Below, piece by piece: positions 1 to 64,000 of a stretch of DNA of 64,000 nt. This stretch comes from Ceratodon purpureus. Taxonomy: Eukaryota > Streptophyta > Bryopsida > Pseudoditrichales > Ditrichaceae. How positions within the stretch are numbered: the first letter of the stretch is position 1; each line of letters starts with the position of its first letter. A program made the position numbers and the translations under genes. The notes under the pieces are model-generated. The model had not been told where the DNA came from, ran no database searches, and was given only the letters and a program-made list of their open reading frames with translations. The DNA is taken from positions 85,134,947-85,198,946 of the forward strand of contig CM026426.1 in the NCBI GenBank assembly GCA_014871385.1, read 5' to 3'.

Positions 1-461
1 TATGTCCTTCTCCGGGTAACAGTAGTGTCTCAGGTTCTTCTCTGCGTGGGTATTCCTATCTGTTCCATAGACTAATTCAGACAAATGCACCTCATTCGTA
101 CATATGAGAAATGTAAATTTAACAAAATGTAAATCTACGAACACAGATGCTGACCAGTGCACCTGATTGTATACTAACATGGCATCACACGATAATCATA
201 AATGAACCATTCTTTGTAGAAAATTCATGTCTGGAAATTCATACTTAACGAGAATTGGCATTTAACGATTCCGGTGCTAGAGGTATGAACACAGGAAATT
301 GCAAGCGTAATTGGACGACGGGTCTGCCACAATCTTCTTATGATACTAAACATTCGAAGTATAGTTTAGAGGTAGGCAGATTATGCATTACGATGTTGCT
401 CGAACATGACTGGGATTAAAAGTAAGTTCTACATATCAAATCTAATCAACCTAGAGACTGT

Positions 462-3400
462 CTATGGTCCTTCGTAAACAACGTGAGTATCCTCGTACTG
501 GTCGTCCTCAAAATATGCGTCGTCCTCGGGCGGTATCTCCACAGTGTCAAGAACCTCAACAGCCGGAGCGGGCACTTCCGCCATATGATTCAATCCATTT
601 CCTGAGTGTAGGAAGGAGTCGTGGGAGTTCATGGTACCGGGAAACATACCATGAGTTCCCGGTATGTTGCCTGTACCAGCAAATGTGGTATGGTCGTACT
701 CCCCCACTTGACGCTTGCTACGTGGCTCGTGGGATATAACCACTTTCCAAGCAGGATCACGACCATCGTCCATGAAAAAAATTTGTGACACATGTTTCGG
801 AAAAACATATTGGTTATGGACACAGTCTTCATCTTTCCTATCAAGACAAGCCATAAGGAAGCCGTGATTATCTCTCAGAATATTCCTTTGCCCCTGATCT
901 CGGTGCTTAACCCAATCTACTTTCATGACGACCGTCTTCAAGGCGCCATAGTCAATAATTAGTATATCCTTTAGGACGCTCACGTCGATACCATCAACTT
1001 CTTGTTTGCTAAGTTGACGTGCAATTCCAGCATCAAACGTGATGTGATTCAGGATACCCTCTTCGTTCTGGCACCTATAGAGAGCGCCATAAGCATGCAT
1101 GTACTTGTACGATTCTGCGAATTCAGACGGAGGATATGAAAGTCGGATGAGATCTTGTGACATTGGAAATTGATCTCGCCGAAGCACCTCAACATGTTGA
1201 CAGAGCCATACCGGAAATGCTGCGATGTTGGTGAGTTCCGGGGGGTACACATACTGCGAATTTTGGCTCTGCCTACGCCATGTCAATCTGAATGCACTTC
1301 TTTCAGTCTCACGATCCTCAGCTCTTACCTTATATTCCCTGAGAATGTACAGTCAAAATTAGCACCAGTCACTCTACAGTTATGATTTAGGCACTCACGG
1401 ATTTAGATGGAATTGAATTAATTGGAAATTAGCTAATCGGACGCACCATGGGTTGTAATGCCTAAAACGAGTGAAAGGGCAAGAGAGCTTACTCAAATAA
1501 CTCCGCTGTGTGCACTGAATGTGTAGTCACATATGTGTGAATTTCGTCCACACTTTGACGACTCAACTTCACTCTTGTTCGCTCACCCATGAGAACCTCT
1601 CCTATTACATGTACTTCCTCTTTAGGATCCCAGACACGTCGTTCACAGTGGAAGTATTCCTTAAAGAATTCAGTGACAAATCCCAAAGCCTCGTCAACTG
1701 CATATCCAGAAGCCATGCTTGCCTCCAGGCGTGACCGATCTCGGACATATCCAGTAAGTGTGCCCATGTATCTCTCAATCGGATAACACCATCTCGCTGT
1801 GACTGGCCCACACCAGTATGGTTCTTCGACGAGATGGATGGGCAAGTGTGACATGATGTCCCAGAACCACGTAGGAAACCACACTTCCAACATACAAAGT
1901 GCCTCAGCTACGCACTGCTGCATATCGTGAAGGTCAGGGGGATTAAGGACCTTAGCACAAATCCGTTGGAAGGCGTGACCGATTCGTATGATTGCGTCAC
2001 CGGGACCTAGGTCGAGCAAGTGACAAACTGCGGCTGGGAGAATCTGCTGCAGAAGCACGTGATGATTTTGACTCTTAAAAGCCTGCAATCTACCCTCACC
2101 TACATGCTTTTGTAAAGTAGCGCTGTATCCGGTGGGCACTGGGGTTGTAGCAACCAGATGCAGAAGCTGTTGCTTCTCTTGGTTTGTCAATACGTAGGGA
2201 GTTCTAGGCTGGACGAATAGTTCAGACCCTTCTCGACAGGACAACCAATACTCCCGCCACCGCTGTTGTGGGCGTGAGCGTTCTACATCCTCCATGTCCT
2301 TCCTTGTGGCGGGTGTGTCTTTCTCCGCGAACAAGTAACCGAGAATGTTTGCTGATACATTTCTCTCAATATGCATCACATCAAGGGTGTGGCGTACTTT
2401 AAGTTTCTGCACACATGTAACAAATAAATTTTCAGATGGCCTGGTGCAATGAAGGGAATACAACCTGTCTAGAGTTTTCCGTGTGCCGACCTGAACTCTG
2501 TATCTGAACGATTGCAAAACGTCAAGATGCCATAGATGACGCGTCGCAAATGACAATGAATAGCACTAAGACATACCATCCTTACGGACATTGCAATTAA
2601 TTTTGCTTACAGAAGAAACTATCTTCATGATGTGATTTTTAATTAGAAGGAGAACATGCAGGTATACATTGGAACAGCAAAGTACCCCTCGGACATTATA
2701 CGCAGATGGAACAGTGGACGTACCTCCCAATACGGGAGTTTCCACAGCGACGAAACACGATTTACTCCGTATAATCCAGCTGGGTCATCGCTTTTCGGGG
2801 ACGCTCCGTTAGCAACAAAGGTTTCTCTGAGCCCTCCAAATAAAACATGGTCTTTAGGGGATATGCAAGTAGTGGGAGGGCGCAATTCCACATTGCCGTC
2901 AAAGTCAGTAACATTTCGTCTCCATTCATGGTCGTGGGATAACCATCATCGATGTTGGTTATCCCACACATTCTTGTGAAGGAGTCTGGATCGGCGACTA
3001 TTAGTACTGGGTCCACAAACCGGGCAACCCAGATACCCCTTAGTGACACACCCTGAAACAATTCCAAGGGCAGGAAAGTCGTGTATTGTCCACAGGACCA
3101 ATGCACGCATGGTGAACCAAGCTGCGTCATTATCGACCAAGGCATCCCATGTCCAGACTCCAGTCTGCCATAACTCCAGAAGTTCCTCAAGAAGAGGCTG
3201 AAAAAAAATGTTGAAGTTCTGGCTTTGAACAGACTGCAGTCCCGGAATTAAAAGCACGAGGATAATATAAAATTGCTTGGTAGTCAACCAAGGAGGAATA
3301 TTGTAATTGAGCATTAAAACAGGCCATGTTGACCATGTCAAGCGCTTGATACTGAAAGGGTTAACCCCGTCTATCGCGAGACCAAGTCGTATATTGCGTG

Positions 3401-4763
3401 GCTCACTTGCAAAGTCAAGGTACTCTGTATCAATCAGTCCCCACTGCCGTGAATCTGCGGCCATTCGCTGAAGTCCATCTACAAATTTGTTCTCCTTGTG
3501 GTAAGTTTGGAACGCAGCCTGAAGGGGAGTCTGAAACATCCTCTGCAACCTCGGTATTAATGAGAAATGACGGAGAACCTTCAGCGGTACCTTGGAACCT
3601 TCATGAATCTTGTAACGTGGAGCTTCACATACTCGGCATTGCTCCAAATCCGCGTCAGTTCCCCCTCTAAATAACATGCAGTTATTCGGGCAGCAGTGAA
3701 TGGCATTGTATGCTAAGCCCATCATTTTCAATTTCTTACTTGTAACGTATTCGGACTTCGGCAACGTGTTGATATGTGGTAAAATACTACAGGCCAAGAT
3801 TCTGAAGAGGTCTGATATGAAGGCGTTGGAAGTTCCATGTGTCCGACAAAGATTTAGCAGGAGGAGCGTAGCTCCTAAGGACGAAAGTGACGCGCCGGCA
3901 AAAAGCAAAGTTCTTGCGCTGTCCTCCAACAAAGCCTCGGGAGTCAACATTGGATTAATGTCCTCCTCGACAGCGTCCAGGTCGTCGTCCACTCTGTAAT
4001 GCTCGTCATCTGCATGTTCGATGAATGATCAGTTACAAGGTACCATAGGTTCCATGTCGGCATCAACATCGGTGTCCATTACTTCTGTTTCTTGCTGATT
4101 ATCTTGCTCCAAGTGGTCGTTGGATCCAACAGTACCCACTTCTTTGTTGAAATCCCCAAAAGGGGCCGTACCAACTTCTGTGGGCTCGTTTCCGGACCCG
4201 GTTGCTTGGAGATCATCCTCCCTCATGAGGTTGTCGTAATGATTTAAGGCAAATTGAACGATTCCGGTGGTATCGAGTCCCGCATCCAATTGCACGGCAG
4301 CATTCCAGAGACGACCTCCTGCCCTAATACCGTAGTCTGCTACTATTTCTTGATCCCACTCATCGTCAGATGAGTCTTCCTGGCCATTCCAACCCTGTAA
4401 TTCATAGAGAGACGGCCACCTTAGGTATGCCCATGGAAATATCTTGATTTAGGTCGAACTTTGAGTACATACAGCAGCGTCCAGACATACTCTTTGTCTT
4501 CAACAAGCAAACATACAGTGAAATGAATATCTTACTTGTGTCCGTCTCCGTAGGTATGGGTAGCGCCCAACATCGCGTAAATGCTGGTTCACCATCTCCC
4601 GTCTTTGTTTACTATGAATATGACCCATGCAGATATTGCATGGGCATCGCATAGTCTGGAGACCGTTTCTCTCACTCACAAACACCTCTCGGGCGAGCAC
4701 TTTTGCATCTCGCGCACTTACTCGAGTCGGGTTGTCTATGGGTAGTCGCATTTCTTGATCCAT
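462..4763 (-). pseudogene. CACTA transposase, TNPD-like (Transposase_21 / DUF4218 / DUF4216), one in-frame stop
   Basis: This encodes the large transposase that would cut and join element ends. Exons by splice signals are about 4763-4536, 4394-4037, 3993-2724, 2406-about 1489, and one to 462. The start is the ATG at 4763. Exon 1 has the transposase-associated Cys pattern (CPCNIC then HLRDVGRYPYL). Exon 2 is acidic. Exon 3 is the Transposase_21 core, with RHFSLIPRLQRMF, RNIRLGLAIDGVNPF, YNIPPW, LWTIHDFPALG and GCPVC. It splices directly into KLKVRHTLDVMHIERN, the usual family block. A DUF4218 region follows (SQNHHVLLQQILP, PIHLVEEPYWCGP, YPIERYMGTLTGYVR). The last exon is DUF4216-like with an acidic tail. 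An in-frame TGA at 2946-2948 interrupts the H-R-R-x-L-x-H-D-H block, where CGA would give the family's second Arg. Otherwise the gene reads nearly full length. Confidence 0.85.
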
Positions 4764-7751
4764 GGATTCCCCTGCCGGAATGGCTAACAACAGATAATCA
4801 CTCGTACAAGTTAGCAAGTGAAACCTTCAACTTATAAGTTTATTAAGGTTTACTGTTTGGACAGAAGAAGTGCAGTACGTTAGTCTGCAGTACCCTTAAC
4901 AGTACCTCAGATTAGTCATACCACCTCTCCAGGTGTAGAAACGGTCTGCCTCAAGGACAGACAGGCCCATGGAGCCTGGAAATTTAAAAAACACGACCGC
5001 CCTCAACGTGGTCTATGTAGCTCTATATCCAAAATACACTATTCGAAAGAAAAAAAATAAAAGAAAGGACGCGCAAATCGCCGTACAAGTAATCAGCAAG
5101 ACAACGGATAACTGAGCATTTGAAAGAAAGAGCAAACATGCAACTCCGGGGTAACATCGGTCGAAACAGACATGCGACAAAAGAAACATCTACCCAATTA
5201 GACGAGTATGTGTACTGACCTAACTCAGTGAGCTCAGATACACGCTACTACCGCGCATGTAGTACATGTCGTGCAAAAAAGAAGGAAGAACGTAGAAACG
5301 AATCGACAGCCACATTGGAGAGGGGTACTTCTCTTAGTCACAAAGGTGATTAAGATTTCATCTAATCATCATCGGCGAATTAAGCAATTCTATGTTGAAA
5401 ATGAAATTAACCGAACCTCAGCACTGGGGGCATCACCTGGCAGGTTGTGGTCCTCTGAAATCAGCACCAAATGAGTGCCGCGGGTACCCGTGCAGAAGGA
5501 TAGCACTCTGCAGACATCACACCTAAGTCACAGTATGGCAGACGGAACTCATGTCACCAACGTCGACTGCCCATAGCACTGATCGGCAATTCCTTAAACG
5601 ATCAGTATAAATAACAAAACCTCACCCGCTTAACGGCACATAGCAAAGGCCAACGGCTGTGAGATCCACTTCTGGGCGTACCTGGAATTCCATGCGCCGC
5701 CATTGCGCATCTTCTTAATAATAGAATAGGGTTTCGGGGGGTCGTTTACTCAACAGTCCTAACTCGAAGGGTTCGTGTAGTCGACAGACAAATATATGGA
5801 GATCTAGTTGCCCACTGGTGGATTCCGCGCCATGCTTGCACAGCCCTCCATTAAGACGTCCCAATGTTAGCTATGTGCAGAATTTAGGAGTTCGGGAGTA
5901 CTGAAAAGTGGGCATCAGGTCCATACTTAGCGTTGCGGGGGATGCACATAGATATGTCTCTCTGAATCTCTAAACGTGCACAATGACCTCGGATTAGCTC
6001 CCTCTGAAAGATGCGTCAGTTGATTGGTTCGTTGAATTTGCATATTAAATTTTAAGTCTTATACGCATAATATGCGGGCGTACTAGTAAGCATGGAATTC
6101 ATGAACCTTGCTTGATCGAAAACGCTGCAAGGGTCGCGGGACACATCTCTCTCCTTCATTCTTCATTGCGTGATTGTCTATCGCCTCTACTCTGATACAC
6201 TCGTTCAATGTCGCGGAGCTTCCGTAGATGTACTTGAGAGTCTTTAGAGTGAATTCTTGTGTCTTCTAACTTATTGTCTTCAGAATGCGCATTCCAGTGT
6301 GGAGTTCAAGCACTCATTGTCCGTAATCACATCTTAGTGTTTGTGAGGACTATGTACCGAGTTGTTTCGTAACGCCATGTTGCCAGAGACTCCCATCGTT
6401 GACGTTGGATCATTAGTAATCCCCTTTCACGCAGCTTCTCTCACGCATAGAGCCGCTATCTTTGTGTGCATGTCGGTCTAGACTATTAGAAGTTCAGCAT
6501 CTCAAGTTCGAGCAGGAAATCGCTAACAGCCGCAACTTCTCATTTGAAAATTCCACTTGAATGTCCAATGAATTATTATCGAACCATATCCACTGCAAAC
6601 TTCACATAACATCTGCGGCCCATCTTTGTATCGAGGATCATCCCTCTACCTCTAATAATTGAATATTATGCGTCATACACTCACCGCTGCCGTCACTTTT
6701 AATATTCCAATAACACCCAATTCTGGAAAATAATACACTACATTAATACAATATGTACCCGTATAATTAGTCCAGGGGGAGTAATGACCAGAGACACGTC
6801 ATTTAATAACTCTCCCTGCAATGAAGGAAGGAGGGTTCGTAAGTGGGCTCTCTTCCCATTGTCGTTGTTTCTCAGTATGCACCGCACCTCGCCAGCGCTC
6901 TGGCGATGCGCTCCTGCCCCAAACCCTTCTCCGCTCACTCACATCAATCCTTGTCTTGTTTTCGAGTCCATGCTGCGCCCTTCGGAATTACAATGCTTCG
7001 AAGTGGACATGGACGATCCATTCTACGTTAGAATGTCAATGTGTTGCGTGTCTCGAATTCCACTATCGAGATTGAACCGTAATTATAGAGTCGTGGGCAT
7101 TTTCCGGACCAAGCCAACACCTACTCTATGTAGATTTGCACGCTTGCCTTAATGCACAGCACACGCTACACAGGTGTTTGCACTATTTCTGTAAACCTAA
7201 GAGTCCGTTCGGAGCAGAGGGCGCTGCCCCTCAGTGGGATCTCTAGGGCCGCGTGCATTTCGAGCTCAATCGACCATAGGTGGCGGCCGCGTTTACACCC
7301 GACCGAGATCTGAATGTTGGATCTCTAGTAAAAATGGCAAACCTAGATGCTTGTAGTAGCTCATCTTATTCAATCCCCAACGGTATATATGCGCCGTCGT
7401 GTTGTATGTTAACTCACGACGTACAGAGTGAGTGTTTCTTAGAGAGTAAATTTTCTTTTTGTTTGCCATTTCTAATACATTTGTCAACGATGTTGGGACG
7501 AGGTGGAGCGGGTTCTCCTTTGTATTCGAATAGGACAGCAATGTCTCGTCCCAATCAGGTTTGTTGCTCTCCCTTCCATTACCCATCTCTTATGAAGTCA
7601 TGTTTTCTCTCCTTCATGGCAGTATTCTCTGTCTCTATGATTAGAAACATAACTCTCTCGCGTACAATTTTTGTGTATAATCGTTTCTGTGATTTCCTAT
7701 TACAACATCTTTCTAATACTCTTGAATCGTGATTTGGCGAACATCTGTGCA
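4764..7751. other. Intergenic spacer between divergent TNPD and TNPA genes
   Basis: This is about 3 kb between the two divergent transposon genes. No open frame in it resembles a known protein; the longest frames (for example 6784-7152) have no recognisable domain. It must contain the two promoters, but I see no confident core element. Sub-terminal repeat arrays typical of CACTA ends are not obvious here, which fits an internal rather than terminal position. Confidence 0.5.
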
Positions 7752-10466
7752 ATGCAGCAACAGTCGAATGTTCCTTCACCACATACAGGGTCTAATTCGA
7801 CCTCTCGCGGCAGCGCATTTGGCAGTGGGAGGGCAGGTTCCTTCCACAGCAGCCCATCTGTAAGGGGTATTCCAAACTCTATCGCCGATCGGAATAGGAT
7901 GCTACCCATCCGGCCCCGGGTCGCTTACGCACCGTCGCAAATGTTTAGTGCACCATCTCCCTCTCGTACTTCCGCCGTGGCAATTCCTCCCCGACACTGT
8001 ATTTCCGATCCCCTACCGTCAACCTCTCCACCAGCATCGTTACCTGCACCAGTCCTAGCGAGTGGCACACTTGTTGTTGCCCCTGCTCGTCCTCGCAATG
8101 CAACGTGTCCATCGCAAAGGGACACCATCAACGCGGCTCAAAGACAACAACGCCAACTAGATCATGCAGCGTATGGGGAGATGCGCGCAGCACATGCTCA
8201 TGGTCGTCAAGCACGCTTTCCCATCGCGACAACCCCCACCGGTGACATCATTGGGCAGCAAACAAAGTGGCATCGTGTTGTTCGTGCAATCGCGAAGAGA
8301 ACTCTGGATTGGTCCATTAGAGAGCACAAGAAACATCCCGTTTCATGGAAATGGAGTCTCTCGACAATTCAACGTGAACTAGACAAGATGTTTACCTTCG
8401 AAGTACCAGTTAGAGAGGAAGTTCTAGCTAAATATGTCGCAGGCTTCATTAGCAACGACAGGTCGAAGTGGAAGAAATGGTGGGCAGAAAACAATTACAC
8501 ACAACATGAGGATTGCCCCGACGAGGCGTTTACCATGTTGGACAAATACTGGAGGAGAAATGTTGGCAAAAGAGAGAGTGAGGCTATGAGAGAGAAAAGA
8601 GCTCGCGTCGGCTCTACCTCAAGTGGCAGTTTCCCATACAGCGATGATTCTCCTTCAGAGAAACAATCACAACGGGACGATGGATCAGATCCGTTTGTTG
8701 AGTACCCGGAAGACGATGACTTGGATTTTGCGCAACACATGTCCAGCCTGGTGAGTGGTATCCTCCAATCAACAGTTCTTTTGACTTTGCATTTGTATGT
8801 TCAAAGCTAGACAATAGACCTTCATCATTATTGCCGACATACCATCCCTGACTCTAATACGCATGTACGCAGGATTACAACGCAGTGACATTTCCTACTC
8901 AAACGCCATTCAATAGCTTTGAAAGTGCCCGTTCTGAACCCTCTGTCCCGCTAAGTCACGACTCCCTAATGGATTTTGATACCGAGATCGCGGACACTGG
9001 ACTTCCGTCTTTGTACACTCAGAACTCAAATCCTTCAAGCGCCATGTATGCGTACCATGAAGTAAATTTCTTGACTCTTTGTATACAACTGCTATAATAT
9101 GTTCTCTGAATTCTACGTGTCTCTGTCCATTTCGGAATAAGCTCACGCAATGGCCATGGCATCTAATATATTACCCGTTGTTTGGCATGATCAGAATGAG
9201 CGTCACACTCATTACCAGCGTCCTGCACACCGTGAAGGATTGACACAGTACGAAAAGAATTACTTCGAGTCGCAACGGGAACTCGAAGCAAAAGCACGAT
9301 TGCAAGTACTTGAATCAAGGATGATAAACTGCGAGGACTCGGCACTAGCAATGGGAAGTCGTCTGGACTTCATTCAGGCTGATGTTAGCAGCACCTGAAC
9401 AGCCATGCAGGAGCTTATTGCCATGATCAAAAGAACTGCGTCGGAAGCCAAGGATTCTAACTCAAGGCATACCCGTGAGGAGAAGGGCACTACGAATCTG
9501 CGTTCTAGATCAGGTCAGTTCGTAATCTCTTTCGGGTTCTGTATACGTTGACGTCTTCTATTCTCATGTGCTTTCCATTTGCACATCTTGACTAAATTGT
9601 TCTATTTCGCCACAGCTTCCCCTTCTCCTACCGAGAAGACGGTAATTCTTTCCCCTCAATCAATGGTTACATCATCAGCAGCTAGACCGCCTGGAGTTCA
9701 GAACTCTTTGCCTCCATCCCCTATCGCGAAGGAGTCTGACGATCACATCGCGGCAGCCGCCGAATTGGCTCCTCCACCGGAGGACGCCAACGTCATCTCA
9801 CTGTTAGTATCTCCGCCTCTTTCAGGCTCAGTTCAAGTCCCGGCATCACGCACGTCTCCAACCGAAGCCGCGGCCTCTACAGAACAGTCCATGGATCCTC
9901 AGAATAACATGGATATCGCGGCAAGTTCCTGCCCTACGCCCTCTAAAAACGCTACTCCTATTCCGACCTCAAATTCGTCAGAGATGATGAACATTTTATT
10001 TCCGAAGGCGCTTTCAGACTGGGACGCAGATTTCGAACCACTCCCTCCCCGACGCGTTCAACCCGCAGAGAGTGTACAGGTGCAGACACGCGGCCGGAAG
10101 AAGGCCAACTCCGCAGCTCTTTGCACAAAAGTATCTCTAGCGCCAATCGTTTCTAGGGATGAGGGGTGCGACCCTATCTCAGTTGGCAAGCTTGTGTGGG
10201 TTCTCCATGACCGATTCCCTTTGGTAGTTGTCGCTCAGGGAAAGGCGGGTGTGGCATGGAGAACCAAGTCCAATAAACTGGGGGCACAATGCTCCGAAGG
10301 GCATCAATGGAGTCAGGTTCACCGTATTTTTCAACATGGAGTTCCGTTGATGTTTCCCGAAGCCGAGATCGGTTGCTCCATTCTGGATAGCGCCTTGCCT
10401 CCCGCACAAGGCCGACAGAAATCGATAATGTGGTCGTCACGCCATTTAGTTGCGTTCAAACCATAG
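7752..10466 (+). pseudogene. TNPA-like DNA-binding protein of the CACTA element (Ptta/En-Spm type), one in-frame stop
   Basis: This is the second CACTA protein, which in the family binds sub-terminal motifs and helps transposition. Exons by splice sites are 7752-8750, 8873-9061, 9142-9513 and 9616-10466. After a Ser/Pro-rich N-terminus, the Ptta/En-Spm region shows FEVPVREEVLAKYV, SKWKKWWAENN and MLDKYWRRNVGKRESEAM followed by a basic run, as expected for this family. Exon 3 is a coiled-coil-like stretch (YEKNYFESQRELEAKARLQV). The last exon ends in a Tnp1-like module (about 10150-10460: GKLVWVL ... SIMWSSRHLV). A TGA at 9396-9398 interrupts exon 3, yet the frame stays open for another 115 bases to a good donor; CGA would repair it. 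Probably inactive, unless the stop is an assembly error. Confidence 0.75.
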
Positions 10467-11853
10467 GATGTTATAAACGCGGTGAATCTGTACACATCAG
10501 TCGCCATTTCGAACGTTCTTTAACTGGAATATATCATATTGTAATCATTCACTCTTTTTTGAGCAACCGTAATACCATTAAGAGCACATTACATTCGCAA
10601 CGTTGCATTATGGCATCCCAATTTAGACCCTGCATGTGCATCACAAAAACATTTAAATCATATTGACAAAGTCACATCCCTGTAAATGTACATTATACAC
10701 CCTAAAAATACACAGAATCTCATAAAGTGATGTAACATTCGGAAATCTAAAATTACAACTAATCTATGCCACCTATATTCAGCAACACTATATTTATCAT
10801 CAAGATCACTCTCCTAAATACTTGTAGCCACCCTACCCCTAGACCGTGAACAGTTATTGGTAAATAACACACACACTAATCGCGTCGACATGAGGAATAT
10901 TCGTAAACATAACCGGTCCTCTACCGCCACGGTTCTCAACCTAAGTATGTATGCATATAATCAGTACGTCAATACTCAACACGGTCATGATCTGCATGAA
11001 CGGTCATATATACCACAAAAGGGTAACGTCGCTCGATTCTACAAGAACCGGGTAGTATGACTCATCAATCAGGGCATCAACCACCCCAGGAACATACCCT
11101 CCTAGCATAGCAGTTCTCACATCCACGGTCTTCTAAAATGTGGGTATAGATCGCACCGTCCTCGACGGATGAGGATCGGAATCGCGATCACGCAACCAGC
11201 GGATGTAAGATTACCAAGGCAGAGTATAGAACTCGGAATTCCGTCACGAACTTCTTCACTTTACTGAGTACAGACTCTGACGATGCCGCGTTATACCAGG
11301 GCAACTGTCGCAGTAAACCACCCTTGAAACACGAGACTCCAGTGTACTGGTCGGTGTAATTGTTGGTGTTTCGCAACCGCCTTTCCACTAGTGCTCACAC
11401 ATGTTATTACCACAAATTATCCCCAATTCCACATGATGAGACTTACATTGAAGGCACTGCCAACAATGTTTCTGGAATCAAATAAAATCTCCACACAAAT
11501 ACAATCACAGCTAAACCAGTTTGACAATCTTCGCTTAGGAAGTCGAACTGAAACATGTAAAAGTGAGGTATCGAAATTCCACAACAGAAACTCGTTTTTA
11601 GAGATAATTCCTAAACATAAAGGTTGTTTAACTTTGATGCTCTACATTCACTAAACTTAGCCCCTTCCATTGTAGCAAAATCGAAAATAATACACTACTG
11701 ACAAAAAATAAATATTGGAACACCTATGTCTTGCTGTGTCTTGCTGTGTCTTGCTACAACTGATCACTCAACTTACCCACAGCGTCCTCTGCATGGGCTA
11801 GAACTCTGTTGGTATTGTGAAGGGCATGAAGGCATGGAATTATAGCTGAGTTT
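10467..11853. other. Non-coding gap, probable CACTA right flank and 3' region of the HN1-like gene
   Basis: No supported gene is present. The DNA is AT-rich with scattered short frames. A short tandem repeat of TGTCTTGCTG (about three copies, 11727-11753) lies just before the HN1-like stop codon. The CACTA right terminus should fall in this interval, but I could not identify it. Confidence 0.4.
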
Positions 11854-14171
11854 CTAAGCAAGCAGGATGGTGCTGCCACCACCTGGGGGCTTTCGGATAC
11901 CACCAACGGTGTTTCGAGCCTTGGGCTGATCGTTGGAGAAGATGTCACTTCCAGACATCTCTCTTACCTTGGCCACGCTGCGTTGGTGGTACAGAGGGGT
12001 CTCAGCGCTTGCGTTGTCATGAAATATGTTGTTTCCTGATAGCTCTGCGCTTTTCATCTCATGCTTCTTTTGACCGTAAGGGTCCGGGTTCTCTTCATGC
12101 AGTATGTTGTTGAGCGTTAGTTGGCTCCGCTTGCCTGCGGGCTGAAAGGCGGATGGGAAGAGAACAAATCGAGTGATATGTTAATAGATCGGAAGAGAAC
12201 CAAGTTTTTGTCAAGGAAGAACCCTGGTTTTAAATAGGTAGGCACTACTCAAGTTGCAGCACCAAGGTTTTCTAATATGTGAATTTCCTTCCTTACCTCC
12301 CGATTGTGAGCAGCTGCCTTTGCTGAATCCGAAGGACAGGGCCCAAAAATGTTGTCCCCTGCCATTTCTCTCGCTTTCGCATCTGAGAAAGAGAGTCTAC
12401 CTGTGAGGTCATTCAAGTTCTCATTGCTACTGCTAAGTTCCCTATGTTTTGCTCCATCGAAATGGCCAGCTGGTGTGTAATCGCTCCGATCTTCTCCACC
12501 ATATGAGCGCGGGCTTGCTCCTCTCGACGACTGTAAATGTACACAGACAGCGATGACGAATGTCAATAATTTTGTTCATTGAATGAGTGCAAAACCTGCA
12601 AGTGGACTGTCTTTAGTAGTTGGCAAATATTGATGGACATGATTCCTACAAGCAGACAAACCTCTCTTTCAAATTCCTGCACACCATGAAGCAATGATAA
12701 TTCATTCTTGGTATTATCAATTTTGAGGTCCAAGGAAGATTACTAACATTAAGATTGTTGGTCGACTGACGTGGAGGAAATCTGTTGTCTTCAGACTCCT
12801 GATAAGATCCACGTGATGGTGGATGGTAATCGTGATTTGAATAACCGAAAATGTTATTTCCATTCAGTTCTTTAGCTTTAGCATCTGAAGTGGGTCGACA
12901 TCTTGGTTCCTGATACCGGAAGAGTCCCCCCGATCCTTCCCTTCAGTAGTGATTATCGTCAACACAGCCGTGACCTTTGATAACAACATGAAGCTGTTGA
13001 TGGCAAAGCTAAACTTACTTTACTATTTTCTTGTGAAAACATTAAGAACCTGGTAATCAATGGGCGTGCTTCCAAATAATTCCTTGTGTTTGGCATCTGA
13101 TTGGATTCGACCTCGTGGTTGCTGTGGATCCACATCTCCTGGCCCTCAAGTTTAATGCTTTTTACATCGTGCTTAAAATGTGGAACCAGCAAATGAAAGA
13201 TGTTGTCTCATATTTATAAAATCTACGATTCAAAAGGATCTTTATCTCGGTAATTGGACAAAATCGACAACTACCAAAGGAAGGAAATAACCTGGTTCTC
13301 TCCTGCAGCAGGCGCCTTATCGAATCCTCCGTAGCCGGCGTCACCATCACATGAACCACTAGTCTCGTTAAAGATACCACTGCCATACATCTCTTTCCTC
13401 TTCTCGTCATAACCAGGCCGCCTGAAACAAGATAGAGCAGACAAGCAGAATTAGGCGACCCTGTTTTGCAACTAAAATTTCAACTCAAGCATTGGAGATG
13501 GCTTCCGGTCAATTACGCTAGAAATTGAGAGGCCTGATTCAGTGCACCCAAAAAAGTTGAACATGATGAATTGAATCAGTAGCAGTTATTTAAAGTATCC
13601 TGGTCACTTAACATTATAAAGCACTTCACAATAAAAGGTTAGAAACAAGACACTTTACTTCTTTTGCAAGGCTTCATTCTCAGCTGCTGTGGATTGTGAA
13701 CCAAAAGATATCGTGCTGTTCCCACCAGGTCCCTACACTCCACAACAACGAAATTTGTAAGTTTCCATGAAGACAGCAGTCAATTTTATTTTTATTTACT
13801 GTAATCCTGATCGAGACAACAAATTTGGTAAAGTGGTACTTTATCGGCATCCCAACGGAAGGAGCATTTTCTCTTTCAACGGATTCCATGTATGTGGACT
13901 CCCTTAATGTCTAATTTATTGGAAATGAAGTGCGCACCTGTTGATGTATGCGAGCGATGCCACGGCTGTTGTTGCTCTCACAAAGGCCGGCAGAGGGACG
14001 TGATCCGGTGTCCTCGTTTCCGGACTGCGAAAAGCTGTCGTCGTTCGCCTGGATGTTACGTCGAGATGCTGAAGGTGGTGTAGGATCCGACCAATTGGAG
14101 AGATTAATTGTAGAGATTCCCCCGGGAGGGTTCATTCCCCTGCTGCCTGGTTGCCCCTCGAGCTGAGGCAT
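11854..14171 (-). CDS. HN1-like / DUF4057-type protein with repeated K-x-x-E-[LM]-x-G-x-x-I-F motifs
   Basis: This resembles plant DUF4057 proteins (called hematological/neurological expressed-like in Arabidopsis), whose biochemical role is not established. Exons by GT..AG sites: 14171-about 13941, 13732-13659, about 13421-13291, about 13143-13049, about 12921-12745, about 12534-12299, about 12141-11854. The ATG at 14171 starts MPQLEGQPGSRG, soon followed by NPPGGISTINLSNWSD. Exon 2 carries GPGGNSTISFGSQ. Later exons each carry one or two copies of the motif: KRKEMYGSGIF, KHKELFGSTPI, KAKELNGNNIF, KAREMAGDNIF, KSAELSGNNIF and KVREMSGSDIF. The protein ends in KPPGGGSTILLA, close to the C-terminal PPGGGS element of animal HN1/JPT proteins. 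No stops or frameshifts are seen, so this appears to be an intact host gene. It lies in the same orientation as the fluoride exporter upstream. Confidence 0.75.
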
Positions 14172-15926
14172 TGCCTCAAAATTGGAATCTTGTTAACAAT
14201 CTCGCTCGAAGGGATAATTAACCACCACTCTTGCAGATGAGATCAGAAGCAATTTGCTCTACAATCCGGCAAGTCTTTGAATTAACTATCAACTCACACT
14301 TCACAAAATTTCAATGCAGCACAGTTTGTCATACCACACTCCCACCGACCGCAACGATTTATGGGCCCGACACGTACCGTCTGCACACCCCAGTATTTCC
14401 CAAAAACAAATTCTCTCCTGGGAATATACGAACTCTAGGCAGACCAAGACTTACTCGGGACCAAGATTATCGAAGCAGACCAAATACCGTATGGCCACTA
14501 AGCATTAATCAAACGTAGGAGATACGAGCAAATTCACACTCGCTCAACTCACACTCAAAACTAAAAGTTTCTTCAACAGAAAAAAGTCCTCCAAAACATC
14601 TGCCGATCACAGCACACAGCAAAATGGAACAAAAACTCCCACTAACACTGACAGGACGAGTGCCCAGTGAGAAGAAACGAAGAAGCTGACGGGAACAGAA
14701 AGGAGGGGGAGGAAGGGAAAATGACTCTAGATTGGAAGCTGGTGAAGCAGAACATGCAAAAGAAGGCTCTTCTCAACAGAAAGACAGACAGGCGGTGCGA
14801 AGAGAACCGCTCGCCCTGTCCCCACCTTCACCCGAGCATCGGTACTCAGTCACCTCACCCTCCACAGGTGCCACTTCTCCAATTGCGCGCTCTGTCCGTT
14901 GCAACCGTTTCAAATGGAAAATGTCGCGATTCGGAAGTTCATGCTCATTGAGGAAATTTAGCAACGAAACATACATAGCAAACTAGGTGATTAGAATATC
15001 ACCCACACTGGCCCTTAATAAAAATCACCCCGTCTCTGGGTAGTGTGAACTCAACCCCTACCAAACACACTTCAGCTATGTTTTGAACTCAAGAGAGGGA
15101 CCAAAGTGATGGTAAACACACTACGATTAAGTAGGAAGGAGAAGTGGCACCTTCACACGCAGACAGTATTGATGAGATAGCTGATATCTAAGAGATTAAA
15201 ACGTAGGCTTCAAAAAGGTCTGGTGAAAATCACAACAGAAGGCATTACTAGGTTTCGGATCTGAAGAATTGGCTATGGACGGCAGTTGCCTCGAAACGGA
15301 TCACCTCCTTGACCTCTTGTCTTCTGTATCAAAGTGACCAACTTTCTACTAGATTACTCCGAGGTAGTCCGTCTGGAAATATTTCTCAAGAACAAGGAGC
15401 CGTCATGGATGAAAGATATGTATCGTGGTTTCAGGAAGGTGCGGATTTCCTTTCTGTAAGGATTAAAGTTTCATGCAGTCTACAACGGCACAAGTAAACC
15501 CAAACTGCTAAGCTTAACATAACATTGAGGCGGTGCACAAACTTGTGCTCAGAAGGAATATCTTCAACATGAAAGGAATTCCTTTCGATTTTGTCATTCA
15601 AGAACATAATATTACAAATATTGTACAGGGGGGCCGAACTTGGGCACAGAGGCTATGACCAAGAATATGAGGGTTGCACTATACTTGGTGCAAACCAATT
15701 CAAGAGCAGCATTAAGCGACATGGGTACTCCTCTATTTCCTAATCACACGAATGCGACCACACATCTTTCCTGTAGTGGCCTGTAACTGGGAACTAAAAC
15801 AGCCTTGGTAACTTGCAATTCAGAGTGACAGGTGGATGTTAAATTCTGCGTAAAAGGATACTGCAATCAGGCTAAATGTGCCATCTCGGTTTTAGAATGG
15901 AAAAGTGGTTGTGAAGAGTATCACAA
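14172..15926. other. Intergenic region between FEX 3' end and HN1-like 5' end
   Basis: Both flanking genes run on the minus strand, so this 1.75-kb gap should hold the 3' UTR of the fluoride exporter and the promoter and 5' UTR of the HN1-like gene. Short frames at 14231-14518 and 14667-14986 have no domain signature. No repeat or RNA gene was recognised. Confidence 0.5.
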
Positions 15927-18179
15927 TTAGAGGTGATCTGTCAAGACTGGCAGAGTGTATACTAATAGACCCATAGAATAAGAGCAAACAAACATTATGC
16001 AAAAGTAAGCATAGGCTCGCCAACGCTTGGGACCTTGGTGTAGAGAGTGAATCTCGGTAACAAAAGTAGAGACAGTGCTCATGCATCCAAGCAGCCCAGT
16101 CTGTAGCCCCTTACAAAGTAGGGACGCATCCTCCGGTGACTGCATCAAACAGAAATAATTAGATTTTTGTTTTAATAGCATTGAAAAGAAAAGCAACGTG
16201 TTCTAGCAACACTACGATTCAAATCCCATCTTTACTGAAACCGCAAGTCTGAAAACAACAAGACAAAGAAAAACTCCAGATACGTATGTAAAAAAGGTAG
16301 TTTTTGTTTTGCAAACGAAGTATACCGCAAGAAGCACTGTGCCAAGCACAGCCTGGAGAGTTGCCGCAACAACATTGGTCAAAAGAGTTCCCACTGGTAG
16401 CCACTTCAGGTATTGGTTCCTTCCGATTCCCTGTCCATTGAGCCTCGCTAAAAGCCAGCGTGCCCACACACCAGGAGGACCCACCACACATGACAGCCAC
16501 AGACGCCTTCGTATGGTAGAATTCACGTCGATAACTGTGAGAAGCAGAGCAGCTACCCATAGGATAATACTGGTGGCTAAGAAGATAAACAACGAAATCT
16601 TCCGGCGACGAAGATTGTCAGGAGAAGGACCCCATTTCTTTTGCCAGTCTCTACGTGCACGGTCCCTCCTTATATGCATAAGACCTAGCCGTAGTGCTTT
16701 GGCAGAGTCCATCCCTACCAAAAGAGACATCTGCGACAGCTCCATGCCTGCAATACGCAACAAATTCATCGATGATTAAAACGTTGCATTCACAGCAGGA
16801 TTCGAAGGCAATCGTAGTGTCTAAAGTTGTGAGAATATTATAAAAGATTGCTGCGATCCGTTCACATTGAGAAATAACACTATGGAAATTACAACCGAAC
16901 GCTTACCGATGATTAAACCCACGATCGAACGCACCCAAAGTCCCTTCGTGATTAGAAAAATCAAAGCTTGGTTCCATGAAGCATACGTTGTGATACTGCC
17001 CATGAGCCCAGTGGAAAGCCCAATTACTAACAGTTCCGAAAACGCCGCTATGTCTTTTTTCAAAACAACTCCAACCCAACCCATAAAGAAACATCCGACC
17101 TGCAAGTTCACAACACTTTCAGAACAAGGATCTGAAATGAAGTACAGGGGAAGAACCACCAGTATGGAATCATAAGTAGGATGTAAAGCACCCAACATAT
17201 CAATATATAAAATAATGCAGAAAAACTCGATTAGCAAGAATGAGATATGCGTTCTCGTTCATTAAGAATTCATGAAGATTTGATTTTCTCACCATGTTGG
17301 AAGGAAGGTCAACCAATAATGAAGAATCCTCTGCCGTGATATTTGCTATGTTGGAAAACAGTATTCTCAAGCCATACCTGATGCAGACCTGTGCAGATAA
17401 TCCGACCATACAAAAAGCGCGTCAATCCCAATACTCTTAGAGTTTGGGAAGAATACATCACATATTACAGAATATCAAGTAGATTCATATTAGATCTGAT
17501 ACGTGAAAACCATTTTCAACTTCTACAAGTAGTGACACCCTAGACGATTCCTAAACCCTTCAGCTCTTGTCATAACTTATCACACTACGTCCCTACCACA
17601 CTGCACCAGCAGAGCTCAACGGGTTACACTATTCTGTCAGAGAGATTAAGGCTTGGAGACAACAAACAGTAATCACAACAGAGATATGGTAGATTTTCAG
17701 ACCCCTAGGATGCCAAATGTAGTGAGATGAGCCAGTGCCGAAACATACTCCATTGTTGGAGTCAGCCTTTCATGGATCACCTGCAGTCATTTCGCTATGA
17801 GACAAGAATCTAACATCTGGGAGCACCATTATAGTAACTCAAATACTTTCCAAATACAATCATGGCCAACAAATCAACAGCTAAAAAAACAGAAAAAAAC
17901 AACTATAAAAACCGAAACACAAGAAACATGGTTCACGGCTATTACCGGATCACCATGGATTGACTGCGGTTCCCGTACTTCAAATGCAGATATGACGCCT
18001 GGAGGTGACGAATCGGAGTGATTATTGAGATTATATTGCGTCATTAGAGCGCTTATGTTATCATGCGATTCCTTCTTGTCAGTTGTTGATGCCGAAGCAG
18101 AAGCATTATCTCTCTCTCCTGCTCCATCCCTCAACCGCTCTACCTCTACCCTCCTCCTTTCCTCGGTAGCCTCTATTTC
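15927..18179 (-). CDS. FEX: Fluoride export protein, FEX / CrcB family (two fused repeats); 5' end not resolved
   Basis: FEX proteins are membrane channels that let fluoride leave the cell; eukaryotic forms fuse two CrcB repeats in one chain. Exons by splice sites: 18179-17946, 17388-17293, 17099-16907, 16747-16326 and about 16142-15927. The first listed exon is hydrophilic and Ser/Glu-rich. Repeat 1 spans the junctions VCIRYGLRILF / LLVDLPSNM / VGCFFMGWVGVV and has GLSTGLMGSITTYASWNQ. Repeat 2 has GPPGVWARWLLARLNG, LPVGTLLTNVVAA and GCMSTVSTFVTEIH, the family's signature segments (N in the TLxxN element; TTYxxW and STVSTF pore segments). An acceptor AG sits directly before the 18179 exon, so at least one upstream exon is missing from this model. 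It may lie in 18.25-19.0 kb. No breaks are visible. Confidence 0.85.
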
Positions 18180-19134
18180 CTGCAAATCAAAATAACCAAG
18201 AAAATTTGGAATGTGAAAAAAGCGTCGCACGCAGTGTTAAACAGACCGCGTAATGTACAGTACAGCAAAGATCTGTACACATTTTGGCCTGAACCGTCAA
18301 CCTCTCCGCTATTGCTAATGCAACCTAAGCGCACAATTTCTGTGAATAGAGGGGATTAAAAAAAAGACCGAGGTTAAGTCAACACCAAGGCATGCACATG
18401 CCACCACGAAATTGCAAAACCAAACACGAGTAACATGCAGCTAGGGTTTATCGCTCCTAATGCCCCTCAACCTCAAGACAAAGACTTCCATATCTCGACA
18501 CACAAGACTCACTCACAAACACTCTAAACTTCCCACTATCAGAGTCACGCAGCTCCACACACATCACCCAATCGAAGATCGGCCGCAAAGCCAGCACCAA
18601 AAACCTACCTCACCAAACCCACACCACACAATACCCTAAAAGATGCCAAACGAAACCACACCTGGTCGATTGCAATGACAAGAGCACCCGCCTCCGCAGC
18701 CAAAGTGGAATGCGAACCCAGTAATCCCGCCCGTACGGGATGCAAGCATTGCTGCGCCACGGGCTGCATGCGCATCCCTTGCGCCACCACCCCATCCTTC
18801 CCGTCCACGACCCCACCCTGCCAATGCAGCATTGCCACCGCCCCACAATCCGCCACCCCACTTCCTTCGCTAACATTTCCTCCCTCCGGGAACCCGGCCA
18901 TAGCTCTAAGTCCCGACCGCCCACCACTCCCCTCTACACTACTCCCTGGAAACACCCCTCCTCTCCTCTCCCCACTCCGCACCCTCGAAACATTAGCCCC
19001 AAACACCCACTACTCTATACCTACACTACGTACCCCTCTCCTACGCAATCCCGAAACTCCCTCCTGGTCCCATCAATCGCTACATGTACGCCTACCCCTC
19101 CTCAACGGAACCGAAATTCCCCGCATGATGTCCC
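18180..19134 (-). other. Upstream region of FEX, candidate first exon
   Basis: This stretch is expected to contain the 5' exon and promoter of the fluoride exporter. An open minus-strand frame at 18605-19006 ends at a possible donor (GGTTTG then GTGAGG) and is GC-rich, but its protein shows no family match, so I do not call it coding. The region runs directly into the hexanucleotide tract that ends the gypsy element. Confidence 0.35.
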
Positions 19135-21422
19135 CCCTCTCCCTCTCCCTCTCCCTCTCCCTCTCCCTCTCCCTCTCCCTCTCCCTCTCCCTCTCCCTCT
19201 CCCTCTCCCTCTCCCTCTCCCTCTCCCTCTCCCTCTCCCTCTCCCTCTCCCTCTCCCTCTCCCTCTCCCTCTCCCTCTCCCTCTCCCTCTCCCTCTCCCT
19301 CTCCCTCTCCCTCTCCCTCTCCCTCTCCCTCTCCCTCTCCCTCTCCCTCTCCCTCTCCCTCTCCCTCTCCCTCTCCCTCTCCCTCTCCCTCTCCCTCTCC
19401 CTCTCCCTCTCCCTCTCCCTCTCCCTCTCCCTCTCCCTCTCCCTCTCCCTCTCCCTCTCCCTCTCCCTCTCCCTCTCCCTCTCCCTCTCCCTCTCCCTCT
19501 CCCTCTCCCTCTCCCTCTCCCTCTCCCTCTCCCTCTCCCTCTCCCTCTCCCTCTCCCTCTCCCTCTCCCTCTCCCTCTCCCTCTCCCTCTCCCTCTCCCT
19601 CTCCCTCTCCCTCTCCCTCTCCCTCTCCCTCTCCCTCTCCCTCTCCCTCTCCCTCTCCCTCTCCCTCTCCCTCTCCCTCTCCCTCTCCCTCTCCCTCTAG
19701 GATGTCCACGCGTTCTTCCGAGTTTCCAAGGTCTGGCTGGGTGGCAACCAGGGTGGAGCTGGAAGCTATGGCGGTCTCGGCAGGTGCTTTGCCCTTGTTG
19801 AGGTGTGGAGTCGTAAGCAGCACCGGGGGCGAGGTGATTTCAGGGACTATATGGGCGGTAATGGACATGGGTAAGGATGCCTCGGGAAGATCTCCTAGAG
19901 GATCCATATCCATGTCCGTTGTCTCCCAATCATGCTCCGACTGCTCCAATTCCAAGACCATCAGCGCGTTACCGATACACTGATCCACGTACTGCGAGGG
20001 TGGGGTATTGGTGACCGGAGGATGACTGCGAAGGTAATCGTGTGCATACTGTGCAATCAGGTTAGCTGCGTTATGGACCCATCCTACTTTGCTTGCTTCA
20101 AAAGTTTCCTTCACCTGTTCCATGGCTGTGCGTTCCTGCTGCAGGCGCGCGATTTCTTCTGGGACTGCTGCTGCAGGGACCGGATTTCCTTGGTGCTGCT
20201 TCAAGGCATTGTTGTTGGTGACCAAGGCTTTGCATCGTGCAAGGGTCTCGGCACTCTGCGCTTCCAGTGCCTTGATGCGTTCGGTGAGGAACATCTTTTC
20301 CTTGGTGAGTGTATCGACATGGTCCTGTGTGGCACGGAGCTCTAATTCGAGATTGCGTACCTGCTCCCGAAGGTTGTGGAGTGTCTGAGTGGTTTCTTCC
20401 ATTTGCTGCTTGGATTCGGTCCTTGCAGCCTCCACCTGTTTGTGAGCCAGGGCCTGTGCGGCTTGAACTGTCTGAGTTGCCTTGCGTCGGATGCGTTCTT
20501 CAAAGTCTTTGTGTGTCCTGTCGATCGTCTGATGCTCTTGCTCGGCCACATGAATAAATTGAAACACTGCCTCCATGCAGGTGGAGAGAGCGGCTTTCTT
20601 CGACTGAAACTCCGTGGCATGCGGTCCCCACGTAGGAGCTGTGGCCATGGACGTGGTCGGGGTTGACTCGGTGAGCCGCGGCCTCTTGCTGGAACCGGGT
20701 GCTGCATTGCCTTGGGCGGCTGCGCTGGCAATCTCACGCTGGACATCTAAAAACGTCCCCATGAGAGGCCCCTGATTATTCCTGCGGTGGAAGGAGAGAT
20801 AAAGTGCGATGTACGCGGACAGGAACGGACCTATGGGACTAGAGTATCCGGGCTTGCGACGGTACCCTTGGAGCTCAATCTTGCAGTGCTCCTCAAGCAG
20901 CAATCCCCAATTGATAGGCTCGCCCTTGTCGGCCACGAACAGGAGACGGAGTTGCTCAGCAGTGATAGCATTACAATCATTCTGAAAGTAAATCTGGCTA
21001 AGAATGCCGCGCATCCTAGCAAAGCAAGGGTCCTTGTAAATCTTCCCCAGGGCGAAAATATCATACCTGCCGTCCTCTCGGATGGTGTGGTCGAGGGTGC
21101 TGAGGTCAGGTTGAGGATGCGCACATGCGAGGCTCCATTCGGTCGCTCCAAGGCCGTCCCAGTCGAAGAACTTGTGCAGGTACCGACTTGAATATTGGAC
21201 CAAGACTCCCTCGACCATCCCAGATGGAAATTGCTCGTCTTCTGGGCGATCCCGGTTACTTGCAATGAATTCGTGACAATGTCGAATGTTAACCTTGCCC
21301 TCCAACAGCGTGTAGTAACGTCCCAATCCTGTCTTCGTGGTCCAGATGAGGTCCGGCCTCCGCTTCCACTCCATGATCTGGCGAGGCACAAAAAAGAGTG
21401 GGACTGGTTTCTTACGCTCCAT
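19092..21422 (-). CDS. Extra ORF downstream of gypsy integrase, coiled coil plus Glu-Gly tail
   Basis: The reading frame of the integrase C-terminus stays open past its natural end. From the ATG at 21422 it encodes a distinct module of about 776 residues. The first ~200 residues are globular-looking ([20 protein letters not shown], then [31 protein letters not shown]). A long coiled coil follows (about 20600-20080, e.g. [20 protein letters not shown]), then a Pro/Thr-rich stretch, and finally the hexamer-encoded (EG)n tail. I recognise no family. The position matches the env-like or extra-ORF slot of some plant gypsy elements, but no signal peptide or membrane segment is evident. It could instead be a captured host segment. 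Confidence 0.5.
19135..19698. repeat. Perfect (CCCTCT)n microsatellite, 94 copies
   Basis: 564 bases of uninterrupted CCCTCT (minus strand AGAGGG). On the minus strand it stays in frame with the ORF behind the gypsy integrase and would add about 188 alternating Glu-Gly residues. The GGG runs spaced by AGA satisfy the simple pattern for G-quadruplex formation many times over. It is not the plant telomere repeat. The absence of any substitution over 94 units points to recent expansion or to a collapsed or estimated assembly length. Confidence 0.95.
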
Positions 21423-21429
21423 GGTGCTA

Positions 21430-24400
21430 CTGCTACCCTGACTACCTGGGTGCTCTATCGTGGGCTGAACGTGGTGCAAGAGAGCGGGAAGGAGAAGAGA
21501 CAATGGTGAGCGAAGAGCCGTGGTGTGTGCGGAATGTGGAGCGCACGCAGCGTGGTGAGCCTCTGCACTGGGAGAGACGCCTGGGTGACCAAGGCCTTTC
21601 CTTGGTTGGCGCAAGGGCCCCAAGGGAGATGATGGGAGACGTTTGGGGCATGGTGTGACTGGATGGAGAAGACATAGACAGGTAGAACGGCGCTGGGGCG
21701 GCTGTAGGTGAGGATGACTGCCTAGCGAGGATGGTGGCGGCGGGGTCCTAGTAGTGCGGGGCCTACGGTTGGGTCTGGTTGTCCCATCCCTAGCCTGTCC
21801 CTTTGTGCCAAGGTAGTCTAGATCTACTCGAATGTGGTTTACATGGTATTCAGGGATGATTTGAGTCACATCCTGGGCAGTTTTTGGAAAATTTTGGCTG
21901 CCATGGGTTCCAAAATGTTTGGAAGTAACATACGCTGATTGTTTTTCTACATGGTTTGAATGTAATCGTTGGCATCGTGGTGTCAGGGAATTAACCTGTA
22001 CTTGGGTTTGGTTGGGTCCAGGATCCGAATGGGCTGGAAGAGTGGGCTCCCCTTCCTGATGAGAGGCTGAGCTGTCGGTAGCTTGGAGGAGTTCCTGTGC
22101 CTCGGTTGCCAAGGTTTTATGAATGTCTCCTAGGCTGAGTACGGGAAAGGTAATGGATGTTACTGAATGGTAATGTTTCAACTTGGTTGTGTTCACGATA
22201 GTTGCTTGTGGATCATAATTCGTGTCATTAGCTAACAGAACCGTGTTGTTGGGTAACACTAATTGGACTCTGTAAGGCCCATTCCACATGAATTCAAACT
22301 TTTGTTTTCTGAACTTGGGGTCCCTGGGGCACCATAACACGTGATCCCCTTTTTGAAACAGACGGGGGGGTCTGGAGGCCTGGAAGTACTTAGCTGTCAG
22401 TTCCTGTTTGCTTGTTATATTTTTTGTGGCGGAGGCCCTGACTTCTTCGAGATGATGAATGTCTTGGAGCCGGGCAGCAAGGACTCTATGGGGAGTGTAA
22501 TCCTTGGCTTGCAGGGTACTAAACATGGGGGCTATATACTCCATAGGGAGAAGAGGTTGTGTCTCGTAAACTAATTCAAAGGGACTGAACTGTGTGGCAC
22601 TTTTTGTGGCAACCCGATATGCCCATAGGGCTGCTGGCAGACAATCATCCCAGTCGGCCTGGTTAGCTTGGACAAACCTGCGGAGCATATTGATGAGTGT
22701 TTTATTTGTTGATTCGGCCTGGCCATTTCCCTGGGGGTAATAAACCGTGCTAGTCCTGTGCTTGATAACATGGTTATCCAGGAGGTCTTCGATGAGTGCA
22801 TTTACAAAATGGGATCCTTGGTCAGACACGATTTCAAGGGGACAACCAAATCGTGTAATAATATTTTCGTATATGAATGTGGCAGTGACGACGCCGTATT
22901 ATTCCGGAGGGGTCGGGCTTCTACCCATTTGGTCGTGTAATCCGTGGCAGCAAGGATATATTTATACCCTTGGCGAGTGACTGGGCGTATAGGTCCGACG
23001 AAATCTAGGCCCCATCGCTGGAACGGACCCAGGGGTGGAATGGACTTGAGAGGTACACGGCCCTGATGTTGAAAATTTGTCGTGGCCATTTGGCATGCAT
23101 GGCAGTGTTTAATGTATGCGTACACATCCTTATACAGTGTGGGCCACCAATATTTTGCAGTGAGCACTTTTTTGATGGTAGTCTCGGGCCCTTGGTGACC
23201 TCCTGCAGGGCCATTATGTAGGGTGGATATAATAGAATTCTGTTGTGACGTGGGTACACACAGTCGAAGTTCCTGGTCTGGACCACGGCGGTATAGGTGA
23301 TTTTGGACCATGGTGTAGGGAAGCGTTGTGCGAACAAAGCTGATCTTCCTGGTGCCGGTCAGTCCTGTTGGTATGGTGCCCATGGTTAGGTACTGAATGA
23401 TATTGTTGCGCCAATCGTCCTGGGAGTCCATGGTGATACTGGCCGTTTGTAAGTATGGCTCGTTGAAGGAGTCGTCGATACCCTCCTCGGTTGCCTGGGA
23501 ATCCCTGGATAAGTAATCGGCTACTACATGTCTTTTCCCTGGGACGTAGACTACCTCAAAGTCATATTCTAGAAGTATCATAACCCACCTTGCTACTCGT
23601 CCTGTGACCAATGGTTGGTTAACCAGATAAGAAAGACTGTGATGATCCACCATAAACCTGAACTTATTTCCCAATAAATAGTGACGGAATTTTGTGACAG
23701 CATAAATCATTGCTAGAGCTTCTCGTTCTGTAGTAGAATAGTTACGCTCAGCTTGGTTCAGAAGAGGGCTTGCGTATGCAACCGGTTGATCATATTTTCC
23801 TTGTAAGTTCTGGGCCAACATGACTCCCACGGCAATGTTTGAAGCGTCTGTGTGGACATGGAAAGGCTTGGACCAATCTGGGGCAATCAGGATGGGTGCC
23901 TTGGAATAAGCTTCCTTTATTTTGTCTAGGGCAGTCTGGGCCGCGGGGGTCCAATCCCGAGGATATGTATACCCGGCATGATTTAAAGCTGTAATGGGTG
24001 CAGTAAGATGGGCCAATTTTTCAATATATATTCTGTTAAACTGGGATAGTCCTAGGAGTCTTTGGACACCTTTTTGATTTTTTGGGGGTGTCATGTTAAG
24101 GATGTCTTGGATCTTCTCAGGGTCTAGAAGTTTGCCATGCTTGCAGACGATGTATACTAGGATAACCCCGGCAAAAAACAAAAACATACATTTTTCTGCA
24201 TTAAGACTTACTCCGTTTGCTCTGTAGGCATGGAAGATTTGGCGCAAGTGGGTGACATGGTCTTCCATGCGGCCATAGACCGTTCCATCATCCAGATATA
24301 TGCGAAAAAAACCGTTTGAGGTAGGGCCTGAAAATTAATTCCATGACTCTTTGGAATGTCATGGGGGCATTTTTGGCGCCAAAAGGCATCCTCTCAAATT

Positions 24401-24734
24401 GGTATGGACCCCATTCCGTGGAGAACGCCGTTTTGCCTTTATCCTGCTCGACCATGGCTACTTGGTAGTAACCTGAAAAACAATCCAAGAAAGAATACAT
24501 TTCATGGCCAGCTACCTCATCTATGATTTCTTCCATGTATGGGAGTGGGTAATGGTCCTTTTTGGTAGCTGCGTTTAATTTACGGAAATCGACGCAAATT
24601 CTCAAGGTTCCGTTTTTCTTTGGTATGATAACCATGGGTGATAACCATGGTGTCGAGTCAACCGGGGATATAAACTTGGCTTTTAACAGTTTGTCTAATT
24701 CGGCTTTAACTCGGATAGCATAATTTGGATTCAT
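21430..24734 (-). pseudogene. Gypsy pol: reverse transcriptase, RNase H, integrase (two frameshifts)
   Basis: The reverse transcriptase begins at 24734 with WLSPMVIIPKKNGTLRICVD, LDCFSGYYQV and FGAKNAPMTFQRVME. The frame breaks in a run of seven T (minus strand, about 24303-24309), directly before the catalytic YLDD. The next frame (24268-22802) carries [14 protein letters not shown] and [15 protein letters not shown] (RNase H). It then shows the His/Cys zinc site of integrase (GGHQGPETT ... CHACQMA) and the first catalytic segment ([14 protein letters not shown]). Near 22.88 kb a second frameshift moves the rest of the integrase ([23 protein letters not shown]) into the frame of the 22829-19092 ORF. 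Catalytic Asp, Asp and Glu are all present but in two frames. A domain near 22300 resembles the usual C-terminal integrase fold (GDHVLWCPRDPKF). Confidence 0.85.
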
Positions 24735-27161
24735 TCAATATCTCCTTTGTTGCACCGGGGTGGCACCAGGTACCAGGTCGATGGTGTGCTCAGCAATTGT
24801 CCTAGGAATACCCTGTAAGTCTTCATGTCCCCAGGCAAAAATATCTTGGTATTCATGGAAAAGGGCAATGGCAGCTTGCTTGATGTTATCTGGGGCGTCA
24901 GCGTTGATTTTGATATATTGGGGTTTCTCAGGCGTGCCAAGGTTAACCAACTCAACTCGTTCCTTGGCACCATGGGTCCATCCCGTAATCACCTCTTTTT
25001 GTAGGGCATGACTGGCTGGAGTGGAGTTTACTATTACGGTTTCCCTGACTTCTTTGGAGAAGTGTTCAGGAATGTCCATCTTTTCCTGTCCCGTAACCAA
25101 GCTGGCCAAATGGATTTCCGCTAGAGGAATGAGGTCAGGGTAAGCTTGGAATACCAAGGCTTCTTGTTCTGGTGATAATCCTTCAATCCAACTTGTCCCT
25201 GCTTTGTGTCTGATCTGGTTGGCTCTAGCTCTGGTGATGCAACTATCGACTGGAATTACTATCGTAGTACCTTGGCGTTGTATACGAATTTGATTTCTGG
25301 ACCAGTCGTGAATCGCATTCATGTCTCGAAGCCATGGTCTTCCAAGTATAATGGGGAAACTACTACTTTCTCGCATATCGATGACCACAAATGTCGCAGG
25401 GGTAGAAACTCCATGGGTTGTGATGGCGACTGCGGGTAAAATACCCAGGGGAGTCACTGGAGCATCGTTTGCCATACGCAATATGAACTGAGCTCGCTTG
25501 GGCACTGGAAGTCCTAGGGTTTCTCGGAGATTGTTACTCATCACGTTTACTCCGGATCCGCCATCGACGAGTACATTACTGAGTTCATGGTTCCCAAGTT
25601 GCAGATGAATCACAGCAGCGTCTGGATCGAGTGTAGTAGAATTAACTTTGATGACTGCAGGATCTGGCAAAATTTCTGGCATGGCCGCTTGTTGTAGGTA
25701 TTTTTGTAGCTCTGGGCTCAGCTGTAACAACTTAGCCAAGGTAATAGTGACATTGGTATCATCCAGGAGTTTTTTCATGCCTAGGTCGACCATGGGTGTT
25801 TCCAGTCCTTGTTGTATTTCGCGGCGTATATTATGCATCCTTTCCCAATGCTGCTCTGAGAAAGGTTTCCTATGCTCAACGACATGGTCGGTGTCTGTGG
25901 TTTTGGAACGTGTGGTGACGACTGCAGTACTAATGGTGGCCACGTTTGTCTCCGCTCCATGGACTTCTGTTAAGGTTACTCCTCCACGGCATGGCGGGGG
26001 AGTGTTTCTTTGAGCTTCGGCCGGCATGGGACCATGGTTTTCCATGGTGCTCCGGGTCTGTCCCCATCGTTGCCTGAGCACGGGACACTGGCCCCGTCGA
26101 TGCTGCAGGGAACCACACTCCCAGCATGCATCGTTCCTACTGGGGTGAAATGCATCCACATTAATTTCTTCAGGAAACATGGAAGCCATAGTTGCCATGG
26201 GTCGCCAAGTTTCTTCTGGGCGACTATTTCCTGGGGCAAACCAGCATCGGCCATTGTGTGATTTTCCACAGGTAGCACATGGTGCAAGGATTGGACGGGC
26301 CTCGGTACGGAAGGTAGGCAACGGTAACAAGGGAGCCTGGGTCTTTTGAAGTGCCCCGAGTTCCCGGCTGATATCATTTGCGGCTGAGAGTATTTCATGT
26401 AGGGTCTTGACTCCTCGGATAACAATTCCTTGTTGAATCCATGGTAGTAATCCTTTTTTGAACCATTCACATAGGTAATCTTCCTCGGGTCGTTGGCTCA
26501 ATTTATCTGCTAACTGTTTGAATCTGTCGTAAAATTTGTCGACAGGTTCATTTCTCTCTTGTGAAATGCTACCTAAGGCCCGTAATATTTCCGAACTGGT
26601 CTTCAGTTTTCTGAACTTCTGTAAAAAACTTCGTTCCATTTCCTCCCAGGTAGCATGGGAGTGCTCGGTTTCAAAATCTATGTACCAATTAATGTGATTT
26701 CCCTGAAGGGTTGTACCAAATATATTTTGCAAATCTGCGGGATTATTAATCCCATTTGTGCGTGCAATGACCTTAAAGCGGCGGATGTGCCAGTCTGGGT
26801 CTCCTGTTTCGTCAAAAACAATATAAGGAATCTTAGGAAGCTTGGCATGCCTTTCTGGGTCGGTGCCGCTGGTAGCAGCTGTAAGATTCCCCCTAGGCAC
26901 TGTGGCCGATCGTAATGGTTCTACTGGAGCCTCGGAAGCCTGGTTTGCTTGGTTTGCTTCCTGGATGCGGCTATCCTGTAGAGTCTGGTATTGGATGCTA
27001 AGCATCTCGAGCTTGGCGTTAGTAGCATCATTTTGTGCCGCCAAAACCGTCATTTGTTGTTTCATCCATTGTAAGAATTCTTTCGTGGCATCTGGGTCGT
27101 CTGGTTGTGCAATTTCTTCTGCCTCGGTGTTTCTTTCCGTGGAGACTTTCCTTGGAGGCAT
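24735..27161 (-). CDS. Gypsy gag and aspartic protease polyprotein
   Basis: This 808-residue frame starts at the ATG at 27161, about 70 bases after the LTR. The gag region has HAKLPKIPYIVFDETGDPDW and a retrotransposon-gag segment (WEEMERSFLQKFRKLKTSSE, EPVDKFYDRFKQLADKL). It is followed by a Cys/His cluster (CATCGKSHNGRC) and a true zinc knuckle (CWECGSLQHRRGQC, C-x2-C-x4-H-x4-C). The protease motif is VLVDGGSGVNVMSN, with the D-G-G-S variant seen in some plant gypsy lines. It stops at TGA 24735-24737 directly before MNPNYAIRVKAELD of reverse transcriptase, in the same frame; CGA would join them as the usual RRYRMNP. Gag-protease itself looks intact. Confidence 0.85.
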   Translation of the reverse strand: MPPRKVSTERNTEAEEIAQPDDPDATKEFLQWMKQQMTVLAAQNDATNAKLEMLSIQYQTLQDSRIQEANQANQASEAPVEPLRSATVPRGNLTAATSGTDPERHAKLPKIPYIVFDETGDPDWHIRRFKVIARTNGINNPADLQNIFGTTLQGNHINWYIDFETEHSHATWEEMERSFLQKFRKLKTSSEILRALGSISQERNEPVDKFYDRFKQLADKLSQRPEEDYLCEWFKKGLLPWIQQGIVIRGVKTLHEILSAANDISRELGALQKTQAPLLPLPTFRTEARPILAPCATCGKSHNGRCWFAPGNSRPEETWRPMATMASMFPEEINVDAFHPSRNDACWECGSLQHRRGQCPVLRQRWGQTRSTMENHGPMPAEAQRNTPPPCRGGVTLTEVHGAETNVATISTAVVTTRSKTTDTDHVVEHRKPFSEQHWERMHNIRREIQQGLETPMVDLGMKKLLDDTNVTITLAKLLQLSPELQKYLQQAAMPEILPDPAVIKVNSTTLDPDAAVIHLQLGNHELSNVLVDGGSGVNVMSNNLRETLGLPVPKRAQFILRMANDAPVTPLGILPAVAITTHGVSTPATFVVIDMRESSSFPIILGRPWLRDMNAIHDWSRNQIRIQRQGTTIVIPVDSCITRARANQIRHKAGTSWIEGLSPEQEALVFQAYPDLIPLAEIHLASLVTGQEKMDIPEHFSKEVRETVIVNSTPASHALQKEVITGWTHGAKERVELVNLGTPEKPQYIKINADAPDNIKQAAIALFHEYQDIFAWGHEDLQGIPRTIAEHTIDLVPGATPVQQRRY

Positions 27162-27228
27162 GGTGTCTGATTTTTAGAGAGTAGTTTGGTTTTATCTCAA
27201 CATTCCATCCCCAGCATGGTCGCCAAAA

Positions 27229-27909
27229 TGTTATGCTGGGTTGTAACTATGGAGATGTGAGATTAGGTCAGCAGGGGGGTAACCAGGGTGTAAGGAGATC
27301 GAGCGGGTATGAGACCGGGTAGTTAGTGAGGCCCTGGGGACATGGATACTTAGCGGTAGAGATAGAGACGTGAACCAGGGGAAGGTTGGTGACCGTGGTG
27401 CCTTGGTTGGACCGTGACTATAGACTTAGAGGAGTCGGTTCCTAGAATACCCAGGGACAGTGGAGGGTGACGACGAAGTTAAAGAAGACAGAGTATATCA
27501 TGCAGGCAATAGCTAAGGGATTGTTGACAGACAAGGCAATATTCAAAAGGGGAATTTAGACGAGCTCTTAAGACTAAGACAAGGTGCAAGAGGGAGAGAG
27601 TAAGAGTACGGAATGCCAAGGGCTTAGCCTCGTGCCCGAGTGTCAACCAAGTGACCTCGGTATGTATTAAAGGAGAAAACAGAGAGTTCAGGGAGACAGC
27701 TCGTAAGCTTAAGTCTAGCCTTCATACAACATTCAGAGAGAGCCAAAACTGCTATTCGCTATGCCTTTTATACTAGAGTATCCTTCCTAAATTCCTGCTT
27801 CTACTCGTAGTTCTGCCGCTACTACTGCTTCTACTCGTAGTCCTTCTGTTTGGTAACCGTGGCTTCAGTTTGATATCCCCTAGTCGCCTTGTTACCGTGG
27901 CGGGTAACA
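27229..27909 (-). repeat. Putative 5' LTR of the gypsy element
   Basis: The plus strand begins TGTTATGCTGGG and ends GGGTAACA, giving the TG..CA ends expected of an LTR about 681 bp long. It sits immediately outside the primer-binding-like segment upstream of gag. Because no second copy was found in the window, the outer limit at 27909 rests only on the terminal bases and is uncertain. Confidence 0.4.
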
Positions 27910-28259
27910 GATGTGCATGTGATGTGTATGTGATGTGCATGTGATGTATATGTGACGGCATGGATATAATTAATGTACTTCATTTTGAATTTTGGAGAAA
28001 TACCAAACTTAAATTCTAGAGGAAACCTGTGAGAATGGAGATTTTGTGATTCAAACGAAGGAGGTGGCTTCAGGGGTTTCATCGTCCCAAAAAAAAAAAT
28101 CAAATAAGTTTTATACCTTCTAATGACACTGCGAAAAAGAAAGAGAATTTAAATAAAAATTAAATGAGCATGAAGAGAAAAACAATTTAATGAAAAACCG
28201 GAATAAACTTTATAACATTTACGAAAAAAAGGAAAGAGAACTAAAGAAAACTAATAAGC

Positions 28260-28739
28260 ATGAAAGGAAGAAAAGAGAAGCGTAGAGTAAAATTCCGGAG
28301 CAAGGTTGTATGGGTGCTGAAGATCTTCTCATCGTCGGTTCTTTGTGCTTTAGATAGTGATCGAGGTAGTGAGTTTCCTCCGAACATGAAGTGCATGATG
28401 CTGATGGTTTGGGAGTACGGGCTTGGATTCAAGGAGGCGATGTCCGGAGGAATTCTTATTCCGGAGGTGCAAGATCCCGGAGCGGCGCAAGTGCTCGGAC
28501 TTGGACGCGGTGGAACCGTCCCCGACCAGAATACTACTGTCCTAGCTTTTACGCAGCCGAGTGTGCCTTACGGTCCAACATTTCTGCGTGCAGATTTCTG
28601 GAAACAGAAGTACCTCCAGGATGACTACGCGAACCTTATGGTCTTTTCAGTTGTAGACTCCGTCATTGGACTCAACAACTCGACTAGAACAGTGACAAAG
28701 TGGAGCAGAGCAGGTTCGTCCTGGGAATCCACTGACTAA
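28260..28739 (+). CDS. Hypothetical ORF, 159 residues, unknown
   Basis: This frame runs from an ATG to a stop. Its N-terminus is very basic and the rest is mixed (e.g. FLRADFWKQKYLQDDYANLM). I recognise no domain. No splice structure, upstream signal or paralogue in the window supports it, so it may be a chance frame in the gap between the gypsy LTR and gene A. Confidence 0.2.
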   Translation: MKGRKEKRRVKFRSKVVWVLKIFSSSVLCALDSDRGSEFPPNMKCMMLMVWEYGLGFKEAMSGGILIPEVQDPGAAQVLGLGRGGTVPDQNTTVLAFTQPSVPYGPTFLRADFWKQKYLQDDYANLMVFSVVDSVIGLNNSTRTVTKWSRAGSSWESTD

Positions 28740-29035
28740 ATCATCGAGGCTTTATCGCAATACACGGGTTTGACCTTGGTAAATCTAGGCTAGTAAGGCT
28801 CACTTGAGCTACGTATGTTCAATGGTTGAACTGTTTAGAATCGAATATGGTCATGTTTACCTGGAAGGTTATGTGTACGTTTCTACAGTATTATCATGGA
28901 AGGCTATAAAATGTGATGATTTTCCGTGACCAGCCAATCGAATCCAATTCATTCTTCAACTCTTGTTCATTCAGCCAATCGAATCGAGTTCATACTTTGT
29001 ACAAAAATTCAAAAGAATACAAGCTTAACCAGCTC

Positions 29036-29280
29036 CATTGCAACTCTGCTAGGGGCCGATCACTCTCCCACAGCCCTCATTGGAAGGATCCCACCCCTTG
29101 AATGAGCTTAATGCGTCGCTGCCAATGCAACTCTGATCGGGGCCTACCACACTCCAGTAAGGGTACAGTTTGCACTCCAAGCACATTCCTAAGAATCGTT
29201 AGAATAACCTTAGTGATGCAAACTCATAGACTGCTCGGTCCATATGTAATAATCGCAGTGTACAGTGGGACAGTAAAAGA
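29036..29280 (+). repeat. Satellite-like unit, isolated copy
   Basis: About one and a half units of the repeat that forms arrays at 32.0-33.0 and 36.4-37.0 kb. Diagnostic words are GCAACTCTGCTAGGGGCC, CACTCTCCCACAGCC and GCAACTCTGATCGGGGCC. It lies downstream of the gene A stop codon. Confidence 0.75.
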
Positions 29281-29289
29281 TCAATGAAA

Positions 29290-29790
29290 ATAGGGGGTGG
29301 AATGCCACCACCCAAAAAGAAAATAAAGCATATGTTAAAGAAAAAGAAATGTGCGGATGGAAAGGATAAACAAAAAAACTAAATGGAAATGCAGAAAAAG
29401 GAAAGCAAAACTAATAACGGGGATAGGAATGAGAGTGGATAGTTGGAGTAGAAGGGATAAGTGAAATTATTGGGGTGAATGGAAACATAAAAATAAAAAT
29501 GATGTTAATGAAAAAGGAAGGTGCAAGTAGAATGGATAAATGAGATATCAAAAAAGGAATGAAAATAGAAGCAACAAAAAAATGGGATGTTAATGAAGAA
29601 GAAGGATCCGAGAAGAAGGAAAAAACAAGAAATTAAAAAAGGAATGGTAAAAAAGATAAAATTGGGGGGGGGAGGGGAATGAGAATGAGAAAGGACATTT
29701 AAAGTGGAAGGGATATATGCAAATAATGAATGGAATGGAGAAAAGATCAGAAAATAGATAATGCAACTAGGAATTAAGGGAATTCATATA
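29290..29790. repeat. Purine-rich low-complexity tract
   Basis: The plus strand is strongly A/G-biased for about 500 bases, made of degenerate GAAA/GGAT-type words with no exact repeat unit. No gene is seen. Confidence 0.6.
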
Positions 29791-29894
29791 CAGAGCTCTG
29801 GCTAAGCCCTTCAGTACATGCGAGTTCTATATCAACTCGCTTACAGCCCTAACTCACATTTCCAAAATGTCCTCCAAAGTACTGACATAGCGAT

Positions 29895-32800
29895 CTAAAG
29901 GCGCTCTTCTTCAAGGTCGGATTGATCAGAGGACGATAGAATGATTGAGGAGGGGCTAATATCTGAGAGATGGTCGTCTGACTCATCGGCTTCAACATCA
30001 AGAAACTCCAACGATCTACTTGGTGCATTTTTAGATCTAAAGTAGCAGTACGAACCACGAGCTAGTTCGATAGCTGCATCGTTTGCATAAGATGGAAGAG
30101 TCCAAGACTGTGGTGGGCTCGGGTGGAAATTAGGATCAGAAAAGAAAGGACGACGCACGGGATACCTCATATTATCGCATTTGCAAATGTAAATGGCAAG
30201 TTGTTTATGAATCCACTTTTCATTCAATGCGTGTATATGAAGGGTAACACTAGAGAAAAAGTGTCTAAACTCACTTCTTGAACCGAGATCTCTTCACGAT
30301 CTTCACTATAGGAACTTCGCCCTCAGGATCCTCAGAGCTGACATGCTGTGCGGTGCTGGCTTCTGGAACCAATGTACTGCGAATCAGTGGTTCTAGCAAA
30401 GCCTTGAAAATGGCTGAATCGGCCTCCAAGGCCACGATGTGGTGGTCAACGTTGCGGCAGGCATGGATTGATGAACCTGATACACGACCCAATGAGTTTA
30501 TATAGTGCTGATAATTTCCATGGGCAAAGAAGACAAGTACTGCAACATAGGGTACAAGAAAATATTAGGGAGAAGAAACTGACCAGTTGCTGCCGTACAA
30601 TCTAATATGACATTCCCCGGATCGGATGCAGCTTCAATCAACATTTCCATGAGTACAACCGATTTTTCCCGAGGGCCTCTCCATGGCTTCTGACGGTCAC
30701 ACATCTGGTTCTCGGGCAGAACAATGTTCTGTAAGCAGTCATCGCGACCCACGTTTACACCGTGGCGACTAAGCAGCTTGGGCACGGGCCTGAAAGCAAA
30801 CTTTGATGCAGGAACTCCACTTTTCACTGCCAATGTAATTCCGAACCTGAGTGTCTGCATCCCATTTTGAAAGAGCAAGTTAGTAGTAGATCACTACGAC
30901 TCTGTGATCGCATTGTGCTGGGGGAATTTCAAACTCTGATAGGGCCCGATTAATGATGGTAGACTACTCAAAGGACCAGAGGTTTTTTTTTGAAAGTGGT
31001 CCTCTTCATGGCTTCTTCTCCATGGCCTTATGCTCTGGCCGTAGGCACTGGGTACAGCAAGGAGACTGATGGTATTACTAAGTCATCAAGGCAAGCTCTT
31101 GGGCCATGGCTATGAATGTAAGTCTAAGCTGATTTCCAATTGTTACCAGGAGAGTGACTATGCAAACCCTAGGTGACTAAGGAACAAATGGAGGAGATTA
31201 ATGTGTAGTTAGAACTTACAGTAACGGATTGATCCAAGGGTGATGTCAGGTGGAGTCGGTTCATTGCCCACCATTCCTTGCGGACTTTCATTCCATACGT
31301 ATGACAGTAACCTAGTATTGTAGAATTTGTTGATGCTCGAAAGGGATGAAAAAGTATCATCGCCCCGTCATCCTGGAGGTGATTCTCTGCAAAGTCAAAA
31401 ATGCTCTGCAACCAATCAGAAGCTCCGTCATTCCAAGCGGGGATGGATGTGGGACGGTCTGAGACGCCTGGGACGGGGAGGCCTTCTGGCAAGTCAGCAA
31501 TGATGAGGTCAATGAATGGGTGGCTGACTTCATCACCCTTCAAATACAGGGCTCTTCCGTTAGTGACCTGCACAAAAAGCATATAGAATGAAGTTAACTA
31601 TACGCAACATGAGACCTCAAATTCAGGAGGCCTCAGAATAAAGTAAGGTCCTACTCATCCCGCAACTAATAAGTTGTTCGACATGAGCTCCCATTTAAAT
31701 ATATGGAAAAAGCTTTAGCTGGACCATTGCGATGGTCATTGCACCTGCGACCAAGGAAACATTCTATGACAAACTAGAGTAGAGCAAAGCAGACATTGGA
31801 AAGGCAAAAGTTCAACTAAACTGAAGGCACATAAGTACTGAGTAAACTTCACGGCCACCAGTTAAATGCACCGAAGAGGCAAATCACACTCGATTCCAAG
31901 ATACACGAGCAACATCCTAGAGTGCCAATGGCACAGCCTACAAGACTGTAAGGGCCAGGCCTAAGCGAAGCTCGCTGCATCCCAAGTCAAGCAACTAATT
32001 CAGTAGCTGCTCATAAGAGCTCTGCACGGGGCCGATCACTCTGCTTTTATTATTAGTTCTCTTGTTCTCAAAAGTCACAAAACCAATCGAACCACTGCCC
32101 AATGCAACTCTGGTCATGCCGACGTCTCTCCCACAGCCCTCTTTAGTCCTCACCCGAGCGTCAAAGATATAATCAATCGACTGACCACTGCAAGTCTGAT
32201 CGGGGCCTACCACACTCTTACGGTCCATACTTTGAACAAAAAAGGAAAAGGATTGAAGCTTAACTAGCCCCATTGCAACTCTGGTAGGGGCCAGTCACTC
32301 TCCCACAGCCTACATTAGTCCTCTCCCGAGCCTTGAAAGAAGCAATCAATACACTGCCAATGCAACTCTGATCGGGGCCTACCACACTCTTACAGTCCAT
32401 ACTTTGTACAAACAAACAAAAGGATACAAGCTTAACCAGCCCCATTGCAACTCTGCTAGGGGCCGATCACTCTCCCACAGCCATCATTGGAAGGATCCCA
32501 CCCCGAGAAAGAGCTTAATGCGTCGCTGCCAATGCAACTCTGATCGGGGCCTACCACACACTTACGGTCCATACTTTGTAGAAAAAAACAAAAAGCGCGT
32601 AGCTTAAGTGCCCACTGCAACTGTGCTAGGGGCCGATCACTGTCCCACAACCCACATTAGTCCTCACCCGAGCCTTCATAAAACCAATCGATCCACTGCC
32701 TCTCCAACTGTGGTCGGGGCCTGCGACACTCTTACGGTCCATACTTTGTACAAATAATTGAAAGGGTACGAGCTGAATTGCGCATTGCAACTCTGGTAGG

Positions 32801-35800
32801 GGCCGATTACTCTCCCACGGCCCTTACTAGTTCTCACCTGAGCTTTCAAAGAACTCTGATCGGGGCCGACCACTTTCCCACAGTCCATACTTGTTCATCC
32901 GTGCGAGAGTAGGAACTAGTCATGATATGCTCACTGGAACTGTGGTCCGGGCCGATCACTCTTCTAAAGTGTACATTTTTCTCTCAATGTCTCATATGCT
33001 ACCAATCCAAGGATGACCTGATTCAAAGGGATGTGACCTATTTTACCTTAAGGATGAAATCCTTGATTTCCAGGTAAGTTGGCGTGTAGTCATTGTCTTT
33101 GCCTCCTAGAACATCGTCGAGGGAAGAGTTCAGGATCAATTCTTCATTTTTTCCACAGTCCCCAGCATCGTTGAATCCAAGAAGCTGATTGAGTTCGTCA
33201 TAGGTTGTTCTCCTTTTTCGATTCCTCGACCCCGTTTGCTCTTGCTGCCCGTATTCATTAGGTAGAGTCTCCATACCCTCCTGACCCGGGGTAGTGACCC
33301 TCTTCTTGCCCTTTTTCGCTGTTTTCTCTTGTGCCCTGTGCTGCTTCTCGAGCTCCTTCTGCTTTGCCTTCTGCTCTGCTTCTCTCACTTTTTGGGCTTT
33401 CTTACGGTCCTCTTCGAGCCTCCTCTTCAGTGCCTTCGCTCTCTCATCTTCGTCTTCTATTCCGATAAGATCAACCATTTCGATACCGGACTCCCCAATG
33501 GCGTCCCTAGACCTCCTGAGCTCGATCTCAAACGATGGAGTAAAGCTTGGCACACAGTCCAAGTACCATGCACCTGCAGTGAGGTGCAAAGTCGTCCATG
33601 TCCGCTGCTGTAAAGCGGAGAACATGCACGCTGGATTTGATCGATCGACCCAGGCTGCAAGAAAAACATGAAGGTTTTCCTTTGAAACAGCGTGCTTGGC
33701 TAAGAGCTCGAATTTGAAGTACCTACGCAGGACTCAACACATAATAATCAAATTAGCTTTCTCCAAAAATGCATAGCAGATAAGACGGCTTACCGAGAAG
33801 AACCCTTAGACCAAGCCATGTAGAGAAATCGAGGCTTCTAAATGGAGAAGTTGTATTCGACCATTAGGTTACTTCATCAGTAAATTACACCCTCGAACAA
33901 AGCCTTTAAAGAAAGCCAATGTAATCAAAGGATAATTGACTGGAGCACACCTTCTACGAATTACAAAATTAGGGGTGGCAACACTGCCATGACAACAATA
34001 TTAAGATATCGCAGACACACGCACAATTGACATTGTTAGGGGCCGAAACAGTATGAGAGGTAGGAGATGAGTACCGGTAGAGGAGACTCCTGACGATCAG
34101 CTCTGATCCCTTCAAATCCCGAAAGTCTTGTCCTTTTTGGAAAGCTTCATTTCCGCGAAAGTAAGAAAGAAAGACATTGTCCCAGAGCTTCATCCGGCAG
34201 TCCTCCACATAAGCAGGCAGCGTCATTGGGTCCCCTGATACTGACATATCAATGTCAACACGGTCTTGACGCACGATCTGGTCAAAGGCTGCCGTGGCTT
34301 GATCTGATAGCTGTCGAATTTGCATGCGAAATTGTAAGCTACGGCTGGACGCACCTCTGTGGAAGTCACGATCAACCTGACTATGCATCTCAATAAAAAT
34401 TGGTGGACCAGGATGCGTGCGCAAGTAGGGGGTATTGTAGTGAAGGTCATACCTCTACCCAGAATGTGGCTTTATGGAGCCATACAGTAAGCTTCTCTTT
34501 GTTGACAGGCTTTGGAGGGATCTTCCGGGCCTCGCGGGTGGCAGCAGAGGAATTAAAGAACTCGAGCCACTTGATCTTTGCTGCTGCTGAGGCCTTCGCG
34601 GTCACCATGAGCTGCAGTTTTTCCATGGTCAATTCCGTGTTACTGGAGTTGAAAGCGTAATGTTGCTCGACCTAGCACACAAAGAGCGCCACGGTGAGTC
34701 ATTAATTTAGAAGAGGAGCAACTGCCAGCAAAAATCTCCACACAGGCAACACTCGGATGAGTTCAACACTGTAGCATTATGTACCAAGCACTTCGTGGGA
34801 AGCCAAGTGCACCTCATCAATGTTACTTAAAAGTATGCCTCTGTGAAGCAAGTCTGTTAAATCGTATATTTATAAAGTGTTGCTTGAATACCACATAGAG
34901 TCTAACGCAAATTGCATTATGGAGCTTCGGCCGGAATTTATGTACCTCACGTAACCAAGCCGGTGTCAGCTCGGGATTCGCCACAGCAACATATTTATTC
35001 ATCTTTTGTCTGAGTTTTTCCGTTACCTTCTTCACGGCCGCTTTCATAGCAAACACTTTTTCCGCTTCGGAGACGTCACCATCGTTCTGCTCCAAGAAAC
35101 CTCTTAGACCATCGTCGGCCGCACGGCTAATCTCATGCTAAAACACAGACAGTCCAAATACAAAAGAACACGTTAGCTGCGCATCCTTAATTATAAAAAA
35201 AAAACATTGGAACAGTTTGCCATAGATATCCTGGAAGCAATCTATAGGAAATGAAAGCAAACAAATAATCCCGCCATATAGCTCCCATCAAGATCAACAT
35301 GTTACCGACCAATCCCTGAATGAAGTACTGATATAGCTGGGGCTATACTATGGCATAAGCCCTTCCTGATATGCTTTATTGTGAACATACCTGGAAGATG
35401 AAGCTCGTAAACACTTTAATCAGCAAGGTCTGCCATGTATTGTGCTTCGTTTTCTTACATTTTTTTAAATCTGAATCCAACAAGATATCCTTGAATTGTT
35501 CCAAAGGCATCAAGCCATATTTTTGAACCCTGAAGAGGGTATGAACTGGATTGGTTTTGACATGAGAGTCCTCCGTGTGCTTATCACAAGGGACAATATT
35601 AAAACAACTCATAAGCAAGTAAAAACCTCAAAACACCTATAGACGAAATACCTTAAATCACTTACATATTTGCTTGAAAAGATTGGTCAGTGAAAAGCAA
35701 TATTACTTACTTGTTGATATTGTGCATCAACTGCATGACAAGACCGATTCTCCCCTTCGTGTCTAGGAGAATGGAGTCAACTAGGTAATGCCAGGACTCC

Positions 35801-36351
35801 TCCGTCTTGTGCAATCGATCAATATGGTTTGTCCAGGCTTGGTATCGGTGGTTGCCATCACACACGAAGAACATCGTGTTTGTGAAGGAAGCTAACTCTG
35901 GAATTGTCAAAAGGAAGTTATTAAATTCCGCGTTTTTCTTAGTCAAAATTGGTCCCCACTTCCACGTGTCAGCCTCGGTAACCTCTCTAGTCTTGCCGTC
36001 CTCGTCAGTAGTTGACACATAGAATACTGCTGCACCCTCTCGATAACCGTGAACAAACTCCTGCTCGAGTTTTGAGAGATCGCTCAGTAAGGTTGGGCGG
36101 ACCATCGGCATGGGCTCCATTTGACACAAGGGAATGTTAAATCTGGATGCGCTAAGTGGCTGCAGCCGGATATCTGCAGTTGTCGAGACAGAGTTGACCC
36201 TCTGTCGTGTTCGAATGTCGTCCTCGTTTCCAGCATATGCTTCGCCAATGGAGTCCTCGTCGCCATCGGAATCTTCGTCCAGGCCATCAGTCTTCTGTGT
36301 CAAAGCTAGCGCATCTTCATCATGAACATCCTCAACCAGAGGGTGTTGGTC
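29895..36351 (-). CDS. Gene A: ParB/Srx-like domain fused to a beta-class DNA methyltransferase-like domain
   Basis: Exons by GT..AG sites: 36351-35711, 35529-35391, 35137-34946, 34671-34075, 33722-33047, 31567-31220, 30846-30584, 30476-30275, 30165-29895. Exon 1 has an acidic N-terminus, then a ParB-like core with FFVCDGNHRYQAW (the D-G-x-H-R box). The middle is helical with a Lys/Glu-rich linker (about 33.4 kb). Exon 31567-31220 carries a motif IV-like LIIADLPEG and strand DGAMILFHPF. The next two exons carry QKPWRGPREKSVVLMEMLI and, across the splice, DCTAATG + SSIHACR followed by HIVALEAD, a canonical SAM-binding motif I and acidic motif II. Motif IV before motif I fits the permuted N4/N6 (beta) class, but D-L-P-E replaces D-P-P-Y, so activity is uncertain. 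The tail is acidic. Near 34.45 kb the frame shifts inside the fourth exon (frameshift or missed splice). The start is not fixed; exons at 37.6-38.4 kb may be its 5' end. Satellite arrays sit in its introns. Confidence 0.65.
32005..32960 (+). repeat. Satellite array, ~171-bp units, inside a gene A intron
   Basis: Units begin with [CT]TGCAACTCTGSTAGGGGCC near 32273, 32445, 32616 and 32785, giving spacings of about 170-172 bases. Each unit has two related halves of about 85 bases: one with TAGGGGCCGATCAC...CCCACAGCC, the other with GATCGGGGCCTACCACACT...ACGGTCC. The second half's core, read in reverse complement, resembles the first (GTAGGCCCCGATCAG against CTAGGGGCCGATCAC). The array occupies most of the intron between the exons at 33047 and 31567. 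Confidence 0.85.
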
Positions 36352-36361
36352 CTACAAGCAT

Positions 36362-37020
36362 GTTGATCCCACCATCAATAACATCTCATTGCACCTCTGC
36401 TAGGGGCCGATCACTCTCCCACGGCCCTCATTAGTCCACACCCGAGCGTACAAAAAACCATTCGATCCACTGCCACTAAGACTCTAATCGGGGCCTATCA
36501 CACTCATACGGTCCATACTTTGAACAAACAAACAAATGACTCCTAGCTTAACTGCCCACTGCAACTCTGCTAGGGGCCGATCACTCTCCCACAGCCCACA
36601 TTAGTCCTCACCCGAGCCTTCAAAAAACCAATGAATCCACTGCCCATTGCAACTCTGATTGGGGCCTACCACACTCTCACGGTCCATACTTTGTACAAAC
36701 AAACAAATGACTCGTAGCTTAACTGCCCACTGCAACTCTGCTAGGGGCCGATCACTCTCCCACGGCCCTCATTAGTCCTCACCCGAGCCTTCAAAAAACC
36801 AATGAATCCACTGCCACTACAACTCTCATTGGGGCCAACCACTCTCATACAGTCCATACCTTGTAGAAGAATTCAGAAGAATTGAAGCTTAACTGCCCAT
36901 TCCAACTCTGCTAGGGGCCGATCACTCTCCCACGGCTCTCATTAGTCCACACCCAAGCGTATAAAAAACCAATCGATCCACTGCCTATGCAACTCTGATC
37001 GGGGCCTACCACACAACACC
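36362..37020 (+). repeat. Satellite array, ~171-bp units, upstream of gene A exon 36351
   Basis: Four units of the same satellite begin near 36390, 36560, 36730 and 36900, all in the same orientation as the 32-kb array. The array begins within about 15 bases of the splice acceptor of the ParB-like exon, so it is either intronic or in the 5' flank. Confidence 0.85.
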
Positions 37021-37168
37021 ATATTCGTTATTTTGGGAGATATTCTTGAATTTGGGAAATCAGCGTGTAGAGAAATGGCCACATTCGTGCCCTCCCATTT
37101 ACTTCAATCTTGCGGAAATCAATATTGAATCATTAAAAACACCTTGAAGGAACAATGAGGCCCATGTC

Positions 37169-38030
37169 ATTTAGGTCGAGTGGACCTAAATGCACGAACA
37201 TACAGGAGAAAACTCAGTAATGTTCATTATTTCATTAAAAACATGTTTAAAGAGAGATGATGATTAAGTCATTTAGGTCGATCACACCTAAACGCAATAT
37301 AAACAAGGAAAAAGAATATACCACGTCCCCTGTATTTTTAGTAGTAACTATTCGTTACCTTTTCTAAACCACGGTTTCAATAAAAGACAATGTCCAATCA
37401 CATAAATTACATTCGGAAATTTGAATAACACAAAAAGTGTGCAAGACAATGAGGCAAAAATAGCAGACGAGAAAATTTGACAAACAGATCAATTGTTTTA
37501 TTCAAAACATAATTACATTGAAATAACACAGAGGACTCTTATAATCGTCTATATTGTCTGCGCCATTGCTATACAGTACATAGTATCCTCTATATGGTTA
37601 TGGAGTCCCTCCATAAGCCTCAATTCTTGACTTGACAAATTCCCGTTGGCGCTGACGTGTCCACGACATTCCCTCAACCTGCATCATTGGACTATCAAGA
37701 AGACGTTGCAACTTCTGCCTACGCCTGTCACCGATGCTTGACTCTAGCAGAGAGTGGCGACGGGTACTGGATGGTTTAGAGTGGGAGTCGGCGGACTTCC
37801 TTGCCCCGGATTGTGTAGTTGTTGATCGTAGCCTCGGCATCTCCAAGGCAAGTACAAGGGGGATAAATTAGCATTGGGAAGAGATTTCGGTTTAGGTCGA
37901 ATCGACCTAAACTGCTGAGTGCAAGTGTAAAGGTCGAACGGACCTTGAACGAGGAGGCTTACACAAGCTAGAACCAGACCTAGATGAAAGTATAAAAAGA
38001 TCAATCATTTTAGGTGGCCTTGAGCTAAAA
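37169..38030. repeat. Palindrome family P2 (arm TTTAGGTCGA)
   Basis: Copies at 37169-37191 (imperfect), 37272-37292 (imperfect), 37891-37911 (perfect 10-bp arms TTTAGGTCGA and TCGACCTAAA around one base), 37930-37946 (shorter, AAGGTC/GACCTT arms) and a degenerate one near 38007. None overlaps a supported exon. The family was not seen elsewhere in the window. Confidence 0.7.
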
Positions 38031-38441
38031 TAAGGACATCAGAATGAAACATCATGAAAGAAACTTACAAGAATGAAACATCAGAAAGGAATGAAAAGCG
38101 AATACTCAGGAATGAAAACCAACCTTTGCCGGTGGTGGTGACGACATGTCCTCCACATTGTTATAAAGAGCACGCTTTGTAGGGGTAGAACTCTGTCGTT
38201 TCGGAGATAGAACCTGCAGTCCGGTCCGTGGCCACATAGGAGAAGGGGATTTCAGGGTCTTGGGAACGGACAGGTTAACCGGGCTGTCCACAACCCCTTC
38301 GTCGACAGCCATAGTTGAGTAGTCCATCGTGGATTGCGCTGTTGCAACGGATTGCAACAGAAGCCCTCTGCTACGTAAAGAGGGCCCGCAGCCATAAGCA
38401 TTATTCAAAGAATCCACTGAGGCTCGACATGCATTATCCTG
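37598..38441 (-). CDS. Two Ser/Arg-rich exons, either 5' part of gene A or a small separate gene
   Basis: Exon 38441-about 38122 follows a good acceptor (TTGCAG) and encodes a Ser/Pro-rich sequence (SPKRQSSTPTKRALYNN). It ends at a donor GTTGG. The next exon, about 37840-37598, encodes a basic sequence (RRRQKLQRLLDSPMMQVEGM) and ends in TAA. A possible internal donor (ATGCAG then GTTGAG) could instead splice toward the ParB-like exon at 36351. No domain is recognised. P2 palindromes lie in the intron and downstream. Confidence 0.4.
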
Positions 38442-38668
38442 CAATACATAAAGCGAATAGAAACATACATCCACCAATATTTCAGCAATGGTTTAGGGTT
38501 CGTCGCAAGGGGCAGAATAGATCAAGAAAGAAATATAAACTTCGTATTACAAAAGGAGTAGTCTGGATACAAAGATTACGCAAGTGGTAAAGATGTACAA
38601 TATACTAATAGCTCCGCGGCAGTTCAAAAATGTCTATTAACAAAGTAAAGAACCAAAATCATGCCAAA

Positions 38669-39829
38669 TTATGCTCTACGACTGATTGCCTCGTTAATCT
38701 TAGCGTATTGTTCACAGGTAGAACGGTCATCATAATACATTTTCTTCCCGATCGGACGCTCGGCCCTGAATCTAGCGATTGTCCCCACAAAGTGGTGTAG
38801 GTCTACAAGATATGGCAAAAGTTTCGACAACAAAAAACGATCATCTGCGGCATTGGGATTCTGGTTGTTCCAAGTGTCCGCTCAAGTGTAAGAATTATTC
38901 TGACAGTGCTTGATCAGGCTGTCGTCGATAAAAATGGTGTTGGCTTCGGAATATAGGCCACCAAATTTACGAAAGAGACCATCAGACATCGGCTTAAGGA
39001 AGATGTCCTTCTGAGTCTGGGGTTCCTTCATATATACCGGACGACCTCGCAAATCTACGCCCATAGGAACTCTCTGACAGTCCTCTTGACGTAGAATTCT
39101 GAGCGGATAGACAGGACGAATCGGACCGAACAGATAGTCGCAGATCATTTTTGTCGTCGAAGTCTTCATCGAACTCCAGACGGTTATGGTTGCGAACGTT
39201 GACAACCGACGAAGGAAATCAGCGCAATTGGGCCTGATACAAACAAGCTTGGGGCCCACGACTGTTGGCTTGGACGCTGAGTGGATGCTAAGGTCATGGC
39301 TAAGGAATGATTTTCCAGGCCAATTAGGAACACTGGAGCAGAGTATTCCATTGAGGTCGAGGACAACGTTCAACCAACCACTCTGAGGTCGCGTCGGGTC
39401 AAGACTCAATTCTTCACTAGAACTTACGTCACATACAGATGCCTCGCGCACCTAGAGAGGAAATACCAATGACAGATGGACATTACTATATTATACTAAG
39501 ACGGGGTTATACGAATGATACAATGAGGACAGTCGCAAGGCAAGTCATTACCCAAGGAAACAGTGCAACGAGATATAATGATGGATGAAATACCTGAACA
39601 TCCTCGGCTTGACCTTCTACAACATCCCGATCCTCCACAGGACCCATCGACCCTAATGAATCCTGAGGTTGATCGTGAGGAATGACCTCTACGCACGTTG
39701 GCAAGGTCAGAGCACACTGGGCCATGACATCTAAATCCATATTTGTGCGTACAGGCTCATCCGCAGTTTGGGCCATGACAACATCATCCACGATCCGAAG
39801 ATCTTCCACTTCCTCATTCACTTCGTGAC
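38669..39829 (-). pseudogene. HAD/NIF-like protein B (plant D-x-N-G motif), one in-frame stop
   Basis: Exon 39829-about 39594 is acidic; exon 39451-38669 carries a NIF/FCP1-like HAD fold. Seen motifs are VVLDLNGILCSS (motif I), TITVWSSMKTSTT (motif II region) and TIFIDDSLIKH (acidic motif III). The second motif I Asp is Asn, as I recall for a plant NIF subgroup with LD-x-NGLL. A TGA at 38882-38884 interrupts the fold, but the same frame continues 71 codons (LLSKLLPYLVDLHHFVG) to a TAA at 38669, matching the C-terminal part of the paralogues. CGA would repair it. It lies between genes A and B1, like the HAD genes beside C1. Confidence 0.65.
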
Positions 39830-39913
39830 CTGGGCATTGCAAGAGAACTATTGAATCATCAGAGAGTGATCAATGAAGCTGACATAGAAGGGATTGGTAA
39901 AAAGTTGAACAGT

Positions 39914-42635
39914 GTAGCTCGAGTCGAGCTTAACAGCCCATTTGTATTAATTACAATCGTTTTGGTACAAAATGCACATTTCAGTGAACTACTCCGGTAT
40001 TAACACCTCATCTACAAAATTCCGAGTTCACAAAATCTAAGTTTGGGAGGGACCTGAAGATGTCTCGGGAGCATCTCCCTGAGTCTGATTGTGGGGGGGA
40101 GAACGGGGTGGGCTGGGACTAGGGTCACGCATGACCTGGTCGGTGCAATGATGGCTTGGCTCAGGCACTGATGCGGGACTCGGATCCGACATTTGCAATT
40201 TTGCACCACTGGTAGGGGATCACAAAATCTCAAGCACTCGCGGAGAAGGTGGGGCGCTACCTATCGGCTGGACGTTGGGCAGAACTGGACCCGCATTCGG
40301 GAAAATAGGGACGTTACTGATGCCTTGCAGAGCCGCCTGCAGTGTCGCCTGCACAGTCTTCTCTATATCCATTTTCTGCTGTGCCATCTGATCTTGTAAC
40401 GCTTTATTCCTATCCTTGGACGCCTGTAATTCTGCGAGAAGAGCTTAAACATCCGGAGTGGGAGCGGCTCTCTCCAACGGGGATGCTTGCCGAGCTGTGG
40501 GGTTGGGCTTCTTCTTCTTCTGTGCCGGCTTTCCAGTACTTTGCGCACCGCCAGTCTTTCTCTTACTTCCGGATCCCAGCTCCGGTGCAAAACTCGGTCT
40601 TTCATCGTCCGTACGTGTAATGTCGACGTCAGGGAAATCGAGTCTTCTCCCCACTCCACCCTCAGATGCGGTCTGACTTACCGGATCAGAAGGCGGAGCA
40701 TCGCTCTCATTGCTAATGTCCGCAGCACTGGAGGAGGGCGTCTGTTCCTCGGTCGGGGCATCCTCCTCCAGATCAACATCGTCACCCTCCTCCACAGCTC
40801 TGCCTTTCCCTTTCCGCACGGCTCTGCCATATTCCAGAAAGCGTTCCATATCGACATAATAAGCGTCGACACTAAAATCGGTTGGGTCCAGAGTTAATCC
40901 TAGTGACTGAGCTTCGATCATATGAGACGAGTCACTATCATCCGCGACCACGAAAGCCAAGATCGAGAGCATCTGAAAATAACAAAGACAAGGTAAACAA
41001 GGTTTAGCTCGACTCGAGCGAAAGTGTGGAAGTGTATGCATACATGGTGCATAAGATGAAAACAGTAGAACGATTTAACTCGAGTCGAGCTAAAGTGTGG
41101 AAACACTTACCGCGGCGGCCATGAGGGACTTCGTTCCAGCATAGAGCTGATAAACCCCCCCCCCCCACCCCCCCCGAGTACTGCAGAAAGTGTCGTGGAC
41201 CTGCAGTTAGAACTCCATCCTTAACTCGGATGGATACATTGCGTACCTCCTTTCGTTGAACTTCCTGTTGTCCTTGTACAGTGGGTGGTCCGGAGTTGTG
41301 TACTTGATCAGAGGTTCAGGCATTGACCCGTCGTTCTCAAGTACATTATCATCAATGAGAAACAGGAGTTTGACGGGTTCCATCGCGATTCTGCTCTTTG
41401 GGGGGTGTCCGCCGAGTCGCTCGTTAGGAGCGAGTAAATACTCAGAATGGACTCTTCTACGACCACTCAAGGTGTTTCGCTCCACCCAAGTGAGCACCTG
41501 GGCGAAGTCCTCATCGTCTCCGCAAATGAGAAGCCAGTGGCGAACATTGTGAAACTGGGGCTGCCCATACTCATCGATCATTTTGAAGAACTCCATGAAG
41601 AAGGGGTTCTCCAAAGTGTAGTTGTGCCTCGTCTTGTAGGTTGGGAGGAACCGGAAGTCGATGATTCCGAATGTGAGTGCGCCGCCCGCCAACCTCCATA
41701 TATCGGAGGGCCAAGATCCAAAGGAGAGTCGAGGCTCCCTGATGAATGGGAGGAACCACATCTCAGCTGAAGGACACTGAAATGCATGTCGAACCTTCAG
41801 GAAGGTTTTGAAGAACTCAACCGCATATGGGGAGAGATCCTTGGCCGACTTGTTGCGGAACTGTGTAGCTCTGGAGTTAGTCCAGTACGAGTCTGGAATA
41901 CCCCAATCAAGCAGAACGTGCTTCGATTCCTTGGAGACATAGTAAGTCTTCTTGAAATGCTTCCAAGCGGGTACATCAAAGCCGTCTCTCTTGAATAAAT
42001 GGAGCGTTGGATTAATGTTGTTGAACTCCGCTTGAGCTACAGCCTTTCGTTTTCTCCGCTCCGCCCACTCCTTGACCGAGTAGCAGTCCTCCAATACACT
42101 CGTATTATGCTTGATGGTAATGTTCGGATATGTGTACTTCCGACTAGGCCCAGACTTATGCAGGATGTGCTTACACATCTTCTGGTGATCTGCCTCTGTC
42201 AAGTTCCCGAGCCATTTGAAGAACTCCCTCGGAAGCGTCCCATCCTTGTCCGGAACGAACCCCTTCTTCTCATAGAATTTCTTATGAGGAGCTTCAGTGT
42301 CGGGATCAATGAGTCCACCACATGCCGCAGACGCGATCACCTCCTTCCACAAGTCCCATGTTTCATCACTGGATGTGATGATAAACAGCTCATTTGTTAG
42401 GGAGATAGTGTTCTTCCCTCCCTTCTTCGCCACCATGGCTTGATGCTTCGCCACATCGATCATAGCGAAGCGCTCCCTGATTGCATTCACAAAGTTCTGC
42501 ATACGCACAGGAAGAAACCTTAGATGATGCTGTCTCGGAACTACTCTTTAGCTCAACTCGAGCTAAATTGATCGAGATACACCATAATATTGAAAACAAA
42601 GAAGATTATCAATATTTAGCTCGACTCGAGCTAAA
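39914..42635. repeat. Palindrome family P3 (arm TTTAGCTCGA)
   Basis: Copies at 39914-39931, 41003-41023, 41074-41094, 42548-42568 and 42615-42635. The last is perfect: 10-bp arms TTTAGCTCGA and TCGAGCTAAA around one base. Two lie in the gene B1 intron 40977-41112, two in the intron 42501-42660, and one just 3' of the B1 stop. P3 has the same length and layout as P2 but a different core. It was not seen elsewhere in the window. Confidence 0.8.
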
Positions 42636-43930
42636 CTGCTAATGTTAATGAATCAGTGAACTTACGTCGTATGTCTTCGACGCTGGATTACTTTTTGGAC
42701 CTGTACTCCTGCGGTCGGCAGCACCTGCGGCAGCATGTTTCTTTTGGGGCTTACCATACTTCACCCACAATTTTCTAGAGGCAAGTATATTGCTCGCCCA
42801 AGTTGGCTTAAAGGGTGCCAGATGGTTCACCCGATTATAGAATGCTGAGATCTTTCGCAGCTTATCTATATCAAGCGTCCAAACGATGTACACATCCCAC
42901 CTCCTGAAGTCCCTCACCAACTCCTCACTGGCGTTATCCTCGATGAGTGATTTGGACGCCGCCACGCTGTGTTGCCCGTTGATGATGTGGAATGTACAGC
43001 CCCTCAGATCCTCTTCTTGTTGAGGTCGTGCCTTCGTGTCTGGCATCAGACACAGGGTTTGCTTCTGTGTCCTATCCGGCATGTTGACCAAGTAATTCTT
43101 CATCTCCTCCATGCCCCGCTTCTCATATGCACGGATAGTCCAATGGGCCGGTGCGGGCTTGCACCGCGTCACGTCCACACTGAACTTCTTTGGTTGCCCA
43201 TTCGTTTTGAAGACGAACTCGTCCTGGCAATCAGCAAAGAAATTCTGGTAAATGCGATTGGCGTTATCGAAGTCCACGACCTCTCCAACCTTGTTCACCT
43301 TTGGGAGTTCCACGAGAACAGAGTTCAAACATGTTGCCAAGTCCTCCGCAGATAAGAGCAAGTCCTTCTTGGGCTTTGGCTTGTCAGTTTTCTTCTCAAG
43401 GCCTTTCTTCTTCAATGGTGAGTGGGGCGTGGGAGTTGCAGAAGCGCCTCGGCTTTGGGATGGAACTATTGCTCTCCCCCTACTGCGTCCTGTCTGTTGG
43501 CTCCCCATTTGACTCCCGGTTGCTGTCACTCCAGAAACGTCAACATGAGATTTTCCGAGGTTCTGCTTCACCTTTGCCTCCGTTGCGCGGAGAGCAAGGG
43601 TGCTGACAACATTCCTCAGTTTCCACGCTAGGGATTTCGCCGGGAGAGTTCGTCCATCTTTGGTTGCCCATTCCTTGTCCAGTACTTCTTGCCTCATCGT
43701 GGATACTATCTCGTCGTAAGGTGAATTGGACAGACTTTCCATTAAGGAAATGGAGTCGAAGAGATTCTCCGCTACGTCTACTACTATGGAGAAGAGGTAT
43801 GGATGAGCCCCCATAGATGAGCAGAGGATCTTTATTTGCTCTTTCCCCTTATGGTCAAACTCGGTGACCTTTGTATCCATGTCGATGACGTGGGGATCAT
43901 TGACATCACCCTTGAAAATGGTTGCGAAAA
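40037..43930 (-). pseudogene. Gene B1: ParB-like plus degenerate methyltransferase-like protein, three in-frame stops
   Basis: Exon 43930-about 42665 follows an acceptor CTCTCAG and has a Lys-rich linker, then a ParB-like core with HIINGQHSVAASKS. Exon 42500-about 41113 carries a conserved middle region (LFIITSSDETWDLWKEVI, shared with gene C1) and ends near MYPSELRMEF. After an in-frame TAA (41207-41209) the frame continues through a glycine loop (FCSTRGG) to LYAGTKSLMAAA at a donor. Exon 40976-40037 resumes with ILAFVVADDSDS, which together resemble methyltransferase motifs I and II. The tail is Ser/Glu-rich, then a short coiled coil. TAA 40445 and TGA 40220 interrupt this tail but the frame stays open to TAG 40037. 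No D-P-P-Y motif is seen. Upstream exons may exist before 43930. Confidence 0.6.
41155..41175. repeat. Homopolymer C12-A-C8 at the glycine loop of gene B1
   Basis: On the minus strand this reads as Gly codons with one Trp, exactly where paralogues have the SAM-binding glycine loop. A homopolymer of this length is prone to slippage and sequencing error, so the frame through this exon is unreliable. Confidence 0.85.
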
Positions 43931-46900
43931 CTGAGAGAACACTCGGATACGCACAGACAGACAGGGATAGGTTTTTCTTTCCAATCACTCACACAAACAG
44001 ACAGGTTTTATTTCCAATCACCAAGGTTTTATACGAATGGAAAATAAAAATCAAACAGCAAATATGGCTTACAGTATGATGCACAAACATGCAGGATGGA
44101 GGCTCCGAATGAAGAAAAGTCCACGCTCCATAAACTGGACGCGCCCGTTGTCGAGGTCTCCACTCCCAAACGGCACGGGACGAACTCTGCCACTTGCAAA
44201 TTGCAAATCCTTCGAGGATAGTACGTGAGTATAACCCTAAAACCCTCAAACAATATGAGCAGGTCTGCCGAAAACTCGCTTCTGAAACCCTAACCGTGGA
44301 TCACTCTTTCTACTCTTGAAGGCAAATAAAAGAAACACAAACCCCAGCAATGAACACCTGAAACGAAAGGCGCGCAATAACACTTCTAACCATCCGAGGA
44401 AAACATAAACCCTGCAGACCGCAGTCTATGTCAATTGAAGAACTCGCACTCTCTGGAGCAAAGAAACGAAACAAACTATATCCCTCGAACTTGCGCGATG
44501 AAACTATTTCACTGTAGCACTGTGGCGCATATAACTCAACTCTCACAAACTCGATTCCCACACACGGAAACACAGACGCAGTGAGCAAGACACAGACACA
44601 GAAAACAAGGAAGACGATGAAGAAGACCTTTGTGGACGAGGTATTGGGCGGACCAGTTCCTCTCTCGCGGGGGCCAGTGACCGCGCCGCCAAAAGGCGGA
44701 TCCCTGTCACCGTGGGTTTGGATTCGTCCTATGCCCACGGGTTAAAATGTTTTCATTCTTTATAGACCTTGAAATTTAAACTAGTAGAACTAATTTATAT
44801 ACTTAGTAATTTAAACTACTAGAAATAATGTTTCACAGTGTAGGCTAAATCTTGAAATATATTAAAATTAATCCATTCAATTAAAATTGCACTCCAAGTA
44901 TTATTTATGTATTGATGAATGGTATAAGATATTTAATCAAATTGAGTTCTACTTAATTCATATAATTCAAATATTTTAATATTATTTGAATATGAGACGT
45001 CTAAAAATTTGATTAACATGATAATCCTTTCAAATATATGAAGTTCATATTTTTTCAAAGTCGAATTTAATTTGAATACATAAGATTAGAGTTTAAATAA
45101 TAGTTTGTAATTATATAACGAAAGCATCAAATATGAATACACTATTAGTTCTTGAAAATGAATTTACTATACTCTAATTGGAAACATATTTACATAAATG
45201 TTATCATCATATGCATAAAGTACATGTTAGTATCATAATTTATCTATTATATAATAAATTATGATAGTATACTAAGGTACTAATATATTCATTTAGAATA
45301 TCATTTTTAATTAATGATTATAGTACTAGAATAATAATCTATATTTAGGTATATAAAAATCTTAAAATGATATACAAATATATTCAAGTATGTATTATAC
45401 GAAATACATTGTGTGTATATAAAACTTTTGTGTATATATACTGAATTAGAATTCTATTCCAAATAAATTCCATGCCATTTCAAAGATTTTGATAATTCAG
45501 AATTCATATACAAGCATGTACATAGATACTACAATTTAAAAATTTGATTTTCAGTACGAAATAATAATTTTAGTAATATCAGATACACTGAATGGTATTA
45601 TTAATATTTGTAAGAATTGCGAGTTAAATATTACTGGCCCTTTTTTATTTCATTTTTATGAACCTGATTCGGGTTGTGAGAAAGTGAAAATAACTTTTTA
45701 TAGGAATTTACTTTAAAGATAATTACTGCGATTCAGTCTAAATATTGTTAACCCCATATGGTTTGGTAAACCTGCTCTTTCTTACCTTAAGAAGAATTCA
45801 CCATGATGGCTCCAATAACTCACATGGGATTGGAGAACCATGACCCTTAATGTGTACTGTGAATGGAGTTGAGGTTACCAACCCAATGTGAGTTTCAATG
45901 AAACCTAAACAGGATAGGGAACTCGTTTTTTTAGGGTTCTGATGAAAAGTATTGGTAATATTTTACAATGCTTCACAACATGCTTGCATTATTTGAAGTT
46001 GGTTTAGGGTTTTGATTGTATTTGCATTTATATACATTTCTAAATCTACATTAGATTTTGATTTTTGAGTTTTTTGAATTAACTAAATTTTAATCAATTC
46101 AATAATGCTTCTTCCAATTTTGTAATAATAATTTGTAGTTATTTGACTAAGCATCAAATTTAAATACACTATTTGCAATGATAATGAATTTCATATACTC
46201 AAATTGGAAACATATTTACCTAAATATAATCATCATATTCCTAAAGTACATGATAGTATCATAATTTAATTATAATATAATAATATAGTATAGTATACCA
46301 AGGCTCTAATATATTCATTTACAATTTTATATTTAATTATTGATTATAATACGAGAATAATAATCTATATTCAAGTATATACAAATCTAAAAATGATATA
46401 CAAACATATTCAAGTATATATACGAAGTCCATTGTTAAAAATAAAAGTATTAAATTATAGAAATGAATTCATTTATTATGGCAAATTCTTTATATTTTTT
46501 AAAAGGTTTATGGTTTTTTATATTTATTCATGAGAAGCGAATATTTAAACCATGGTATGCCTTGTATGATTGGCATGGAAATTACACAAACCTTAATCAA
46601 TTCATTAATGTTCTACCTTGACTTCTATTTGTACAATTTTATTACATTCTAATAAGAAAGTGGAATGTTTGGTTCATTTGCATAATTTTAAAATACAAAA
46701 TTCATAATTCATAGATTCAAACGAAATTTACTACTACATTTATTAGATAGCATGGACATATTAGAATACAAAATATACAAATATGAAAGCATCAGATGAA
46801 ACACTGGTTTTCGTCTAGAAGAACCCTGTTTTGAAGTCATTCCATTTCAAAAATAGTTTACAATCCACACGGGGAACACCATCAGCGAAAGTTACCAAAA

Positions 46901-47272
46901 GATGAAAGTCATCTGTTTTTACATCTATGGTTTCCAAATATTGTATAATCTAACGGTCCTGCTAACTACTCCTGAAGTCCCCATTCCATATCTGAGGTGA
47001 TTAGCAGCAAAAAGTAAAATCGTAGAAGTTTATCGAAGATGCCTACAAGTTCAGGAGCAAAGAGAAAAACAGGATCAGATGGTATGATGTTTAGGGTTTA
47101 AAACGGAAAAGTGCATGTCAAAAGCAAGGACTCATCCTCCTGACAATCAGGACAAACTCAGCATCAGCCATTAAAATTCTGCGCAATACATACAGCAAAC
47201 GCAATCTATTATTATGAAAACATCAAACTGAAGACAAGGTTAAGGTTTCTATGGGGATAACAATTCACCTAC
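43931..47272. other. Upstream of gene B1 and AT-rich repeat DNA
   Basis: 43.93-44.74 kb probably holds the 5' exons and promoter of B1; a frame at 44310-44738 has no domain. From 44.76 kb the DNA becomes very AT-rich. About 320 bases at 45115-45440 recur in direct, diverged form at 46135-46440 (words such as GGAAACATATTTAC and ACTAGAATAATAATCTATAT versus ACGAGAATAATAATCTATAT). No gene is seen. Confidence 0.6.
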
Positions 47273-48413
47273 TCACTCATGTGGTGGACTCCCCAAATCC
47301 ACGCTCGCCTCCTCATTAGAATCAGGCATAGAGAAGCCCTCGCCGGAGGTGAGGGGAAACTTGATGTTGGAAGCGTTCATAATCTCCAGTTGCTCTAGAC
47401 CATGTGCAATAGTCCAATCCCACTCCACACCAGGCTGCATTAGGCGTACAATGAGGTTCCACGGGGGAATCTCTACGCCGCGACCACGGGCGCGTTCCAC
47501 CGCCATAAACCAGGGACGAAGCTCCTTCACTCCTTGTGGGGAAACAACCACCTCCCACTCGTCTGGTGGGTAACTTGACACCCTAAAACCACGGCCCGAC
47601 CTCCTTATCACAGCAAATGAACTACAAGTAGATGAAACACAAGGGAACTAAGAATGAAACAACTGTTTCGTCGCCCAAAGGAACTTATGCTTATGAAGCG
47701 GCATGGGCGGGAAGCCGAATGTTCCAGAGTAACGAAGGGGACTTTGACCAGAGTCGATAACGGGACTTTGACCGATGTGGGCTTTCGAAAGTCCAGATTT
47801 ACTTAAATGTGTCATTTTAATTTATTATTTAAGAATTGATTAATGGGATTGTATGCTTAGACAAGCATCTAGAGCCTTTCCCGATATTATATATTAATAC
47901 TACAATTATAATTATGATCATTGGTTTAATACGTTTCATTTGAATCCATAATTTATGAGTTTTTTTAAAAAAATGAATGAACCAAACTTTCCACTTTCTT
48001 ATTAGAATGTAATAAAATTGTACAAATAGAAGTCAAGGTAGAACATTAATGAATTGATTATGGTTTGTGTAATTTCCATGCCAATCATACAAGGCATACC
48101 ATGGTTTAAATATTTGCTTCTGATGAATAAATATAAAAAATTCAATCTTCTCAAAATTGTATATAATTTTCCATGATAAATGAATTGAATTCTATAATTT
48201 AATACTATTATTTTTAACAATGTACTTCGTATATATACTTGAATATATTTGTATATCATTTTTAGATTTGAATATACTTGAATATAGATTATTATTCTCG
48301 TATTATAATCAATAATTAAATATAAAATTGTAAATGAATATATTAGAGCCTTGGTATACTATACCGTATTATTATATTATAATTAAATTATGATACTATC
48401 ATGTACTTTAAGA
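46239..48413. repeat. Large AT-rich inverted repeat (~440-bp arms) around a small ORF
   Basis: The left arm (about 46239-46690) is the reverse complement of the right arm (about 47975-48413), with small differences. Matching words include CCATGGTATGCCTTGTATGA (left) and its complement at 48085-48110, and GTACATGATAGTATCATAAT (left) with its complement near 48390-48410. The spacer is about 1.28 kb and includes the ORF at 47273-47611. A short extra direct copy of part of the right arm is at 48430-48510. Confidence 0.85.
47273..47611 (-). CDS. Small ORF E, unknown, with a damaged paralogue at 63 kb
   Basis: The frame encodes up to 112 residues with YPPDEWEVVVSPQG, ELRPWFMAVERARGRG and NLIVRLMQPGVEWDWTIAHG. 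I recognise no family. It is likely real coding sequence, at least ancestrally, because a diverged copy keeps the same protein pattern at 62.8-63.4 kb (LLQPGAEWFWSIAHTIELLEI). The first codon is unclear, so it may be the last exon of a spliced gene. It sits between inverted-repeat arms. Confidence 0.45.
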   Translation of the reverse strand: MIRRSGRGFRVSSYPPDEWEVVVSPQGVKELRPWFMAVERARGRGVEIPPWNLIVRLMQPGVEWDWTIAHGLEQLEIMNASNIKFPLTSGEGFSMPDSNEEASVDLGSPPHE

Positions 48414-49103
48414 ATATTAGGCTTACACCCCATGCCAATCATACAAGGTATACCATGGTTTAAATATTTGCTTCTCATGATTAAATATTAAAAATTCAAT
48501 CTTCTAAAAAACAAGGGATATTTAGGTAATTCTGGACAAAAAAAAGTCCGAAATTCAAAAATGACCAATGCGAACTCAGCGGACCGCCGATGGATGGAGA
48601 CCACAGATGAACAGTGTCATTGTACATGAATACCACAGAATATGGAATGCAAAACTAGACATCCAGATGTGCATGGGCGGAATTTGCCACTGATGGATAT
48701 ATGAACCCGAAGATTGCGACATATAATGCAGAATAAGAGTTACAATGAATACTTTAAAGAATATCATGTTGATTCAAGTAATGAAATGTACAATACAGAG
48801 TCGGCGACCCGCCGATAATAGAACACGCTAAACTAACTAGTCCCGTAGCACTTTGAGTCATGAAGTCCTACAACATTAAGTCTACACCCAGCACTATGTA
48901 CCAAGTTGACGTAAATCCTATCACATTATAACCTACTCGGAAAACTATTTCCCTGAAAGCATAGCCGTAAGGTCAATGAGTAAATCATATATTTGAAGGC
49001 CGCACAAACGGGTCGACCAAGTCGGCGGGCAGCCGATGGAAGGTGTTCTGTTGGTCAGGAGGAGGGAAGAAGTGCAAGTTGGAGGCGAAAAAGTCCGCCT
49101 AAC
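48414..49103. other. Non-coding flank with first P1 palindromes
   Basis: No gene is supported. A partial P1 palindrome lies near 48576, a full one at 48800-48816 and another at 49021-49037, downstream of the HAD-4 stop codon. The AT-rich character ends near 48.55 kb. Confidence 0.5.
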
Positions 49104-49781
49104 TCAGTCCCAGCAAACTTCAGTCCAGTCCACTCGTGCACGTCCAAACTTTCTCGCAGCTTCAATTGCCCAGTGCACTTGCCCCGGCCTACACGCCTGC
49201 GCCATATACTCCGGTAGAGATCCGAACTTGTGCAAGGGATAAACCAGAGGAAGGATATCTGTAGCAATGTTAGGTATAACGCCGTCATCGTTCGGAAAGT
49301 TTAGATGACCCTGAAAAGGCCAAGGAATGTAGCACATACAGTTTGGTGTCCTCCTCAATGACCTCGAGTCAACATCTACAAATAGCACCTGATCTAGTTT
49401 GCAGACGTTTCTAGACTGTACCTTGGAGCAAACTTGACCTAACGTCTTATAACTCCAGGGGAAATTCTCCCGGTTGATAAGGTCACTTCTGCTATACACG
49501 AAGGACAGCCTCTCCATTACACCGGCCGGCAGAATATGTGTGAGTAAAGGCTTCAGTTCTCCCAAGGGCATCTTCCACCACAGACCAACATGGAAATGCA
49601 AGAAAAGCATGTCGAAAAGCTTCTTCAAACCTGGGCGCTTCACTACATTCCGATGCGTATCCCATGGCAAAGCCTCTATCCTGGGATCCACTTAGCAGAG
49701 AAGGCCATTGACGCATAGGACAATACTTTTCTTGACATGATGAGGTGGACCGTGAAGGCATTTGAAATAAAACGAGGAACC
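49104..49781 (-). pseudogene. HAD/NIF-like protein 4, catalytic Asp lost, one in-frame stop
   Basis: The exon starts after an acceptor (TTCTTCAG) at 49781. It reads VLCVNGLLC where the paralogues have VLDINGLLL, so the nucleophile Asp is Cys. A TAA (49692-49694) follows at once, then the frame stays open for 195 residues with KRPGLKKLFDMLFLHFHVGL and DQVLFVDVDSRSLRRTP, the rest of the HAD-like fold. CAA would repair the stop. It probably derives from duplication of the neighbouring HAD genes and is unlikely to be a phosphatase. Confidence 0.55.
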
Positions 49782-50090
49782 CTGAAGAATATGAAATGCA
49801 ATCAGTGAAGGAAATCAAGGAACAGGACGAAGTATATGAAAGAAATGGACTACATTCAAAGTCGTCGGCGACCCGCCGACAAAACGATGCATTGAAGAAA
49901 CCTCAAAGGTAAATGTGCAGCAAGTGAAATGCCATGCATGCATCTACAAAAAGAAGTACCGAATTGCAGCACTGGAAACAATTGTGTGGTGCAGGGAAGT
50001 TCAGAAAGGGAACAGTCTTAGCGTATTAAACTAAAGAGTGCAGAGTATCATATGTGATTTTTAAAACTAGTGGCGCCGCTGATATAGGCT

Positions 50091-51186
50091 CTAATCAGTC
50101 GGCTGCCCGCCGATGATGGAACTACCAGGGGCCTCCGGAGGACAAGGTAAATTCACAAACCAAGATCCAGGATCACCCGGGACGTCGAACCCGCATGCAT
50201 GAGAAGGAATAACCTCCCTATACTTCTGGTATTCGCGAGATCCTGGAAAAAGACGTGGCTTCCCCACGCTAGAATTCTTCCTACAATACTCCTGGACATC
50301 CAATCCAGACTGCTTAAGTCCTGCAAGGAATGGTGTACCTACCCTAGTTAAATAGGGATTGGGGGTGGGTTGAGGTTCTTTGCACTCTGCAGAGTCCCAG
50401 AAAAAAGAATTAGGATGGACAGCGCTAAATGGATGATTAAGTACATTCCTATAAGGGCGGTGGTCTACCAGTAGGGTATTCTGGACAGTGGCACCTGATC
50501 GAGCCAGTAGCCTAGTGTCGCAGAAAAGTCTATCCTGACGCTTCAACAAGTACTCCCGTTTCCCATTCGGATTAGTCCTTGTTGAGATATCACACCAGAA
50601 TCCTGGAAGGCGTCTGTAATTGCTCCTGAGAAAAGGATGAATGGCTAACAGCTTCTGGAAGTGACGATCGAGATTCTTTTCAGAAACCGTGGACCAAAAG
50701 ACTACCTCGAAATTCGCCGTGCAGAACTCTAGAAATGAAAGAAGTCCTGGTCTAGCCCGGATATGAATTTTTGTCTTCTGGTCATCACCGATATACCCTG
50801 GTGCTCCGCGATGAGCAATCCCTTAATGTCAAGGACAAGGTAGTATCGTTGGAGAGGTACCTCAATATTACGCGCAATAATATCAGTGCTGACACTGACG
50901 GAATCATCGCGCGGGGAACCGGTGCGCGGGATCGCGACGTTGGTCTCGACGAACGAGGTGGAAGCCATCGCACACCGGCCAGAGCTATGTGCAGCAGACA
51001 GCGTCGGCGGCCCGCCGACTGGATAGTCGTACTCGTCCTCCCCATCACTTTCATTCTCGGCTTCCGCTCCCGGAGACTCTCCTCTGTGAGCATCACCATC
51101 AGGAGATGTTGGGTACTCCTCCAAGAGCATACTAAGAAGGGAAGGTCCCTGGTGCACTTCAATTTCAGCGTCATCCTCCAGTGACT
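50091..51186 (-). pseudogene. HAD/NIF-like protein 3, one frameshift, P1 palindromes in the exon
   Basis: After an acceptor at 51186 there is an acidic linker with a P1 copy read as PVGGPPT (51003). Then comes YYLVLDIKGLLIAEHQG, motif I with Lys at the second Asp position. Near 50.79 kb the frame shifts by one base. The new frame continues ARPGLLSFLEFCTANFEVV and later NTLLVDHRPYRNVLNHPFSA, where the motif III acids have become D-H, to a stop at 50091. The last residues (IIGGQPTD) come from a P1 copy at 50099. It closely parallels HAD-2, so the frameshift is a true break or an assembly error rather than a misread. Confidence 0.6.
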
Positions 51187-51444
51187 CCTGAAAAATGAAG
51201 GACACATTCCAAGAAAACATGGGTGATCAATCGCATGCTCACAATTCATACTTGCTCTAGTGTACAAATGGAGACACAATAAGACACCCACGACAGAACA
51301 CAGAGTCTCAACACTGAGTTCCGTTCTCATATATTTAAAAGGAGGAAAACTTTATTTACTGAAAAAGTCTAAATACATGAAGATCCCATCGGCGGGCAGC
51401 CGACTGAATCATGTGCATGCTCTCTAAAACAGTTTCTACATCTA

Positions 51445-52214
51445 CTATGTTCTCTTTCGTTTAGGGCAATCAATGTGTGGAGAGAAGAGACTATAAGCTT
51501 CATCCCCCGGAAACAGACGACGCTGACCGAATTCGGAGTGTTTCTGGCAGTACTCGGGCACGGGGAGTTTGGATTCTTTCAAACTGGTAAGCCAAGGAAT
51601 CAATTCTCCAAGCAGATAATTCCTCTTATTTTCCGACTCCTTCGACTCGAAGGTATATGGTGTAGGGTGCACAGCGTTCCAAGGAGTGTTTGCGACATTC
51701 TTATAAGGGGAATCATCAACCAAGAGAGTGTTAATTGAAGACGCCCCCGTCCCCTTCAGCCCGTCATCGAGGTCAAAGAGGGTCTGGAGTCTCTTCAAAT
51801 AAAACTCCCTACTAGCCTTATGTACGCAAGTCTCGCAGAAACTCTGGTCGAACTTGTAGCGCACTTCGGCATCTAGACGAGGACAGCGCTGCTGCAACGC
51901 TGTCCACAGAATCTGGAACCTCTTTTCCTGAACGCAGCTCCAGAAGACCACCTCGAAATTGTCCAGGCAGAACTCTAGGAACTTCTCTAAACCCGGTCTA
52001 AGTTTAGTATTCCACCTAGTACCCTGCTTCGTCTGGACTAATAGCAGGCCGTTAATATCCAGAACCAGAAAGTACTTCAGCACTGGATCGTGTACCTGAG
52101 TACCAGCCTGTTCCGGGGCTATGTGAAGTGGATTCAGAGGTGGAGGTCCCTGCTCCAGAACTGCACTGGGTCTATCTTCGTGAAGTTTTCCATGGACTTC
52201 CTTGTCCGCGGACT
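51445..52214 (-). CDS. HAD/NIF-like protein 2, D-I-N-G motif
   Basis: This is the best preserved HAD copy in the window. The probable acceptor is at 52214 (CACTCCAG), so a small upstream exon is expected. Motif order: YFLVLDINGLLLVQTKQG, RPGLEKFLEFCLDNFEVVFW, NTLLVDDSPYKNV, then NPWNAVHP-type and VPEYCQKHSEFG segments near the end, and a basic C-terminus. This is the NIF/FCP1-like (Tim50-like) HAD fold. Asn replaces the second Asp of D-x-D, as in a plant subgroup, so phosphatase activity is doubtful. P1 copies flank the exon at 51388 and 52266. Confidence 0.65.
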
Positions 52215-52446
52215 CTGGAGTGACAGAAAACGAAGCAGAGGACAAACGTGACGGTTAGGATGACGGTCGGCGGACAGCCGACTTGCAAGCAACATTATTT
52301 GAAAAAAGGGAAAGCGAACAACTTGGAATTTACCGAAAATTTATTCATATTTGGCAGTATAAACATCTAACACAATCCTAGCGCCCGATCACTACACTAA
52401 ATTATCAATGCAGGCATTTAAAAGATGGACTGGGCCACCGCCTGAT

Positions 52447-55400
52447 TCACTGACCTCCACCTTTGTGCTTCTTCGGCCTAGGCTCCCGTTTGGATGCCCG
52501 CACAGGTGACAGAACGTCCTCTGGAGCGTCCACATTCCTGGGACTCATGAGCAGATCCCCAGATGTGCCCTTCTTGGAGGAAGTCTTCTTCGAAGCAGCC
52601 TTCCGTTTGCCCTTCCCAGAGGACTCCTCCCCTTCCTGAACCCCTGAGGAATCACGGGATAAGTTACCCACAAGAGAGGAATCCTGCGCAGTACCATCGG
52701 TCTTACTTCTCTTCATTGATCGTGTCTTGACCAGAGGGTTCTCATCTGGGCCAATCATCCGAGTTGCGCCCTTCACACCTTGAGTGACGAATGTGATTGA
52801 CTTCCCTGTCAACTTGGTCTTGGCAGAGGGGTTAGATGAGGTTTGCTCGTCTGCCGTCGGCTGCCCGCCGACGGCAGCAGGAGGAACATGCCCTTCAATG
52901 CTCACTGCAGGCTCCTGGGTTGGCTTCAAGACACGGAGAACCACTTCATCGTCAGGCCTCGATGCTAGAGGAACCTGCATCTTCTTTGGACGCCCCGCCT
53001 GGTCTACATCACGTTCTGGCTTGGCGGGAGGAGTCTCCTGCTCTTGAAATGTAGGAGAAATAATACCGAAGCTGAGGGAGTCAGTTCCGGTCTCCCGTAG
53101 AACTTGCGACAGCGGTGGGTTCACGTAACGAGGATTCGATTCTTCCAGTGGTAATACGTCGGGTTCTGGTTCATAGTCTAAGTCCTCCGTGTCTCGCTCC
53201 TCTACCTCTGCATCTCCAGTTGGAATGAAAGCCTCAGCTTGGTCCTCCTCGTTTCTTGGCTGTTCCTCAGCATCTCCAGCTTCATCTTCAACGTCTGGGT
53301 CGGGTACATCTGGTGGCTCCTCGTCGACATCGTCGTCGGAGTCCAGATAACTCTGTGAGCGAACCCCCGCAGTCTTCCCCGAACCCATACATCCACCCTT
53401 TCCGACCAAATGGGCCTCCTCCGCATTCACACCCAAGTCGGCAGCCGTGAGAGAGCCAGTCCTGCCTCTAGCAGAGGCGGGGGCAGACGGCCCGGCCCCA
53501 GACTGCGTGGTCTGAACTGGAGCTTCGACGGGCATGTTATAAACGCCCAGAATGAACGTCATATTCCGAACCCGACAGTGCGCTTCGTATCTCTCTTCCT
53601 CGGTACGCACGATCTCAATTACAGTCAAATGGTTTTTCTGCAGTAGAACAAGACGAAACGGTTAAGGAAATCTTCTACCCAAGAAACACGAAGGATTCAA
53701 TCAGCGTCGGCTGCCCGCCGACGATCGGTGAGCAAACAGCGAAGGCACCAGAAGAGACTGCAGTAACTTATCAGAGCGAGGGCCGTGACGTTCCCCCCTC
53801 CCCAGCAATTGATCACCCGAACGTCCTCAATCTGCATCGCTTTCTCCAGAAGAGATTGGAGGAAAGAGTAACTAGCGTGGCAGTGTCCATTTGACCAATC
53901 CTCCCCAAGATGATCTTCTCCTTCGTCCGCATAGGGAGGAGGCGGACGTTTCAAACCAGTGAAGTCCGAGAAGGTATTCCATGCATCCCCGGGCGTTGTT
54001 TTTGGATACATAACGGACACATGAACCTTGGGTCTAGAGTCAATGAGAGAACTCCTTTGAAACCCGGCGGAACTATCAGGAAGTACTGCATAGTATGAAC
54101 CGTCCACGAATTACTCGTCAGCCTTGACACGCCTTGAAGAGTGTGATTACACTCAGCATCGAGTAGCCACAAGGATGGGGTGACAAGCTTATTCACCTTA
54201 ATTGTATCTACCTCCCCATCCAGAATGACCTCCTCCTCCACCTCAAGGTGAATCCTCTCAGCGACAGTTATAACGTGTTGTTGTCGCAAGTTCGGCATCT
54301 CCTTTCCCGCTGGATCGTAGCCAAAGACCACGAACATCTCATACTGCGCCTTGTTGAAGGAGAACGCTCCGCGAACGTCAAGAGCTGTGCACACTTCACC
54401 CAGGTCCTGTGCAATCCGAACATCGAACTGTACAGACGACTGCGAAGACTGGTCCACATCCGACTTCCAGTACTTTTGCACAATGTCTTTGAAGAATTCT
54501 GGTGTTGGCCCGTGCGACGGCCCGTCCCTTAAGCCACTCCTTCCCCTCAGGACTATCTTCCAAGTCAGCCCGAATATTACTAACGATTGTATCATTGAAC
54601 CCCTTCTCGACTTCAAGGGAATTCCAGTCATCCATGCTCCACTCAATATGCTTCCCAGTCCCTGGTTTCTTCAGTGCAAAGCCCCTGTAAATACACATGA
54701 GCTCGTTCCGGACAACATACTCGTATTTCACATGCTTACACCAATTCTCCACTGATGTTCCATCCAGTTGAACCACCTCTTTCCCAGTGACCTTGACGTA
54801 CACTTTAAGGTCTAGAACTTCCTTGGCCAGCCTCTTGCATTCGTGGTCCCGAAGACCGATCACGTACTGCATGTCGTTGAGTGTTATGTCCCAGCGGGCT
54901 GGCTTTGGGGGAAATCCTGGTTTTAAAACCGTCCTCCCCGATGATCCTCCCCTCCTCCCAGGCGTTGAAGACCAGTTGCCACTCGTTGTATGTTTCGTCA
55001 GACACGAAGACTAAGGGCAGCTTCAAGGTTTGGGACGTAGGGGTCTTTCCGAGAATCGAACTGAGGTACTCCTTGCAGAACTCCTGCAAGGAGGAAGAAA
55101 ATGAAATCGATAAATAAATCCCACAATTACAATACGGAAAACCACCTGAGCGTCGGCGGGCCGCCGACGACTTTCAACTACATGTAGACAACAGGAAAAG
55201 AGGAAGATGTGAATTACCTTCCATGCGCTGAAGTCATCTTTCTTGTCGATCCTCCCCCGCTCGATCCATTTTGCGCGCATCTTCGCCAGCTGGGACCTGA
55301 AACTTACTTCGGCGACTTTATCCTTCACCTCGATGTTTAATGCGTTAGAGACCTTAATGAGGGTATCCTTGTTATCAGCATATACAGGAATGATGTCGTG

Positions 55401-56608
55401 GTTAAGGTAATACTGCCGCATAGGAGAGTCCAGTGGTTCCTTCTCTCCCAGTTCTCGACAAGCCTCAAACGTGTGCTGACCCCCAATTATGTACCAGTGG
55501 ATGCCCTCATCTTCATACCAAGGTACCAGCTTAGATGTACCGTCATCCAGTGTAAGTGAATACTTGATATTTAGGGCATGCCAAGGTCGAAGAAGTCCTT
55601 CCAAGCCTTTAAGCTTAATCTCGCCCGTCACTGGATCCTTTACTCTGGGGTCACCACTCATAGGAAGGCAGTACAGCTCGGGCTTCTTCCGGATTGCTCC
55701 AAGTCCTTTGTAGAAAAGACTTATCTGATCCTGCCTCTTCCTGAATATCGCTCTGTACTTAAATTCGTCGGGAGCTATGTGTATCCTGTTATATGGAATC
55801 TGACAAGGAAGGGCACGTTGCCCGTTGGGGAAGCAGTGCCCAAGTCCCTCCTCCAACGTCTGGTACATGGCAAGGACGTCGGTGTCCTTTGTTTTGGAAG
55901 TGAGATTGTTTGCGAGCATGAGAGCTTCCGCCACGGTCTGCTTCTTCTCTTCCTTCTTCCCACCTTTCTTCTTCCCACCCTCGCCCTCAGCAGCCGCTTG
56001 CCTTTCCCTTCTTCCTTCTCGATGACTCCCCTGTCGTCTGTGTCTCTCCGGTCTCGGGGGTGACTGTACCAGTGCCCGCTTCTACAGCAGACTTGCGGCC
56101 GCCTCTTTTCTTTGCTGAAGGCTTAAACCGAGTTCTTCGTCTTCTCTTCCATCACTTTGTCCCCGAGCGTATCAATCACGTCGAGTATTTGATCAACAGC
56201 TATGTTCTCACCCCTGCCCCAAGTAGCCGCATCCTGTACTTCTTTAGAGCACAAGCCGTCCATGCACTTCTCAACCGGAATTACAACCGCGAAGCAGTCC
56301 ACTCGTGTGCCCTCCGCGACAGGAACCGATGCAAACCACCAAGCACACGTTGTCGTTATCCTCGCATTCCCTGGCACCAATAATCTCAAATCTTGGTCCA
56401 CCTGCATTTGCTTCTGACCTATTTTGGTCACAAAAGCCCAGCGACGTGGGAGTGTCACGCCAGTGTGATGCCCCACTCCGTTATCTTCCAGATCAACGAG
56501 GAATGTCACCCTCGGTTTCAAGCCCCGTGCTTGTATTCTTCCTTCAGGATCAACAACCTTGTCACAGAGCCACCGTAACCCATTTGGTTGTGCGGTGGGG
56601 TCGACCAT
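52447..56608 (-). pseudogene. Gene C1: ParB-like plus degenerate methyltransferase-like protein, several frameshifts
   Basis: Exons: 56608-55218, 55083-53768, 53637-52447, with GT..AG ends. The ATG at 56608 is preceded within five bases by a good acceptor, so upstream exons are possible. The first exon has an unknown N-terminal part, a Lys-rich linker and a ParB-like core with WYIIGGQHTFEACRELGE. Exon 2 begins with KLPLVFVSDETYNEWQLVF, shared with B1, and ends with RVINCWGGGNVTALALISY, resembling motif I. Exon 3 opens with NHLTVIEIVRTEEERYEAH, resembling motif II, then an acidic and basic disordered tail. No D-P-P-Y is present. Frame breaks occur near 56.12, 56.00, 54.90 (a run of five C), 54.53 and 54.05 kb. 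P1 copies lie in both introns (55152, 53706) and in exon 3 (52856, read VGGQPT). Confidence 0.6.
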
Positions 56609-56649
56609 CGCCCTGCAAAATCAGAATCACAAGATTAGACCATCAGATT

Positions 56650-57255
56650 CTCACCTCCATCGGCGGACAACCGACGAGGGGGATGGACACTCCCTCCCCA
56701 TCGGCGGACAGCCGACGAGGGGATGGACACTCCCTTCAATCGGCGGACAGCCGACTGAGGGGGATAAACCCAAATCAGAAAACCCTACATCGGCGGACAG
56801 CCGACGGGGGAAATAACCCATGTGAGAAATAGAACATTGAAGGACTCAGAAAGGGGTGGCGTTGGCGGTCAGCCGACGGGAGGAACCAAACCCATGCGAG
56901 AGACACAAAACTGAAGGACAAAAGAAGGGGTGGCGTCGGCGGACAGCCGACGCCACGGGACAAACCCATGCGAGAAAACCGAAACATGAAGGACAAAAGA
57001 AGGAGTGGCGTCGGCGGACAGCCGACGGGAGGGACAAACCCATGCGAGAAAAAACAAAAACATGTAAGGACAAAAGAAGGAGTGGCGTCGGCGGACAGCC
57101 GACGGGAGGGACAAATTCATTGCGAGAAAACGGAAACATGAAGGACAAAAGAAGGGGTTGGCGTCGGCGGACAGCCGACGGGAGGGACAAACCCATGCGA
57201 GAAAACGGGAAACATGAAGGACTCAAGAAGGGGAGCGTCGGCGGACAGCCGACTT
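56650..57255. repeat. Minisatellite of ~75-bp units, each with one P1 palindrome
   Basis: P1 cores fall at 56861, 56935, 57010, 57087, 57163 and 57237, spacings 74-77 bases. The shared unit contains AAACCCATGCGAGAAAAC, GAAACATGAAGGACAAAAG and AAGGAGTGGC, followed by the P1 core and GGGAGGGACAA. A shorter-period block (56659, 56700, 56739, 56789; units with GGGGATGGACACTCCC) adjoins it. The array lies just upstream of the gene C1 start. Confidence 0.9.
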
Positions 57256-58334
57256 GACAACTTACCCACTCTCGGAGGCTGCCATACCGTCGGCGGATGG
57301 CCTTTCACCGTCGGCGAATGACCTTCGAACAGCAGCCGACGCGCGCAGGTGAAGGAGCCGACGCCCTCAACCCCTAGCAGCCGACGCAGAAACAACCTAG
57401 CAGCCGACGCGACCTCTGCGGAGCACTGAGAAGAGGACAAAAGAGAGCTGAAAAAGAGAAGGCTGGAAATGATGGAGGAAATGGTCGGGGGTGGCGGGTG
57501 TATACCCTGCAGACCCCCACCTCCGAGACTGAATCGTCACGACGCCGATGGGTCATGACGTATGGCTATGTACATACCATCCATGCATGGATGGTCATCC
57601 CTAACATCTGTCCCATCACGCCACGTAGGATGATGATGGGAACGTCTTTTGACCTTTTTTCAATACGTCACCAAGTCATGGATGGCGTGGGCATGTGATT
57701 GTGACAGCTGCTCCAATCGCCACGTTCAAATTCGTAAATGAACTAACATTGTTGTGTGACGGTGGGGTATCTCGCCGCCATGATGGGATCTTGATCTGTC
57801 CAAGGCGCGCAAAATTGAATTCGATTCTGGCGCCAATTTGTACTCCTGGGAATTCATAACTAACCCCCGTCAGATGCGCATACTTCATTCTATTTCTGTC
57901 ATTGCACTTTCGATTCCCTCTGAGAGTGCTCCTGACGCACACGTTTCTTGAGAGGACCGTTATTATTCCCGCATGTGCTTAACTGTCCCCGCACCTTCTG
58001 TTGCCGTTTCTGTTGTCTTCGTCTATCGTTTCTGATTGGACGGTTGAGAGGAGTCTCTGATTGGACAGGTTAGGGACAGCATACTGCTTCTCCACTAAGG
58101 TCCCGTGCAATTTCTGTCGGCGGACGTGGCCGTCATCGTCGGCGGATGCTATTTCTGTGCACACTCCGAGTCGTACGACTCGCGTCGGCTGCCCGCCGAG
58201 TCGTCTTCGTTGTCGGCGGATACATTTTACTCCGTCGGCGGGGGACACTTCCTGTCGACCCTGTCGGCTGTCCGCCGACGAGGTCTTCATCTTTTATCCA
58301 ATAGAAGTAGAGCCGATCCAGACGTTTCTAAGGA
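57256..58334. promoter_or_regulatory. Divergent upstream region of genes C1 and D
   Basis: About 1.1 kb separates the minisatellite before C1 (minus) and the ATG of gene D (plus, 58335), so both promoters should lie here. It holds many P1 half-sites (57256-57420, 58110-58250) and full P1 copies at 58183 and 58263. No core promoter element was recognised with confidence. Confidence 0.4.
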
Positions 58335-61300
58335 ATGGCCGATCCGGGCGGGTGGAAGGTTAAAAAGGGCGTTGTCGTGGCCCTTACTCATTCTGGGCTC
58401 TATTATGCAGGCAGGGCAGTGATCCAACGTGTTGTAGAATTTGATCCTATAGTGGTGGTGGTAAAAGTGATTGACGTTTCAGACAACATGGAAATGAATA
58501 TACCATTTCCGGATGAGGGTGTGAAGTCCTTGAGCAATTGCTTAGGACAAATGATATTGTGGGAGGCGGCCGACCTCAGGCCTTTCGGAGAGGTGGAAGA
58601 CGATGACATCAACGCCGTCGGCTGCCCGCCGACGGATGTTGAAGAAGATGTCAAGCCCGTTCAAGAATTCCTGGACCTCGCAGAGCAGATGAAGTTGCGC
58701 TCCTCGAGGAATCCGGAGGCTCAAAGCGTTGTGTAGCCGCTGGAGTCATTATGGAATGCTCTCCTAAAGGAACGTGGGAGGGGTCTTGATTCCTCACAAC
58801 TTCTTTCTAATAGTGAGAGTGTCGTCCAGTCAATCCGAATTCTCTGAAACACCTGCTTTCTGCGAGTTACCGGATGTGTTAACGATCGGGTGTGCTGTGG
58901 GGCGATTGGTACTTTGGAGTGGATACAAGGTATGTCCACTTGTGAACGGCGCGTTGGCTGGCACATGTCCCGTCGGCTGCCCGCCGACGGAACCCTCACT
59001 TGGGGAACGAAGATGAAGAAATTGATGAAAGCAACTCCGCTCCGTCTGAGCAGGATCTGGGGACTAGGTCTCAATGAATATCAGCAGTGACGACGATGTG
59101 TCTAAACAAGGGGAATCCGACGTAGAAACAGATGATCATTGTTTGGGGTCCGGATTCCGGGACCTCGGGGTACTCCTTCCACTCCAGATGCTTCTTATCC
59201 TGACCGCCACCTCTGGAGAAATCGGTATGTCGAACTTCTAATGATGATCTATCAGTCCGTGGTAGAGCAATGATTCAAGTATGTTTACCGGACGAGGCAT
59301 GTGATGATGAAGTCCTAGGGGATACAGAGGTTGGGGTTCTCTTCGTCTCTGAAGGACGATCATCTGCCAGATGACAAACTCTTCAGATGGCGTCTGACTC
59401 ACACTCGGTTAGAAGGGGGTCACCTTCTCTCTGATATAATTACTTACTGCTCCGAGAATTTAGCAGACGCCGACGCGGACGATGGTCAGGATGGTTGTCC
59501 CGAAGAATGCCTATCGATCGGTGCGGAGGAAAGTTCGCGAAAAAGATGATGTCTCTTCCACTAAGCTTTGTCGAATGGTTGTCCCTGCTGAATGCCGCTT
59601 AGTGAGCTCAAAGCGCTGTTGCAAGGACCGATGTTGCCAGACTTTTAGATGGGAAGATACTGTGAGTATTCGTCGTAAATTTTACGCAACAACATTCGAG
59701 GCGAGGCGAGAGATGTCCTTCGCTGTGCAAGGGCACTTACATACTGTAACCCGGCAAGCGGAAGCTCTATGTTACTCTTGCGAACCGTTTGACGTATGTG
59801 AAGTGGCGTGGTATATCATTCACGGAGAGTAGTAGTAGTATCGAAATCCGCGTACTACAGCTACAAGGCTTCGGCCCGAAGTGGTCGTGTCAATGGGAGT
59901 CACGGAAATTCCGGTGTTACATCGTCCCCAGATTCACACAATCCAGGCCCGCACAACGTTGACCACTATCGTTAATGAGAATGCCGACCAAATTGCCCAA
60001 TGAGTTTCGGATGATTGAGCAAGAAGAGAAGTGGCCGCGCTCAAAGTACTCCCGTCTGCGATGAACTGGAATCACATGCGCGAAATGGCCAACGCCGTAA
60101 GTTCCTCCTCATCTTCTTTTCACTTTGGATAGTTTACTGAATTGTCGTGATTACTATCGTGGGCTGCCCGCCGACTGGATGACGAACTTCCCAACTGATC
60201 GACCTCACTCTGTGCTATTCAGGTCAATGAGCAGTGCAACGCGAAGTGATTTCGCAGTCCTCCGTTAGTCGGCATGAGGAAGGAGTACTTCCGCAACGTT
60301 GAGGTCAAGGCAGTAGGAAGTAATTCTCCAAGTGCATGAGTGTGACTTCCTCGTTGAACTCATTGCCAAGTATCCAAGAGGGTCGGACGAAGTGGCAGAG
60401 CTTGACAGTGAGGATAGGACCAGGCATTTGAACTATCAGCGAGCTTGTCGCAACATTTATTACGGATGGACAACCCAATCTATACAGAGTCCTACTGAGT
60501 TCCTATGCATCATACATGATAAGATGGACACATCGAAAACAGCGATTCCCCCGCATGCAACGTATCACGAAGGCTACGGCAGGGCTTGGTCAAATTCCGA
60601 TTTCCTGTACTGGAATGCTGACTCACGGTCACGGAGATGGCGCCTACGCACCACTATGCAACTGCCCTGTGGCCAGGAGACCCAAATTTCACACTCTCCT
60701 CGTTGTGCAGGGTATTCCGTGCCTTGGAGAGACTACCTGTCCGGGAGTCAAAAGCACTCTTCGAGGCACCGCCACAGAATGAATTCTTTGCAGCGCTAAT
60801 GCATGGATCGTCCACGTTGCATCCCCTCAATTCCACCTTCTAGAGATGAGCCACTCACTCCACCTCTGCCTGGTAGGCCTGTTGTTCCTTTGCCGAAGAA
60901 GTTGTATCTCCAGCTTGACAATTCTGCGAAGGACAACAAGAACCGGTTTCTTCTAGCATTCTGCTCGTTGCTGACAGCGAGGCGAATATTCAAGGAAGTT
61001 ACAGTTGGTTTCCTGATTGTGGGACACACACATGAGGACATCGACGCCCACTTCAGTCACCTATCGAAACTCATTAAGCGAAAGAACACATACTGCCTTG
61101 CCGACCTTATGAAGGCATTCATGGATTCTCAGAAGACAGTTGCCTTTATTCCAGAGGTTGTTCAGGAAGTGGCAGACTTCAAAAGTTATGTTGCTGATTT
61201 TCATCACGACGGAGGTAATGCGATAGAAGGTCACAGTGAATGCATCTTTTTAAGTTCTATGTAGTGGAGGATGGGGAGGATGCGGGGTGGCCCGTGATGA

Positions 61301-62211
61301 GGTACAAGAAGCGTGCAACTGATCCGTCATGGCTTCCACCTGGCAAACCCGTGAAAATGTGGAGGGCAGACAAAGAGGGTAAACCACGTTTGCCCGTCGG
61401 TGATCCCAAACCGGTTCCTCATAAGCACTTATGGGGTAGTGTTGAAGTCGATGAGGGCAAGAAGAACGCGGATAAAGAGGTGGCAAGGGCAGCGGAGTGT
61501 TCAGAGAAGAGAAATTTCAAAAGTGGATTATCTAAGTACATTGAGTACTGGAGAACTGGCATGGTCGGGATAAGAAATACGCACAAGACATGTTACCATA
61601 TGTACTGTATTGGGAGCGAATTTTAAAGGAGGTCAACGAGCCACTGCCCCCAATTCCGCCACCTTACAGGAAGGATTCTGGCCTATCTCAGACTGGAAGC
61701 GGGACCACGTCACCACATTCGATGCAGAGGACGAATATATACCGGATCCGGATATTCCCCGGTGACGAGGATGAGGTGGAGCCCTATCCTTTCTGTGGTC
61801 CGAAAAACTCTAGGCCGAAGTCTGTGTTTAACCCATATCGTGACGTTTTACGTGGCGATTGGGTTTTCTGTCGTCCGTGTAAGGAAGACCACCTACCCAT
61901 TTGGATGGGTAGGGCGATAGAGCCTGTTATAACAGAGCCTGGTCCTAATTACGGTAAGTTCAAGGTTGAATGGTGGACTCCGATGAAGGGCAAGAAGGAA
62001 GGTAAGAAGAAGGTTGCGAGAGAGCTGGACAAGACGGTGGGAAAGGGAGACTCTTGCGGAGTGGGTGGAGTGTAAATCCGTTGTATACACTCATAGGACC
62101 AAGAAAACTACGCATGAGGGGCCCCCAAAGTCCCATCTAATACCCGAAGATGTTGTGATTGCTGCCATGGCAAAACTTCGAATCGCATGGAATCTCGATG
62201 AACTGGAATGA
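58335..62211 (+). pseudogene. Gene D: DUF7869-type (transposase-like) gene, multiple frameshifts
   Basis: The ATG at 58335 opens a frame with GWKVKKGVVVALTHSGLYYA ... SLSNCLGQMILWEAADLRP, a Tnp1/DUF8039-like small domain. A second such module follows (58780-58930: DVLTIGCAVGRLVLWSGYKV). Downstream are CCKDRCCQTFRW with VSIRRKFY, then CEVAWYIIHG, KCHECDFLVELIAK-like and FLCIIHDKMDTSKTAIP segments. The DUF7869 core is KKLYLQLDNSAKDNKNRFLL and VGFLIVGHTHEDIDAHFSHL (60893-61068). The C-terminal block is GDWVFCRPCKEDHLPIWMGR, ending at 62211. Consecutive segments fall in different frames at several places (for example near 59.0, 60.55, 60.65, 61.24, 61.60 and 62.03 kb). An intron at about 60100-60223 contains a P1 copy; other P1 copies are read as VGCPPT. 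Seen: motifs and breaks. Inferred: transposon origin. Confidence 0.6.
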
Positions 62212-62815
62212 CGAGGAGGAAGACTAGTCGGCTGCCCGCCGACGATTGTGATCTTAGCTGAAGATGTAGCTAGTGATGGTTTCCTCTGTAAAACGTTATA
62301 GTTGAATATTGTAAACACTGTGATTCCTTCGAATAAGAATTGTATTCTACCATAGACCCAATACTAGTCATGTATTACGCTTTGTCTTCTATTTGTTGTT
62401 CTGATGCTTACTTTTCCTTCTTCGGTGGTCGTCGGCTGTCCGCCGATGCCTCTAACCATGTTAGATAAGCATCATGAACGGTGACTTTGTGAGGCTGGTC
62501 TATATTGTATGGCCTGTGATTTTTACGGTGGACACTGTTACTCTAGTCGGCTGCCCGCCGACGCTTTCCACAAAATTGGTAGAACCACTATGCGCTTTGA
62601 TAAACTGAAAAAATATTTATCCATTTCATTATATTCTTATCGGAGTACAACGGTAGTGTTCCGCCCTTTACATGTTACTTTGTATTGTGTATACATCAGA
62701 GATGCCACTACTCCTAAAGCCTCAGTAACAAATGCTAACCATGAATTCTACAACTATCCGAGTGTGTGAAGCAGCTCTATTGAAAACGAGCTGGACAATT
62801 CTAACACACACTAAT
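62212..62815. other. Downstream flank of gene D with three P1 copies
   Basis: No gene is supported. P1 palindromes lie at 62227, 62431 and 62546, the first only 16 bases after the gene D stop codon. The rest is ordinary AT-rich sequence. Confidence 0.5.
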
Positions 62816-63400
62816 TCACCCTAAAGCCAAAAAACCAAAAAGCTGCATATGGGCCAACGCCATGAAGCGATCAGTCCTTCGCAGTAGACTTGGCTCGGAC
62901 AGCACTACACCCAGTATCGACGGATGGATGCACGGATCCAAACGACGAATACGTGGACTGCGGGCTTGCGTTCCCTCCGCACCACTGATCTTGGCCAGAG
63001 CACCGACTTCCAGCACCCTCCGAGATGTCGTAAGCTTCGTCAACAATGCGGAGCCACCCTGCAGTTGACATGGTTTGCGTTGACACTCCCCTGTGTGGCT
63101 GAAGTGAACGCTGCCAACACTCTCGGACTCCTCAGACTCCTCGGACTCCTCGAATGTCAGTGGGAAGGCGATGCCGGAAGCGTCAGAGATCTCCAACAAC
63201 TCAATGGTGTGAGCAATACTCCAAAACCACTCCGCACCTGGCTGCAGAAGGCGTGTGATATTTGAAAGCTGGAATGGCGGTGTTGCGAGAACGGGCGACC
63301 ACCGCCCTATACCATGGCCGGAGCTCCTCGAGGTCAGCCGGTGACTCCTGATAACCCAGGTCTCACATTGCTACCCGCCTCCCATAACGACAAAAATATT
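62816..63400 (-). pseudogene. Damaged paralogue of ORF E
   Basis: In minus-strand order the sequence keeps LEELRPWYRAVV, then in another frame NITRLLQPGAEWFWSIAHTI and ELLEISDASGIAFPLTFEE, matching ELRPWFMAVE, NLIVRLMQPGVEWDWTIAHG and LEIMNASNIKFPLTSGE of ORF E at 47 kb. At least one frameshift separates the two halves (near 63.26 kb). The C-terminal part carries a Ser-Glu run from a GACTCCTCG repeat. Its function is unknown. Confidence 0.5.
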
Positions 63401-63574
63401 GGACAATATGCGACTAACTTCTACAGTATGCGACCTGCTTCTACAGTATGCGACCTTCTTCTACAGTGGACAGCCGACGAGTTCGTCTAGTAAACTGGTA
63501 AACGTTCTAGTAATCCACTTCTCTAGGGTTTTCTGGACGACTAATTGCCAACGTCGACCTAGTCTAGTAGCCCC

Positions 63575-63870
63575 TACTCCCCTACTCGGCTGGTAGCCGA
63601 CTAGGACTAGCCTACTCATCATTTGCATTATTAGGACTAGGACTTATTTATCATTAGGACTAGTAGCCCCTTCTCCTACTCGGCTGGTAGCCGACTAGGA
63701 CTAGCTTACATCATTTGCATCATTAGGACTAGGACTTATTTACTCATCATTAGGACTAGTAGCCCCTACTCTCCTACTCGGCTGATAGCCGACTAGGACT
63801 AGCTTACTCATCATTTTTATCACTAGGACTAGGACTTATTTCCTCATCATTTTATGTATTTCAGATTCCA
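63575..63870 (+). repeat. Tandem repeat, ~96-bp unit, three copies, with a hairpin TCGGCT-GGT-AGCCGA
   Basis: The core ACTCGGCTGGTAGCCGACTA recurs at about 63584, 63679 and 63776 (the third has GAT in the loop), spacing 95-97 bases. Each is followed by GGACTAG and CATCATT words. The hairpin arms TCGGCT/AGCCGA resemble the inner arm of P1 with a shorter loop. No gene is seen in 63.4-64.0 kb. Confidence 0.8.
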
Positions 63871-64000
63871 GAGGTCGGTTCAGTGAGGAAGAGGTTGGCT
63901 CTCCTAGTCGGCGGCCAGCCGACTACAAAGGACTTCCATTCGTTGTGACCGTGAATACTGTTCATTCTAAACGACGACTCCGGAGTCCTCACAGACGGAC

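Follow-up and report, generated by a model that had tools for sequence, protein, structure and literature searches.

In the 64,000-nt stretch of Ceratodon purpureus DNA analyzed here (the window; contig CM026426.1, 110.5 Mb, probably the V [sex] chromosome of this species), the short palindromes of each family are a constant component of a single transposon family, copied with it, placed mainly in non-coding DNA, and amplified in arrays in the copies that we read. Two elements carry these families, E-B with the P2 and P3 palindromes and E-C with P1. Both are high-copy transposons, and E-C is nested in E-B.

Palindrome families in the window and in the genome

We scanned the whole window for exact P1 (GTCGGC-N5-GCCGAC) and found 17 sites, spanning positions 49864 to 63907. 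Allowing up to one mismatch gave 31 sites between 48800 and 63923, compared to a shuffle expectation of 0.03. A sequence-only reading had placed P1 only at 48.6 to 63.9 kb; the clustering in this region stood, but the site near its left limit (48575) has three mismatches. The pattern TTTAG[GC]TCGA-N-TCGA[GC]CTAAA, at up to three mismatches, matched nine sites between 37170 and 42635 (0.00 expected). P2 sites start at 37170, 37272, and 37891 and a mixed P2/P3 site at 38009, all within 37170 to 38029, while P3 sites start at 39913, 41003, 41074, 42547, and 42615, within 39913 to 42635, in agreement with the ranges proposed earlier (37.2 to 38.0 kb and 39.9 to 42.6 kb). The sites are thus real and the families separate and clustered within the 64,000 nt, and their sharp partition was confirmed: no P1 (up to one mismatch) was found in 1 to 48500, and no P2/P3 (up to two mismatches) in 1 to 37014 or 48501 to 64000. 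In 100 dinucleotide shuffles, the largest family of palindromes with 6-bp arms had 3 members versus the 17 observed. Neither the P1 nor the P2/P3 clusters are attributable to chance.

The half-site GTCGGC[GT]G showed the same clustering, with 52 of its 53 window occurrences at 48 to 64 kb (shuffles: mean, 2.33; largest, 7), and some of these half-sites are isolated, without a partner. The fuller form of P1 is GTCGGCKG-N-CMGCCGAC, an inverted half-site pair flanking 1 base, as in P2/P3.

Three arrays carry P1, each built from a different unit but with one P1 per unit throughout. Two of them (56657 to 57253; units of ∼40 and 74 bp) lie in intron 1 of a gene that we call C1, which holds ten P1 in the window copy (up to two mismatches), and the third, P1-type array (63564 to 63847; 98-bp units) lies near the right end of E-C. 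Ten near-identical palindromes, with spacers that vary among copies and are partly inverted, support the earlier suggestion of local homogenization. Palindromes were also found at 58184 and 58263, together with single P1 half-sites, in the intergenic stretch (57286 to 58280) between C1 (minus strand) and a DUF7869 gene (plus strand), and a mostly intronic or interexonic location was borne out.

Genome wide, exact P1 occurs 2,858 times (reversed control, 3) and the P2 pattern, which also captures P3, 3,176 times (reversed control, 0). Three E-C copies hold 49 of the first 50 P1 places among the matches listed, and three P1 clusters overlap DUF7869 places in the genome. This check for even scatter or chance-level counts, run in part, showed neither. 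In 34 kb of E-C copies we counted 54 P1 and zero P2 or P3, and 200 kb of E-B loci contained many P2/P3 and only 2 P1. Within the stretches examined, P1 is therefore exclusive to E-C and P2/P3 to E-B, save for these two P1.

Elements E-B and E-C and their genes

E-C starts at 48513, where its end repeat begins, and extends beyond the window end (48513 to 64000 in the window). It is collinear, in long matches of 95.8 to 96.7% identity, with copies at genome positions C1:4.08 Mb and C1:1.25 Mb, and complete copies elsewhere measure 15,748 and 15,622 bp, indicating an element of ∼15.7 kb. In the two collinear copies, the ends are inverted (AAGGG), and 4-bp target duplications, ATAA and TTAT, were found. 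With inverted ends, target duplications, and multiple copies, E-C is a TIR DNA transposon; its ends and 4-bp duplications are not those of a CACTA element. The product of its DUF7869 gene (58338 to 62208, plus strand; frames broken in the window copy) is a putative transposase, and our literature search for DUF7869 by name found no mention in the papers covered. Reading-frame scans also revealed three NIF-like frames (49104 to 52254, minus strand).

E-B occupies 37015 to 48512 and is cut by E-C at 48513. At its left end, the match starts at 37009 to 37015 in 20 of 20 fetched loci, and its right part matches a C3 copy as far as 48512, past which the C3 copy continues. Comparison with other copies showed that P2 and P3, described before as belonging to separate loci, are parts of this single element. 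The units read as neighboring gene loci are transposon copies, too numerous and too sharply delimited for ordinary gene loci, and it is at transposon ends (37015 and 48513) that the palindrome domains are bounded. The adjoining stretch E-A (28987 to 37014) has repeats of its own, 170 bp long and arranged around TGATCGGGGCCGATCA-like motifs; an N6_N4_Mtase match there stayed below threshold (E value, 0.025; 15 bits versus a cutoff of 26.7).

The B1 gene of E-B (40445 to 43988, minus strand) has exons at 42666 to 43988, 41247 to 42496, 41111 to 41180, and 40445 to 40972, according to the gene model and homologs. In the window copy, the introns at 42497 to 42665 and 40973 to 41110 each hold a P3 pair. 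Intron 1 contains ten P3 in four of the five E-B copies having a recognized exon 1; the window copy is without this array. A NIF-like phosphatase domain (38672 to 39451, minus strand), whose frame is broken in the window copy, forms a single protein with B1 in annotated relatives. C1 (52450 to 57285, minus strand) is split into several frames in the window copy and has longer open exons in other copies; it is related to B1 in a conserved core, yet diverged.

Pfam and NCBIfam scans of B1 and C1 detected no recognized DNA-binding domain, and a PDB search gave matches at chance level only. A ParB or DNA-methyltransferase identity, suggested by likeness seen by eye, was accordingly rejected, as these searches gave it no support. 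As a query, the C1 reading recovered one relative, and a region-by-region search recovered none; among viral contigs, 59 stretches matched the search pattern, with no relative among them. Physcomitrium patens has a B1 relative, whose AlphaFold model (pLDDT, 31.6) was too poor for use. The C. purpureus protein sets list these transposon proteins as ordinary genes.

Conservation and placement of the sites

In the other E-B and E-C copies compared, the palindromes were found at the same positions. Because site positions are kept between copies, the palindromes travel with the element, and locus-by-locus spread of a hairpin is rejected for the copies compared. We aligned E-B copies (18 rows; L013, L016, and L020, 3 of the 20 loci, were left out) and found an identity of 0.970 in palindromes versus 0.929 in non-coding DNA. 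Since the loci had been picked by site 37891, this site was dropped from a second test, which gave 0.966 versus 0.927 (P = 0.0019). Individually, site 37170 was no higher in identity than its flanks and 39913 was lower; 37272 and 38009, although imperfect, are retained from copy to copy. Overall P1 identity among three E-C copies was 0.932, lower than the 0.962 of non-coding DNA, owing to variable central bases and to the absence of site 49864 from copy A; these counts excluded the arrays (56601 to 57259 and 63561 to 63859) and scored the site missing from copy A as different. Coding DNA, which makes up 68% by the gene model, holds only 3 of 21 independent P1 sites (52856, 58617, and 58972; P = 5e-7).

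Possible roles of the palindromes

Weighing these data, we consider it probable that each palindrome family serves as the private recognition site of a dimeric DNA-binding protein encoded by its own element, in a VANC-like anti-silencing system without the VANC protein families. The candidate binder is the B1/C1 protein itself. Bound along the promoter, introns, and intergenic DNA, it would keep the element transcribable, acting either against silencing, like VANC, or as an activator, and joint drift of motif and protein would let each family act on itself. In its favor are the exclusivity and genome counts of the motifs, their kept positions, the higher palindrome identity in E-B, the scarcity of P1 in coding DNA, the arrays with one P1 per unit, the ten-palindrome introns of B1 and C1, the half-sites between divergent genes, and the diverged relationship of B1 and C1. 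Against it count the absence of a recognized DNA-binding domain from B1/C1, the lower overall P1 identity in E-C, the values for sites 37170 and 39913, and the P1 in coding sequence, and the explanation draws on only two well-characterized families.

The closest parallel is Arabidopsis VANDAL/VANC, for which passages of PMC5735166 and PMC10398659 describe short family-private motifs, mainly non-coding and also in introns of the element's own genes, grown in tandem and differing between related families, and report demonstrated motif binding and demethylation by VANC. Like these, the E-B and E-C motifs are enriched in their own family's copies, mainly in non-coding DNA, introns, and tandem repeats. 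However, the VANC21 motif has 9 bases and forms arrays in one orientation (PMC5735166, PMC10398659), whereas the moss sites are palindromes of 17 to 27 bp. The E-B and E-C frames scanned gave no Pfam match to a MULE transposase or VANC (DUF1985).

With ParB/parS, E-B and E-C share palindromic sites present in several copies and a protein that may spread. The B1/C1 core is ParB-like by eye, but the E-B and E-C sites are dispersed in a eukaryotic transposon, and neither Pfam nor NCBIfam matched a ParB domain in the proteins scanned, PDB hits being at chance level.

It is rather unlikely that the palindromes are instead transposition sites, as are CACTA subterminal repeats bound by TNPA, with a self-encoded protein pairing the ends for the transposase. 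CACTA/Spm elements encode a TNPA-like DNA-binding protein and carry subfamily-dependent, family-specific motifs, some able to form palindromes (passages of PMC2613891), and E-B and E-C share with them motifs that are repeated in arrays and private to each element, the self-encoded binder being putative. P1 is also present near both E-C ends (48800 and 49021; 63585 to 63907). Nevertheless, CACTA motifs are subterminal, whereas P1 and P3 are mostly internal, in introns and between genes, with the main arrays in intron 1, kilobases away from the ends; moreover, E-C lacks the CACTA ends and 3-bp duplication.

Still less credible is a small palindrome of the REP or MITE kind, mobile or spreading by itself, that entered the elements one by one and was amplified within them. 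The three P1 in coding sequence and the absence of 49864 from copy A would suit it, although the latter is equally consistent with a deletion and is the one presence/absence difference seen; independent insertions at differing places were not found in the E-B and E-C copies compared. Fixed positions and the near-complete exclusivity of each motif to its element also argue against it, and the single half-sites, retained imperfect sites, and exact-sequence constraint are more in keeping with protein-binding sites than with a mobile hairpin. An RNA-level role, in which intron hairpins affect splicing or feed small-RNA production, suits the P3 pairs and arrays in B1 introns and the P1 in C1 introns but is the least probable, as palindromes also lie between genes, their exact sequence is kept beyond pairing while imperfect 37272 and 38009 persist, and a one-base center makes a poor loop.

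More tentatively, the elements may represent a second plant code for sequence-specific anti-silencing, evolved independently of the first, in which private palindromes would be read by the element's own dimeric B1/C1-type protein, with the densest array in the first intron of its gene and with motif and protein co-diverging by family (P1, P2/P3, and perhaps P4 and the E-A motif). To our knowledge, sequence-specific anti-silencing has been worked out only for Arabidopsis VANDALs. For annotation, these data are a warning that transposon proteins can pass as ordinary genes in a protein set. If our interpretation is true, this moss case, with its different proteins and its long palindromes as sites, would show that private recognition codes arise repeatedly in transposons, and matched protein-site pairs would become available for the study of coevolution. 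It would also bear on why large elements fill bryophyte sex chromosomes.

Palindrome families in the window and the genome

The sequence-only reading had proposed that three palindrome families, P1 (GTCGGC-N5-GCCGAC), P2, and P3 (the latter two of the form TTTAG[GC]TCGA-N-TCGA[GC]CTAAA), are partitioned among neighboring gene loci. The partition is present as described. Allowing one mismatch, we found 31 P1 sites at 48800-63923 (shuffle mean, 0.03), including 17 exact ones at 49864-63907, while P2/P3 with up to three mismatches occurred nine times, at 37170-42635 (0.00 expected in shuffles). The largest family of palindromes with 6-bp arms had 3 members in any of 100 shuffles versus 17 for P1. 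The half-site GTCGGC[GT]G was confined to 48-64 kb in 52 of 53 cases, and several solitary copies lie between divergent genes at 57.3-58.3 kb.

Genome-wide, the P2 pattern with at most two mismatches, which takes in exact P3, gave 3176 sites (reversed control, 0), and exact P1 gave 2858 (control, 3). The places listed include 50 P1 sites on the first 5.73 Mb of contig C1: one stands alone, and the others form clusters of 14, 18, and at least 17 that coincide with three places encoding DUF7869, the domain of a putative transposase. Even scatter or chance-level counts, which would have refuted the sequence-only reading, were not seen in this part of its test: P1 is clustered among the places listed, and both counts far exceed their controls.

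P1-bearing and P2/P3-bearing transposons

What was not borne out is that the loci are gene loci; they are transposons, almost certainly ones with private, inherited palindromes. To sample the P2- and P3-bearing element, E-B, twenty stretches of 10 kb, spread over six contigs, were taken around exact P2 sites. All 20 begin to match the window at 37009-37015, and 37015 is therefore the left end of E-B. P3 was found in 19; the exception, L013, has a window match that stops at 39712. The match between the right part of E-B and a contig C3 copy stops at 48512; the copy itself continues, and the window has, at 48513, the end of the P1-bearing element, E-C. Judged from its left side alone, E-C is thus nested in E-B.

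E-C is collinear, in long matches of 95.8-96.7% identity, with copies at 4.08 and 1.25 Mb of contig C1. The two copies, 15,748 and 15,622 bp long, show the target duplications ATAA and TTAT and the inverted ends AAGGG[AG]TATTTA[AG]GTAATT[CA]TGGACAAAA. DUF7869 (PF25273, E 3.1e-44), the C1 protein, and NIF-like phosphatase domain proteins are encoded there by long open exons; several of these frames are broken in the window copy. We infer that DUF7869 is the transposase of E-C. A genome search for this domain gave 150 scored matches among 1397 candidates, and since open-frame lengths vary (678, 966, 980, and 942 aa), further DUF7869 families are likely.

Each element keeps to its own motifs: 34 kb of E-C copies contained 54 P1 and no P2 or P3, and 200 kb of E-B loci contained 98 matches to P2 and 130 to P3, whose patterns overlap, versus two P1, one of them in L023, which also carries an E-C fragment.

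Within a 110,524,308-base contig, presumably the V chromosome of C. purpureus, the window occupies 85.13-85.20 Mb. Sixteen C. purpureus proteins (12 carry U or V chromosome locus names, UG or VG) matched the protein of the E-B gene B1 (minus strand, 40445-43988) at 74-89% identity. A single Physcomitrium patens protein also matched, at 33%.

Several other features were observed. The AT-rich right part of E-B (44759-48510) has long inverted repeats with arms of 295 and 165 nt (91% and 98% complementary). It also contains a small gene, 47276-47647, whose relative in E-C spans 62816-63370. The NIF-like domains (38882-39451 and 50729-52254) have DLNG, DING, or DIKG where active members are described as having DxDx(T/V), and may therefore be inactive. 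The adjoining stretch E-A has 170-bp repeats (28987-29152, 32008-32977, and 36383-37014) with motifs close to TGATCGGGGCCGATCA, matched 22 times in the window with up to three mismatches, both strands counted (expected, 0.47); successive units alternate between the two halves. Next to the E-B copy in L014 (8469-9900; contig C5, 16.92 Mb), a 201-bp tandem array has one palindrome, P4 (CCCTACTGTCG-N4-CGACAGTAGGG), per unit, altered in some; the array may represent a further element that has a palindrome to itself. By eye, frames at 1489-4028 resemble a CACTA (Tnp2-type) transposase, and a 1268-aa frame containing 94 CCCTCT hexamers (19135-19698) resembles a Ty3-type polyprotein.

Palindrome arrays in intron 1

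In five intact E-B copies (L025 to L029, about 1280-1915), each copy has ten P3 with at most three mismatches within 0.5-0.65 kb. Per copy, 8 to 10 sites are exact, and 3 to 7 reach 27 bp as CAGTTTAGCTCGA-N-TCGAGCTAAACTG. In 30 of 45 cases they are spaced by 50-54 bp, near five helical turns, a spacing that copying of one unit would also explain. Spacer sequences vary from copy to copy, and some run opposite to others, as if flipped by recombination between palindromes. In four of the five copies, intron 1 of B1 holds the array, with a tiny first coding exon on one side and the second coding exon on the other; exon 1 of L027 was not recognized. The E-B copy of the window, which diverges at 43928, is without its array.

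Ten P1 likewise lie in intron 1 of the C1 gene of the window E-C (minus strand, 52450-57285), whose exon 1 was also found in E-C copy A and not in copy B. The related genes B1 and C1 thus carry their arrays in the same position, though the palindromes differ. P0018, a JGI relative of the C1 protein, reads through an intron that has the same P1 context in the same position, and P3-like stretches are read through in 2 of 17 B1-family proteins. E-C has three arrays, with units of about 40, 74, and 98 bp, every unit holding a single P1; motif columns are 98% conserved versus 67%, 83%, and 91% for the remainder.

Candidate binding sites of a self-encoded protein

Across 18 aligned E-B rows (the window and 17 of the 20 loci), mean identity was 0.970 for palindromes, 0.929 for noncoding, and 0.956 for coding sequence. 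With the ascertained site left out, the eight remaining sites averaged 0.966 versus 0.927 (P 0.0019, resampling); sites 37170 and 39913 were not conserved above their flanks. Among three E-C copies, P1 overall (0.932) was below noncoding sequence (0.962), owing to a site absent from copy A and to variable central bases; the arms show few changes in the sites listed. At 51388 and 55152, the central bases differ in all three copies, and the arms do not. Only 3 of 21 independent P1 sites are in coding sequence, although E-C is 68% coding by gene model (P 5e-7; about 4e-5, computed by hand, if frame-edge sites 50098 and 51003 are taken as coding).

Binding by a self-encoded dimeric protein would fit the half-sites inverted about a single base, the solitary half-sites in the space between divergent genes, sequence constraint in E-B, noncoding placement, intron 1 arrays, and a set of motifs private to each element. 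The palindromes are thus probably recognition sites, predicted from sequence, and each element's set would be bound by its own dimeric protein. The B1 and C1 proteins share a conserved core and are strongly diverged (B1 versus C1, E 7.5e-4; P0017, the P. patens relative of B1, versus P0018, E 1.5e-5; set of 20 sequences), which is what one would predict were each to read a motif of its own. A likeness of both to ParB, seen by eye, found no support in the libraries searched.

No description of this system was found, by title or abstract start, in the open literature listed on Ceratodon transposable elements, Ceratodon palindromes, and related topics. In CACTA elements, too, TNPA-like proteins bind motifs private to the element, some of which can form palindromes; these motifs lie near the element ends (PMC2613891), unlike most of the moss palindromes. 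Arabidopsis VANC21 binds YAGTATTAY, a motif enriched in VANDAL21 copies, located in noncoding regions and introns and grown by tandem repeats, while VANC6 has other motifs (PMC5735166, PMC10398659). The anatomy is the same in kind; the moss proteins are different ones, and the moss motifs are palindromic. A role in anti-silencing in particular is possible, though less probable than recognition by a self-encoded protein. The moss system would work like VANDAL/VANC without being a member of it, since its proteins and the palindromic form of its motifs differ.
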